Assembly: GCA_022925895.1 (NCBI GenBank) | Contig: JAKSYS010000353.1 | Location: 1 to 62,470, forward strand | Direction of reading: 5' to 3' | From: Fragilaria crotonensis | Taxonomy: Eukaryota; Bacillariophyta; Fragilariophyceae; Fragilariales; Fragilariaceae | Length of the DNA: 62,470 nucleotides | Made by a program: the position numbers and the translations under genes | Shown: positions 1 through 62,470 of the stretch, one piece after another | Layout: every line of letters starts with the position of its first letter | Numbering within the stretch: position 1 is the stretch's first letter | The notes under the pieces: generated by a model | Told to the model about the DNA's origin: nothing | Seen by the model: the letters and a program-made list of their open reading frames with translations, nothing else | Databases searched by the model: none

Positions 1-10
1 ATATTATAAA

Positions 11-542
11 GGGGAAATTGCTATCGTACCTGTTATCTATTCCAAAATTGAAAACACCTGTTATCGGCTATAATATACCCCTCAAATGACAATAATAGCA
101 TGCTAACTTTTACTATATCAAAAACACCTATTATCTTTTGCCATGTTTTCAATAGCACCATTTATGTTTTACACAACTTGCAATATCACCTATTACAATT
201 TGCAATAACACCTGTTTCGATTATGCCAATTTCAACTCCACGCAAATTATCGTACCCATAACGTAGAATGCCAACACATTGACACACTTTCAAAGGTAAG
301 GATCTCACGCATTGCTTAGCATTATCATGTGCTTCTCACTGATGAAATAAGCTGTGTTATTCCATTGACAATGCTTGGTGTGATGGTGTGAGGAAGTATG
401 TGGTCATCTTGTGTGCTCTTGGGTACATTCTGGTCGCATTGTCATATGCCTTCAGATTTCTCGGGCTTGAGATGGGTCAGTAACAAAAAATCGCTCGTAT
501 ACAGTGGTGTACAAATGTACAACGACGATCTTTTATGACACC
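11..542 (+). repeat. Left terminal inverted repeat of the MULE
   Basis: This pairs with 3983-4518 in inverted orientation, with scattered mismatches and small indels. The match runs inward as far as a shared GACACC. Mutator elements often carry long terminal repeats that hold both transposase-binding sites and promoter. The first ATG of the element follows about 100 bp inside the repeat, so the promoter probably lies here. Confidence 0.9.
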
Positions 543-645
543 AACACAACACAATCTCATCAGCCATTCATCATCATCAACAGCATCACCCTCTCCCTCC
601 CCCTTCCCTTTTTGACAGTCCCTGACACTGATTTCTTGTCTCATT

Positions 646-1480
646 ATGCCACCAAAGAAGAAGCCAAGAAGAGCAGCAGTTGAGAAGAGCTTTTTTCCAG
701 GAGACCCAAGGTTCTCTATTCCTCTCTCGGCACATGCAGAAGATGTGCAGGCGCTGCAGGAGAATAAGTATTTGAGTACAAACCTGTTGGACTACTTGAT
801 CCAAAGAGGAGCTCCATCTCCCACACCACCGTTGCTTCCCTCTCAGGATGAAGATATATCCGCACCACCATTGTACATTGGTGGATTAGCAACAACTTTC
901 TTCATTGAGAAGGCAAATGAACTGGTGCTCAATCAACGTCGCGAAAGAGCCTTGAAATCATTCGAACGAGCCTGAAGAGCTACAAAGCCACCACCCTTGC
1001 CAGGGATCAAAGCTTGTTGTGCCAATGGTTCATAAGTCACATTTCTTTGTCCTTGTGATTGAGTTGACTGGAAAGCATGGTTGTGAATTCTACAAGGGTA
1101 TTGAGTGCTACGACTCGATGGATTTTGCAGTGCACCTACGACAAGGACACGAGGTGCAGCAAGTCATATTCGTGCATTTCTTGCTGAATTTCACAAATTC
1201 GCGCTACTTTGTCTGTGATGATAAGTTTAAGATAGGTCGCCCTCAAACTCAGGTCAAGCACTGCCCATGTCCGACTCAAGGTAATCTGATTGATTGTGGC
1301 CTCTTTTCGATTGGTGTGGTTCTGCACATCATCGACAGTATTCCAATCACCAATGAAACTTTCAAACAAGAACATATGACAAAACTACGTTCTGATTTGG
1401 CAACTCACCTTGCCGCTGTTGAAAACTTATCCAAGTATCCACTTCCTTGCAGTGTCATCAGAGGATGCTTTCCGCATTGC
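646..1480 (+). pseudogene. MULE-borne Ulp1-like (C48) cysteine protease domain, frameshifted
   Basis: The frame opens at ATG 646 with a basic start (MPPKKKPRR) and closes at 973. The next frame continues from about 970 with the hallmarks of a Ulp1/SENP-type SUMO or ubiquitin-like protease: His in SHFFVLVIE (about 1040), Asp in ECYDSM, and the oxyanion Gln plus catalytic Cys in TQGNLIDCGLF (about 1279-1311). A second frame change near 1440-1480 leads into the transposase frame. Ulp-like domains carried by MULEs are known in plants (Kaonashi-type elements). Here the domain lies upstream of the transposase, and if the shifts are recent decay the two were one polypeptide. All catalytic residues are present, so the damage is to the frame and not to the motif. 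Confidence 0.75.
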
Positions 1481-3879
1481 TCACCATGGACGACACCGAT
1501 GATGGCAGCATTGTGGTTCTTGGAGTATCAAAAAATGCAGAGGACTCAGCAAATGCCGAGTCCTCAACTACTGAAGTTGAGGTCATCATGGACGGAAAAG
1601 TATCAACAAATGATGTGTCTGCTAATGTTGCAGAGTCATCCGCAGCCTTCTCATGTAATGTCATTGAGGGTATAGTGGATGGTAATGTAGCAACTAAAGA
1701 GTCAGCAGCAAAGGATGCAACACAGTCGCCTGGCATGCTTAAGCTTCTCATGGAAATGATCTCACCGGCAAGCCGTGCCATGAAGAAGTGTGGAGGCAAG
1801 ATATTGAGATTTGAGGAAGGAGAGGAGAAGAACGATAAGAACGATACTGAAAAGAAGAAGGTTGCTGGCGGTAGCGATATTGTACTAGTGCAAGCCAAGA
1901 AGACAGACTCCCAGGGCATGCCAAGTGAAGGTCAGGAACAACAAGGATGCCAACCACTACAAGCACCTAACAAAATGAACACCGACGCAAAAGAGCATGT
2001 TGAAGATGTTGTATTTTCCAAACTAGTGAAGGAACTCAAAATTGAGTCCTTCAAAAGCCTTGCTGATGTGACTCCAGTCATGGAGCAATACCAGAAGCAG
2101 TCGGGATGTCAGGTTGCGATTCGTCGAAGTGAAGTGGACAAGTTCCGGGTCTACAAATGCGCTGAGCACGTCAACTGTGTGTTCAAGGTTCATGTTGGGA
2201 GGAGACGAATAGATGGCAAGTATGTCATCAAGAAGCAATCTGTGTTGCGTCACACAACGGTCCGTCGTCCACTCAAAGCAAGTGATGGGCGACAGTGGAA
2301 ACAGCGGCGCGCTGAAAAAGTTCAGGAATACATTGAAGAGGCTGCAAAAACGAAGGTTGGAATACCAACTGCCCGAGATGTGATGAAAACGGGATCTCTG
2401 AAGGGAGATTCTGTGTCTTACTTTGCTGCCTACCGTGGCCTCCACAAAGACTCACTAATGTCAAAGCACAGAGCAAAAGAAGGCTACCAGCAAATGATTC
2501 CATACCTGCAACAGCTACTGAAAGGCAATGCGGCTTCAGTCATCGAGTGGGAGACAAATGAGGATCATGAATTACTACAGGCTATGGTGATTCGGGATTT
2601 ATGGATGGCATCCTTAAGTTTGTACGCCGCGTGATCTCACTCGATGCGGCGCATATGAAATGTGCAGACCATGTTGGCACTCTTTACATTGCTTCTGTAT
2701 TGTCAGGAGCTAACGAGGTATATCCGATTGGCTTCCTGCTGTCTTCTGGAAATGAAGACCGAGAAACATGGACACACTTCCTGACAAAGCTGAAACAGGC
2801 TTGCCCTTCTTTGTGTGAAAGGGATGCGACAACTGAGCTGAATCCTTTCATCTTTATCTCAGATCGTGACAAGGGACTTCAACAAGCCCTGGATGACGTG
2901 TTCCCAGACAACACAAACGTGCTGTGTGTCAAGCACATTGAAGCCAATGTGAAGCAGAGGTTTGGTGCACAATGTGCGGCATATGTATTTCGGATTGCAC
3001 GCATTCTCTACTCGGCAGGAGAAGTTCTTCATTGATCAAGTACGGAAGCTAAGACCAGCCGCTGCAACCTACATAGAAAGCATTGATGGATTGTGGAAGA
3101 ATACATCTTGGCTGGATGAGAACATGAGACTTCCGCCTCGGTATGGAATCATTACATCAAACACAAGCGAATCTGCCAATAGCATGTTCCTTGCACCTCG
3201 CAGCATGCCATGGCTCAAAGCAATCGAGAAGATTATTGACATCATGACGAGTCGCATTTCAAGAAATAGAATGAAGTATGTTGACAAGAATCCAGATAAT
3301 GTTGCTGCTGTCTGGCAAAGGATTAGAGATGAAAGGGATGCTTCGGCCGGCTTTGATGTGTACGAGTTGGCAAGTGGAGGAGGGCAATATAAGGTAACAC
3401 CTCAAACACAAGAAATGAGTTCGGGGGATCGTGCAACACACATAATTCGGGTAATCGAAAGGTGGTGTACTTGTGGCTTCTGGCAAGATATTGGTATTCC
3501 GTGCCGTCACTTCATGGCATGTTTTCGAAAATTGAGAGATAGAATGGAATTCACAAGTCTGTTGTCTGAATCACACGATGGCATACCAGACTTTTACAAG
3601 TACAAGGCACTGCAGCTTCTTTATGAACCGAACATTGTTCCAGTTGTGGTAGACACAATTGGTTATGACGGAAAAACAAAGCCTCCTCCACCAAGAATCA
3701 AGAGACAACCTGGTAGACCAAAAGTGAAAAGATACCGCAGACGGAGTGAACTCTCTGACCCATCAAAGTCGCCAATTGTGTGTTCCAAATGTAGAGAGCG
3801 TGGACACAATCGCCGAACATGTGGAATGAAACCAAAGGTGGTCCTTACAGAGGTTGCTGACAATAAACAAGAAGAATAG
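1447..3879 (+). pseudogene. MULE transposase (zinc finger, DDE, SWIM, zinc knuckle), frameshifted
   Basis: Three frames carry one protein: 1447-2634, 2601-3035 and about 2990-3879. In order there is an acidic/Lys-rich linker; a WRKY/GCM-like zinc-binding DNA-binding region (YKCAEHVNCVFK...SVLRHT, about 2150-2260); the MULE transposase core with Asp in SLDAAHMK (about 2640), Asp in FISDRDKGL (about 2860) and Glu in TSNTSESAN (about 3160); a SWIM finger with the CxC...CxH pattern (about 3468-3512); and a C-x2-C-x4-H-x4-C zinc knuckle (about 3781-3822). Shifts near 2600 and 3000 break the DDE region. No intron fits in the short overlaps, so these are indels. The catalytic residues themselves are intact. 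Confidence 0.88.
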
Positions 3880-3982
3880 TAGCTCTTAAAGTAGTTCAAG
3901 TTGCATGTATATGTGGTGTTGTGGCTGTTGCTCTTGATCATGAAGAAGAGCTACTTCATGATGAGATTGTGTTGCGTCTCTT

Positions 3983-4518
3983 GGTGTCCAAAAAGATCGA
4001 TGTTGTACATTTGTACAGCACTGTATACAAGCGATTTTTTGTTACTGACCCGTCTCAAGCCCAAGAAATCTGAAGGCATATGACAATGCGACCAGAATGT
4101 ACCCAAGAGCACACAAGATGACCACATACTTCCTCACACCAACACGCCAAGCCTTGTCAATGGAATAACACAGCTTATTTCATCAGTGAGAAGCACATGA
4201 TAATGCTAAGCAATGCATGAGATCCTTACCTTTGAAAGTGTGTCAATGTGTTGGCATTCTACGTTACTGGGTACGATAATTTGCGTGGAGTTGAAATTGG
4301 CACATTCGAAACAGGTGTTATTGCAAATTGTAACAGGTGATATTGCAAGTTGTGTAAAACATAAATGGTGCTATTGAAAACATGGCAAAAAGATAATAGG
4401 TGTTTTTGATATAGTAAAAGTTAGCATGCTATTATTGTCATTTGAGGGGGTATATTATAGCCGATAACAGGTGTTTTCAATTTTTGGAATAGATAACAGG
4501 TACGATAGCAATTTCCCC
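3983..4518 (-). repeat. Right terminal inverted repeat of the MULE
   Basis: Reverse-complement partner of 11-542. It starts about 100 bp after the transposase stop codon at 3877-3879 and ends in AATTTCCCC immediately before the right target duplication. The mismatches against the left repeat suggest the insertion is not very recent. Confidence 0.9.
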
Positions 4519-4527
4519 TATTATAAA

Positions 4528-5945
4528 TAAATTTTGTGTGCTATGTATGTTACGTGGGGCTGAGCTATGCTATGTATGATGGATGGGTGTATGAATGGGC
4601 CGGTACGACAGTGCCGTAGGCGTCGCGTAGCGGTGCGCCGGTGCTATACATCCGAAAATCTAGAATCCGGGGCGTGCTCCAGGGGAATGCGTCGAGCGGC
4701 AGCGGGAGCGGGGGCAGGGGCAAAGGGGCACATCGGTTACATTCGATAGAGGCCGAGGCCCGCTCCGCAGTCCCAGATCGGGGAGGGGGTTCGGCGCATC
4801 GGGTTGCGATCGGCGCGGAGGCAGCGGCTGGCGGAGCGGACCAGGGCGATCGCGAGGCGCGATCGTACGAAGCCACAAACTTCAGAGTACGATCGCTTCC
4901 ATTTGGAAGCGAGGCTGGAGGCTAGCCGCCGCGAAGCGGCGGTAGCATCCACGCCCTGCATCCCGTCCACCGAGAACACGAGGGGAGTGAAGGTACGGCG
5001 TCGCGCAATGCAGAGCGCGCCGTATTTCGCCTTCTTCTCTTTCTCGTGACGCTGGAGGACCTTCTCCGGGGTGTTGCGATGCGATGGGGCGTCCGTGTCG
5101 GTGACGCGGACATCGAAGATCGCCGTGGTGCCACGGGTCCAGAAGCCGTGGACAGCGATGTCGCCGCGGAGTTCTGGGGTGGGCTCAGTTCGGTTGGCGC
5201 CCGCCGCTTGCACGTTCTGACTCGGTTGGATGAGTGGCTCATCAGAGACTGTGGAGGGGGTGTGCGCCTGTCCGCAGAGCTGTCCCCACGTCGCCACGAG
5301 GTCGTTGTGGCGGTGGATGATTAGCCCTCCTTTGCGACAGGACATGGCGTGCTCCGTCGTGAAGCGTTCGCCGCATCCGTCGCATCGGGATGGGAGGGAG
5401 GTGGGTGTCAGGCCTACACGAAGGCGGACCCCATCGCGGAACTCCTCGGCCGAGAGGTCGGAGCCGTTGAGGAGGCTCGGCCGGGTGGAGAGCCACGCGC
5501 CGGTCGCCGCCGACCATAGGATGCGCCGCTTCGCCATCGGTCGCGAGCCGTCGAGGATCGCGGCCAGCCGGCCCTCGGTGGCGTGGCGCTGGTGCGCCTT
5601 CGCCGCTTGGCGACCGGTGGAGGCGTCGCGCCGGTGCGCTGCATCACAGAGGGAGGCGCCCTCCACCAGGGAGCAGTGAAGGAGGTTCGTGCTCGCTGTC
5701 GAGGCAGCGTAGCAGAACGCCCCCGTCGTCGTCGGGTTTGGGATACCCAATCCTCCCATGCGTAGAGGGAGAGCGAGGAGGGGGCGGAGTGTGGCGACCT
5801 CCTCGACCGACGCGTCAAGGAGGGCCGGCAAGAAGACGGTCGCGATCGCCGTCTCCAGCGGCGCGAAGGCGGGCGCGATGTCCGGCGTCACGCGCTGGAG
5901 GTACTGCCACTCCGATTGGAGTGACTGCGTCAGGCCACATCACAA
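4528..5945 (-). mobile_element. 5'-truncated non-LTR retrotransposon end (RT tail plus PD-(D/E)XK-like endonuclease)
   Basis: The open frame 5891-4737 (minus) is clearly GC-richer than its surroundings. It starts inside a reverse transcriptase: upstream of the first Met the frame still reads SLQSEWQYLQRVTPDIA before a stop near 5940. It then has LRMGGLGIPNP, a zinc-finger-like CDGCGERF...HAMSCRKGG...RHN segment, and RGDIAVHGFWTRGTTAIFDVRV, which resembles the restriction-like endonuclease core of R2/CRE-type elements. 5' truncation is normal for target-primed reverse transcription. The 3' tail (4528-4736) has repeats of GCTATGTATG and no poly-A. I found no convincing target duplication. The MULE sits directly against its 3' side. 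Confidence 0.75.
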
Positions 5946-6291
5946 GGCGGCGGCTTTTACATGGCGTGGACTCCTACATAGTACATTATTTTACAAATTA
6001 TGTCCAAACTTTTTACAATTTGTACCTTTATGTATTTTACATTAATATGGAATTTTTGACCAAAACCATTCAAAATAAGTGTACCACCTATGGTACGCCA
6101 ATTTTGTATTTCAAACATATCCATGCATATAGTGAACACCTCTATGTATGAAGTGTTCTGTTTCTTTTTTTGTATTCGCAACTTTCTTGGTATCGGAGTA
6201 CCACTTCATTTGTGTCATTCTCAACCTACATGCAAGGGTTTTCTGTTTAAGTCGCTCGTCCTTGTCTGTTGTTCATTTTGATGCCACCACC
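5946..6291. other. AT-rich spacer
   Basis: AT-rich sequence between the retrotransposon fragment and the Plavaka-like gene. I see no coding signal. It may contain the left end of the downstream transposon, but I could not match it to any inverted repeat on the right side near 9.7 kb. Confidence 0.5.
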
Positions 6292-9200
6292 ATGAGCCTC
6301 CAGGCCAGGCTTTCACGTCGGATCGAAAATTCACGCAGGAGAAATGCCAAGAAAGTCCTCATGTTATCCCCAGAGAAAGACCAATGTATTTCATGTGGTC
6401 GATTTGTTGTTGCTGGCCCAATGGGTCTGTCCTGTCATCTCTCAACGCATCCTCAGTGTTCCTTGGATTATTCAAAAGAACCTTCCATTCATGGTGGCAT
6501 AATGGACGCACCCTTCATCACCAACAAACCAATGCGAGCTTTCATGCTGCCTTGTCATCTGTTACTGGTGCCCATGCAAACAACGATCACATATCTTTAC
6601 TACCCTTGCACGTTGAGGATGATTTTGTTGGTACCTCGTCATTTGCTGATGTTGATGAAAATGACCCTTTACTATCCATCGCTGAGGACTCCACCACCTT
6701 TGCATCCAACCATCCCAACAGCAGTGTCCCTATGTCTGCTGCTGAGATTGGCGATGCCCCTTCTTTTTCTGATACATTCAAGGATCCATGGTCAAATGAT
6801 CACGATGATGGCCTTGAACTGTCGTTGTTTTCTGTTGAAGAAAAGGTTCAGATTGATCTCCTTCAGACCCTGAAGAGACTCAAAGCTCCAATGATTGCTT
6901 ATGACGAGGTTATGAAGTGGGCTGTTAGATCCTGCTCAGAAGGACACATTTTTCGCGACATGCCGATCACTTCACGTAAGACGGTTATGGACAAGCTGCG
7001 TGGACGTGTTGGCCTCGATTCTTTGACTCCCATTGTGAAAGAGCTCTACCTCCCTTATTCAAACTGCCACATTGAGGTTGTTTATTTTAGTGCCCATGCC
7101 GTATTCAGTTCTCTTCTTTCTTGTCCGGACCTTAACCAGGACGAGAACTATATATTTCACGACCCCAACAATCACCACCTTGACCCATTTGCAAAACCGT
7201 CCGGGTCAGTTTTGGGTGATATCAATACTGGCATGTCCTACCTGAAAACCTACGACAAGCTTATCAAGAATCCTGAGGATATGTTACTTCCATGCACACT
7301 TGCAATTGATAAGACAACATGCGACATTGGTGGCGGTGGTAGGTTGAGTTTGGAACCCATTGTTCTTTCCTATGGACTGATGAAGCATGACATTCGCAAG
7401 ACACCCGCCGCAATGAGGGTGTTGGGTTTCATCAACACAACTCCTGTGAAGGAACGTGATTCCTCTTCTGGTGTTCCAAAAGCCAATACGCCACTCCCAA
7501 TTGTATCATCTTCACTTGTTTCTGATGCTTGCTACCGCGTAAATGAATATCACCTTCAAATTGACTTCATTCTTCGTGAGTCAGGATATCTTCAACTCCA
7601 AGAAACAGGTATGAAATGGAACCTTTGTTATCGCGGTAAATCTTTCCCTGTTGTCTTGCACCCTTACGTTCCATTCATTGTTGGAGACACTGAGGGACAT
7701 GACACTCTCTGTGGTCATTACCGATCTCGCACAGCAGGTGTTGCACAGCTATGTCGTGCTTGCGAGTGTCCAACTGGGAAATCAGGTTATTCCAAGGCAC
7801 GTGCCTATCCAAAACGCACACCCAAGTCCGTCAATGAAATGGTCACCAAGCGACAGTTTGACTTGTTGAAGTCCCAATTCTCAACAGTTTCTGATCAATG
7901 CGTTCGATTCTGTCCGATTTGGCGCCCACAACGATCGCGGCATTTTTGGTGCCTGCCCTGGCGAGATCCTTCACTTGGTTCTTTTAGGCTGGTTCAAAAA
8001 TGTTCTTGACTCGTTCTTTAAGCAAATTGGAAAGACATCCGAATTTGCAAGGAGGTATAATAATCTGTTATTGGACATCAACCAGCAAGTACGCCGGCAA
8101 AGTGATCGTCAGATTCCCAAGACAAATGTCACAAAGGGTTTTTCCTCCACCGCTAACATTCCTGGACATGAATATGCGGGATGCCTGTTCATCATGCTGA
8201 TTTCATTGTACACCACTCAATTCTCAGAAATATTTCAATCAAAAAAGGCATCGTCTCATCAGCCCGATGTTGACATGAACCTGAGCAACCCTGATTTTGT
8301 CAACGACTGGAAGCTTTACTCAGTTCTTTGCTTGAATGGCACGCCTGGCTGAAGCAACCTCATATCCCGTCTATCCGCATTGAGATCTGGCTATGCAACA
8401 TCGTCGCTGATGCGAACCCTGAAGTTTGTTGCCCCCAGACTTGCCGGTGCCATGGGCAATGCAACAATCAAAACACATCTTGTGTTGCATATTGCAGACG
8501 ACATCCTCAATTTTGGTGTCCCCGAGGTTATGAATAGTTCCTATGCAGAGTCTGCTCACATCACCATCTCCAAAGATACCACACGGAATACCCAAAAGCG
8601 TCAAGAAACATTTACAGTCCAGGCTGCTATGCGTTATGTTGAGAACCTTGCAATTAGGAAGTCTGTTTCCAGTGTCAGCGATTCCTCTCCAAGCACCAAC
8701 TTGCCTCCCACCACTCATCGCTTGCAAGGCAAGAGGTATTCCATGGAGAGGGATGCTCATGGTAATGTAAAGTGCCGCCGTTTTGCATCAAAGAAGAAAG
8801 TTGACGACTCCATTCCTGAGGAGTACCACCTGAATTCACATGTTACCAACACCCTGGCATCGTATTGCCTCCCTCACTTGACTACGTCAATTCTTCACTG
8901 TCACACTGAATACAAATCTGCTGATGGACAGATCTATCGTGCCCATCCCAACTATCACCAAAAACCATGGTTCGACTATGCTTTGGTCAAGTGGTCCGGA
9001 TTCAATGATCTCTTCCTTCTCGAATTCACACCTTCTCAACCTTCACAATGTACAAAGTGGTTCCCGTATCAGTTTCCCCCACTCAGGACAATCTGTTGCC
9101 GTCAAAACGCCTGGTTTTTATGCGGTTATTGAGTCTTACAATGAGGTTGTGCTTGACAATGATGATGACAGCAGTGATGTGGAAGACCTTGACGTCGAAG

Positions 9201-9664
9201 AAGTCAATGACCACAACAATGTGGAAGAGGAAGTTGACAGATCCATCTTTCGAGAGTTCAAGCTCTCATTAATCCCCGGAACTCTCCAACCAATCCTCTA
9301 CCTTGTCCATGTCAATGCAATATGGAGACCTACTGTGGCCATTCCCGATACATTCAGCGATTCGCCCCCCGACAACAATGCGCAAAGTCTTCCCGACATC
9401 AAGTACCTATTCATGATTCTCTCCCCATCTGAGTGGTCAACAACGTGGGACTCCTTCATTCACAAGAAGCACAGAGAAGTAGTCATCACTCGTGAGAAAC
9501 CCGAATCCGACGAAAGTGGGGATGAAGGATTTGTGCAACGGCGTCAAATTGTCGCACCAGCACCCGTGAAATCCAAACGTCGCAAACCACGCGTTCGCAA
9601 CAGTGGAGTCATCGGAAGGGGAAGGGAAGCCCGAATTGCAAAAAGCCCGCAAACGAAAACGTAG
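6292..9664 (+). pseudogene. Plavaka/CACTA-like DDE transposase gene, multiply frameshifted
   Basis: From ATG 6292 the first frame has a C-x2-C-x13-H-x3-H finger (CISCGRF...CHLSTH). After a shift near 6490-6540 the frame to about 7905 carries an acidic stretch, LAIDKTTCDIGG followed by VLSYGLMKHDIRKTPAAMRVLGF, and FIVGDTEGHDTLCG with CRACECP. After another shift come GACPGEILHLVLLGWFKN and, further on, ESAHITISKDTTRNTQKR. This order (DKTT motif, G-D, Cys pair, P-E-LH-G, E..H..K..TQ.R) is what I know from Plavaka-type CACTA-related transposases. The last frame, 8924-9664, ends in an acidic then strongly basic tail. Shifts near 8325-8370 and 9030 add to the damage. I could not find terminal repeats. 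Confidence 0.6.
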
Positions 9665-9816
9665 TAAGTAGACGAATTATATCTCTGAAGTCCATGTCAT
9701 TCTTCCCTATTATGTATCATTTTGTTGCCCTGTGGGTAGACCAGCCAGTGTGTCGCATGTTCCAGTCGATTGCGGGGTGACCGGAAAGACCAACAAGGTT
9801 TCCCCTCCTTCTTTCG

Positions 9817-10756
9817 TCACCTCGTCAAGAATGTTGCATTTTTTGTTGGCTGCAGCCTTTCTGTTCCACCTCGCGAAGTCTGCACCGGTTCACCAACAAT
9901 TCCGGCACCTCCGAGGCCTCTCAGATCAGATGGTATTACCGTGTTGATTGTTTTTTCGATCAGGTGTCCATCTTTCGTCGTGAAGGGCATAGTCCTAACA
10001 AAATTAAGAATCAACTTTCGAAGTAGGAATACGTCGTCACAGGCAAGGGCGTGAACCAGAATTACATCAGGAATCAGCGTAGTGATCATCGAAGCAAATG
10101 CCGATAGAATGTTGTCCACCAGCCGCGATGGAAGACGTGCAATTGCATGTTTTATGCTGAGGCACATCCTGTCAAAGATCATGGCATACCTCAAACCAAA
10201 TCCAATGGTTTCTCGAAGAGCCAGAACCATAGTCTCAGTGGCATGTCTAGCCACAACATCTCGGTGATCATCATCGCATTGTAGGGTCAAGATTGACTGT
10301 AACGCAGTTGATAGACTCTCCAGCGATTTCCATCGGAACATGGGAGGAACCTCCTTTGCAGCCATGAATCTCCGTTTGTACCAGCTTAACCTCTCATCAT
10401 ACAATGGTGAGTTAAGGTCATAGCAGAATAACCCATCATCTTCTTCATACTTTGAAAGAGCACCACTCGTCACTTCATCAGTCCAATTGGGACAAGTGTC
10501 ACTTAATGACGCCACACCAGCTGTAGCAGCCGGAACCTTAACTAGAAATAGTACAGACGTATCTGACGGTTTTCTCCATGTGGGCAGGACCGGGAACCAT
10601 CACTCTCTTGTTCCCCAACCTGTGCATGCGCACCGGGAGGCAAGAAGGGTTCAAATTTTCTACGGAACACATCCCGTAGTTTCTTTGTTGGGAAAAGACT
10701 CTGTTTCCACCAAGGAAAGTTCCCGCAGTCAGAGATTGATTGCAATCATACGCCTG
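9817..10756 (-). pseudogene. C-terminal part of the disrupted HxD...H protein gene
   Basis: Frame 10515-9817 has no ATG start; its first codon is GTG, and the frame stays open upstream through LPTWRKPSDTS. A short protein-like stretch in a third frame (FPTKKLRDVFRRKFEPFLPP, about 10700-10640) bridges it to the long frame that stops at 10757. I therefore read 9817-13975 as one gene broken by indels and not as two genes. The visible product here is helical and mixed-charge with no motif I recognise. Whether the stop at 9817 is the true end is unknown. Confidence 0.5.
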
Positions 10757-13700
10757 TCAGATCCGCATTCCCGACACACCTATCATGACGTTATGCCGAA
10801 TGGCGTCATCAAATGTTCTCCAGTCACAGTCGTTGACTTTGATCCACGTATCGTAAGCACACCCGTATGACTGGACATGAGGATACTGGGTCTTACACGC
10901 AACCATCCGAACGTAATACCATGGAACATCCAATATCCATTCCACACCAGTACGGAGTGTTGTGAACCCCGGTAAAAACAACTTCCAGAACTCTTCGAAG
11001 TGGTATTGCAAATGAGGACATGGAACCAAGATGTGCGATGCGCGAACCAAATGAGACGCCGTGACCTCCGATGGTTGCAGGATATCAAAGAGTGTTTCCG
11101 ATTCTCCATTCCTGCTGCAAAGGAAATATGGATAATAAATTCGAACATCGAAGCCACTCCCATCGTTGATTGGCCGATGCAGATATCGACAAGCATATCC
11201 GGGAGTTCGACGCCCACCCGTAAGGCCACGAGGGGAGGGGGCAAGAGGTTCGCGAGGGTCCAACATCGTTCGATAGCGGCCACCCGCACAAACAAAATGA
11301 AGAGCATCTCGTTTACTTCCCCGGTTGTTCACGCACAACAAATCACACACCCCACACGTCTCTTGCCCCACCAGAGGAAGCAAGTTGGGCAGCCCTTTCG
11401 TGGACTCGTGATGAACAGCTTTTTCACAGTTCCGTTCCAGTGTCAATGAACGGGCGGATATTTTGCCGATCGTCACCGCATCATCAACTTTCTTGAGATG
11501 CAACGTTGTTGTCGTGCACGTAGAGTTGACACCACCGTAATCATCTTCAGGTGCTGATGAAGATGGGGCATCACATGAAATAGCCGTGTGCATGGAAGCG
11601 GAGTTCCGACAATTGTCCCAAACAAGTAAGTCGTCAGACACCCCCCTCCCCAACAGCATCAGAAGCTGGGACTCCTTCATCAACACTGCTGTCGTCTTCA
11701 TCATCGCCCTCGTCTCCAAGACCGAGATCAGATTCAAATCCATCCATCCAATTGCATGCCAATGATGGGGAGACGCCGCAACGTCCAACAAGAACGCCAT
11801 CGACATCACCAACAACAACTTTCGATTCCTCAGTTGGCGTTTCATCAACGATACCTTCGGGTAAATCCTCAGCATCAGACCGGGGTGCAACACTCCGGTT
11901 GTGCTTCCCCACCTGCCCACGTCGCTTTTGCTCCAAAGCGATGGCCCGTTGCACACCATACCGAACGATGGCTGTCTTTGCCGCAAAAAAGTGCCATAAA
12001 CATGACAGTCCTTCTTTCTTTGCATCATAGAGGTGCAGTGCCTAATCAGCCTCCCATCCCAGCTTATAAGGACACCGTGAGTTAGCTTTATTGCCATGCC
12101 GTTGTATGTTGTACCAGCACTATTTTTTTTCCCGAAGACATTGGGAAGCACAAAGTACCAATCTGTTGTGGTACCAGGCTCATCTTCAGTCCAGATGCTG
12201 AACCCTTGCGACGCGTCGTTAACGTCATAGTGGGAGGAGTTTGCCAAATCAACACTAACATCCATTGTATGGGACACACGACAAGATGCACCATCACCCC
12301 TCATGCCACCCGAAGGTTTCAGGTCGGCATCATCTTCCATGTCCTGCATGACCCTTAGCACAGCAGGAACCGATTCCGAGGCCAGCTGGGCTGCAGCTCG
12401 AACACACGCCCCAAGAACCGGACGGTCCAAAAGAGTAGAAGATGCAACATATTGTGTTCTAGTCACAAGATCCCTTTCAATTCGAGTCCCCACCGGGTGC
12501 ATAGACCCAAGATCACCCTGGTTTGCCCTTACCCCCGAAGCACCACGACTTCGACGAACACTGGCAGCATGGTCACGAACAAGTCCAACCAGATCAAGGG
12601 CACCCCTGCCAAGTGCAGGAAGGTACCTTACATGTATCACAGAATCGCGAAATAGGGCAACCATATTGTTCCCCTGATGGTGACGAATATGAACGGAAAC
12701 ATTGACATCCACATCGCCTTCCTTTTCAGGATCAATGATCCAAACCGAATCTGGATTTATATGGTGATGGAGGTATCCCGCAACATAATGACGGCAGCCT
12801 CTTCTTGCCGATGTTGACTGTAAATACTTTTCAAGGTAGTCTCGCCGAAGCTCTTGTGTATTCCTTGTGGAATGAAAGTCCGCCCCCCAAATATAGTCCG
12901 GTGGTAAGCGGGGAGAATCCTCGTCGGCACATTGCTGTACATGATACACAGACTTGGGTGGAGATTTGTCGAAAGTGATTCCGACAGCATTACCAGTGAG
13001 ACGGTCGGGAATGACAAGTTTCGGCGAACCCCGATGGATCCTCCATCTCCAGACACAGTCGGGATCACCACCCCACAGACGTGTCACATAACCACCTTTC
13101 CCAAATCTCCTCTCCTTCTTCCCGTTCTTGACAACCCGAAGCCAGTTAATGTCAAGTGGTACATGCGTATTTGGCACGCCAACACATACCTTCCTCCTCT
13201 CCCGGTGGCAGTAAAACACACCCGCCTCCGGAAGCACAGCGACCAACGCCCTGAAACGGTGGTCGTGACAGGGCTCCTTCAGGGAAATGTCATCAATACG
13301 CATCTTGACAGGAGTATCAACCGTAGCGCGGGTGGAAGACAATGGCCTTGGAACTTTCTTGGAACGCGCCAAGACAGCATCGAGAACAATGATCTCAAGA
13401 ACGTGAGGAACAGCCACACCACACGTCTTGTCGCGATCACACTTCATGAATTGGCACTGTTCCACGGAAACATTACCAACACCAAAGGTATCCACTAGTG
13501 CTTCGTGAATACTGGAAACGAAGGTTTTGCAAACCTGTGCTCCAGGCGGGATGGCATCATGCACCCACTTTGAACCGGCTGTGGGCAATCCCTGATGATG
13601 GAGAAAGCGCTTGGTGAAAGACTCCGACAGATGACGTGGAATGCATTTCGACAACACCGCCGCAGCCTGCACTTGACTAGGGCAGAATGTCTTGCGGCGC

Positions 13701-13975
13701 GCGGGATCCGAAAAATGCAACTCATCTCCAGACGAAAGACCGCGAAAGACACGAGGATTTTTGTACCCCGCAATGATATAACGCGAAAGCTCTCCAGGAA
13801 ACGTTCGGCCCCCAACCACATGGGAAGCCACCAACACACGACGACGTACCGGCGAGGCGAGATCCTGAACATCCAAGACATCAGAGTCCGCCTTGCGTTT
13901 GCGGTTCTCACAAGGAGAGGAGCCACATTCCCGAGTATGATTGCAAGAGCGTCTCCCAAATGGTGAAGTTGACAT
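10757..13975 (-). CDS. Long protein with HxD...H (double-stranded beta-helix/2OG-Fe oxygenase-like) signature, probably disrupted
   Basis: An open frame of about 1,070 codons from the first plausible ATG (13973-13975; the frame runs further upstream into the minisatellite). The N-terminus is basic with a possible nuclear signal (ENRKRKADS). The best signature is HYDVND with His582-x-Asp584, then DWYFVLPNV, ISWDGR and IRHCTS with His646, a spacing that suits the iron site of cupin-fold dioxygenases. Soon after, near 12000, a run of six T marks a frame change: the natural-looking continuation (GTFFAAKTAIVRYG, then an acidic linker, 11954-11634) is in another frame, and the first frame resumes near 11630. 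The gene therefore carries at least two compensating shifts. The C-terminal 250 residues are Cys/His-rich and unknown to me. It could belong to a transposon or to a repeated host gene. The oxygenase idea is inference. Confidence 0.5.
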   Translation of the reverse strand: MSTSPFGRRSCNHTRECGSSPCENRKRKADSDVLDVQDLASPVRRRVLVASHVVGGRTFPGELSRYIIAGYKNPRVFRGLSSGDELHFSDPARRKTFCPSQVQAAAVLSKCIPRHLSESFTKRFLHHQGLPTAGSKWVHDAIPPGAQVCKTFVSSIHEALVDTFGVGNVSVEQCQFMKCDRDKTCGVAVPHVLEIIVLDAVLARSKKVPRPLSSTRATVDTPVKMRIDDISLKEPCHDHRFRALVAVLPEAGVFYCHRERRKVCVGVPNTHVPLDINWLRVVKNGKKERRFGKGGYVTRLWGGDPDCVWRWRIHRGSPKLVIPDRLTGNAVGITFDKSPPKSVYHVQQCADEDSPRLPPDYIWGADFHSTRNTQELRRDYLEKYLQSTSARRGCRHYVAGYLHHHINPDSVWIIDPEKEGDVDVNVSVHIRHHQGNNMVALFRDSVIHVRYLPALGRGALDLVGLVRDHAASVRRSRGASGVRANQGDLGSMHPVGTRIERDLVTRTQYVASSTLLDRPVLGACVRAAAQLASESVPAVLRVMQDMEDDADLKPSGGMRGDGASCRVSHTMDVSVDLANSSHYDVNDASQGFSIWTEDEPGTTTDWYFVLPNVFGKKNSAGTTYNGMAIKLTHGVLISWDGRLIRHCTSMMQRKKDCHVYGTFLRQRQPSFGMVCNGPSLWSKSDVGRWGSTTGVLHPGLMLRIYPKVSLMKRQLRNRKLLLVMSMAFLLDVAASPHHWHAIGWMDLNLISVLETRAMMKTTAVLMKESQLLMLLGRGVSDDLLVWDNCRNSASMHTAISCDAPSSSAPEDDYGGVNSTCTTTTLHLKKVDDAVTIGKISARSLTLERNCEKAVHHESTKGLPNLLPLVGQETCGVCDLLCVNNRGSKRDALHFVCAGGRYRTMLDPREPLAPSPRGLTGGRRTPGYACRYLHRPINDGSGFDVRIYYPYFLCSRNGESETLFDILQPSEVTASHLVRASHILVPCPHLQYHFEEFWKLFLPGFTTLRTGVEWILDVPWYYVRMVACKTQYPHVQSYGCAYDTWIKVNDCDWRTFDDAIRHNVMIGVSGMRI

Positions 13976-13982
13976 AATTGCA

Positions 13983-15620
13983 AGAACAACAAGCACCGCG
14001 TCACTGGATGGCAACGACGATCCTCTTCGCAACGTCAGGTACCGCGGCGTCAACAAACAATCGAGCGTCACTGGATGGCAACGACGATTCGTTTCTTCGC
14101 AACGTCAAGCGATGGCGACAACAATTCTCTTCGCAACGTCAAGTTCCGCGTCACTGGATGGCAACGACGATTCTCCTCGCAACGTCAAGCGATGGCGACA
14201 ACAATTCTTCGCAACGTCAAGCACCGCGTCACTGGATGGCAACGACGATCCTTTCGCAACGTCAAGTACCGCGGCGTCAACAAACAATCGAGCGTCACTG
14301 GATGGCAACGACGATTCGTTTCTCGCAACGTCAAGCGATGGCGACGACAATTCTCTTCGCAACGTCAAGCACCGCGTCACTGGATGGCAACGACGATCCT
14401 CTTCGCAACGTCAAGTACCACGGCGTCAACAAACAATCGAGCGTCACTGGATGGCAACGACGATTCTTTTTCGCAACGTCAAAGCGATGGCGACGACAAT
14501 TCTCTTCGCAACGTCAAGCACCGCGTCACTGGATGGCAACGACGATCCTTTCGCAACGTCAAGTACCGCGGCGTCAACAAACAATCGAGCGTCACTGGAT
14601 GGCAACGACGATTTGTTTCTTCGCAACGTCAAAGCGATGGCGATGACAATTCTCTTCGCAACGTCAAGCACCGCGTCACTGGATTGCAACGACGATCCTT
14701 TCGCAACGTCAAGAACTGCGGCGTCAACAAACAATCGAGCGTCACTGGATGGCAACGACGATTTGTTTCTTCGCAACGTCAAAGCGATGGCGATGACAAT
14801 TCTCTTCGCAACGTCAAGCACCGCGTCACTGGATGGCAACGACGATCCTCTTCGCAACGTCAAGAACTGCGGCGTCAACAAACAATCGAGCGTCACTGGA
14901 TGGCAACGACGATTCGTTTCTTCGCAACGTCAAAGCGATGGCGATGACAATTCTCTTCGCAACGTCAAGCACCGCGTCACTGGATGGCAACGACGATTCT
15001 CTTCGCAACGTCAAGTACCGCGGCGTCAACAAACAATCGAGCGTCACTGGATGGCAACGACGATTCGTTTCTTCGCGACGTCAAAGCAATGGCGACGACA
15101 ATTCTCTTCGCAACGTCAAGCACCGCGTCACTGGATGGCAACGACGATTCTCTTCGCAACGTCAAGTACCGCGGCGTCAACAAACAATCGAGCGTCACTG
15201 GATGGCAACGACGATTTGTTTCTTCGCAACGTCAAAGCGATGGCGATGACAATTCTCTTCGCAACGTCAAGCACCGCGTCACTGGATTGCAACGACGATC
15301 CTCTTCGCAACGTCAAGAACTGCGGCGTCAACACACAATCGAGCGTCACTGGATGGCAACGACGATTTGTTTCTTTGCGACGTTAAGTTTCCTTTCTTTG
15401 CAGCGATGCGAACCGCGTCACTGGATGGCAGCGACGATTCACTTTGAAACCTTAAGTACAACGTCGGTAAGGGCGACGAAGATTCCTTTCGCACCGTTAA
15501 GCGGCACCGCGTCAGCGAGCGACGGGAACGACAATTCCTCTCGCAACGTTAAGCACCGTGTCACTGGATGGAAGCGACGATTTGATCTTGATTGTTACTG
15601 GATGGCAACAAAAGATCGTA
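13983..15620. repeat. Higher-order minisatellite, about 151-bp units built of about 75-bp halves
   Basis: The word CAACAAACAATCGAG recurs at 14051, 14278, 14427, 14575, 14725, 14876, 15027 and 15178, with a one-base variant at 15329. Spacings are 227, 149, 148, 150, 151, 151, 151 and 151 bp. The 227-bp step is one unit plus a half. Each unit contains two copies of CGTCACTGGATGGCAACGA and three of CTTCGCAACGTCAA. The 3' edge (15390-15620) is diverged. Because units are poor in stops, several frames stay open on both strands; those frames are repeat artefacts. The array touches the start of the HxD...H gene. Confidence 0.95.
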
Positions 15621-15783
15621 TTCGTCAAACCTTGTGAACGTGTGTTAATTGCTACAAATTGCGGGAAAGAAACTAAAAAAGCAGAGCGGTGAAAAAAGTA
15701 CTAGAGGACTACGTAATGTTGCACAAACAACAAGACTGCAATGTGGGACTTCATTTTGCCGCTTAAAAACCACAAATTTGCGC

Positions 15784-15935
15784 TGTACAAGCATACATAC
15801 AAAGAAGGTATCTACATATATGCCATATATGTAGAAACTTAGTTACATAGGGAATTTGCCATGTACACGCATACATGCAAAGAAGGTATCTAGGTATATG
15901 CCATGTATGAAGAAACTTAGTTACATAGGGAATAA
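15784..15935. repeat. Two-copy tandem repeat, about 78 bp
   Basis: TGTAC(A)AGCATACAT starts at 15784 and again at 15862, each followed by AAAGAAGGTATCTA and by GAAACTTAGTTACATAGGGAAT. No coding potential is evident. The surrounding 15621-16231 stretch is AT-rich and holds nothing else I can name. Confidence 0.85.
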
Positions 15936-16231
15936 GTTGAAACTTGGAAACCATTTGATAACTGTAGCTTACACTGGCAATACGTGCAAAACGACGTATC
16001 ATAACCGTCGTGGCACTGACATGTTTGCAGTACGTATCAACCTGTGCTAAGTATCAAAGATATGCATACTACAACTTGCTCATAATGGGAGCATATGCGC
16101 ATATGCACGCAAAATTTCGTTCGAAATACTACATACGTGACTATATATCTTTGCATTGAGAAAATGCGTTGCAAACCGGTGTAGAATTGAATTCAGGTAC
16201 TATGCCTCAAAGTACCCGGCACAGACATCTA

Positions 16232-16682
16232 CATCATGCTGGTACAAACAAAATTCAAATACCATGCGAGGTACTAAACGTACTACAGTAACATAGCAAT
16301 TCGTACGTGGAGACATATGTATATGTACACCACGTAATAGAACACAAACGTAGTAAATATAGCTGTACATACAGCATGTACAGGGAGTAATAGTATGCAT
16401 ACGGTGATTTGAAATCAAATGTACGACCGGTTGTCCTCGCATTCGCCCAACGAAAACATCATGCTGGTACCTGGTACAAACAAAATTCAAATACCATGCG
16501 TGGTACTAAACGTACTACAGTAACATAGCAATGCGTACGTGGAGACATATGTATACACCATGTATACAATAGAACATAAACGTAGTAAATATAGCTGTAC
16601 ATACAGCATGTACAAGGAGTACTAGTACGGTGATTTGAAATCAAATGTACGACCGGTTGTCCTCGCATCCGCCCAACAAAAA
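16232..16682. repeat. Two-copy tandem duplication, about 225 bp
   Basis: Copy 1 (16232-16456) and copy 2 (16457-16682) both start CATCATGCTGGTAC and end TTGTCCTCGC...CGCCCAAC followed by As. They differ by small indels, including a short ACCTGGT insertion in copy 2 and loss of part of a CTGTACAT-flanking stretch. The second copy ends just before the ATG of the gene at 16697, so the duplication may cover that gene's promoter. Confidence 0.9.
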
Positions 16683-16696
16683 GGAGCGCACAAAAC

Positions 16697-18421
16697 ATGA
16701 AAAGAAACACAAACTCCAACACATTGTCTGAAACATTGTACGACCAGGTAAGAGGAAACAAGCAATTAAGACGAACAGGAATGCCGCCAAAGAGGGTTTG
16801 GAATGATGAAAACATAGACCCAGAATCAGGAGGTAGGTCAAAAGATGTGCAGGGAAGGAGAGTACAGCAGAGGAGGAGTCTGCGCAACTTGAATCAAAAT
16901 TTGGAACGGCATTTGAACGCAAATGGCAACGAGAGTAGAGGAAGCTCACCATCTAAGTCTGTATTGGAGGAACTAGACACCCTTTCACAAGATAACTGCT
17001 CTAGTAGTGAGGATGACTCTCATGCAGTAGGAGAAGGTCACCATGAGCGGGATCGCCAGCAACAGGAGGGAGGACCCCATTTTTCTGGTGATGTGCAAGT
17101 CGACGGCATGCCTCCATCCAGAGACATTCCAGGTGACACTTCATATCACCTGAACAATGGGAATATGCTGCAGGGTGGAAGCAACAGTACTGCAAATATG
17201 CAAGTCGGTGGCAGGCCGCCATCTACCGGAGGCAGACCTCCATTCGGAGACAGACCCATCCAAACTGCACGTGACCAGAACAGGACACAAGCTCCACTCA
17301 ATCATTGGACAAGCACACAGTCAGACAACCATGTTCGTCAGAATGGACGATTGCCTCCATCCAGAGGAAACGACTTCAATGATGACTTGTTGGTCTCTCG
17401 ACAGCAGCAACCTCCAATGAATCAGGAAATGCACCAGAGACACCACGTGCAGAACCAGCAGGAGTCCATTTGGGAACATCACGAAGGTGTTGGACAAGAT
17501 ATCAGGTACAGGGCAGGAGATCGGACACTACTACATGAAGCCGGAAGACGAGCCATGTCCTACAGAGCCGCAAAAGCAATGCAGCAGAAACATGTTGCCG
17601 ATCGCATACAGATTGTGGTGAAAACGAAAGTCTTCCGGAAATGCAAGTTCATTACAAGCGGGAACACTTCGACAAGGTAATGCAGGTGGTTGTGGATTCG
17701 AGAAACCAGCTGATGCTTCCAAATTTGTGAGGATCTACAAAACATGTGTCGTTGGAAGCCTGAATACTAAACGTAGCACATGTGGGCAAGCTGCTACTGA
17801 AGCAGTGATGAAACTGCTGAAGATTAAAACCATGTTGATGAAGTGGAGCCACCGCCCTATTCAATGGATATCCTTTGCAAGCTACGGCAGTCACAGTCTG
17901 ATCTGGAGAGAGAGGCCTTTCTGTGGTTTGCTGGTGAATTGCTGGAATGTGTCAGTGGAAAGAGGGCATGGGGGGCGAGGACAAAGTATAAGGCAATGAT
18001 ATCAGAAGCAACATCAAACGATACCGGAGAACTGATTGTGACGGTTTCGGACGAAGCATTTGCGTTGCTTCTATATGAAAATTATATTGACAAGTGGATC
18101 AAGAGGTACCACGAGGATCGAAGGGGAGAAGAGAGGTCAAAACGGATTGCTGGGAGGTACACAAGAAGTAGCGTTGGGTACTGTGAATATGGAGGCTGGA
18201 GCGAGGACGGTGTGCTGCGATTCAATGAATTGTGCCAAATGGTGCAAGAGGACAGGGCCAGTCGAAATGCAAGGGAGGCTGAGGGTAGGCTAATGGCAAG
18301 TCTTCGGCAACAAGCAGGACAGGGAGTGGAGAGGAGCAATGAGAGGGAGGTGGATTACAGTGATTCGCAAAGGAGTTTGGACCGGAATGAACAAGTAGTC
18401 AATGCATTTATTGAGTTGTAA
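16697..18421 (+). pseudogene. Unrecognised gene with disordered N-terminus and conserved-looking C-terminus, frameshifted
   Basis: Frame 1 (16697-17680) is low complexity, rich in Gln, Asn, Arg and Pro, with repeated GRPPS/MPPS-like motifs, then a more ordered RAGDRTLLHEAGRRAMSYRAAKAM stretch. Protein-like sequence continues in a second frame (KFVRIYKTCVVGSLNTKRS, about 17715-17770) and then a third (17843-18421) with SDEAFALLLYENYIDKW, GRYTRSSVGYCEYGGWSEDG and RFNELCQMVQEDR. The Y-GGWS-RFN-L-DR pattern resembles the C-terminus of a repeated protein family I have seen in diatoms, probably transposon-linked, but I cannot name it. Two indels or a missed intron separate the frames; a GTAATG at 17678 is a possible but unsupported donor. 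Confidence 0.45.
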
Positions 18422-18920
18422 CTAGCAACAATTGAACGCAGCGACCCAGTACTATGAAAAGCAGTATTATTATACAGGGAATGGTACTGTGACAAGATGA
18501 TACATTGTAACAAAGAATGGACATCCAAAGCATGCGTGGTGCAGTGACAAAAAGGTGATTGGTGTAGAATGAATGTTACAACGCTGTACTGGACTAAAAA
18601 AAACATTGTACAAAGACAAACAAATTACGGACAGTAAGCAGGCAATGGTACAATAAAAAAAATGTTACATGTAACATGCACGTCGGGACGATGTACTGGA
18701 CTCAAAAAATATTGGTACATGCACAAAAAAATAAACAGGAAAAACAATATGGTACATTGTAATAAGATATTTCAAAGTGTACCGGACTCAAAAAAAAACA
18801 GTCTATGTAACAAACATGTTACATGTACCACCCGCCACCTTGTGATGTAGTACATGTACTCGTAGCAAGCTCCAGGCTCCAGGCTCCAGGCTCAAGGTAC
18901 AAGGTACCAGGTACTGGTAC
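18422..18920. other. AT/GTAC-rich spacer
   Basis: There is no coding signal. The stretch is full of imperfect repeats of GTACTGGACT(C)AAAAAA and ATGTTACATGTA-like words (for example near 18590, 18690 and 18780). It leads into the microsatellite. Confidence 0.6.
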
Positions 18921-19016
18921 ACGGGTACACGGGTACACGGGTACACGGGTACACGGGTACACGGGTACACGGGTACACGGGTACACGGGTACACGGGTAC
19001 ATGGGTACATGGGTAC
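18921..19016. repeat. 8-bp microsatellite ACGGGTAC
   Basis: Ten perfect copies of ACGGGTAC (18921-19000) are followed by two of the variant ATGGGTAC (19001-19016). Open frames over it are artefacts of a unit lacking stop codons. Confidence 0.97.
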
Positions 19017-19041
19017 AAGTACAAGTATCAGTGAAGGATTG

Positions 19042-22000
19042 AACACCATCCTTTGCTGGTTCATCAGACCCGCAAGTTATTCCCGAGAGTGCCTAATGCG
19101 CTTAGAATTAATGCGCTTATAAAGCACTTGCACCAATCAAAATCGTCCAAAACGTCATCGTTGCAATTTCGAAGTCAATAATTCTGTTACACCCCCTGCC
19201 TAAGTATGAAGGTCACTTTTAACGCTCATGACCACACGATCAAACATGTAACATGTAAGACGAAGTCCTACTCACAGTACCTGGTACTTTTTTAAATAGA
19301 TCAACCAAATTAGCAGTCTTCGCCGCACTTCGCAACACTCGGAGTACTTGTGTTTTCACCAAGAGATCGTAAAAAAAAAAGAACCAAAAGAAGATCTTCT
19401 CGCACACGATCTTCGTGCCTGCGATGTATACGCGTCATTAAATGTCACACATGCAAGACCCACTACTCCCAGCACTACGCCATCGCCAAACATTCACATT
19501 TCACATTGAAGTAGAAGTTAAGATATATAACCTCTCGACTGGTGTTGCTTGCAACCTGACTTGAACCGTTATTGATATTTTCAGAAAAGGTAGATGACTC
19601 TTTCGGGGAGGGGCAACCCCACCCGAAATTTGGACGATTTTGATTGGTGCAAGTGCTTTATAAGCGCATCAATTCCAAGCGCATTAGGCATATTCGTTAT
19701 TCCCAGGATGCCTGTTGACCATTCTTCCCGCATTCTCGGCGTTTCCTTATCTCCGATTGGGAACTTCTCGGACGCGATCAACAAGTATCGGGTAAAGGCG
19801 GACGGTTTTGCCGCACGCCTGAAATCACCGAGGATCGGACACACGGAAGAAGCGGTTTTTCACAGATCAATCTACATCCCGTCGATGCGGTATGGGCTGG
19901 CTGCTATCTCCGCCTCCAGGAATACAGACAAAGGTTCTCGCATCTCTTCTCCAAAAGATGAACGTAAGTAGCACCATTCCTACATCAATACGACATGGTC
20001 CTATAGACCTTGGAGGTCTTGATCTCTACGACATGCGAACAGAAATGGGCATCGAACAACTTAAATTTCTCCGCAACGCTATCTTTTCCAACTCGTCGGC
20101 AGGTCGTTTGATACTTTTGAACCTCCAGTACCTGCAGCTGGAAGCAGGTATTGCTGAAGGACTCTTGGCGAATCCTGGTATCGAAGTGTTATACTTAACC
20201 CCATCTTGGCTCATCTCAGTTCGCGACTTCCTTGCAACACATAATATGTTAGTCACTCTGACCGATCAACCGACCATTCAGACAGCGGGCCCTACAGTCC
20301 AATTCATCATACAATCACAGCATCTGCAACGCTACAGCAAGAGCCAACAAATGGATATAAACTTGGTACGTATATATCTTCAGGTAAACACCCTGGCTGA
20401 TATGACGGATGAGCTTCAACCCAATCGCATATGCCTCGAGTATCTTGACGGGATGCGTCCGCATGGGTGGACCACCACTATGCGATGGCCAAAACAGCTG
20501 GAACCATCCAAGTCTCAGCGGCGCCTTTGGAAACGATTCATCACATCCTCTTATTTGTGATATATTCCTTACTGGAGTCAACCGCCTCTTTCGAATACAG
20601 AGTTCACTGGCTCCGCGTATAAAAGACACTACGTAGCACGCCAGACTTCGTTCACGCGACTACGACGCCATTGTTGCAGTATTTATCAACCCTTCCACGC
20701 ACTCAACGTCGCATGGTGTCTGACGTGGAACAAGTCGCTGATGATGTCCATATCTGGCGCGCCTTCCGCTCCAAGGAACGTCTTCACCTCGCATCGGATG
20801 GCGGTTTAATGGGACGATAGGGAGCATTCGGTTGGGTCTTGAGTCTTGACAACCTCCAAACGAGTTCTTTTCAAATGTGGCGGACCAGTCGACGGTCCAC
20901 ATGACACAGCCACATCTACTCGAAGCGAATTGTGTGGCATCGCTTCCGCTCTCCTTCTGATCGCTTCAGTGGCACGCAATTGGGGTTTCGTCATAAATGC
21001 TCATTTTGGATTATAACTGACAGCCGATCTGCTCTTGCAAAAATTAGACACATCTTGAAACGTCGCGGCCTCAAGAGTCGGCAACCACCTGAGTCCGACC
21101 TTCTGATGATGATTCACTCTTTGCTCCGGGAGATCCAACGTAAGGTTTCTTTCCGATGGACAAAAGGCCACCAAGACTCCATTGCCTCCTATGCGAGTCT
21201 TCCCCGCGATGCTCGGATGAATGTTGACGCCAACTTTTTAGCTACTAGATACCGTTTGCGTGGTAAACTGAAGTCCTTGAGCTATATTGATCATTATCCT
21301 GAGCAACTGATATCTATCTCCATTCAAGGCATCCGCTTGACTAGCCAGCTGGATTTGTGCATACGATACCATGTCAATGGCTATCATCTGAAACAGTACA
21401 TGCTTGAACGGAAGGGCTGGAATGAAGACATCTGGAATTCCATCGACTTGTCAACATACTACTCGTTCTTTGTCATCTTCACATCGCATTCTAAAAATGA
21501 AAATGGTTCACGATCAACTTCCCCTTGGTGTTCGGCGGCATCAACGTTCACTGAGTAAAACGGAGTCCTTGAAACATTGCCCGTGTTGCAACAATAGCAT
21601 TGAGGGGAATCCTCATCACTTCTGGAGATGTGCGGCAAACTCGTTCTCAGCAAATGGGATTGCAAACCTTCGACGGGCGTCAAGTGGGCGCCAGGAGGAC
21701 GGGCTTAACCCTTCTCGCACATTATTGGTTTCCGGAATCGAGCACTGGCGGGCGACGGGATCTTCCAAGTTTCGGGTGGATGTCAACGACTATCCTTCCC
21801 ATATGCGGGATCATGTCCAGAATATTCTGCGCGATCAAGAACTCATCGGCTGGGACAATGCAATCCACGGTTTGCTCAGTAAGTCATGGGTCGACTTAGC
21901 TTCCCTCGACTATTGTAGCTCCCATCGATCGCCGACCGATGGCGCGCGACGCATGCGGGAGTGCGCGAAAGCCTTATTTTTATTCTCTCAAGGGTTATGG

Positions 22001-22255
22001 AAGGCACGGAACGCGGCTCTTCATGAGTCCGAGGAAGCACATCATCGGAACATTAGGTCCGGTTTGTCTGGCACCATCACCTGGCTACATAACCAACAGG
22101 ATCAAATATGTTTTGATGATAGATACCTGGTCGACATGCCTTTAGACAAGATTCTGCAATGCTCCGCATCTACGCAGCGCCGATGGATCAAGCGCATGCA
22201 AGACTCGAAGGCTCTTCATACGCGACGGGGCGAACGACAGACTTTGATTACGTAA
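19042..22255 (+). pseudogene. Non-LTR RT tail, RNase H and CCHC-like C-terminus, decayed
   Basis: RT-derived sequence resumes after the MITE (RILGVSLSPIGNFSD, about 19728), shifts frame near 19910, and reads to 20560 with IRHGPIDLGGLDLYDMRTE and LYLTPSWL. An RNase H domain follows in broken frames: SDGG (about 20795), SELCGI (about 20920), TDSRSAL (about 21020) and FRWTKGHQD (about 21150). The last frame, 21404-22255, has a C-x2-C...H-x4-C finger (CPCCNNSIEGNPHHFWRC) and a basic tail. Several in-frame stops (for example about 20818) and shifts make it non-functional. Confidence 0.85.
19085..19695. mobile_element. 611-bp MULE-type MITE nested in the retrotransposon
   Basis: Inverted repeats of about 67 bp (19085-19151 against 19629-19695; five mismatches by eye) flank about 480 bp with no transposase. 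The 9-bp word GTTATTCCC occurs immediately outside on both sides (19076-19084 and 19696-19704). Removing the element and one copy of the word restores an uninterrupted RT frame (ending SDPQVIPRMPVDHSSRILGV), which confirms it inserted into the retrotransposon. The TIR sequence is unrelated to that of the MULE at 11-4518. Confidence 0.9.
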
Positions 22256-22739
22256 TTCTTCCGGAAGACGGCCTCGTAATCACGACTCACAGTAGCGCAA
22301 TGTCCTGAGTTCCGGAGTGTCTAGGTAGCGTGTCAAAACAATTTCTCGCTGCCCTGTGGCCGCTGGAAAGGGGTACTCACCAGAGTCCGTTTGGTCTCTG
22401 GACGGCGATAACCCTATAATTAGTTTTGGTTTGTATCAGTGAAGGATTGTTGTATCTTGTACATACATATATTCTTGTTTTTAGTCGTGGATAGGGTTTG
22501 GGGTTTGGGTGTCTCGCGTCTCGGTAAGTGGTTGTATTATTATTATTAGTCAATCACGTGCGATTGGGATCATAAAGCAGCAGTGAGCATGGCTCCGTAC
22601 TTATTACGTACGGTACTCCAGTACTACATGTGCGCGGGTACTTGTACTCGGGCTGGATAGCAAAAGCGTGGAAAGAATTGGACTGTCGACTGTCGACTGA
22701 TGGCTGGTAAATTACTCCGGTAGGTGTGGTTTTGGTCAT

Positions 22740-23446
22740 CATTCCTTTGTCAAACCCCACGCGACCAGAGATCCGATGGTTCAATCGGCAGACGAGCATG
22801 AAATGGTCGATGATGTTTTGGGTTAATTCTTTGATGATGACTTCATGCGTGTGTGATTGAAGATTGCCAACAACGGCTACGACGTCGAACCGAAGTTGGC
22901 GCACGCTGTCTTTGCCAACCCACAATCACAACTACTTCCGTTTTTGTGTCACGACACACAACGCAGTGAATGACACCCAAAAGTAGAGAAGGCTATTTGC
23001 CGAGACGTGGCGAGAACCATCACATCAGCCGGACCTATTGCAGCTTCAATGTTCCAAATGTCCCACTCTCCGAATTGATTCACTAGTTGGATACTGTACG
23101 ACACCACATTGGCAGATGGACACCATCGATTGCGTAATCGACTCCGTCGTGTACCCTTTGAATCGAATTTGGAAATGTATATCAACTCACAATTCCCTAT
23201 GGCCCCAGAAGTATGTACTGGCGGCATTCAGTGTCACCACAGGAGTGCACGAGCCTCTCCATCGCCTCGTTTCGAGGTTATAATAAAACATTGGAAGTAG
23301 CATCTGGAATGGCGATGTTGTTGTGGATGGAGTCTTGATTGAGAAATCGTCGCGATCAACTTTGGCCTTTCACGACACAAGTCACCAGAAAAGGAGAGAC
23401 GATGTCCCAACGAAAAGCGCCAAGTAAAGATTGCAGATCATCTCAA
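22740..23446. repeat. 3' flank of RING duplication unit A
   Basis: This segment lies downstream of RING gene A and has counterparts downstream of genes B, C and D, plus orphan pieces at 38.2-38.9 and 50.1-50.4 kb. Shared landmarks on the plus strand are GAACATG/GAGCATG...TGGTCGATGATG near 22790, CCGAATTGATTCAC near 23075, and CACTCAGTG/CATTCAGTGTCAC near 23229. I see no intact gene in it. It could be a 3' untranslated region plus an intergenic spacer. The 22450-22740 stretch before it holds nothing I can name. Confidence 0.7.
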
Positions 23447-24635
23447 TCATACTGCGAAGGGGCTTGCACTTTCTCCATTCTTGATACATATGTCAACCAT
23501 CTCGTAAGTTTCAGGATCCCACATTGTTTGTCGACAATTTGGACATTCATCATGACCGCCTTGGAGCCAATTCATGATACACTCACGATGATAAGTATGT
23601 GAACACAAACCGGTCACCGTATCATCAGTAGGAACTGGAGCAAGATTAAAGCACGGATGAATACTTCACTGACAACAGATGATCAAAGCAAAGGGAAGTA
23701 GATGTATCACGTACCAAGAAATTCCATGCATATGGAGCACGAGACAGCGTCTGGAGCATCCTCACAAAATACATAGTGTTTTGATTGCGGGTCGTACTTC
23801 AAGTTACCACGCCCGCCTGAGTGTTCGTCACTTTCCAACTTTGAGGGCAACAGGTGAGAATGTGCTAAATTTTGCCGACGTTCCATACGATTCAATGCAC
23901 ATGGGCCGTACGTACCCTGCCTTCCCTCGGAAAGAGTGCCGCCAAAACGAGGGGACGACGTGACCGAGCATTTCCAATCGGCACTGTCGGCGTTGAGACA
24001 GGAATCGTCGGGAAGTTCTGTTGCGTTCCTTCACCATAACGACTTGGCGCATGATAGACACACCAGCGCCTGCATACACCAGCGCCACCATTCTGCATGC
24101 ACTTTTTGACGCAGGCACAGATACAAGGACCGAAGAAGCACACGGAAAATATAACATAAAACAATATTGCAAAAAGCTGATCTCCTGCCGGTGCAGGAGT
24201 TGGCGCGTTGGTAGCGGGGAGAAAAAGAACTGGAGAAGCAACGGGATAATAGGTTGGGGCCACTGGGGCATCCATGGCATAAGAGGGTAGAAACAAGTCA
24301 GAAACGGGAGGCGAGATTGGAGCATATGTGGGATGTAAGGTTGTAAACCAGGTGTTCTGTGTAGTGTTCTCCTGACAATCACACGTCGTAAAAATCGCTG
24401 ATGAAACGTTTGCGCATTTTTCTATCGGAATTGATCCTTGAAGTCCGGCAAGCGCGAGTTCGATGCAAGTACATGTTCCGTTAGTTTGATTTGGACACTG
24501 TGCGCTGGTTTTGGCAAATGGGTTTCCAACTTCGTATCCATCGCCACAAACGAAGCAGGTACTGCTTTGACCGGAGTTGACAGTGACAAGGAGTGATGCA
24601 ACCAAAAAACTTTGTAAACGTTCTCGGAGCATCAT
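23447..24635 (-). CDS. RING gene A: secreted-ectodomain, single-pass RING-H2 protein, 343 aa, three exons
   Basis: Exons 24635-23916, 23838-23715 and 23634-23447; introns of 77 and 80 bp with GT-AG ends and matching phases (0 and 1). Domains: signal peptide about 1-22; Cys-rich ectodomain with eight Cys (27, 30, 47, 55, 57, 74, 85, 87) around CGDGYEVGNP and AGLQGSIP; Pro/Ala stalk about 98-152; one membrane helix about 154-176 followed by KKC; a conserved juxtamembrane region (CRRWCVYHAPSRYGEG, RSRRPLVLAALFPREG); and a C-terminal RING-H2 with C274-x2-C277-x14-C292-x-H294-x2-H297-x2-C300-x11-C312-x2-C315. The predicted role is a membrane-anchored E3 ubiquitin ligase with an extracellular or lumenal sensing domain; that function is inference. 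I chose the start because ATG-ATG-CTC-CGA is conserved in the paralogues. Ectodomain class I. Confidence 0.88.
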
Positions 24636-24671
24636 AAAGCTTGTCAAGTTGTCGAGTTCTCCTGATGAGGC

Positions 24672-24683
24672 TTGAGAATTGTA
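24672..24683 (-). promoter_or_regulatory. Conserved upstream motif TACAATTCTCAA, gene A
   Basis: On the minus strand this 12-mer lies about 40 bp upstream of the gene A ATG. The same word occurs just upstream of gene F (59767-59778) and, with one change, gene E (56880-56891). A second conserved word, AACTTGACAA, lies directly before the ATG. It could be part of the promoter or the transcription start region. Confidence 0.4.
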
Positions 24684-24699
24684 TTCTGTAATATTCTCT

Positions 24700-25400
24700 C
24701 TCTTATAACCGAAGTGTGGATTTGACGATTTGACTGCTTCTCACCCCACTGCAGTATTTGGCAGGCTGCCAACTCTTGGCAGCATATGCATACACCAAAT
24801 ACTTCGAGTACTTTGTGTACTTTTCTACGTAAAGGTACTGGAGTAGTGGAGACGACATTTTGTTCTGTTGTCATTTGAGTCGTTGATCGGTTTGCGTGTC
24901 TGGGCACTGGGCACAGCCTTGGCGGCTCGTTGCTCTGGTAACAACGTGAGTTATGTTGCAGACAGAACTCTCCCTGCTAAGGAGACTCAATCGTTCGATC
25001 GCACACCCACGCTGACAGACAAGCAGAATTTGGTTGACATGTCGAGCATAACCCCTGATACGTGATACGCAATACGCGCGACGCACCGAGGTATGTCGTG
25101 TTATATAAATGCACGTTAAAATCCCCATGCAAACCGAAGAGTATCAGGATATCCGCACAGGATGCATCCATTCCACAAATCCGGGAAGCCAACGCCTTTA
25201 TATCGTTCTTATATTAACCGCAACGACGACAGGAGTCAGCAAATTCTATATCCCGCCCGCCCCCTCCGTAATCGGACACCTTGTGCCCTCTTCTGGTTAG
25301 CGAGGCAGCGGCTCCTAGTGAAAACGCCTTTACCCATCCAACCGCCATATCGCGACATGTTCTACACGACCTCACCACGAGAGCGAGGAGGGCAGAATGC
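24700..25400. other. Spacer without recognisable gene
   Basis: Sequence upstream of gene A. It includes TTGAGTCGTTGATCGG near 24874, a word also found upstream of genes E and F (near 57056 and 59926), which marks the unit's 5' flank. No coding signal was found. Confidence 0.5.
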
Positions 25401-25900
25401 TGGCTGTAACAGGAGTATCCCGCCTAGCTTCCCGCTTTTAGGTCTTGGTATGCATGTCAGACAACAGACAACCCTGCACATTAAATCTGTTTCGTCAAGG
25501 TTCTCCGTCATGATCGGAATGCACGCGCCCAAGCATGGAAATTCGGCAACACATGCAAATTAACGAGACTATGAGAACATCGCGTGGTAGCTTGTCTTGG
25601 ACAACTGCCATGTGAGTGGACTCAAGATAGATTTGATCGCCATCATAGTCTTCTGTTGCGAATGTTATTTCCATCTCGTCGGATTCAGAGGTCCGATTCA
25701 ACGTTGTCATCTCACGAACACACATTCGTCGTCGCCCACTTCCGAGGACTGGGGTGCCCTTGGATTGAATGCCGACCAGGCTGATTGTGTGGGAGATTGG
25801 TGTTGTACCTTGAGATGAGTAGCCTGCCTTCATGGTATCAAGGGAATGCGACGGAAATCCACACATGACGATTGCTTCTGAGGCCAGCAGCACGACATTT
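25400..25900 (-). pseudogene. Fragment of a duplicated gene or flank (copy 1 of 3)
   Basis: On the minus strand DYDGDQIYLES...VVQDKL matches DEDDADQIKLGS...VVEDLYD at 55394-55603 and VVEDLYDVL at 60342-60623, and all three are followed by (V)AEFP coded by GCCGAATTTCC/GGAAATTCGGC. In this copy the frame changes between the two blocks. The function is unknown. It resembles the 3' flank of RING gene E, so it may mark a lost E-like unit. Confidence 0.4.
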
Positions 25901-26279
25901 CAACAATTCAAGAATGAATTGAACCCGCAGCACTCCAACACCAACAGGCAGAGTTGTCACTGTTGATGCCAGTTCATGCCAATAATGTCGGTATTGATGG
26001 AAACCATGTCAATACTAACACCAGAATTACGAAAATGCACCCAGTCACGCATTCAGATAGTACAGTCATTATGCTCGGTGATGCATGACAACGTGTCGCT
26101 GAGGAGGACTCTAATCTTTACTCCTGTACAACGATTGATTGGCAATTTGTTGCATGCATTCGACATAAAAGTTACGTACTTTATCGTTCTAATTGTAGTT
26201 GAAAGTGTCTACTGGTACTACCGGTTGTATGTTTCGATGAAAGTGATTGAGGGTTGGAAGGTGACAAGATGGTCTTCCC

Positions 26280-26949
26280 TTGTCAAAGCCCAAGAGATTC
26301 GAAACAGGTGCTTCTACCGCCAGATGATAAATTGACTCATCAGGCTAATGTGAGATCGCCAACAAGGCTTCAGTAATGCCACGCCATAATTGGCGCCTGT
26401 TGTCGTTGTCCATCCACAATCACAACTGCGGTTTTGAGTCACTGCCCACAAAGCAGTAAATGACATCCAAAAGACGAGAGAGCTACCACCTGAGACGCGG
26501 CGAGAACCATGCCATCAACCGGACCAATCTCAGCTTGCAATCAACCTCAGGCATCAGTGTTCCAAATGTCCTGTTCTCCGAATTGAATCACTGGTTGGAT
26601 ACTGTACGACACCACTTTGGGAGTTGGATTGCATCGATTGCTTACTAGACTCCGTCGTGTACCCTTCGAATCAAATTTGGAAGAACAAACCACAAATTCC
26701 CTACTGCCCCAGAAGTATGTGCTGGCGGCATTCAGTGTCACCACAGGAGTGCCCAAGCCTCTCCATCGCCATGTCTCGAGGTCATGATAAAACTGTATAA
26801 ATAACATGCGGAATTGCGACTTTGTTGTGGATCGAGTCTGGATTGAGAAATCGTCGCGATCAACTTGGCCTTTCACGACATGAGACACCAGAAAGGGAGA
26901 GTCGAGGTCCCAACGAGAGGGGCCAAGAAACGTATGCAGATCACCTCAA
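26280..26949. repeat. 3' flank of RING duplication unit B
   Basis: Counterpart of 22740-23446, recognisable from CCAAAAGACGAGAGAGCTACCAC-type sequence near 26467, CCGAATTGAATCAC near 26578, and GCGGCATTCAGTGTCACCACAGGAGTG near 26730. No gene was seen. The 25900-26280 stretch before it holds nothing I can name. Confidence 0.7.
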
Positions 26950-28034
26950 TCATACTGCGGAGGGGCTGGAACTTTCTCCATTCTTGATGCATGCGTCAAC
27001 CATGTCATAGGTTTCGGGATCCCACATTGCTTGTCGACAATTCGGACAATCATCATGACCGCCTTGCAACCAATTCAGGATGCACTCACGATGATAAGCA
27101 TGTGAACACAAACCGGCTACTGTATCATCCGTAGGAGCTGCAACAACATGGGGAAGTGGATTAATAATTGGTCAACGTCAGATGCTTGAAAGTTAAAGGG
27201 AGGCATTTGTACCACGTACCCAGCAATTCCATGCATATGGAGCACACGGTAGCGTCTGGAGCGTCCTCGCAAAATACATAGTGTTTGGATTGCGGGTCGT
27301 ACTTCAAGTTACTTTTTCGCCCGCCTGAGTTTACGTCACTTTCCAACTTTGAGGGCAACAAGTGAGAATGTGCAAAACGCTGCTGACATTCCATACCATC
27401 CATCATGCGCCGTACGTACCCTGCCTTCCTTCGGAAAGAGAACCGCCAAAACGAGGGGACGTCGTGACTGAGCATTTTCATTCGGCGCTGTCGGCGTTGT
27501 GACAGGAATCGTCGGCAAGGTCTGTTGCGTTGCTTCACTATAACGACTTGGCGCAAGATACACACACCACCGCCTGCACAAGCCACCCTGCTTCGAGCAT
27601 TGTATTAGGCAGAAACAGCAGCAAAAAAAACCGACCAAGATAACTGTAAACAAAACATTAAACAACGTTGAATCGTTTGAAGCCCCTGGCGGTGTAGGAG
27701 TTGGGGCGATCATGATCGGAAGTCGGATAATCGGTCGGATGCCAAAAAGATAGGGTGTGGCGCCTGGAGCATAAGTGGTCTTTTCCTGACAATCACATGT
27801 CGAAAAAACCGCTGAAGAAACGTTTGCGCATTTTCCTATTGGAATTGATTCTTGAAGTCCGGCAAACGCGAGTTCGATGCAGGTACATTCAGTTTGATTT
27901 GGACACGGCACGCTGGTTTTGGCAAAAGGGTTTCCAACTTCGTATCCATCGCCACAAATAAGGCACTGTTTGGAGGTGACCCTGACAAGGATTGCAGCAA
28001 CCAAGAAGCTTTGTAAACATTCTCGGAGCATCAT
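26950..28034 (-). CDS. RING gene B: single-pass RING-H2 protein, 309 aa, three exons
   Basis: Exons 28034-27420, 27346-27220 and 27137-26950; introns of 73 and 82 bp, same positions and phases as gene A. It has the shortest ectodomain stalk of the family. The ectodomain is class I (CGDGYEVGNPFAKTS, AGLQESIP, CDCQEKTT). Stalk APTPTPPGAS; membrane helix LFNVLFTVILVGFFCCCFCLIQC, unusually rich in Cys; then CRRWCVYLAPSRYSE and SRRPLVLAVLFPKEG. The RING-H2 is split between exons 2 and 3 (CSICMEL...CSHAYHREC...CPNCR) with all eight ligands. Exon 2 carries one extra codon (GGRKSNLK). The C-terminus ENGESS-like tail ends SPSAV, as in the other members. Predicted membrane E3 ligase by inference. Confidence 0.86.
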
Positions 28035-28289
28035 CAAGGCTTGTCAAGCTGCGTTATCTGAGAGTTGATACTTTGCGTAGCACTCTCTCAAATGGATTGA
28101 CCTTTCCCTCTGTGCCAGAATACCGAATACCGTAACGGAGGACAGTTCCACGTCATACGTAAGCAGAATTCTCCTGCTACCCATTGTACCTGGTAGTAGA
28201 GTACGTAAAGTACCATACAACTACAATAGCGGTAGTACTGTAGGACAGAGACGTATGCCCGTATGCCGTATGCATTATGCATTCTGTTC

Positions 28290-29262
28290 TTTGTGTCGTG
28301 GATTGGTTTGCGTGTTTGGGAAAGCATGCCAGGGAAATCCCTTCATGCGCCACGCTTTCTCCAAGACCCAGAGACCCGAAAACCGATGGTTCTATTGCCA
28401 TATGAACATGGTATGGTCGATAATGCAGTGCGTTATGTCTTTGATGATGACTTCATGCATCAGCGATTGCAAAATTGCCAAAAGGCTACAGTCCCACACA
28501 GTCCCACAGATGTTGGTAGCCGCCGTCGTTGCCCGTCCACAAATCACGAATGCAGAGAATGATTTCCAAAAGTCAAGAGAGCCATCACCCGAGACGCGGA
28601 GAGGAAAACCACAACAGCTGAACCAATTGCAGTTCGTTCCACTCGCCGCATTGATTCACTGGTGTGGTGTTGTACGAAACCGCGTGGAACCTGTGCTTGC
28701 TGGAATCGGTGTTTCGTTGGACAGCATCGATTGCCTAACAGTCTCGGTCAAGCACCGTATGTATCGAATCTGGAATATGCTCACCAACCCACAATTTTCA
28801 AATGCCAGTATGATGCTGCTTCGATATCATAATGTAACGGTAGACCTAATATCCAGAGTCGGGGACATTTCTGCGAATCGAGGCTCCCCATCGCCCTGTC
28901 TCGAGTCATTGGTGGGCGCAACGACCGGAGTCGGCAATTGTGCTGCGAATCAAGACTTGATTGAGAAGTCGTCGCGATCAACTTGGCCTTTCACGACATG
29001 GGTCACCGGGAAAAGGAATGTTGTGTCGCTAAGGTATTTGCTACCAGCACTCAGTGACGCCACAGAAGCGCCCTCGGCTCTCCATCGTCCTGTCTCGAGA
29101 CATTGGTGAACGAAACATCCGAGTCGGTAATACTGCTCCGCAAATCGAGACTTGATTAGAAATTGTCGCAGATCAAATCGGCCTCATATGGCCTGAGTCG
29201 CCGGAAAGGGGAAATCGTGGCCTCGACGACAAATGTCAAGAGAAGAATGAAGATCATCTCAA
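28290..29262. repeat. 3' flank of RING duplication unit C, continuous with the 5' flank of unit B
   Basis: Begins with GTCGTGGATTGGTTTGCG near 28297, also present at 47879 next to unit D. It includes TGAACATGGTATGGTCGATAATG (28402) and TTCACGACATGGGTCACC (28990). Small plus-strand frames over it are not conserved between copies. No gene was seen. Confidence 0.7.
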
Positions 29263-30511
29263 TCATACTGCGAAGGGACTGAAACAGTCTCCATTCTTGA
29301 TGCATTCGTCAACCATCTCGTAAGTTTCAGGATCCCACATTAGTTGTCGACAATTTGGACATTCATCATGACCGCCTTGGAGCCAATTCATGACACACTC
29401 ACGATGATAAGTATGTGAACACAAACCGGTCACAGTATCATCAGTAGGAACTGGAGCAAGATTAAAGCACGGATGAATACTTCACTGACAACAGATGATC
29501 AAAGCAAAGGGAAGTAGATGTATCACGTACCAAGAAATTCCATGCAGATGGAGCACGAGACAGCGTCTGGAGCATCCTCGCAAAATACATAGTGTTTTGA
29601 TTGCGGGTCGTACTTCAAGTTACCACGCCCGCCTGAGTGTTCGTCACTTTCCAACTTTGAGGGCAACAGGTGAGAATGTGCCAAATGTTGCCGACGTTCC
29701 ATACGATTCAATGCACATGGGCCGTACGTACCCTGCCTTCCCTCGGAAAGAGTGCCGCCAAAACGAGGGGACGACGTGACCGAGCATTTCCAATCGGCAC
29801 TGTCGGCGTTGAGACAGGAATCGTCGGGAAGTTCTGTTGCGTTCCTTCACCATAACGACTTGGCGCATGATAGACACACCAGCGCCTGCATACACCAGCG
29901 CCACCATTCTGCATGCACGTTTTGACGCAGGCACAGATACAAGGACCGAAGAAGCACACGGAAAATATAACAAAAAACAATAATGCAAAAAGCTGATCTC
30001 CTGCCGGTGCAGGAGTTGGCGCGTTGGTAGCGGGGAGAAAAAGAACTGGAGAAGCAACGGGATAATAGTTTGGGGCGACGGGGGAGATTGAACCTGCTAG
30101 TGCAGGAGTTGGGAAATTGGTTGCGGGACGCAATGAAAGTGGAGAAGCAACGGGATAATAGGTTGGGACGACTGGGGCAATTGGGGCAAATGGAGCAAGA
30201 CTGGGAGAAGACGTTGGAAACCAGGTGTTCTGCGAAGTGTTTTCCTGACAATGACATGCCTCAAAAATCACTAAGGAAACGATAGAGCACTCTGAAATCA
30301 ATCCTTGAAGTCCCGCAATCTCGAGGTCTTTGCAAGTGCATAAAGTTGCTGATGACCCCTGCACTGGATCAGAACAGCTTAAGCTGGTTCTGACGTACGG
30401 GCTTCCAACTTCGTATCCATCGCCACAAATGGAGCAGTTTCTACTTGGTTCGGAGATGACATTGACAAGGAGTGCTGCAACCAAGAAACATTGTAAACGT
30501 TGTCGGAGCAT
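29263..30511 (-). CDS. RING gene C: single-pass RING-H2 protein, 363 aa, three exons, mosaic
   Basis: Exons 30511-29732, 29654-29531 and 29450-29263; introns of 77 and 80 bp. The ectodomain is class II (CGDGYEVGSPYVRTS, CTCKDLEIAGLQGLISEC, CHCQENTSQ), close to genes D and F. The stalk is doubled: one unit PTYYPVASPLSLRPATN...PALAG, then a second NYYPVASPVLFLPATN...PAPAG. From the second stalk unit through the membrane helix, juxtamembrane region, both introns and the RING, the gene is nearly identical to gene A (about nine differences over about 590 bp by eye). This looks like recombination or gene conversion with the join in the stalk. RING-H2 ligands are complete (CSICMEF...CSHTYHREC...CPNCR). 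Confidence 0.88.
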
Positions 30512-30543
30512 CCTCCAGCAGATTTGTCAAGTTGAGTTATGTT

Positions 30544-30896
30544 CAGGGCTGATTTTTTTAGGCGATCTGGCCGGCGCGCCTACGAGCGCCTAAAACTCGC
30601 AAATTTAGGCGCTTTGTCGAAGTCTAATTTAGGCGCTGGGGTTAGGGGTTAGGGTTACAGTACAGTGTCACAGTGCCAGTACTAAAATCAAGACATAGGA
30701 TCACGACAGTACTACTGTACAACTAATGTATCGTCCTACTGGTACCGGCTACTGTTTATAGTCGTACTGTCTACTGTATATAAATATATATACAGTATGT
30801 ATATCTATATTTTCGTTTAATTTAGGCGCTTTGTCGAAGTCGAATTTAGGCGATCATGCCGATTTTTTAGGCGCCCGCCTAAAAAAATCACCCCTG
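30544..30896. mobile_element. hAT-like MITE, 353 bp, with 8-bp target duplication
   Basis: Ends CAGGGCTGATTTTTTTAGGCG and, on the other strand, CAGGGGTGATTTTTTTAGGCG. It is flanked by GTTATGTT at 30536-30543 and 30897-30904. The paralogous site upstream of RING gene D (49709-49716) has a single GTTATGTT followed directly by CATTCGCTGTCAACAATC, so it preserves the empty site. A CAGGG terminus and 8-bp duplication fit the hAT superfamily. The interior is a set of TTTAGGCGC(T) repeats plus a short GGTTAGGGGTTAGGGTT stretch; no transposase. Confidence 0.93.
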
Positions 30897-30999
30897 GTTA
30901 TGTTCATTCGCTGTCAACAATCTGGACGATTGATGACGCTTTTCATCCGGGTCACCGGGTCTCAGAACAGGAAGTGTCGAAATAGTACTTTCTATGGCT

Positions 31000-31340
31000 G
31001 GTTGAAAAATTCGGAAACCTCCCGTAGCTCTGCGTAGCCCTAATACGTGACGTCATAGTTAGCGCCGTCCGATGATAGCGCGCCACTATTTTACCGCACA
31101 AACAACACGACATACTCCTCTCGACCATGGCGAAAACGCCGTCGTGGATTTCTCGTGCTATAGTGTGTATCAGGTGGAGCCAAAGCATCTATTCATTTTG
31201 TCACTTGGTTGAAAATGCAATCAAGCTTTTGGCTCCACCCAAAGGAAAGGTAGTATCGCTTCATTAGAAGTTCCATAAAATACCTTTGTCGGGAACCACG
31301 CTTCCGACACAGGTGGAGGACTGCTGACCACCTTGTTTCA
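31000..31340. other. Spacer without recognisable gene
   Basis: From about 30905 to 30985 it matches the 5' flank of gene D (49712-49795). Beyond that I see nothing coding until the transposase-like remnant begins. Confidence 0.5.
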
Positions 31341-32760
31341 CTCTGTCATGAGTGGTTTACATTTCCAGAGCCCCTTCAATTCAATGCAGATGATCTCAAT
31401 AATGCTTTGTTGAAAGATCCAGCATTGAAGCTAGGTATGAAGGCAGAAAAGGCGGCTTCAAATCAGTTCGGGATCTATCACGATACGTACCGGCCACAGG
31501 ATACAAAATGAAGAAATCATTGCTACTACTTGTGTGATCCAGATGGAAATGAACATGTCAACAGTCCACCAATAGGAAAAGCATGGTACAACACATTCCC
31601 ACAATTGGTTGATGAGATACAGGCACTGGAACGTGCAACTCGGAACAAGGACGAACAACGACGACAATTTCCACCCGACGTAATCGACTTGGTTTCAATC
31701 TCAAATCAAGCAATGCTACATAAAAGACAAAATAACGAAGACAAAGAATGAGCAGCTAAAAGAGTTCGCCAATCTGAAATTACTACTAAGTACTCTGCAC
31801 CATGTCATTCCACTAGTAGGAGCAGGAGCGGGAATGAGGATTGCAGTGCTGGAATTCTAGACGATGACAAAGTCACGACGGAAAATGCATCTCCTGGACT
31901 CACGCCACCACAACTTGCACCAGGTTCCAACATTTGATGGGAGTCGACAGAGGCATTCAGGCTTTTTAATGCCTCCAAAGGGAAGGAGACTACCATTGAC
32001 CGACTAGAGGACTTGATAACCGTGCTCGACAACGCAAACTCAACTGCAGTGTCGTACAAGATGATTGTAGAGGGTCTGGATGATTACAAAACAATGAGTG
32101 AGCACAAGAAAGAAGACATACAAATGAAAGCAAGATATCTTGCACAGGCTTACCGTATTGCCATTGAAGAGATGCCATTCAAGACTTGGAACGATTGCTG
32201 CCGTGACGCAATTGATCAACTTGCTATGGTTCATATCAAATACATCAAGAATGAAAAAGTTTCTGCAACGATGGAATGTTGAGTTTTGCAAAAAGAAACC
32301 ATTTCGCGTCAAGAGTAGGGGAAAAAGAGACTTACCTGCCTTCCTGGAGAGTCATCCTATTGTCGTTACCGTAATGAAAGAGTATGGGCGCGAGAATCTC
32401 TCTGAGCTTTCCATCGATATGATGCATTCGTACCTTCACAATACAATAGTTTAGTCACTTGTCATGGAACGCCTGCAAGGAAAGGAAAGAATAAGCGACA
32501 ATGAGTATGAAGATGAAAAAAATGAATCTGTTTCGAGAGTATGGCTTGAGCTGCCTTTGCCATGCCACAACTTACCGATGGATGCTGCACCTTGGATTTC
32601 GATATGAAACGCGTCGAAAGGGATACTATGTTGATGGACACGAGAAGAAAGCTACGGTTGAGTATCGGTGGGACTTCTGTGAACGGTACTTGCTGCTTGA
32701 GCGCCAACACCACAAGGTGCGTTTGGATAGTACCATTATTTTTTGTTAACACCTCTTGTA
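31340..32760 (+). pseudogene. Remnant of a DDE-transposase-like gene
   Basis: Protein-like pieces follow one another in changing frames: FPEPLQFNADDLNNALLKDPALK (about 31365), CDPDGNEHVNSPPIGKAWYN (31530-31751), KARYLAQAYRIAIEEMPFKTWNDCC (32013-32282), RGKRDLPAFLESHPIVV (32140-32454) and YRWMLHLGFRYETRRKGYYVDGHE (32501-32749). The K-G-YYVDGHE...YR motif is one I associate with a family of transposase-like DDE proteins in stramenopiles and fungi. The sequence ends abruptly where the truncated copia element begins, and the catalytic part is missing. Confidence 0.5.
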
Positions 32761-32818
32761 TTTTGGCCCAAAATGGTTCACTTACTAAGCGTATTATGTG
32801 ATACTTAAATTTATATGA

Positions 32819-35800
32819 GATAGCCAAATAAGTGGTACGCCAACTCCAAGTGATGGGTACGAGGAGATGCCGAAAACCGACTCAAAGACGACACGGCAAA
32901 AGTTATATCCAATTGTCCAATGGTGCACGCCCATTGTGCCATACCGATAAGCGTTTGATACCGACGGATTCCATCTTCCGCTAACGGTACGCTCTCGTCA
33001 AGCTCTGGGTGGCACCCTTCAGGAAGAGGCGTGCGATGAGTATATAGGTCACCATCGAGTCCAAATTCAGACTCGATACGGCGAATGCACTCCTTAATAT
33101 AGGTGGCACATCCAAGTACCCATGCGTTTTCATCCTTCGAGAAGTTGTAGTCATTCCCCAAGTAGTGTGCCGGTGGGCCGACAGACTTCAAGAGAAACGC
33201 TGCTGCAATTTGGTCCTTCCAGCGGTTTGGATTACGTGCGACGATCTTGAAATCGTCCACATGCGTACACACATAGTCGTAACCATCGAGCTCCTCTCTT
33301 TCCCGCATCCATACATCACGATCGTATCGAGAAGCGGAGAAGCCCATGGCTCGCAAGAAATCAGCGAAGTGCGCTCGAAACGCCCTGCTGGATGAACGCA
33401 ATCCATACAACGCCTTCTTTAAGATTAAAATCGAACCTTCACGCTCACCAAACTCCGGACCTGCCCTGGAGTATATCTTCTCCAAGCAATCAGCTGTAAT
33501 AAAGGCATTTCCGATGTCGCCGCAAAGGATCTGAAGCCCATCCCGATGTGCAATGAGATCCAAGAGGCGTACACTTATGCCTTTAACAACCGTGGACCGG
33601 GTATTGATTCCCATCGGATCTACCATGTGACCACCTGCAACCAGGCGCGCCTTGCGACGTCCGTCTTGCTTGACTTCAAAAATCATAGTAAGACGTGCCA
33701 TTTGAAAATCCGAGCTGGGTTTGTAGTCCGGGGGATGGAAAGAGAAGCAGTGCAAAGCAAGAAGGGATTCAATTTCCTTACGGATTGCATCCGCCCATAA
33801 CGTAGTACCATCCTCGCGATCGAGCTCGTAAGCGTGTTTCACGCTGCGAGGGATGATCACTCCGTATTTTACTTGCACTGGACGACTGAGCCGCCCAGGT
33901 TTACGCCGCTTTCGTTTACCCCCGGTGGTAGCAACCGAATGGACAACTCGTCGGATAAGACGAGTGCCATCTGGCAACTTGTCCGAAATTGTGAGGTGTC
34001 GTCCATCGTTGCCTGGAGTAAGCACCCCGTCAGAGCAGCGAAGGATGCGACGCAGCACTCGATTAAACTGTCGCTGGTAACTCCGAGCCCAACGCGTATA
34101 TCTTCCACCAGAATAGCGTCCGCCCGAGTTACCAACCTTATTCGCAAGGATATACCGTGCAGTTTCACTTGGATAATCTCGCTGGACTTGCGAGAACGGA
34201 ACAAATGAAGTTTCATCCGTTTTCCATTGCACTTCCATCATCAAAACACCGTCTCGCCAATCGTGAGAACGTATCGAATCGAACATCTCATCAGTGTCCC
34301 GGTCTTCAGCAACGCGGGACAACTGATGTGACACATTGTCAAGAATTGCGGGTGTCAATTCCTCGTCCTGAGTAACCAAAGAGCCTTCAAAAACTGGTCC
34401 TGGAAGATGGTCATCAACATCAGCACGGTCGTCACCAGTGCGATCCGTCGGGGTGGCAACGGCAGGGACAGCAACAGCATCTGGGTTATCTGACGTCACC
34501 GATTCGAATACTTGTGGCACAGCACGAGATGGGTAACGGATGTCTGATGAGGCAGCAAGGACAGATTGGTCATGGGGAGACGTCAATGTGGGAACGGAAG
34601 ACTGAAGATGAGTTCCCAATAAAGACGACTCTCCGGCATGTTGGGGCTCATCATCCAACAGTCGAGGGCGTGTCAAGGCTGGACCATGAACCTCGAAGAT
34701 CCCATCGGTGGTGACGGCTTCCGACTGCAAATCAACGTTCAAGGACTCCACTGCAACGGATGGCGCAGGAAAGGATTCGGATTGAGCAACAGCGTCCGGC
34801 ATCATTTCAAGCTCCTCTGAATCCGCTGGTGGGTCCTCCAACACAGTAACCTCGTCGTTACAATAAAATGTAAGATGGTCACCAGCAAGAGAACTCAAGT
34901 GATCGCTTCGAGTAGTCTCCAGCTCCCGAGATGTTGGCGAGTCCGAATAACGACGCCGAATAACAGATCGGGCGAGAACTTGAGGTCTTGCGTTCGTCTC
35001 CGTCTCGTCAGGTTCCGTCAGTATGAGGTAGCAAAAAGCATCCCCAACATTAGCCGCAATTCCCAAAAACCTACCCTTTGACATCTTTGGATTCGGGAAT
35101 GACTGCCGGGGTTGGTGAAACCAAATGGGTTCCCAAAAAACGAAACGGAAGACACCTATGTCAGGACGGTCACCCCAATGGCACTCGTGCGGAGTCAACC
35201 AATCCAAACTCCGACGAGCGAGGACAGTTCGTACCAAGCACATATACTCAAGAGCATAACACCAATAATCCAAAGGTGCACCTGTCGCCAACAATAAATG
35301 CATCGTGGCTGCTTTTAACGCACCGCCACGTCGCTCAGCAAGGTTCTGGTTTGGATGATGCGCCTCCGTGAACTCTGACCTGATGCACAGGCTTGCCAAG
35401 TATGAAATCCATCGTTTACCTTTGAACTCCGGAGCGTTATCAGACTTGATGACGTTCGGAGCACCACAGTCTGCAATCATACGAGGTAGAGTTGTTGGAC
35501 TTTGCGAGCGCCGTTGCATCAAATAGACAACATCCAAACCTGTCCTCTTGAACGCGAACAAATTCCAACATGTGTAACCCCCGACGGAAGTAATGGAAGA
35601 GAAGAAAGTATCGACGTAACAAATATCGTTAGACCGTCGAACTTTAAGCTGTGGTAAACGGGTCTGAAAGTGATCCCGCATTATCTCCCGAGTCTCGGAC
35701 TCCACTGAAGGAACAAGCTGCGTCGTCGCACACAACGTTTTGTGAACGACATGATTAGGAGCAAAACCAAGAGTCCGCTTCCAATCCAAAGGGAAGGCGC

Positions 35801-36428
35801 GTCCGTCACCATGCTCATTGGCCGATCGACGTCGAGAATGAACTCGATCCATCGGCTCATAAGGAACGGTACCATCCGTGATATTAACGGATGGCAAAAC
35901 TTGGAGCTCCGCGTCAGTGATCGGATGTACGACGAAGAAACACTTGGTACCATCGAAGTAAAATGGCATCCTGGTCGACTGGAATCGCGCCATTTGGAGC
36001 CCAGGATTCCCATGCACATCACGTTCACAGCGAGCTCGGTCATCGATCCCATTGTCAACGTTACGCAAGGATTGATGAACCGAAAGAAGTGATTCCCGCT
36101 GTGCGGGATTCGAATCAAACAGTGCTTCATGGACATATGCGGCATACTCGCGACCATCTTCGCACTGTAGTTTGGCTACAGCCGAAACAACAGGAAAGAT
36201 CTCGCCAACGTTCCGCCCAGCAAAAGCACCTGTCATCATCACCTCCCGCCCAGTGTATTGAAGAATTCTCCAAGCGGTTGTCACCAATGTCTGATCATTT
36301 CCAGTATCAGACACAAAAATCTGTTGGGAGGAATCGACCTCCGAGATAAACTCGTTGATCCGAGTGACTTGCCGAATAACTCGAATAGCCGACTCCTCCC
36401 ACCAGTCAAGCCCGCTCTGTGACCACAC
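32819..36428 (-). pseudogene. Copia 1 pol: protease, integrase and RT, 3'-truncated
   Basis: One long frame. Aspartic protease DTG (SDTGNDQT, about 36320). Integrase with Asp (VDTFFSS), Asp (SDNAPEF) and Glu (NLAERRGG). Chromodomain-like stretch (HDWRDGVLMMEVQWKTDETSF). RT with KLTMIFEVKQDGRRKARLVAGG, ALYGLRSS and the catalytic CTHVDDFKIV. It ends at LFGYL followed by foreign sequence. Relative to copia 2 it has lost two bases just after the gag stop, so pol is no longer in the gag frame. Confidence 0.92.
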
Positions 36429-37948
36429 GACGGCTCTTCTGCAATCTAATCCGTTTCCGCTGCGGCTCCTCTAGAGTAGAAGACTGGTCAGTAGAAACGG
36501 AAGCAGTACCCTCCGACTCGCCCGTAGACGACGTCATAGACGAGGAGGATGCCACAGAAGACGTCGTCGTCTTAGCACGTCGCGAATTGGGCGGATTTGG
36601 ACGATATGCCTCAACGAATGTGGCATACTCAGCATCCAATTCCAGCTGAGATCGACCCTTATGGGCATCAGTACGCCAATCCAATATCAGTTTGAACAAC
36701 GCGGCTCCAAAGGACTTTTTCCACGTGTCAGGGAGACGAGGAATAATCCATTTCCGATTGTTATTGGCTGCTGACTGTCCACTGGAGGGTAGCGACTTAC
36801 CGGACCGAGAACCTGATTGCTGCGGAGTGCGGCGCGAGTAACGAGTACCCGTAGCGCCATCACCCGACAACTTCGAAGCCTGGTCCTTCATCATCAAAGA
36901 CGTTTCCCGTTCTCGAAGCTCCGTCAAGATCGACTCAACTGTACTATCTGGTTTATGGACAATCGAGTCCCTTACCATGTCGAAGTCGTCATCCTGGATA
37001 GCAACGAGAAGGAGCGCCCGCAGAGTGTCAACGTCTTCGGAAAGGCGTGCGTTATTCTTACGTAAACGCTGAAGACAACTGCGAAACTCAGATATGAACT
37101 TCGTCGCCGTCGAATCAGGATCGAGGCGGATATTCAAGAGTCGTCGTATGTCAAACAAGACGACATTCGCCCGATTGAGAGCGGTATTATAGTACCCCTC
37201 CAAAGCGGACCAAAGGGGTGCAGGGACTAGCTGTTTATCATCAAGCATAGCCTGCGCAATCGACTGCGCCTGTCCCCCATGGACCGCTCCTCTGAGCGAA
37301 TAAAACACACTCTCCGCCACCTCAGGGTGCTCGGCAGCCATCGCGCTGTCATCCAGGAATCTCCCGAAACCAGCAGTGCCCAATACGTTAATGGTGGACT
37401 CACGCCAAGTGAAATAATCTTCATCCTGGCCAGAGAACTTATCCAAAGTTGGGACGGCTTTCTTATCGAAGACTTGGATCGCGCGACGCGACGGAGAGGT
37501 CGGAGAAGCAATGGACGTACCCTGGCTGTTTAACAGGAGCCGTCACAGCTTTCACAATGTCATTCATCGTCGTTTCAGGCGTCAACGATCCAATCCGAGC
37601 GAAGTCAACAATATAGCCGAGCTTCTTTATGAGTACGAGAGATCGCAACTCCTCTGGAATGGCCACTCCGTCGGAAGAATCCGACAACGAAGTGGAGACG
37701 TCCGCCGACGTGAAAACCATCAAATCCAACCACCAACACGTTGCCTGCCACTTCAGGGTGAACAGGGTATCCAAACTCGCACGAAGAATGTCAGCATTGG
37801 TATCACCCGAAACAAGGAGGTTCAGAATCATCTCCAAGACCGCAGGTTCAAACACGCTTGACGTAACCGCCGAAGTACCACCGCCCTTGTCATCAGGTGA
37901 CACAGCAAGGGTAACGGGGTGCGTAGTCGGAGAAGTTGGTGGCGCCAT
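36406..37948 (-). pseudogene. Copia 1 gag, frameshifted
   Basis: It starts MAPPTSPTTHP at ATG 37946-37948, shifts frame near 37463-37520, and continues at DKKAVPTLDKFSGQDEDYF to a TGA at 36406. The capsid-like core (FTWRESTINVLGTAGFGRF, ALNRANVVLFDIRRLLNIRLD) matches copia 2. No CCHC zinc knuckle is present; the C-terminus is basic (RKRIRLQKSRRVV). Confidence 0.85.
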
Positions 37949-37989
37949 GGTAAAACGAAGAAGGAAGAACAACGAAAAAGCTGTTAATC

Positions 37990-38096
37990 GTCATGCACAA
38001 AAGGAAGTGATATCTAGAATAGAATAACTACTCGATGTGCTGGCTAGGTTGGTGACGTGGCTGGAACGGATGCAGGACAGACGACTATATCCTGAC
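37990..38096 (-). repeat. 5' LTR of copia 1
   Basis: It is 107 bp, the same length as the LTRs of copia 2, and read on the minus strand starts GTCAGGATATAGTCGTCTG and ends GCATGAC. It is followed by GATTAAC, as in copia 2, which probably marks the primer-binding region. The gag ATG follows after 41 bp. Confidence 0.85.
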
Positions 38097-38239
38097 ATAT
38101 GATCATATTGTTTTACTGTGCACACGGGAAACAGTTAGGGATAGGGATACATGTAAAAATATATAGGGCGATACTGGAAGTCTGTCACTTGTCACTTCCA
38201 CCCCTGCTTGCAACAATCCTGTTCGCGTATGGTTTTGGC

Positions 38240-38940
38240 GTTTTGGCCGTCGTTCTTGCCTCAAAAAGCCACCGAGACTCTATGTCATAGGACCGTTGGT
38301 TCTATGGTTCTTTCGCCCGATGAACATGCTATTGCCGATGATGTTGTGGTTTATGTCTTCGATGATGACTTTTTGCGTCAGCGATTGCAAGATCGTACCA
38401 CGTTCGTTTTTTTGTCACAGCCCCAAGCAGCGACTGAAATCCAAAAGTCGAGAGAGCTACCACGCGAGACGTGACGAGAACCATCCCCACAACCAAACTT
38501 AATGCTCCTTGTCATTCAGTCAGTGCTCCCAGAGGTTCCACTCTCCGTATTCATTCGCTAATGGAATGCTGTATGAAACCTCGTTGGACGCTGTGTTTGC
38601 AGGAATCGATGTTTCGTTGGGCTGCATCGATTGCCTAATAGACTCTGGCGTGCACCTTTTGAATCGCATCTGGAAAACGCTCCCTAAACTGCAAATCTCT
38701 AATACCGCCGAAGTATTTGCTTGCGGCATTCAGTGTCATCGCAGGAGTACCCTCGGCTCGCAATCGCATGTCTCGAGATGAAAATGATAGTGTGGGCGTT
38801 GCATCCGGAGTCGCCCATGTTGCTGTGAATCGAGACTTGAGATTGAGAAAATTGTCACACATCAACTCGGCCTCGTATGGCAAGGGGAAGGCGAGGCATG
38901 CAGGAAAAGTGCCAAGAAAAGAATGCAGATGATGATGCAT
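38240..38940. repeat. Orphan RING-unit flank 1
   Basis: It matches the 3' flanks of the RING genes (GATGAACATGCTATTGCCGATGATG near 38319; CGTTGGGCTGCATCGATTGCC near 38612; GCGGCATTCAGTGTCATCGCAGGAGT near 38720), but no RING exons follow. It sits directly beside the 5' LTR side of copia 1, so the gene may have been lost in rearrangement. Confidence 0.65.
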
Positions 38941-40280
38941 TATGAGGTCTCAATGCGTTCCTTGCTAGCCACAGTTGTGTTGCCGATCGAAAAAGATGAC
39001 GCCAAACCTTTGGCAACATCCGACTTTCGGCCGCACAAACACCTTCACGCCTACAAAACACCCAAAGAGAGATGCCCTTCATGATTTCCCAAGTCTCTTC
39101 CACCGGTCATGCTCCGGGTACCTGTTTTACGGAAGATATTACCATGTTGCCAGGACAAGATTCGAGTGGAGGATAGCAAGATTCTGGCAATGATCGAAAA
39201 CGTGTCATGGTATTGTTTTTATCGTCGGAACGAGTGATAATCAACAAGCGTAGGAGGTCCGTGGCACATGAAATCCACTAACTTTTGAGAGTGAATATGA
39301 TGATGGATGAAACATGAAGCATGGACAACCAGTTGTTGGCACTGGTCGTGTTCCACAATACCTTGAACTTTCAATTCTTTACAATTAGAGAGTCGCAGCG
39401 ACACGCGCTGTCAGTTTGGTACTTGATAATCATGCCTTAAAGCACATTTCACGTGTGTTCACTGTCGCTTTTGCAAGAGTGAATGCCGAAGCTGCGCTGT
39501 CTTTCAGATTTGGCGAACAACGTGCACCTTAGAAGATTGAACTTATTCTATACTTCGTCGGCACCAATCATCCTGGCAAAACTCTTGTGTTGTTGTATGG
39601 TTTCACAGTGCTTACATGGGTTGCAAACATTTCCAATTTTCACAAAAATCAAGAAAACCTAGGTCGCATCACTGGCAGGGTAAGGCTGTGATTGCCTCTC
39701 GAGGCCACGAAGTTCGATAACGGTCGACTTGCTAAAGTTGGGCAACAATTCGAAATAGATCCGAACGCCCTATCGGTGCAATTGGCGTGGTCCACAGTCG
39801 GTGGTGCCTAAACATGTATACTAGAATGTTGCTTTCACGTCCAACCTCTGTATTTACTTTATAGTTGCGCGTAAATCCGGTTGTTGGACTTGAAGAACCT
39901 TGTCGAGTTAACAACCCCGTTATTTGGTTCTACTACTCATTGGAAATAGTCGGTGAAATGAATGCATGCAGACTTTTTGTATTCCTTTAGCCGAATTCAG
40001 TCTTCATGAAGGATGACATGAAGTAATGCCATCGATGTACAAGGAGTGAGCATTCGCACGTCTTCAATGGTACGCGCTCTTGTTGAGAATCAGACATATG
40101 GCAATCCTCAGCGATATACCACAACTACTGCACTGTGCAACTGATTTGATGCTTGTGGCCATGGCAGTAGTTCAACTGCCTGCATCTCTTGCAGACACTA
40201 CTCGATACTCAGCTTCGAGCAATACGTCTTCGTACCTAACTCCATGTTCACAGCAGTCAACGCAATGCGAAAACACGCCA
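38941..40280. other. Spacer without recognisable gene
   Basis: No open frame here shows conserved motifs. The right end (from about 40280) begins a segment duplicated at 50.4-51.2 kb. Confidence 0.5.
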
Positions 40281-40464
40281 AACGTCGATTTCGGTGTCAG
40301 CAGCTTAGCCCTGTGCCAATGCATAAATGGATCCAACTAAGAGAACAATAATTTAACTCCGTTTTCGTTCTCGCCCTTCGATAAATCATCTCACTTCCAT
40401 AATCTGATGGCGACCATCAGGGTTGTCGTGTTCATATCTGGTTCTCAGGTGGAGGCAGTCTTTG

Positions 40465-41016
40465 TTACGCAATCAGTGCGAATAAGTCGTCAACATGCTC
40501 TACACCCGAAAGAGAGCAGGCCTCGTCGTTGTCTTCACCCATGAGTAAACGTCGCCAGAATTTGTCATCCTCATGGTCTCCGAGGAAGACTGCATTTGGA
40601 TAATCAGCAAGTGTCCTTTCCAATTCGTGATTCATGTGATTTTGCTCCAACGAGTCGTGCATGGATGAGTCGATCAGCACTTTATTCAGTGCGCACTCCA
40701 TGCCATCCAAGTCATCCAAGTATTTCATCGTCAACGACCCGTGCAGACCCAGACTGTCTGGAGCCGTAACGACGTTGAGACCATGTTGCTGTTGAGAGGC
40801 AGAGTTATCGCCGGACCTTGCATCACTGGCACCGATCGAAGCAATTCGGGTGACCTCGTCATTGAAATCTGAGTCCGGAATTGTCGTTCGCGACGCTACT
40901 GCGTCGTCGTTGAAGTCATTGTCCCAATGACCAGTAATGGAAATCTCGTCGTCCGTGGAAAAGATTGAGGAGGAGATTGACCAGCTTTCATCTGAGTCAG
41001 ATGCGGTCGGCGTTCC
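40465..41016 (-). pseudogene. Truncated duplicate of the DUF6824-type gene
   Basis: From about 40280 to 41016 the sequence is almost identical to 50420-51204, including the C-terminal coding part (KYLDDLDGMECALNKVLID...EHVDDLFALIA). At 41016 identity stops abruptly after GATGCGGTCGGCGTTCC and GTAC-rich sequence follows, so the N-terminal half with the DUF6824 domain is missing. A 3-bp insertion (GAGGAGGAG for GAGGAG) near 40970 is the clearest difference. It cannot make the full protein. Confidence 0.85.
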
Positions 41017-41600
41017 TTCAAGTACTCTACTACTACCGGTAGTACTGAATGACAGAGACGTAAGAGCATCCTCACCGGCTGGAGCCCTGAATCGGACAAA
41101 TTGGTCTCGCGCCTTTAGAAACCTATTTTGGACATATTTGATCTTTCTCGCAACAATTTTCGAGCAGCAGGATTACTGACGCACTCTGTAAATTGACTGC
41201 TTTTTCTATGACGCGGTGGTAATGGAATGTGGAACTTGCGTTGTATGCACTGGAGTACTGGTACCAATGTACTACCAGTACCGGTAGTGGCAAAGAAATC
41301 TACAAAATCATGGAAGAGGACAGGCGAGAAACCGGCAAAGCACCTCTTGTTGGGTGTTATACGACTAGTAGAAACCCTAGTAGAGTACCTGTACTACTGG
41401 TACCAGAAGAAATCTGCTTGTGCCGGATCTCGTCATTGTTTCCATGGTGTCATCATCCTCTTCCGAGATGATGTCAATTTTCCATACAGATGACAGACAA
41501 ACTGACATGAGTCACGGTGTGCATCGGCATCCGTGATAAAATTCTATTGGTTAATGTTTTATTCGAATGGGTCAAATAGGACAAAACGAGGGGCGCGAGA
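41017..41600. other. GTAC-rich spacer
   Basis: It contains many GTAC, CTACCGGTAG and GTACCGGTAG words (for example 41033-41042 and near 41277). Two small plus-strand frames over it are low complexity. No gene was called. Confidence 0.5.
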
Positions 41601-41610
41601 ATCTGGCGCC

Positions 41611-41685
41611 GGCGCCAGAATTCATCGATTTTGCTGAATTCTGGCGCCCCAATTCAGATTTCGCGCCCGAGGGGCGCGAAATCTG
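41611..41685. repeat. Two adjacent perfect GC-rich hairpins
   Basis: Hairpin 1 pairs 41611-41623 with 41636-41648 (13 bp, loop 12). Hairpin 2 pairs 41655-41668 with 41672-41685 (14 bp, loop 3). A related GGCGCGAGAATCTGGCGCC precedes them. They lie about 110 bp before the 5' LTR of copia 2. They may be the remains of a foldback element or a transcriptional stop structure. Confidence 0.85.
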
Positions 41686-41793
41686 AGGTATCGAGCCCAA
41701 GCGGTGCCATGCATTTTGGACAAAATTGTCGACGCAAATGGTCCTATCGGGTCATATCTCAGATTTAGCTCCAGCGGTGAGGATGCTCTAAAT

Positions 41794-41900
41794 GTCAGGA
41801 TAGGGTCGTCTGTCCTGCCGTCCACCAATGCCACGTCGTTCCCACACACGAGAATAGAATGTGTAATCTATATCTTAGGATCACTTCTATTAGTGCTGAC
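41794..41900 (+). repeat. 5' LTR of copia 2
   Basis: It is 107 bp, starts GTCAG and ends CTGAC, an inverted terminal pair. Identical base for base by eye to 47749-47855. GATTAAC follows, as in copia 1. Confidence 0.93.
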
Positions 41901-41928
41901 GATTAACTTTTCCTTGCTTACTTTGACC

Positions 41929-43458
41929 ATGTCTCCCCCATCTACCCCTAGTCCAGCTAGCCAGCAGCATGCCGCCGTTACCCCCGGTGATGTAGCTGGC
42001 ATGACTCCTGTGCGTTTGGTGCGATTCACGCCGGCCGATCTGAAGTTGATTGTGAACCTCGTGTCCAATGACAGTGACGAACATGATCCTTTGGCATCGG
42101 GCATCGATGCGCTCTTCTCGCACCACTGGAAGGTGTTCAGTTGGGAGGATTTAATGGTTTTCTCGTCGGCGGATGTCGCAGCGGCTCTAGTTTCTGGTAC
42201 TAACGTTCCGCCAGAGTTGACAGCTCCGGTCATTATCAAGAAGCTGGGATATATCGTTGATTATGCCCAGTTTGGGACTTTGAGCCCTACCTTGACTATG
42301 AACGACATTGTATCGGCCGTGACCACGTTTAAGCAACGTGGGTCAACGGGGAGTGGCGCTGCATCCTCGCCGACGCGTCGCGCTGTTCAAGCGTACGACA
42401 AGAAGGCCGTGCCAACTCTCGACAAGTTTTCGGGTCACGATGAGGACTACTTTACTTGGAAAGAGGCCACGGTTAATGTCTTGGGTACCGCGGGGTTTGG
42501 GCGTTTTTTGGACGACCCTGCGCTGTCGGGGAAACATCCGGAGATCGCGGAGAGTATCTTCTATGCCCTTCGCGGTGCCGTTCATGGCGGGCAGGCGCAG
42601 TCAATTGCCCAGGGCATGCTCGATGACAAGCGCCTGGACCCAACGGCATTGTGGAACGGTTTGGAGTCTTACTACGACACTGCGCTTAACCGTGCAAACG
42701 TAGTACTCTTTGACATTCGCCGCTTGTTGAATATCCGGCTTGATCCGGACACGACTGCGACGAAGTTCCTGTCGGATTTCCGAGATTGTCTTCAACGTTT
42801 ACGCAAGAACAACGCGCGTATCTCAGACGATACGGACACACTGCGTGCCTTGTTACTGGTGGCAATCCAGGACGATGACTTTGACATTGTCCGGGACTCC
42901 ATTGTCCACAAGCCGGACAGTAGTGTCGCGACTATTTTGACTGAGATCAGGGAACGCGAGACGTCCCTGATGATGAAAGACCGCGCTGCCAGTATTGGTG
43001 GTGACGGCGCGAGTGCGACCCGTTACTCACGGCGCACTAGCCAGGCTACCGCAGGGACTCAAAACAAGTCCGGCGGCACCGGCGATTCCAGTGTTCCACG
43101 GAAGTGGTCGATTCCAAAATATCCGGACTCTTGGAGAAAGGCGTTTGGACTCCCACTTTTCAAGTTACTTTTGGATTGGCGCACTGAGGCCCACCGCGGG
43201 AGGTCGCAACTACATTTAAGTGAGCAATTTGCTACTTTTATCGAGTCTGCGCCACCACCTAAACCTGCGGGTGCTGGGAAATCCAAAGCGAAGTCGCGTC
43301 GAGTGTCGACGACGACAGCATCTGGTGAGAGTGGTGATGCGGGTACCGCTAGTGCTGCGGAAACCGCTGGTGAGAGTGCCAATCAATCGGAGGAACCCGC
43401 ACGTAAGCAAATCCGCCTTCAGAAGTCACGTCGCGTCGTTACGGAACGCGCAGCATGA
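41929..43458 (+). CDS. Copia 2 gag, 509 aa
   Basis: I chose ATG 41929 (MSPPSTPSP) because it aligns with the start in copia 1 and lies 28 bp after the LTR; the frame itself is open further upstream through the LTR. It forms the virus-like particle shell that packages element RNA. Conserved with copia 1: LKLIVNLVSNDSDEHDPLA-like N-terminus, TLDKFSGHDEDYFTW and NRANVVLFDIRRLLNIRLD. There is a single Cys in the whole protein and no CCHC nucleic-acid-binding knuckle; a basic tail (RKQIRLQKSRRVV) may replace it. The stop TGA (43456-43458) is followed by CTG, and pol continues in the same frame. Confidence 0.93.
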   Translation: MSPPSTPSPASQQHAAVTPGDVAGMTPVRLVRFTPADLKLIVNLVSNDSDEHDPLASGIDALFSHHWKVFSWEDLMVFSSADVAAALVSGTNVPPELTAPVIIKKLGYIVDYAQFGTLSPTLTMNDIVSAVTTFKQRGSTGSGAASSPTRRAVQAYDKKAVPTLDKFSGHDEDYFTWKEATVNVLGTAGFGRFLDDPALSGKHPEIAESIFYALRGAVHGGQAQSIAQGMLDDKRLDPTALWNGLESYYDTALNRANVVLFDIRRLLNIRLDPDTTATKFLSDFRDCLQRLRKNNARISDDTDTLRALLLVAIQDDDFDIVRDSIVHKPDSSVATILTEIRERETSLMMKDRAASIGGDGASATRYSRRTSQATAGTQNKSGGTGDSSVPRKWSIPKYPDSWRKAFGLPLFKLLLDWRTEAHRGRSQLHLSEQFATFIESAPPPKPAGAGKSKAKSRRVSTTTASGESGDAGTASAAETAGESANQSEEPARKQIRLQKSRRVVTERAA

Positions 43459-43479
43459 CTGATTGCAGAGGAGCCCGCT

Positions 43480-46400
43480 ATGCGAGTGCTACGGCGCGTG
43501 ACCCGTCTTGATGGTTTTATCTCCCAGGCGGACTCCTCACAACAGATTTTAGTTTCCGATACCGGGAACGACCAGACGCTCATCACTTCGGTTTGGAGGG
43601 TTATTGGGACGACGGGCCGAGAAGTTATGATGACTGGTGCGTTCGCTGGCCGTAATGTGGGCGAACTGTTCCCTGTCGTCTCGGCTGTGGCTAAGTTGAT
43701 AGGCGAGGATGGCGTTGCCTACGCGGCCTACGTACACGAAGCTTTGTTTGATTCCAATCCTGCACAGAAGGAATCTCTTCTTTCTGTGCATCAGTCCTTG
43801 CGTGATCGGCGCAACGGTATCGATGATCGAGCGCGCTGTGAAAGGGACCTTCACGGTAACCCTGGACTACAGGCCGCTCGCTTCGGTGATAAGGTCGTGC
43901 CATTTTATTTTGATGGCACGAAGTGCTTCTATGCGGTTTATCGGCTTACGGAAGAAGAGGAGCGTTCCTTGCCGAGGGTTGTCCTTACTGACGGTTCGGT
44001 TCCGTACGATCCGACAGCTCGACTGCACTCGCGGCGGCGCCCCACTACTTCTCCTGACCTGACCAATTGGAAACATCATTTAGGATTTATTCCTGACCAT
44101 GTGGTGTCGAAGACGCTGAGCGTCACGTCACAACTGGTCCCGACGGTGGAGGCTGAGACACGTGAAATCATGCGCGATCACTTTCAGACTCGTCTCCCTG
44201 AGCTCCGAGTCCGACGTGTCAACGACGCATGCTATGTCGATACGTTTTTCTCTTCCATCCCGTCGGTGCGAGGGTTCACGTGTTGGAATTTGTTCTGTTT
44301 CCAACGCACCGGGTTGGACGTCGTCTACTTGATGCGCCGGCGGTCACAGAGTCCGACTACTTTGCCTCGGATGGTGGCCGAGTGCGGCGCCCCGTTGACA
44401 TTGAAGTCGGATAACGCCCCCGAGTTCAAAGGGAAGCGTTGGGTCGATTATCTAAATTCGATGGCGATCCAGTCTGTGTTCACTGAGGCCCATCACCCGA
44501 ATGAGAACCTTGCTGAACGCCGCGGCGGTTCTTTGAAAGCCGCAACGGTTCATTTGCTGAGGGTGACGGGTTGTCCTTTACAGTATTGGTGTTTTGCACT
44601 TGAATACGTTTGCCTCTTGCGAACGGTTCTTGCACGCAGGAGTCTTGGTTGGCTTACACCACACGAAGTACATTGGGGCGACCGTCCTGACATCAGCATG
44701 TTTCGTTTCGTTTTCTGGCAACCGGTATGGTATTACCAACCGCGTCAGTCGTTTCCTAAAACTAAAATGCTAAAAGGACGTTTTCTGGGAATCGCACAGA
44801 ATGTCGGCGATGCTTTTTGTTTTTTGATCCTGACGGAACCTGAAAACGATGACGACCCGCCTCCGCAGGTACTCGCACGATCTGTTATTCGGAAGCGTTA
44901 CCCGCGTGAGGAACCGCCGGTGGTGGAAACGACTTCCCTCTCGGCACCGTTACTCTTCTATAAGAGCGACGGCATCACACCATTGGAAGATCCGGCTAGC
45001 TTTTCTACGTCGGATATTGAAGACATTTACTCCGACGTTGTGGCTGATTGTCCTTCGGATACGAGGCCACCGTTCGGTGCCATGTCGTCTCACCCTGATG
45101 GTGCTCGCGACGAAGTTTCAGACGCGTTCGACGACGGAATCCTTGAGGTTTATGGGCCGCTTACAACGCGTCCACGTCTTTCGAATGACGACTCTGATCC
45201 TCGCACCTCTGATCTATCAACTTTGGGTCCGCATTCCCAGTTGCTCCATTCAGAGGAGCGGTCTGATTCCCCACTACGTGATCATACGACTACTTTTGCG
45301 ACTGTTGAACAACCGTTTTCTTCGCCAATCTCACCGAACGATCCTGTGCTACAGTCTGCCAATTATGGTGGACATTCGGGTTTTCCCGCCGCGGTTCCCA
45401 CTGCGGATCCTTTGAACGACGGTTCGATGGATGACCGGCCAATGAGTCCAGTAGGTCCGGGATCGAATGGCGACATTCGCCAGATTACGCAGGACGAGGA
45501 CGTGGAACCCCCCGTCCTCGATGATGTTTCTTATCAACTGTCTCGAGTTACTGCGGACTCGTCAGATGATGCGATGTTCGAGAGGCTGGACGGTCACAGT
45601 TGGAAAGATGGCGTATTGTTCCTGGTGATTCGTTGGAAAACAGACGAGACGTCTTGCTTGCCGTTCTCTCAGGTGAAGCTTGACTTCCCGAGGGAAACGG
45701 CGGATTATGTGTTAAAACACAAACTCGGTTGTGCTGATGGCAAGTATCTTGGCGGTCGCTATACGCGATGGGCACGCCAATTTAATCGCCAGTACGCACG
45801 GGTCGTGCGACGTATTCTGCGTGGGCATCGCTCTATGCCCATTCGTCATGAGGTGGCGACGCCGATAATTCGAGTTTCAGAGCGTTTACCGGACGGCACT
45901 CGTCTCATTCGACGAGTGACCCGCGAGGTTTCTAACAAATCTGGCATGAGTCGAAAGAGGAAGAAGCCCGGGCGGATTAGCCGTCCTGTTGAGACCAAGT
46001 ACGGTGTAGCGGTTCCGCATAACGTTCGTCACGCCCTCGAATTGGATCGGGAGGCGGGCAACACGTATTGGGCTGACGCCATACGCAAGGAGGTTGCGTC
46101 CTTGTTGGCTCTCGACTGTTTCGAGTTCCATGACCCGGATTACAAGCCCAGCTCGGAGTTCCAGTGGACGAAGCTCACAATGATCTTCGAAGTCAAACAA
46201 GACGGTCGCCGGAAGGCACGCTTGGTTGCTGGTGGCCACATGGTAGACCCGATGGGTGTCAGCTCGCGTTCCACGGTAGTGAAAGGCATCAGTGTGCGAC
46301 TCCTTGACTTAATCGCACACCGCGACCAGCTCCCGATTCTTTGCGGAGATATTGGCAATGCCTTCATCACGGCCGATTGTTTAGAGAAGATCTATGCAAG

Positions 46401-47676
46401 AGCGGGACCTGAGTTTGACGAACGCGAGGGATCGATTCTGATTTTCAAGAAAGCGCTTTACGGTCTCCGATCGTCGAGTCGCGCTTTTCGGGCACATTTC
46501 GCGGATTTTCTTCGTTCGCTTGGTTTTTCTGCGACGAGGTACGACCGTGATGTGTGGATGCGGCAACGTGAAGAGTGCGATGGGCATGACTATATTTGTA
46601 CCCACGTGGACGACTTCAAGATAGTGGCTCGCGACCCGGAACGTTGGAAGTCGCATATCTCTGCGGCGTTTTTACTCAAATCAATTGGACCCCCATCCTA
46701 CTATTTGGGTAATGACTATAACTTTTCGAAGGATGAGAATGCGTGGGTTTTGAGTTGTGCTACCTATTTAAAGGAATGTGTTCGTCGAATTGAATCTGAT
46801 GACGAATTACCTCTTGATGGTACTCTATGGACTCATCGCACTCCCCTTCCAGAAGGATGCCACCCTGAGCTTGACGATAGCGCATTGTTAACGGACGTGG
46901 GAATCCGCAAGTATCAAATGCTTATCGGGATGGCGCAGTGGGCATGCACTATTGGGCGGCTTGACATTGCATTTGCCGTCTCTTCTCTCAGCCGATTCTC
47001 GGCAGCTCCGAGGGAGCACCACCTCGAGTTGGCGTTGCATTTGTTTGGCTATCTGAAAAAGAATCCCAATCGTCGCATCGTTCTCGATTCTCGACCGTTA
47101 GTGATCGATGAGGGTTTGCGACATGATTCCTTCCACCCCGATTTCCTTGACGACTACCCGGACGCGAGCGAAGACGTCGGTGACGACTTTCCTAAAGCAT
47201 TTGGTCGCGAGTTGGAAACCACCGTCTTTTTTGACGCGGACCATGCGCACGACCATGTCACCAGACGCTCCATTTCTGGTCTGATTGTTTTTGTTGGCAG
47301 CACCCCAGTTATATGGACTAGCAAACGTCAGGGCTGTATCGCAACTAGCACGTATTGTGCTGAGTTCGTTGCTATGCGATCAGCTGTGGAAGAGGCTATT
47401 TCGATCCGATATATGCTCCGATGCCTGGGAGTCCCGGTTACTCGACCTACTGACTTGTTTGGCGACAATTTTGGAGTCATCCAGAGTGCCGAGATCCCGG
47501 AAGGTGAATTAAAGAAGAAGCACATTGCAATATCATACCACTATGTGCGTGAGGCTATTGCAGCTCGGATCGTTAATGCCGCCTGGTGCAGGTCCGACGA
47601 GAACTTCGCGGATATATGTACGAAGGCACTCGGATCTAATATCTTCCATAGTATAGTTGAGGATTTGATGGCCTAA
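43480..47676 (+). CDS. Copia 2 pol, 1398 aa: protease, integrase, chromo-like, RT, RNase H
   Basis: Domains from Met 43480: aspartic protease DTG with Asp27; integrase core Asp254, Asp311, Glu346 (VDTFF, SDNAPEF, NLAERRGG), with no HHCC zinc finger in front; chromodomain-like region near 700 (HSWKDGVLFLVIRWKTDET); RT with RRKARLVAGG, ALYGLRSS and catalytic THVDDF (Asp1044-Asp1045); RNase H with Asp1252 (FFDADH), Glu in YCAEFVAMRSA and Asp in FGDNFG, ending DICTKALGS. All catalytic residues are present with no internal stop. The frame is the same as gag, separated by one TGA and seven sense codons before the first Met, so translation may be by stop readthrough or by reinitiation. Confidence 0.96.
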   Translation: MRVLRRVTRLDGFISQADSSQQILVSDTGNDQTLITSVWRVIGTTGREVMMTGAFAGRNVGELFPVVSAVAKLIGEDGVAYAAYVHEALFDSNPAQKESLLSVHQSLRDRRNGIDDRARCERDLHGNPGLQAARFGDKVVPFYFDGTKCFYAVYRLTEEEERSLPRVVLTDGSVPYDPTARLHSRRRPTTSPDLTNWKHHLGFIPDHVVSKTLSVTSQLVPTVEAETREIMRDHFQTRLPELRVRRVNDACYVDTFFSSIPSVRGFTCWNLFCFQRTGLDVVYLMRRRSQSPTTLPRMVAECGAPLTLKSDNAPEFKGKRWVDYLNSMAIQSVFTEAHHPNENLAERRGGSLKAATVHLLRVTGCPLQYWCFALEYVCLLRTVLARRSLGWLTPHEVHWGDRPDISMFRFVFWQPVWYYQPRQSFPKTKMLKGRFLGIAQNVGDAFCFLILTEPENDDDPPPQVLARSVIRKRYPREEPPVVETTSLSAPLLFYKSDGITPLEDPASFSTSDIEDIYSDVVADCPSDTRPPFGAMSSHPDGARDEVSDAFDDGILEVYGPLTTRPRLSNDDSDPRTSDLSTLGPHSQLLHSEERSDSPLRDHTTTFATVEQPFSSPISPNDPVLQSANYGGHSGFPAAVPTADPLNDGSMDDRPMSPVGPGSNGDIRQITQDEDVEPPVLDDVSYQLSRVTADSSDDAMFERLDGHSWKDGVLFLVIRWKTDETSCLPFSQVKLDFPRETADYVLKHKLGCADGKYLGGRYTRWARQFNRQYARVVRRILRGHRSMPIRHEVATPIIRVSERLPDGTRLIRRVTREVSNKSGMSRKRKKPGRISRPVETKYGVAVPHNVRHALELDREAGNTYWADAIRKEVASLLALDCFEFHDPDYKPSSEFQWTKLTMIFEVKQDGRRKARLVAGGHMVDPMGVSSRSTVVKGISVRLLDLIAHRDQLPILCGDIGNAFITADCLEKIYARAGPEFDEREGSILIFKKALYGLRSSSRAFRAHFADFLRSLGFSATRYDRDVWMRQREECDGHDYICTHVDDFKIVARDPERWKSHISAAFLLKSIGPPSYYLGNDYNFSKDENAWVLSCATYLKECVRRIESDDELPLDGTLWTHRTPLPEGCHPELDDSALLTDVGIRKYQMLIGMAQWACTIGRLDIAFAVSSLSRFSAAPREHHLELALHLFGYLKKNPNRRIVLDSRPLVIDEGLRHDSFHPDFLDDYPDASEDVGDDFPKAFGRELETTVFFDADHAHDHVTRRSISGLIVFVGSTPVIWTSKRQGCIATSTYCAEFVAMRSAVEEAISIRYMLRCLGVPVTRPTDLFGDNFGVIQSAEIPEGELKKKHIAISYHYVREAIAARIVNAAWCRSDENFADICTKALGSNIFHSIVEDLMA

Positions 47677-47748
47677 GAGGAGGAGTCTGGGCTTGAGAGG
47701 AGGTGGGGTACCGGGCATTGGCACTGGCTAGTTCCAGTCGAAGAGGAG

Positions 47749-47855
47749 GTCAGGATAGGGTCGTCTGTCCTGCCGTCCACCAATGCCACGTCGTTCCCAC
47801 ACACGAGAATAGAATGTGTAATCTATATCTTAGGATCACTTCTATTAGTGCTGAC
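47749..47855 (+). repeat. 3' LTR of copia 2
   Basis: It is 107 bp and identical to 41794-41900. It is preceded by the purine tract GAAGAGGAG and followed directly by RING-unit flank sequence. Confidence 0.93.
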
Positions 47856-47869
47856 AGTAAACATTCTGT

Positions 47870-48547
47870 GATATTGTGTCGTGGATTGGTTTGCGTGTTT
47901 GGGGGAAAGCGAACGAAGTCCCTACATGCGTCTCGCTTTGTCAAAGACCCAGAGACCTGAAAACCGATCGCTCTATTGCTAGATGAACATGGTATGGTCA
48001 GTAATACAGTGTGTTATGTCTTTGATGATGACTTCATGCATCAGCGATTGCAAAATCGCCTAAAGGATATAGTCCCACACGTGTTGGTAGTAGCCGTCGT
48101 TGCCCCAGCCACGACTACGGCTTCCGCTTTGAGTCAGTCGCGGCCACAATGCAGCGATTGATATCCAAAAAGTCGAGAGAGCCATCACCCGAGACGTGGA
48201 GAGGAAAACTTCAACAACCGGACCAAATGCAGTTCGTTCCACTCTCCGAATTGATTCACGGGTGTGATGTGGTACGAGACCATGTGGAAACTGCGCTTGC
48301 AGCAGTCGGTGTCTCGTTGGGCAGCATTGATTGCCTAACAGACTTGGTTATACTTCTTTTGCATCGAATCTGGAATATGATCATCTACCCATAAATTCTA
48401 GTGCAACTGACGTATTTGCTAGCTGCTGAGAGTCGAAACTTAACTTAGAAATTGTCACAAATCAAGTCGGCCTCACATAGCCTGGGCTAGCGGAAAGGGG
48501 AAGTCGAGGCCTCGACGACAAGCGCCAAAAAATGCAGATCTTCTCAA
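47870..48547. repeat. 3' flank of RING duplication unit D
   Basis: GTCGTGGATTGGTTTGCG (47879), AGATGAACATGGTATGGTC (47981) and TCGTTGGGCAGCATTGATTGCC (48313) match units A-C. No gene was seen. Confidence 0.7.
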
Positions 48548-49688
48548 TCATACTGCGAAGGGGTTTGTACTTTCTCCATTCTCGATACATTTGTCAACCA
48601 CCTCGTAAGTTTCAGGATCCCACATTAGTTGTCGACAATTTGGACATTCATCATGACCTCCATGCACCCAATTCATGATACACTCACGATGATAAGTATG
48701 TGAACACAAACCGGTCACCGTATCATCTGTTGGGACTGGAGCATCATTAAAGGACGGATCAATACTTCACTGACAACAGATACTCAAAGCAAAGGGAAGT
48801 AGATGTATCACGTACCAAGAAATTCCATGCATATGGAGCACGAGACAGCGTCTGGAGCATCCTCACAAAAAACATAGTGTTTTGATTGCGGGTCGTACTT
48901 CAAGTTACTACGCCCGCCTGAGTGTTCGTCACTTTCCAACTTTGAGTGCAACAGGTGAGAATGTGTTAAATGTTGCCGACGTTCCATACGATACAATGCA
49001 CTTGGGCCGTACTTACCCTGTCTTCCATCGAAAATAGTGCCGCCAAAACGAGGGGACGTCGTGACCAAGCATGTCCAATCGGCAATGTCGGCGTTCTGAC
49101 AGGAATCGTCGGGAAGTTCTGTTGCGTTCCTTCACTATAAAGACTTGGCGCATGATAGATACACCAACGCCTGCATAAACCAGCGCCACCATTCTGCATG
49201 CACTTCATGACGCAGATACAGATACAAAGACCGAAGAAGCACGCGAAAAAAATAAAATCAAACAATATTAGAAAAGGCTGAGCTCCTGCTGGTGCAGGAG
49301 TTGGCGCGTTGGTAACTGGAGCAGCAACGGAATAATAAGTTGGGGCGGCTGGGCCGACTGGGGCAAATTGAGCAAGACTGGGAGAATACGTTGGAAGCCA
49401 GGTGTTCGGCGAAGTGCTTTCCTGACAATGACATTCCTTGAAAATCACTAAGGAAACCACAGAGCACTCTGAAATCAATCCTTGAAGTCCCGCAATCTCG
49501 AGGTCTTTGCAAGTGCATGAAGTGGTTGAGGATTCGTGCACAGGATCAGGACAGCCTAAGCTGGTTCTGACATAAGGGCTTCCAACTTCGTATCCATCGC
49601 CACAAATGGAGCAGTTTCTGCTTTGTTCACTGGCAACACTGACAAGGAGTGCTGCAACCAAGAAACTGCGCATAACTTCTCGGAGCAT
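48548..49688 (-). CDS. RING gene D: single-pass RING-H2 protein, 327 aa, three exons
   Basis: Exons 49688-49017, 48939-48816 and 48735-48548; introns of 77 and 80 bp with GTAAGT and GTACGT donors. Signal peptide (SFLVAALLVSVASEQ); class II ectodomain (CGDGYEVGSPYVRTSLGC, CTCKDLEIAGLQGLISEC, CHCQEST); Pro-rich stalk with APTPAPAG; membrane helix LFDFIFFACFFGLCICICVMKC; CRRWCIYHAPSLYSEG. The RING-H2 (CSICMEF...CSHTYHREC...CPNCR) is complete. The 5' flank keeps the empty hAT site that gene C has filled. Predicted membrane E3 ligase by inference. Confidence 0.88.
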
Positions 49689-49716
49689 CCTCCAGGTTTG
49701 TCAAGTTTGTTATGTT

Positions 49717-50430
49717 CATTCGCTGTCAACAATCAGGGCGATTGATGACGCTTTTCATCCGGGTCTTAGAACAGGAAGTGTCGACATGTTTTCTAATTTT
49801 GAATCGAATCGTTGGTTGTTGTGCATCTCTTGTTTAGTCGTGGGTTGTGTTGCATGTCTTGCTTGAACAAGTACAAGCACTGCTACCAGTTATTGTACCA
49901 GCTCTGTACCGGTAGTAGAGTAATTGGTCAATTGGAGGGCCGTATATACTATATACTCAAGTATTTATACTTGTATACGTTACAAGTACATGCTCTAAAA
50001 CGTTGCTTGTTTAAAAATGATTTGATACAGTATTAGGCGACTGATGGCTTGGAACTGGTACATGCTACCTGGTACTACGAGTACTGTACATGTGGCAGTC
50101 GTTCTGATGTCATGAAGCCCCCGAGACCCTTGGTTCTATCACCAGATGAACATGCAATGGTCGATGATGTTGTGGTTTATGTCTTCGATGATGACGTCGC
50201 GCGTCAGCGATTGCAAGATCGTACCACGTTCTTTTTGTCACGGCCCCCAAAGCAGCGACTGAAATCCAAAAGTCGAGAGAGCTACCGCCCGAGACATGGC
50301 GAGAATCATCCCCACAACCAAACCTAATGCTCTTCGTAATTCAGTCAGTGCTCCCAGAGATTCCACTCTCCGTATTCATTCACTTATGGGACGTTGTACG
50401 AAACCGCGTTGGACGCTGCGATTGCAGGAA
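49717..50430. repeat. 5' flank of unit D plus orphan RING-unit flank 2
   Basis: 49717-49795 matches 30905-30985 upstream of gene C. 50130-50430 matches the RING 3' flanks (CAGATGAACATGCAATGGTCGATGATG) but is followed by the DUF6824 segment instead of RING exons. 49800-50100 is GTAC-rich spacer. Confidence 0.6.
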
Positions 50431-50650
50431 CGTCGATTTCGGTGTCAGCAGCTAGCCCTGCGCCAATGCGTAAATGGATCCAACTAACAAAAAAACCGGA
50501 ACTAATGCATAAATGGATCCAACTAAGAGAACAATAATTTAACTCCGTTCTCGTTCTCGCCCTTCGATAAATCATCTCACTTCCATAATCTGATGGCGAC
50601 CATCAGGGTTGTCGTGTTCATATCTGGTTCTCAGGTGGAGGCAGTCTTTG

Positions 50651-51532
50651 TTACGCAATCAGTGCGAATAAGTCGTCAACATGCTCTACACCCGAAAGAG
50701 AGCAGGCCTCGTCGTTGTCTTCACCCATGAGTAAACGTCGCCAGAATTTGTCATCCTCATGGTCTCCGAGGAAGACTGCATTTGGATAATCAGCAAGTGT
50801 CCTTTCCAATTCGTGATTCATGTGATTTTGCTCCAACGAGTCGTGCATGGATGAGTCGATCAGCACTTTATTCAGTGCGCACTCCATGCCATCCAAGTCA
50901 TCCAAGTATTTCATCGTCAACGACCCGTGCAGACCCAGACTGTCTGGAGCCGTAACGACGTTGAGACAATGTTGCTGTTGAGAGGCAGAGTTATCGCCGG
51001 ACCTTGCATCACTGGCACCGATCGAAGCAATTCGGGTGACCTCGTCATTGAAATCTGAGTCCGGAATTGTCGTTCGCGACGCTACTGCGTCGTCGTTGAA
51101 GTCATTGTCCCAATGACCAGTAATGGAAATCTCGTCGTCCGTGGAAAAGATTGAGGAGATTGACCAGCTTTCATCTGAGTCAGATGCGGTCGGCGTTCCC
51201 CCGGCGTTGGTCGAGTTGGAGTTCCCATTGCTGTAAATGCGGGCTTGACGAGAGGCATCGCGAAACAGGTGAGCGACTTTAGTTCGTGCTTTGCCATTGC
51301 TTAGCCTCACCCAGTCACTATCATCGCTCGTCCTCATGACAAATACCATGTTCATCTTGAACAGCTCTCGAGTCGTGGCATCAACCAACCTGGTCTTGGC
51401 AGTTCGTCCCATCGCCTTGTCCATGTACTGTTCGAGGCGTCTTTCCACAACTCGTCGACAGATCCTGTTCCCTTCATGGTTGTAGTTTCGCTGTCCCCGG
51501 CCGCATACGATGTGCTTGTTGTGGAGCTGCAT
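50651..51532 (-). CDS. DUF6824-domain protein, 293 aa
   Basis: ATG at 51530-51532. The N-terminal domain (about residues 5-98) has HIVCGRGQRNYNHEGNRICR, then an amphipathic helical stretch, then SDWVRLSNGKARTKVAHLFRDA. This is the pattern of DUF6824, a domain greatly expanded in diatoms and possibly DNA-binding. The rest is acidic and Ser/Asn-rich, ending DDLFALIA. A second in-frame ATG does not look better supported. A truncated near-identical duplicate lies at 40465-41016. There is no sign of introns. Confidence 0.85.
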   Translation of the reverse strand: MQLHNKHIVCGRGQRNYNHEGNRICRRVVERRLEQYMDKAMGRTAKTRLVDATTRELFKMNMVFVMRTSDDSDWVRLSNGKARTKVAHLFRDASRQARIYSNGNSNSTNAGGTPTASDSDESWSISSIFSTDDEISITGHWDNDFNDDAVASRTTIPDSDFNDEVTRIASIGASDARSGDNSASQQQHCLNVVTAPDSLGLHGSLTMKYLDDLDGMECALNKVLIDSSMHDSLEQNHMNHELERTLADYPNAVFLGDHEDDKFWRRLLMGEDNDEACSLSGVEHVDDLFALIA

Positions 51533-53160
51533 GTTGCTGTTTTACATCCACCTGGGAATATACCCGTGCTCGAGATGGTGTGAAAAAAGTTGACTTTGCG
51601 CAGGAGAATCTGATCTTGCAAAAGCGTTCCTCCAATTCCATTGGTCAATTCTCAATCACAGTTGGGACATCACCGCGGCAGAACCCTCAACTTGACTAAT
51701 GTAAGTGTCGACGTCATGAGGCGACCATCCGAAGGTTGCCCGGTACCAGGTACTTTTGTCGACATGTAACACCTGGTACAAGTTGTACGTTTGTGCCGAA
51801 CGGGGAATTCTGCACCCTCGCACCATTCTTTCACATTGTAAATGTCGCATACGCGTTTAAGGTTTATAAGGGACTTTCAGCAAATCTTTAAAAAGGTGTG
51901 GGCGCGCGCAACCTTAGCATTCGTTGAGTACCGGATTGTGAGCTCCGGCACTCAGAAGTTCGAGTTGCAAAAAGTTAGGACCCTTCTGGAAGGTCCGGAC
52001 GCACCGCCGGAGTCGTGGAAAATCCGAGATCAAGTACTGTATACTGTATACTACAAGTACTAGAAGCAGGATGACGATATCTGAATAGGCAATTCGAAAG
52101 ATCTTACTGAGTTCTGTCGAAATACGTTTCGAATTTTATAATTTGAATCGACAGTTGTCTCAGAATTTTGAGTCGTATTTTTTGGGGATTCTCGGCCCGA
52201 ATTCATTAAGCTGACTTGGTTGGACACGTGGTGATTCGCCTAGTTAAATTATCGACGCCAGCCCGTGGTCACCCTATCTCCTAAGTTCATGATATTATTG
52301 CTGATTTGGAGACAAGAGATCATGGCCTTGAATATTGCCAGTGAACAAAACAAAAATTAAGATACCCTTAATGGTGTAATTTGATGAAAACTAACCAAAG
52401 TATTCTCAGGTAGTATTGATGAAGTAGTCTAGTACTATACCAGTAGTACGTACTAGGCTCACGAGCTGCTGGATCATCTCTTAAAGCAATCAATTGATTT
52501 GTTATATCAATGACAAGGTCTGTCTTCTTCATTGTCAACATGCCTTTAATTCTGACACCAAAATACAATTTGAGAATGTCTTTGAGCATAGTCCTCCGTC
52601 AAAGTTGTCCCCAGCAGCCGCAGTCTTGAAGCGCCCCATCAATTCCGTGAGGGTAGGGCATCATCTCACATTGTTGTACTTCTTCTGTTGATTCAGTTGC
52701 TTTTTTGCTTTTCTACCTTCTTCAATGCTTTCTGATACCATCTGATCTGTTGATATTGTCCAGCCATTTGTTTCATTGCGTGTTTGATCGCAATAAGTCT
52801 AGACCTACCGTGGTACGTGGTACTAGTACGTAGCGTCTACCGGGTGCAGGTACTGAACTATGGGAGCAGCACGGAATGCGTAGGAGCGCATGCAGGAGCA
52901 CACCTGAATGTCGATTTTTATTGCATAAATGAATAGATCATGGCAAGGGGATTCCAGAGCCGCCAATTTTTTTGTTATTGATTAAAAACTGAACGAGTAA
53001 AAAAATTATCAAATCCTACGGCAGTTTCTACGCAACGTATACCACAGCCATTTGTCCAGAAGTGTCAGCTGTCCATCCAAGTCAACCTGCTTCTACCGGT
53101 AGTTCCCATGCTGAGTCGTTTTCAACTGAAAAAATCAAGGCCGGGGCGTTTATCATGTGG
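51533..53160. other. Spacer without a confident gene
   Basis: It contains GTAC-rich words and small frames. A minus-strand frame at 52589-52368 (KLYFGVRIKGMLTMKKTDLV) faintly resembles a SAP-type helix pair but is too short to call. Nothing else was recognised. Confidence 0.45.
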
Positions 53161-53167
53161 ATCCTAC

Positions 53168-53303
53168 TGAGTGAAATTCCACTTACGGTAAGTGAAGTGA
53201 AATTCCGCTGACAATAAGTGAAATTCCACTTATCGTAAGTGGAAATTCACTTACGGTAAGTGGAATTCCACTTACTGAAAAGTGGAATTCCACTTAGAAT
53301 AAG
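53168..53303. repeat. Array of short inverted repeats around GTAAGTGGAATTCCACTTAC
   Basis: The 20-bp perfect palindrome GTAAGTGGAATTCCACTTAC lies at 53256-53275 and a 16-bp one (AAGTGGAATTCCACTT) at 53280-53295. Shorter half-units (GTGAAATTCCACTTACGGTAA and variants) in both orientations fill 53168-53250. No gene is associated with it. Confidence 0.9.
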
Positions 53304-53584
53304 AATACCTTGCCGGCTCGTTTGGATCAACCGTTCCAGCTACAAATATCGCAACACACGTTATTGGAAGCCAGCGTACGTGGAAATCACTTGGGTAACG
53401 GAGCTTAACGGCTAGAAATTGTTTTGTCCGGACCTTCCTGCAAAGTTCAGTTACGCAAAAACGTTTCGTCGCGCGCCCCCAAAAACATGGAAGTACTGTT
53501 GCAAAGTGCAAGTACCAGGTACTACGGGAGTTGTAGATGCTGATACAATGTGGTGAGTATCATAAATATGTAACTCTTACGATG

Positions 53585-54568
53585 GCGACTGCGACAGGTT
53601 GGAATGACATCGACACAAGCGGCCCATTGGAGAGAGAAACTTTGGCTTGTGCTGTCTTTTCTTCACTTCTTGCTCTTTGGTTTGACCAAGAAGAAATGAA
53701 ATGGGCTGTGTGTTTGTTGCCTTTTCCGGATACAATCATCACCCACAAAAGAGACAGAATCCATCTACTGGAAGCATATGCAATTTTCTGTAGAAGGCTC
53801 TGTTTCCCAATCCGGTGGTGTGATCTGCACAAAGAGTTCGGACAATCTACAAGTGCACTATCAAGAATATTCAGGAGGCTAATGGTACATTTGATTCTTG
53901 TTTCAAGGGTCGGCCCAAAGGTTGTTTTCTATCCTCTGAAGCAGGAGCAATATGACCAATATCTGCTTTGCACGGAAGGGTGCAGATGCTGAGCTCAGAA
54001 TTGTCGCAGTGATTGATGCAAAAAACTTATGAGTTGCCGACCCACACCACATTTGCAAGGGTCACAGTATGATCGACATAAAAAAGGGCATGGTCTCAAG
54101 GTTCAGATATTAGAAGGGCCAGATGGTTTAGGTATCAGTTGTGTTTGCACCTATGATGGCAGACGAGGTGATGGCTATATCTTCCGTCATTCCAATCTGG
54201 AAAACTTCTGGCAGAACCATCCAATCGCATGTAACTACAGAAAGTAAGCTGTTTCAGCCTACCAAACAACAAACTGGACATTGTCTAAATTCAAAAAGCT
54301 GCCGGGATGGGCTTCCAATACTTTAATCAGTCCTATGCGAACCTGCGTTGAATGGTGATACGAGAAGGTAGGTCGACATTGGGCATACTACGTTGACTTC
54401 AAAAAACAAATGAGAATGGAAATGGTGCGAATGGAAGCAATGTGGCACGGTGCATTCTGGCTTACAAATGTTGTCACTTGTGTTAGAGGTGGCAACCAAA
54501 TCTCGGAGTACTTTGAGCTACCACCACCGACACTTGAAGAGTACCTCAGAACAACTCTAGAATCGTAG
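53585..54568 (+). pseudogene. PIF/Harbinger-like transposase remnant
   Basis: Pieces in order: FGQSTSALSRIFRRLMVHLI (helix-turn-helix-like, about 53840), YDRHKKGHGLKVQILEGPDGL followed by YDGRRGDGYIF (DDE_4 core, about 54070-54190), RTCVEW...WAYYVDFKKQMRM (about 54340), and MWHGAFWLTN...GGNQISEYFELPPPTLEEYL to a TAG at 54566. This matches the order of HARBI1-type proteins. Multiple stops and frameshifts lie between the pieces, so it is dead. Terminal repeats were not found. Confidence 0.7.
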
Positions 54569-55300
54569 TAGTAGAGTTGGTTGTCATGTCGCTCTGGGAA
54601 TGAATTGACCATTTCCAATTTTGGGAGGGTAACTGATGAGGCGACTGTAACTTTAAGCCTATCGGTAGTACGTTTGCCACCCCATAGGCATGTCGGAACC
54701 ATCACTTAGTCGAAAGAGACGAAGGTGGAGAGCATGCCGCGCGTGCTCGTGTTACGATCATACCTTTGATCCTGGGAGGGTACTTCAGTACAAGTACCTG
54801 GTAGGTACGCTGTAAGCCAAATTACTGTGTTTTAAAATTCAACTAGAAGATTTTGACCGTTAATTTGTAGTTTTCAGTCTAGCATGGTTCTACCGGTAGT
54901 ACTTTGTACAATCCTGCGATGCTGAATGCTGAGTACCTGGTAACGTAAACGAACGAGGTCATCGTGGTATGGTCGATAAAAGCATTCACTACCGGTACTC
55001 GAGTAGTAAGCGGACGATACCATACTAGCCACGATACAGTATCTTCTGCAATACTACAACACCATTAGTCCCCCGCCCCAGAGAATGACCTTTCTGGCTA
55101 CTTGCTGCTATCCTCCTTCACGTGACCTCATCGTTCAACCATCAGCACGCTTAAGTAACGCGCTGCAGGTTATGCTGAATATGCGAAGAGGTATGTTGTT
55201 GATGTTTTCACAATGTTGGATTAGGTATGTTACCTCATACTAGCTCCAGGTGCTCATGTCCGACAACCCTCCACATCATTCCTGACATCCAAAAACCAAA
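54569..55300. other. Spacer without recognisable gene
   Basis: GTAC-rich sequence with CTACCGGTAG at 54890-54899 and a near copy at about 54990. No coding signal was seen. Confidence 0.5.
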
Positions 55301-55393
55301 AAACGCCTCATCTCTTTTGTCAAGGTTCTCCTCCCTGATCGGAATACACGCCCCCGCAAAATATCGCGGAGTACTCTCCTCTTCGTCGCCCCA

Positions 55394-55603
55394 TCAACAC
55401 AATCTTGGAAATTCGGCGACGCTTGCATGACAAACAGGCATCGAGAACAGCGCATCATAGAGGTCTTCAACAACTTCTATGTTCAGGGAACCAAGCTTGA
55501 TTTGATCGGCATCATCCTCATCATTTGCTAATGTGGTTCCAGTGTCGTCAGAATTAGGGATGCAATTCAATTCCAAATCACACGCACCTTTCCCGTCGCC
55601 CAC
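55394..55603 (-). other. Conserved small frame, family copy 2 of 3
   Basis: Minus-strand frame containing DEDDADQIKLGS, VEDLYDALFSM and ASVAEFP, shared with fragments at 25.4-25.9 kb and 60.3-60.7 kb. It lies in the 3' flank of RING gene E. It could be the tail of a decayed gene. The function is unknown. Confidence 0.4.
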
Positions 55604-55697
55604 TCTCTGAGGATTTGGTTGCCCTTGGATTGAATGACGACTAGGATGGTAGAATAGTTAATGAGAAGCGTCAAGATAAGAATGCAGATCATCTCAA

Positions 55698-56839
55698 TCA
55701 TACTGCCGACGGGCTGTGCCACTCGTCATCCTCGATGCATTGTTCAATCATTTCGTAGGTTTCGGGATCCCACATTGGCTGTCGACAATTTGGACATTCA
55801 TGATGGTCCCCATGCAACCAATTCATTATGCATTCACGATGATACGCATGTGAACACAAACCAGTCACTGAATCATCTGTAGGGACTGCAACAACATGAA
55901 GATGAACCGGTGAATACTACATTATTGACGCCCGATGCTAAACCGCAAGGAAGGAAGTTGTTGTATCACTTACCAAGAACGTCCATGCATATGGAGCACG
56001 CGACAGCGTCTGGAACATCCGTGCAAACTACATAGTGTTTTAATTGTGGGTCGTACTTTTCATTACTGCTGCGCCCAGCATGCGGGTGACCGTCCGATTC
56101 CAGCTTTGGAGACGACATGCGAGGAATGTGTCAGAGTCAGAAGTCGCTTCATACAACATTGCTACGAGCGCCCATCCCTTACCTTGCCTTCCTTTGGAAA
56201 GAGTGCTGCCAAAACAAGGGGACGTCGTGACTGTGTTTCTTCTGCAATCGACACTGTCGGCGATGCGACAGGAATTGTCGGCAAGTTCTGTTGCGTTTCT
56301 TCAATGTAGTGACGTGCTGGTGCACGATAGAAAGTACAAAGTTGTCTGCAAACGTCAGTGGCGTGATTATCCATCAAGCAGCGTACGAGACAAAAACAGA
56401 AGCAAGGAACGAGTATGAACAATGACAATAAGAAATCAAGTTCAATCTCGCTTCGACCTCCTGGACGTGTAGGAACTGAGACAGAAGTAATTGTGGGAGG
56501 AGTTGATGCTGGATAAATGGTTGGGGCGATTGGCGCATCACTGGGATTTGTGAATGGAGTTGCGTTCTGTGTAGTGTTTTCCTGGCAATCACATGTCGAT
56601 AAGATTGCGGAGGAAACGTTAGAGCAATTTTCGGTCGGAATCGATCCTTCCAATCCGGCAAGCGCGAGTTCGTTGCAAGTACACGAAGTGAAATTGTGAC
56701 ACTGAACGCTGGTTTTGGCCAAGGGACTTCCAACTTGGTATCCATAGCCACAAATGAAGCAGGGACTTCTTTGTTCAGAGGTGATAGTGACAAGGAGTAC
56801 AGCAACCAAGAAACGTCGTAAACGTTCTCGGAGCATCAT
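55698..56839 (-). CDS. RING gene E: single-pass RING-H2 protein, 324 aa, three exons
   Basis: Exons 56839-56183, 56103-55974 and 55885-55698; introns of 79 and 88 bp with GTAAGG and GTAAGT donors. I chose ATG 56839 (MMLRERL) by family conservation; the frame is open further upstream with no support. Class I ectodomain (CGYGYQVGSPLAKTS, AGLEGSIP, CDCQENTT), a shorter stalk without the PTPAPAG unit, membrane helix LLSLFILVPCFCFCLVRC, CRQLCTFYRAPARHY and SRRPLVLAALFPKEG. Exon 2 has two extra codons. The RING-H2 is complete (CSICMDV...CSHAYHREC...CPNCR). It is one of the more diverged members and so probably an older branch. Confidence 0.86.
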
Positions 56840-56879
56840 CCAGGCTTGTTGAGTTGTGTTGTAGTGGTGTAGGCGAGAG

Positions 56880-56891
56880 TTGAGAATTGTG
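56880..56891 (-). promoter_or_regulatory. Conserved upstream motif (CACAATTCTCAA), gene E
   Basis: One-base variant of the 12-mer upstream of genes A and F, about 40 bp before the gene E ATG. Confidence 0.35.
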
Positions 56892-56949
56892 TTTCGCTCT
56901 CTCATCGGCAGGGAGGATGGATTGTCGTTTTTCACATGCACCCGTGCCC

Positions 56950-57774
56950 AGCCAGGGTGGCAATTTCGCAAATAGAGGACGAGTGTACTCGAGTGCAAGT
57001 ACAGTCCGATGAACACAATCGAAGGAGGTGTTTTCTTATTAGGTTCTGTTGCCTTGAGTCGTTGATCGGCTTGCTGCCGTTGTATTCATAGCGCGGGACT
57101 CTGGGCTGTGGTGTTGTACTCCGATTATGAAGCGCGTGCTTTGTGCATCGTTTATTACACGGGAACAGTACACATATAGCGTAATCGAGTGACCGGCCGA
57201 ACTGTATAGTGGTTTTATTTAGGTTCGTTCCGTCTTTCCACATTAAAACCCTCAATATGTAAACAAACAAATAAAAACAGGGTTTTCGAACTCTGTAAGA
57301 TGCGACGACGGTTAAACTGCTTTTCTGTTCATGGAAAAGACGAAATTTTTGGATGCCACATTCGATCGAACGGACGATAACATGTGTTCGACGTGAGGAG
57401 ACCTACCGGTAGTTCAGTTGTTTCAAAAACGAGCGTATCAATGGCCTGGCTGGTCGGAGCTATTGGAGGTATGCTCAGGATTGTCTTCGTAAAGGACATT
57501 TAAAACCAGTCGATGTGCCTTGAGGTGTGGTGCTGGTGAAAACCATGTCACACGACCTGATGTTATTGGTTCGGATGTTTAAACCAGCATTCTATCGTAC
57601 TCGGAATACATCCTCTATGTGGTCACATCTATTTGAATTTGGATTGGTCAGCACGGTGTTAAATGTTAGGGGAATGTTGTTGGATTGCCATTCTGCGTGT
57701 CGACTGGAGCCATTTACGTAACCAGGATAAACAGCGGCGATTGATTTCCGCATCATGAGTAGTAATGAATTCTC
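56950..57774. other. Spacer; right part is a duplicated segment
   Basis: The left part carries TTGAGTCGTTGATCGG (about 57056), as upstream of genes A and F. From about 57440 the sequence matches 61440 onward (GGCTGGTCGGAGCT / GGCTGATCGGAGGT, GGTATGCTC). No gene lies in this part. Confidence 0.5.
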
Positions 57775-58191
57775 TCATAAAGGTTTAGCCTCGACTGTGA
57801 TGGCATCCCTCACACCATTACCTTCCGATACAAACGTCTCATCACGGACGCCTCCTCCGCCTTTGGTCTCAAAGTCGTCAATGATTCCTTGCAAAGCGAG
57901 CGCATTGAGAGGCGAGAATCGACCCAAGTGAACCGAATTCGTGAGGGAAAGCATTCCTTCGACAGCATATTCCGGATCATCCGGATGGTAGGTTCGGCAT
58001 CCAAACTTGGCACACGAGGATTCAACCGACTCAATGAGTTCATGAATGAATTGCTGAACAATCGCAATGGTTGAATTCTCATCATTAATCATGGTACGGA
58101 CTTAATGAGCATCGTCGAATTTGAGCCATGATCGATCATCACTGTCATCGTACGTTTGGTCGTGGACTTCGTCGGTGGGATTCGAGTCTAT
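57775..58191 (-). pseudogene. Dead copy of the small acidic gene at 61823-62242
   Basis: It aligns over its whole length with the intact copy (IVQQFIHELIESVESSCAKFG, YAVEGMLSLTNSVHL). The start codon is ATA where the other copy has ATG, and a CAA codon is TAA (58102-58104). Either change alone would stop production of the full protein. Confidence 0.8.
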
Positions 58192-58509
58192 TTTTGATTT
58201 TTGATTTTGTGGTTTGTGGTTTTTTACAGAAAGTGTACTACTTTGAGTTATTGTGAATGATAAAGTGAATCAATCTCGAGCTGCCTTCCGATTGAAAAGT
58301 CACCCGCGCAACTGCTCTTGTTTTCAACGTTCAGAGAGTGTCTTCCTTCCTCGTCAGGAGGTTGGAAAGTTGATGTACCACTCAGCTACTTTAACGCCGT
58401 TGCGCAATCAACCTCACACTCAGTCGGGACGCGTCATTGCAATCATACTGCATCTTCATTTGATGCGAATTCAAGGCTTATCCCGCTCAATCGAAACTCA
58501 TCATCTTAA

Positions 58510-59728
58510 TCATACCGCCGATAGGCTGTGCCACTCCTGATCATTTATGTATTGGTCAACCATCTCGTAGGCTTCGGGATCCCACATCGGTTGTCGACAG
58601 TTCGGGCAGTCATCATGGTCACCTTGCAACCAGTTCATGATGCACTCACGATGATAAGAATGTGAACACAAACCAGTCACTGAGTCATCTGTAGGGACTA
58701 CAACAACATGAAGACACGGACAAATACTTTAGTGACGTTGGATTCTCAAAGACATGCAAGGGGAAGTAGATGTACCACGTACCAAGAAATTCCATGCATA
58801 TCGAGCACGAGACAGCGTCTGGAGCATCCTCGCAAAACACGTACTGTTTAGACTGCGGATCGTATGTCAAGTTGCTACGCCCGGCCTGTGGTGATCCATC
58901 TCCTTCCTGCTTTTGGAGAAGAGTCCACAAGTGAGAATGTGTCAAATGCAATGGTCGTTTCGTTCCATGGCAACAAGACATGCCATCACGCGCCGTACTT
59001 ACCCTACTACCTTCCTTCGGAAAGAGTGCCTCCAAAACAAGTGGTCGTCGTGATCGAGGATTTCCAATCGACAATGTCGGCGTTGAGACAGGAATCGTCG
59101 GCAAGGGATGTTGCGTTCCTTCAGCATGATAAATTGGCGTCGGCAAGTGCTGTTGCGTCACAGTTCCTTCACTATAACGACTTGACGCATGATAGACACA
59201 CCAACGCCTGCAAGCACGTGCGCCACGATTCGTCAAGCGTCGTATGAGGCAGTAACAAATGAAAGGAATCAGCACGATGAGCGATACAAAAAGAACAGTA
59301 TACAAAGTCCAAAGCTCCTGTTTGTGTAGAAACTGGTGCCTGGGAAGTGGGGCGAAATAAACTGGGATAATGTGATGGGGCGACTGGGGCAACGGGGGCA
59401 AATGGAACAAGACTGGGAGAATGCGTTGGAAACCATGTGTTCTGCGAAGTGGTTTCCTGACAATTACACATGTCGCAAAAATCACCAAGGAAACGTTAGA
59501 GCACTCTGAAATCAATCCTTGAAGTCCCGCAATCTCCAGGTCTTTGCAAGTGCATGAAGAGTCTGAGGACCCTTGTCCTGCATCAGGACAGCTTAAGCTG
59601 GCGCTGGCATACGGGCTTCCAACTTCGTATCCATCGCCACACATGGAGCAGTTTCCGCTTGGTTGAGATGTGACACTGACAACGAGTGCTGCAGCCATCA
59701 AGAAGCTGTGTGTATCATGTCGGAGCAT
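58510..59728 (-). CDS. RING gene F: RING-H2 family member, 346 aa, with compensated frameshift in ectodomain
   Basis: Exons 59728-59003, 58909-58783 and 58697-58510; introns of 93 and 85 bp. Class II ectodomain start (CGDGYEVGSPYASASLSC, CTCKDLEIAGLQGLISEC). At about 59462-59475 two extra bases relative to gene C shift the frame, replacing the conserved CxCQE by CVIVRKP and the normal stalk by unrelated residues. The family frame resumes before the membrane helix (LYTVLFVSLIVLIPFICYCLI). The old frame is still legible (CNCQETTSQNTWFP). The region after the helix is longer than in the paralogues (extra LPTPIYHAEGTQ unit). RING-H2 ligands are complete. Intron 1 has no stop and a length divisible by three, so retention would keep the frame. 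The gene may make an altered receptor or be failing. Confidence 0.75.
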
Positions 59729-59766
59729 GATCAAGGTTTGTCAAGTTCTCGAATTAGGAGGGGGGT

Positions 59767-59778
59767 TTGAGAATTGTA
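59767..59778 (-). promoter_or_regulatory. Conserved upstream motif TACAATTCTCAA, gene F
   Basis: Identical 12-mer to that upstream of gene A, about 40 bp before the gene F ATG. Confidence 0.4.
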
Positions 59779-59789
59779 TTTAGCTGTCA

Positions 59790-60341
59790 TCCAGCAGGGC
59801 GGTGGTTTGATGCTTTTGAGGATCGCTTTTCACTGCAGTATGTACGAGAACCACGTTCTTTGCATATATATTATACGAGTACATGCCCACAGGATGAGAA
59901 GAATTTTTGATCTGTTGTTGATTGTTGAGTCGTTGATCGGCTTGCTTGTTTGATGTGTTGGGTCCGAGTACAGTACACAGTACACACACCGACTACTTGT
60001 ACAGTATGTACGACAGTACAGTGTAGATTATAGACGTGTATGAATAGATGTGCTTGGAGTACCAGTACCATTGCGATCTAAAGTACTACAAGTACCGGTA
60101 GTACATGATTCAAGGTAAAATAGCATGCACACTTGAACTGTAGTGAAAGGTTTTACTGTACTGGAGTAAGAGGGCGTGACGGCGTGACTGTCAGCAACTG
60201 TCAAGTCGTTTAACGGTACAAGTACTTGTAGCAATGATTGAGGGGCCACGATCAAACATCGACCATCGTTCATTAATTTTAAGCAGGGCCGTTGGTCCTG
60301 AAGGTGGTACAACGCAATCTGTGCTCTTTGAGCATCATATA
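59790..60341. other. GTAC-rich spacer
   Basis: It contains the unit-5' word TTGAGTCGTTGATCGG (about 59926) and many GTAC repeats. No gene was seen. Confidence 0.5.
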
Positions 60342-60623
60342 TCATACGCATAGAAGGAGAACGCCGAGGGACCACAGACATGATTTTGAAACACGCTTCG
60401 TGGTGTCGAGGGTCGAGGCGGCATTAGATCGTGAGACGAGTTCATTTGACATGCGAGTAACATGAACTACAGTAACTGGTACCACAGTAATGCCGAGGAG
60501 GGATGTTGTCAGGGTTCTCCATACCTCATCGTACTCGAGTATTAGGAATGGAAATTCGGCAACGTTTCCATGATAACAAAGCAACGACAACAACACGTCG
60601 TAGAGGTCTTCAACTACTGTCAC
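60342..60623 (-). other. Conserved small frame, family copy 3 of 3
   Basis: It has VVEDLYDVLLSLLCYHGNVAEFP, matching copies at 55.4 and 25.6 kb. The displayed frame starts with a non-ATG codon. A matching acidic stretch lies upstream in the frame (near 60640). Function unknown. Confidence 0.35.
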
Positions 60624-60629
60624 GTTATT

Positions 60630-61822
60630 GGAACCAAGATTGGTGTGATCGGCATCATTTTCTTCCTCTTGACTCTGCGAATGTCGTTCACCTCGTCAGG
60701 ATAAGTGGTCCGTTTCACATTCTCATCACCAACGTATTTTTCTTCACCCACTTTATGGATCAATTTGCCGAAAATGAAGTTTCCGTTCGTTTCGTCGGCT
60801 GTCGTAGTGGTTCAGAAAGTGTACATCCCGTTGCTTGTCGTCGGACATTTTTTCGAGTCTCTTCGTTTCATATTGCGAGTCAGACGGTTGTAATAAAAGA
60901 GAGGCGGAATGGCACTCTTTCTGATCGTTGACACCTTGCTAAAATGGTCAGCTATACGACGAATACTTCACAAGTGGATCAAACAAAGGCGTGCTCCTGG
61001 AACCAGTCCCCGAAATCCGTCTGCGATGTTGACACGACGCCATTTTCCTTTATCCGAGAGAGATATCTGTATAATACTGCACCAAGAGGAGTAACGCTTT
61101 CTATGAGATCCGATCCATGTGCTCGTTTGGTTGGATTTCAAGTCAATACCAATGCTTTTCACGTATCACGTATCATATTCTACGAAAATGTCGAACTTTC
61201 TACTCGATTCAAATATCCCCACGTACCGTACTGCGTGGTCTCTTTGAAAAGGGAAATGAATGGAATCAACTCGCTACCGTGTTCTACGGAGTAACCCTTT
61301 GCTTAGGAATCAAATGGAGCTCAGTTTTGACGTGGTATCGTTGAGATTGGAGAAGTTTCACTTCATGGATGCTGCTGAGTGTTGGCGTCTGGTAGCATTA
61401 AGGACATGCCGAGTTGAATGCTGTGCTGAGAGATGAATTGGAGGACTGGCTGATCGGAGGTGCTGGAGGTATGCTCTGGGGTGTGTCTTCATATCTATGC
61501 GCAATGCAGTCAAAACCAGATATGTTGTGAGATTAGTGCCGCTACAAACCATGTCACCAGATCTAATGTTATTGGTTGGTTCGGATGTTTAAAACAAATT
61601 ATATCGTACTTGGAGAACATCGTGTATGTGTGGTACCATCCAACTAGCATCGACGAAACGAGGACCGTCATCGACGGCGTAAAGTGCTAGGCTAATGGTG
61701 ATGGACTGCCAATCCGCGTGTCGGCTGGTGCCATTCACATAACCATGCTAAAGAGCGATGGTTCTTCGCATCATGAGGAATAATAAACGCATTAAATAGT
61801 TTGAGCGATTCTATATAACACA
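60630..61822. other. Spacer; right part is a duplicated segment
   Basis: No frame here has recognisable motifs. From about 61440 to 61822 it is the counterpart of 57440-57774. Confidence 0.5.
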
Positions 61823-62242
61823 TTAAAATGTAGCCTCATCCGTCACGGCATCCCACACACCATTATCTTCCGATACAAACGTCTCATCGTGAACGCCGCC
61901 TCCTCCTCCGCCATTGGTCGCACAGTCGTCCAAGTCTTCTTGCGATGCGAGCGCATGGAGAGGTGGGAATTGACTCAAATGAACCGAATTCGTAAGGGAA
62001 AGCATTCCTTCCACAGCATATTCCGATTCATCCGGATGATAGGTTCGGCATCCAAACTTGGCACACGAGGTTTCAACCGACTCGATGAGTTCATGAATGA
62101 ATTGCTGAACAATCGCAATGGTTGTTTTCTCATCATTATTGCTGGTACGGACTTGATGAGCATCGTCGAACTTGAGCCACGATCGATCATCAATGTCATC
62201 GTACGTTTGGTCTTGGACGTCGTCAGTGGGATTCGAATCCAT
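61823..62242 (-). CDS. Small acidic protein, 139 aa, unknown function
   Basis: ATG at 62240-62242 (MDSNPTDDVQDQ). The N-terminus is Asp-rich. The middle has a helical conserved block (IAIVQQFIHELIESVETSCAKFG, then YAVEGMLSLTNSVHL), followed by a Gly run and an acidic C-terminus. There is no signal peptide or membrane segment. I do not recognise the family. Its alignment with the dead copy at 57775-58191 shows it is a real duplicated gene. The rest of the window to 62470 has no other gene. Confidence 0.65.
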   Translation of the reverse strand: MDSNPTDDVQDQTYDDIDDRSWLKFDDAHQVRTSNNDEKTTIAIVQQFIHELIESVETSCAKFGCRTYHPDESEYAVEGMLSLTNSVHLSQFPPLHALASQEDLDDCATNGGGGGGVHDETFVSEDNGVWDAVTDEATF

Positions 62243-62470
62243 TTTTGAACTTTTGTGCGGGTGTGTGATTTTTCAATCAAGTCGACTGCTGATTGAAAAT
62301 TTGTGATTCAAAATGGTGATGGGACAACTTGTCGAGCGCATGTGAACGCCAGGGATTCGACGTTCAACACGTTGACGACGAAACGGAAAATCTTGCACGT
62401 TCCGTTCCGCTGTAGAATGTACTCCAAACACTGGCATGGTACACACACACACAACCACGACTGTCACGCT

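Follow-up and report, generated by a model that had tools for sequence, protein, structure and literature searches.

Mosaic history in an array of genes for receptor-shaped RING-H2 membrane proteins of the diatom Fragilaria crotonensis

Six RING-H2 membrane-protein genes (g1-g6) of F. crotonensis are, on the evidence of their sequences, mosaics whose ectodomains have been exchanged between copies, a finding that is new here. All six lie on the minus strand and span 23447-59728 of the window, i.e., the whole stretch of DNA that was analysed (62,470 nt), and their predicted proteins are 309-363 aa long. The gene models are as follows:

24635-23447, minus, g1 gene
23916..24635, minus, g1 exon 1: signal-peptide-like start, 8-Cys ectodomain (class A), stalk, membrane helix, juxtamembrane block
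23715..23838, minus, g1 exon 2: pre-RING block and first RING Cys pair
23447..23634, minus, g1 exon 3: remainder of RING-H2, MWDPETY tail, stop
28034-26950, minus, g2 gene
27420..28034, minus, g2 exon 1: ectodomain class A
27220..27346, minus, g2 exon 2
26950..27137, minus, g2 exon 3
30511-29263, minus, g3 gene
29732..30511, minus, g3 exon 1: class B ectodomain, chassis g1-like
29531..29654, minus, g3 exon 2
29263..29450, minus, g3 exon 3
49688-48548, minus, g4 gene
49017..49688, minus, g4 exon 1: ectodomain class B
48816..48939, minus, g4 exon 2
48548..48735, minus, g4 exon 3
56839-55698, minus, g5 gene
56183..56839, minus, g5 exon 1: ectodomain class A
55974..56103, minus, g5 exon 2
55698..55885, minus, g5 exon 3
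59728-58510, minus, g6 gene
59003..59728, minus, g6 exon 1: class B; frameshifted patch (last CxC and stalk), in frame again before the membrane helix
58783..58909, minus, g6 exon 2
58510..58697, minus, g6 exon 3

The sequence-only reading had described six same-strand genes of one receptor-shaped RING-H2 architecture with identical intron positions and phases, and the gene models bear this out in every copy. The parts follow one another as a signal-peptide-like start, Cys-rich ectodomain, stalk, single helix, conserved juxtamembrane block and C-terminal RING-H2; 6/6 genes have a phase-0 intron 1 of 73-93 bp and, inside the RING, a phase-1 intron 2 of 80-88 bp. All of these introns are GT-AG, and in g5 the same two were placed by a spliced aligner with the g1 protein as the query. 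The reading frames of g1-g5 are fully open. Two other claims of that reading held in part. The genes are neighbours, as expected of a tandem array, but an 18-kb gap with two Copia-type elements interrupts the array between g3 and g4, and tblastn with the six proteins revealed no further copy within the window. The ectodomain has the proposed eight Cys in five genes but seven in g6, because a +2 insertion throws the last CxC and the stalk out of frame, the frame being restored ahead of the helix. No allelic second copy of g6 against which to check this frameshift was present among the 8 matches, and a Nanopore-based assembly can hold false frameshifts, a caveat that applies to g6 and to the paralogue models alike.

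Full-architecture paralogues were found on seven other contigs; the aligner flagged frameshifts in 5/10 of their models, and one copy (C650a) has lost a RING Cys. A sister array on contigs C151/C29 carries the chassis without an ectodomain, which was either lost there or never present; the chassis tree, with its weak deep nodes, favours neither.

Evidence for exchange comes from the conflict between the two parts of the genes. For eight sequences, the ectodomain tree was rejected by the chassis data (AU p=6e-8) and the chassis tree by the ectodomain data (AU p=2e-38), and the rejection persisted in 8/8 tests of four drop-out sets, the weakest p being 0.012. The ectodomain and RING halves of the strongest pairs differ three- to fivefold in their synonymous divergence. 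Between g4 and C696, a copy on a second contig, 4.3 synonymous differences in 60.5 sites of the signal peptide and ectodomain stand against 22.0 in 60.7 sites of exon 2, RING and tail (p=1e-4). In g1 and g3, intron 2 is identical at 80/80 bases and intron 1 at 97% of 77, and despite these near-identical introns the ectodomain dS is 0.46. Fisher tests (n=21) gave p<0.05 in 9 cases, 4 of which pass Bonferroni correction, while 12 fell short of 0.05. A simple exchange of two blocks does not account for the whole pattern: C696 and g3 are close in exon 2 (dS 0.10), and the protein tree from exon 2 to the tail groups C696 with g3 (98), unlike the DNA tree.

An artefact of assembly is a less likely source of the mosaics. 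Polishing may change bases but should not exchange segments hundreds of bases long, and the same signal is present against the second contig, C696.

As to the conserved part of the proteins, exon 3 by itself gave a partial RING profile match (28-35 bits in the six genes). The Pfam check proposed in the sequence-only reading was run on full-length spliced g1 and g5, and both contain a full RING-H2 above the zf-RING_2 cut-off of 27.3 bits (E=1.6e-10, 41.5 bits and E=1.5e-9, 38.4 bits, respectively), while their ectodomains have no Pfam match, GUB_WAK_bind (PF13947) included. In the alignment, all six proteins have the C3H2C3 zinc ligands and keep Ile after the first RING Cys, Trp before the last Cys pair, and Pro and Arg at that pair, residues that we take to be the E2 contacts and linchpin. 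Among PDB sequences, the RING matches EL5, a rice ligase (second of 51), as well as RNF126, ZNRF3 (8e-7) and RNF13 (2e-5). A search of prokaryote genome contigs with the RING returned a single locus in a bacterial MAG with a 13-residue match, which was taken as chance, and no relatives were found in viral contigs with g1 exon 1 or the RING as the query.

Purifying selection is strong on the RING, weaker on the ectodomain and hardly present on the helix (pooled pN/pS of 0.17, 0.70 and 1.0, respectively), and the RING dN/dS is 0.05-0.22 in 21/21 pairs of g1-g6 and C696. The RING is thus held constant by selection, as had been proposed. The formula of a variable outside and a constant inside needs correction: the RING is indeed the least variable part (pN 0.07), but the helix (0.44) and stalk (0.37) exceed the ectodomain (0.20). 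Positive selection on the ectodomain was not established by the dN/dS and pN/pS comparisons, in which synonymous changes are few wherever an ectodomain ratio exceeds 1.

The ectodomain itself is a 6-Cys module, usually with 8 Cys in the array, of the pattern CxxCGxG...C..L...G..G.I...C...C.C. Across 17 module sequences, eight columns are invariant, including five of the six Cys, the sixth being present in 16/17. Secreted-looking proteins encoded in the genome (C786, C416, C11, C139 and others) carry the same module, with five tandem copies on C786, and the C11 module matches that of the RING-family member C108 at E=3e-9 and that of g1 at E=0.002. The frames read on 11/27 contigs showed no RING in these proteins, which have Pro-, Thr- or Gly-rich stretches in its place. 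Pfam gave only two chance-level matches for four of the non-RING module proteins. Among PDB sequences, four matched the ectodomain at E up to 1; the best (0.0086), an LRR receptor, shared only short LxGxIP repeats and was rejected. Among the open-access literature matches listed, the family is not described and the module is not named.

What could such proteins do? With moderate confidence, we read them from their sequences as type I single-pass RING-H2 E3 ligases, ZNRF3/GRAIL-like in layout, that would capture partners through the ectodomain. By hydropathy, each protein begins with a hydrophobic stretch and has a single strong helix of 21 residues, and K/R residues within 20 positions of the helix number 3-6 after it against 0-2 before it in 6/6 window proteins; the signs of a signal peptide and an outside N-terminus consist of this hydrophobic start and charge bias. 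The N-terminal module of 60 residues and 6 to 8 Cys would lie in the lumen or outside, held by disulfides, with the Pro-rich stalk as a spacer from the membrane, and the cytosolic RING would recruit an E2. Joint losses of Cys point to C1-C6 and C3-C4 as the predicted disulfide pairs. The ectodomain might recognise a second membrane protein or some component of the extracellular matrix; the RING would then ubiquitinate the cytosolic tail of this partner, or itself, so that the ubiquitinated partner enters endocytosis or is degraded. Swapped ectodomains would equip the same ligase with differing outside specificities, and such exchange agrees with a role in recognition. The array therefore suggests, without proving, recognition outside the cytosol coupled to the tagging of inside proteins for removal. 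Against this main reading stand the frameshifts in g6 and half of the paralogue models, the ectodomain-free sister array, the failure of the K/R rule in 5/16 models, the absence of a clear signal of positive selection on the ectodomain, and the departure of the mosaic from a simple exchange of two blocks.

The sequence-only reading had also stated that known membrane RING ligases use other ectodomains or none. The first part stands insofar as no PA domain was found in g1 and g5 (Pfam, E up to 1), but the order of parts is shared, and known kinds stand nearer than that reading granted. Animal PA-TM-RING proteins (GRAIL/RNF128, RNF13) and ZNRF3/RNF43 likewise have a signal peptide, an outside or lumenal domain, one helix and a cytosolic RING-H2; their ectodomain is PA, whereas that of the array is the small Cys module, and because no PA domain was found, the array proteins fall outside the ZNRF3/RNF43-GRAIL family. 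We know of no array of PA-TM-RING/ZNRF3-type ligases with swapped ectodomains. As precedents, GRAIL binds substrates by its PA domain, the ZNRF3 ectodomain binds R-spondin, and Frizzled is ubiquitinated by ZNRF3/RNF43. On the other side, RNF43 lacking PA is reported still to inhibit Wnt signalling, so the ectodomain need not choose the substrate. Plant ATLs, like the array, place a helix before RING-H2 and form large, partly tandem families; EL5 is one of them, and the C151/C29 proteins have an ATL-like shape. Most are described as having just a helix, a GLD motif and a RING, whereas in the six-protein alignment no GLD-like block before the RING is seen by eye, and the array proteins have instead a block RRPLVLxxLFP, plus the MWDPETY tail after the RING.

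Rather doubtful, though the best of the alternatives, is that these are endomembrane sorting or quality-control E3s, which would take hold of cargo in the Golgi or trans-Golgi network by their lumenal domain, the RING acting in trafficking or disposal instead of surface sensing. The sequence fixes no compartment for g1-g6, and plant RMR sorting receptors match in order (signal peptide, lumenal PA domain, one helix, linker, RING-H2), AtRMR2 residing in the trans-Golgi network and dimerising via helix and linker. RMRs, however, differ from the array proteins in that their lumenal domain is of the PA type and their tail is rich in Ser, besides their endomembrane location; the helix is the least constrained part of the array proteins, and repeated ectodomain exchange would be unexpected for a housekeeping sorter.

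It is unlikely that the proteins monitor the wall or matrix, the ectodomain binding mucilage, the organic matrix of the wall or a secreted homologue, in the manner of the galacturonan-binding domain of wall-associated kinases, and the RING adjusting membrane proteins upon wall change. The shared module in secreted-looking, repeat-rich proteins speaks for it, as does a grapevine ATL with GUB_WAK_bind, which is described as a Cys-rich pectin-binding domain; single grapevine ATL members carry either this domain or WAK_assoc. An earlier plant ATL survey recognised no domain besides RING, GLD and helix, Pfam and PDB sequences gave no link between the ectodomain and the galacturonan-binding domain, and a constant wall polymer would give swapping no advantage. 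A decaying multicopy family, spread through duplication and gene conversion and by now with hardly any function, would account for the frameshifts, the RING Cys lost in C650a and the almost free evolution of the helix and juxtamembrane parts, but is very improbable given the low RING dN/dS in all pairs, the open frames of g1-g5 and splice sites intact in 6/6 genes.

Returning to the receptor-like ligase reading, its boldest form appears improbable as well: a recognition repertoire in which ectodomains diversified by gene conversion on a constant ubiquitin-ligase chassis, with outside recognition (of partners, mates, bacteria or parasites) read out as ubiquitination and not phosphorylation. Little is known of how diatoms perceive their environment, and a multicopy family in which an outside module is coupled straight to a RING and moved from copy to copy offers a specific candidate for such sensing that experiments can test. 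The analysis also points to a recurrent, secreted-looking module absent from Pfam. If the receptor-like ligase reading is true, the receptor-E3 layout would have been assembled with ectodomains of unrelated kinds, the PA domain in animals and plants and the 6-Cys module here.

Gene models of g1–g6, the six minus-strand membrane RING-H2 genes at 23447–59728, bear out the sequence-only reading of one shared architecture. In each of them, exon 1 runs from a hydrophobic start through a Cys-rich module (the ectodomain), a stalk and a single membrane helix into a juxtamembrane region closed by the block RRPLVLxxLF; the first Cys pair of the RING lies on exon 2, together with a YDPQxKxY block; and exon 3 encodes the remaining RING, MWDPExY and the stop. 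The introns described as shared are indeed so, with intron 1 in phase 0 and intron 2 in phase 1 in all six genes. The Pfam check of spliced proteins gave a consistent result: both window proteins scanned exceeded the zf-RING_2 cut-off, and no Pfam hit fell in their ectodomains at E≤1. The claim of an eight-Cys ectodomain requires correction for g6, where a +2 insertion disrupts the reading frame through the final CxC and the following stalk; the frame is restored ahead of the helix, so that the protein is open through to the RING but its stalk is altered and its ectodomain has seven Cys. The stalk fraction of Pro, Ser, Thr and Ala is 0.49–0.63 in the other five proteins and 0.25 in g6. Given the assembly type, the insertion could be a false indel; a second copy of the frameshifted stretch, sought as a check, was not found.

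Hydropathy, charge and Cys chemistry suggest a type I topology of g1–g6. The window proteins have 3–6 K/R in the 20 residues after the helix and 0–2 before it, and N-glycosylation motifs lie within or next to the ectodomain in all six, with an additional motif in the stalk of g2 and in the cytosolic part of g6. The charge rule fails in 5 of the 16 models tested, namely C650b (2 before the helix, 0 after) and four models from C307 and C872 (3 before, 2 after), where C plus a number denotes another contig of the assembly.

Searches of the assembly (881 contigs, 62107879 bases), of which the window is one entire contig of 62470 bases, revealed at least 111 exon-level matches to g1 at E up to 0.01 and at least 118 RING matches to the PF13639 profile, including the six of the window. 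Outside the window, a spliced aligner modelled 12 loci, spread across 9 contigs, as well as four more distant loci. The full architecture was present in 10 of the 12 (C696, C273, C108, C250, and two each on C650, C307 and C872); the C307 and C872 pairs are near-identical and probably alleles. The place and phase of intron 2 are kept in all 10, and intron 1 is in phase 0 and displaced by no more than one residue in eight, being set elsewhere by the aligner in C650a and C250. Putative extra stalk introns were proposed by the aligner in C650b, C108 and C250, and frameshifts were required in five paralogues (C273, C650a, C650b, C307b and C872b); one RING Cys is lost in C650a. A more diverged 6-Cys module followed by a helix and a RING was read by eye in C14/C543, which are one near-identical pair, and in two C652 genes.

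The two halves of these genes have different relationships. By ectodomain, g1, g2 and g5 form class A and g3, g4, g6 and C696, a paralogue outside the window, form class B, whereas the chassis, i.e., the RING-bearing half, puts g1 together with g3 and g4. For eight sequences, the ectodomain data reject the chassis tree (AU p=1.7e-38) and the chassis data reject the ectodomain tree (AU p=6.2e-8); the rejection persists in all eight drop-out tests, in which g3, g1, C696, or g1 and g3 jointly were removed (weakest p=0.012). Across the 943 bases that begin in the stalk and end past the stop, g1 and g3 are 93.7% identical, with 80 of 80 bases identical in intron 2; across 484 bases surrounding the ectodomain, their identity drops to 70%. 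The C696 ectodomain is synonymously nearest to that of g4 (dS 0.08, 79% of residues), whereas its RING is distant from g4 (dS 0.88). Fisher tests of synonymous change between halves gave p<0.05 in 9 of 21 tests, and four pass correction. The C696 exon 2 is near that of g3 (dS 0.10), which counts against a plain two-block swap; the exon 2-to-tail protein tree joins C696 and g3 (98), whereas the chassis DNA tree does not. The simplest account is repeated exchange via gene conversion or unequal crossing over, with a boundary often near the stalk.

Pooled pN/pS over the 21 pairs formed by C696 and the six window genes was 0.17 for the RING, 0.42 for exon 2, 0.49 for the tail, 0.70 for the ectodomain, 0.71 for the stalk (0.66 without g6), 0.86 for the juxtamembrane region and 1.00 for the helix. 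The RING is clearly kept by selection and the ectodomain is only mildly constrained; the pooled ectodomain value (0.70, 21 pairs) does not demonstrate positive selection.

Each half also occurs apart from the other. The near-identical contigs C151 and C29, which look allelic, contain a tandem array of at least four membrane RING-H2 genes. These combine a short helix at the N-terminus with IFP and YDxxSxxY blocks and with a related RING and tail; in all eight models, the second intron falls in phase 1 at the same place as in the window genes, and no ectodomain was seen upstream among the listed frames of at least 75 aa. Conversely, at E up to 0.01, a two-module query from C11 gave 47 genome matches; 41 of them, distributed over 27 contigs, lie outside RING-family loci. 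Frames read on 11 of these contigs encode proteins that look secreted and have stretches rich in Pro, Thr or Gly; no RING was seen in them (four were scanned in Pfam). Thus, the module is general in this genome, and fusion to a RING is one of its uses. One frame (C786:63770-65083) contains five tandem 6-Cys modules with Pro-rich linkers between them and is possibly a matrix or mucilage protein.

Eight columns never vary in an alignment of 17 module copies (nine from RING frames, eight from non-RING frames); of the six core Cys, five are found in every copy and the sixth in 16. The extra Cys 3 and 4 are jointly present or jointly missing (missing from the non-RING copies and from C108, C250 and C650), and in C307/C872 Cys 1 and Cys 6 are both gone, which suggests two disulfide pairs. 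A PDB sequence search yielded no convincing structural homologue of the ectodomain.

Two Copia-type retroelements in opposite orientation, 69–71% alike over three main blocks, lie between g3 and g4:

about 32811-37990, minus strand: Copia-type retroelement with an RVT_2 match
41638-47855, plus strand: Copia-type retroelement with an RVT_2 match

The plus-strand element has identical end repeats of 107 bases as well as long open frames, which suggest that it inserted recently. A 699-base repeat (40318-41016 and 50504-51199, 99.3% identical) flanks g4 and one Copia element; the minus-strand frame 50654-51541 matches DUF6824 (PF20710, 8.5e-14), a part not seen by eye in the second copy's frame. 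Beside the array, a small gene is duplicated (57443-58224 and 61443-62273, 75.8% over 842 bases): one copy (62242-61823) is open with an ATG, its first 124 residues having no Pfam match, and the other, with ATA at the start position and an in-frame TAA, looks like a pseudogene. Neighbouring plus-strand frames at 956-3876 match an Ulp1-type peptidase (PF02902) and a SWIM zinc finger (PF04434), as in MULE-type transposons carrying a peptidase. The 1115-aa minus-strand frame at 10760-14104 matches no Pfam family at E up to 0.01, and the long open frames on both strands at 14148-15383 are probably made by a 151-base tandem repeat (8.3 copies, 96% matches). Elsewhere, the silicon transporter family has 19 genome matches, which mark the genome as that of a diatom; they include three domains (C97:29749-33762) in one 1456-aa open frame and two (C771:21664-24330) in another. 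Concatenated silicon transporter genes are described from the araphids Synedra acus and S. ulna and other diatoms.

No published description of this RING family or of the 6-Cys module appeared among the open-literature titles listed; ubiquitin ligases are reported among tandem duplicates of Seminavis, in an account whose main text mentions neither RING nor cysteine. Among the RING sequence relatives of known structure are EL5, RNF126, ZNRF3 and RNF13. GRAIL is described as binding substrates through its outside PA domain; R-spondin is bound by the outside domain of ZNRF3, and Frizzled is sent to endocytosis after ubiquitination by ZNRF3/RNF43, yet RNF43 without its PA domain remains active on Wnt. 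Plant RMRs are described with the same layout as the window proteins and use it for sorting. Ranked on these precedents, decay of the family is improbable, wall monitoring is doubtful, and a sorting role, next after partner capture, is a real but lesser possibility. The most likely mechanism, with about an even chance of being correct, is that a partner would be captured by the ectodomain and then ubiquitinated through the RING. Capture, sorting and wall monitoring have in common a RING-H2 anchored in the membrane and joined to a Cys module on the outside, an arrangement supported by the sequence.
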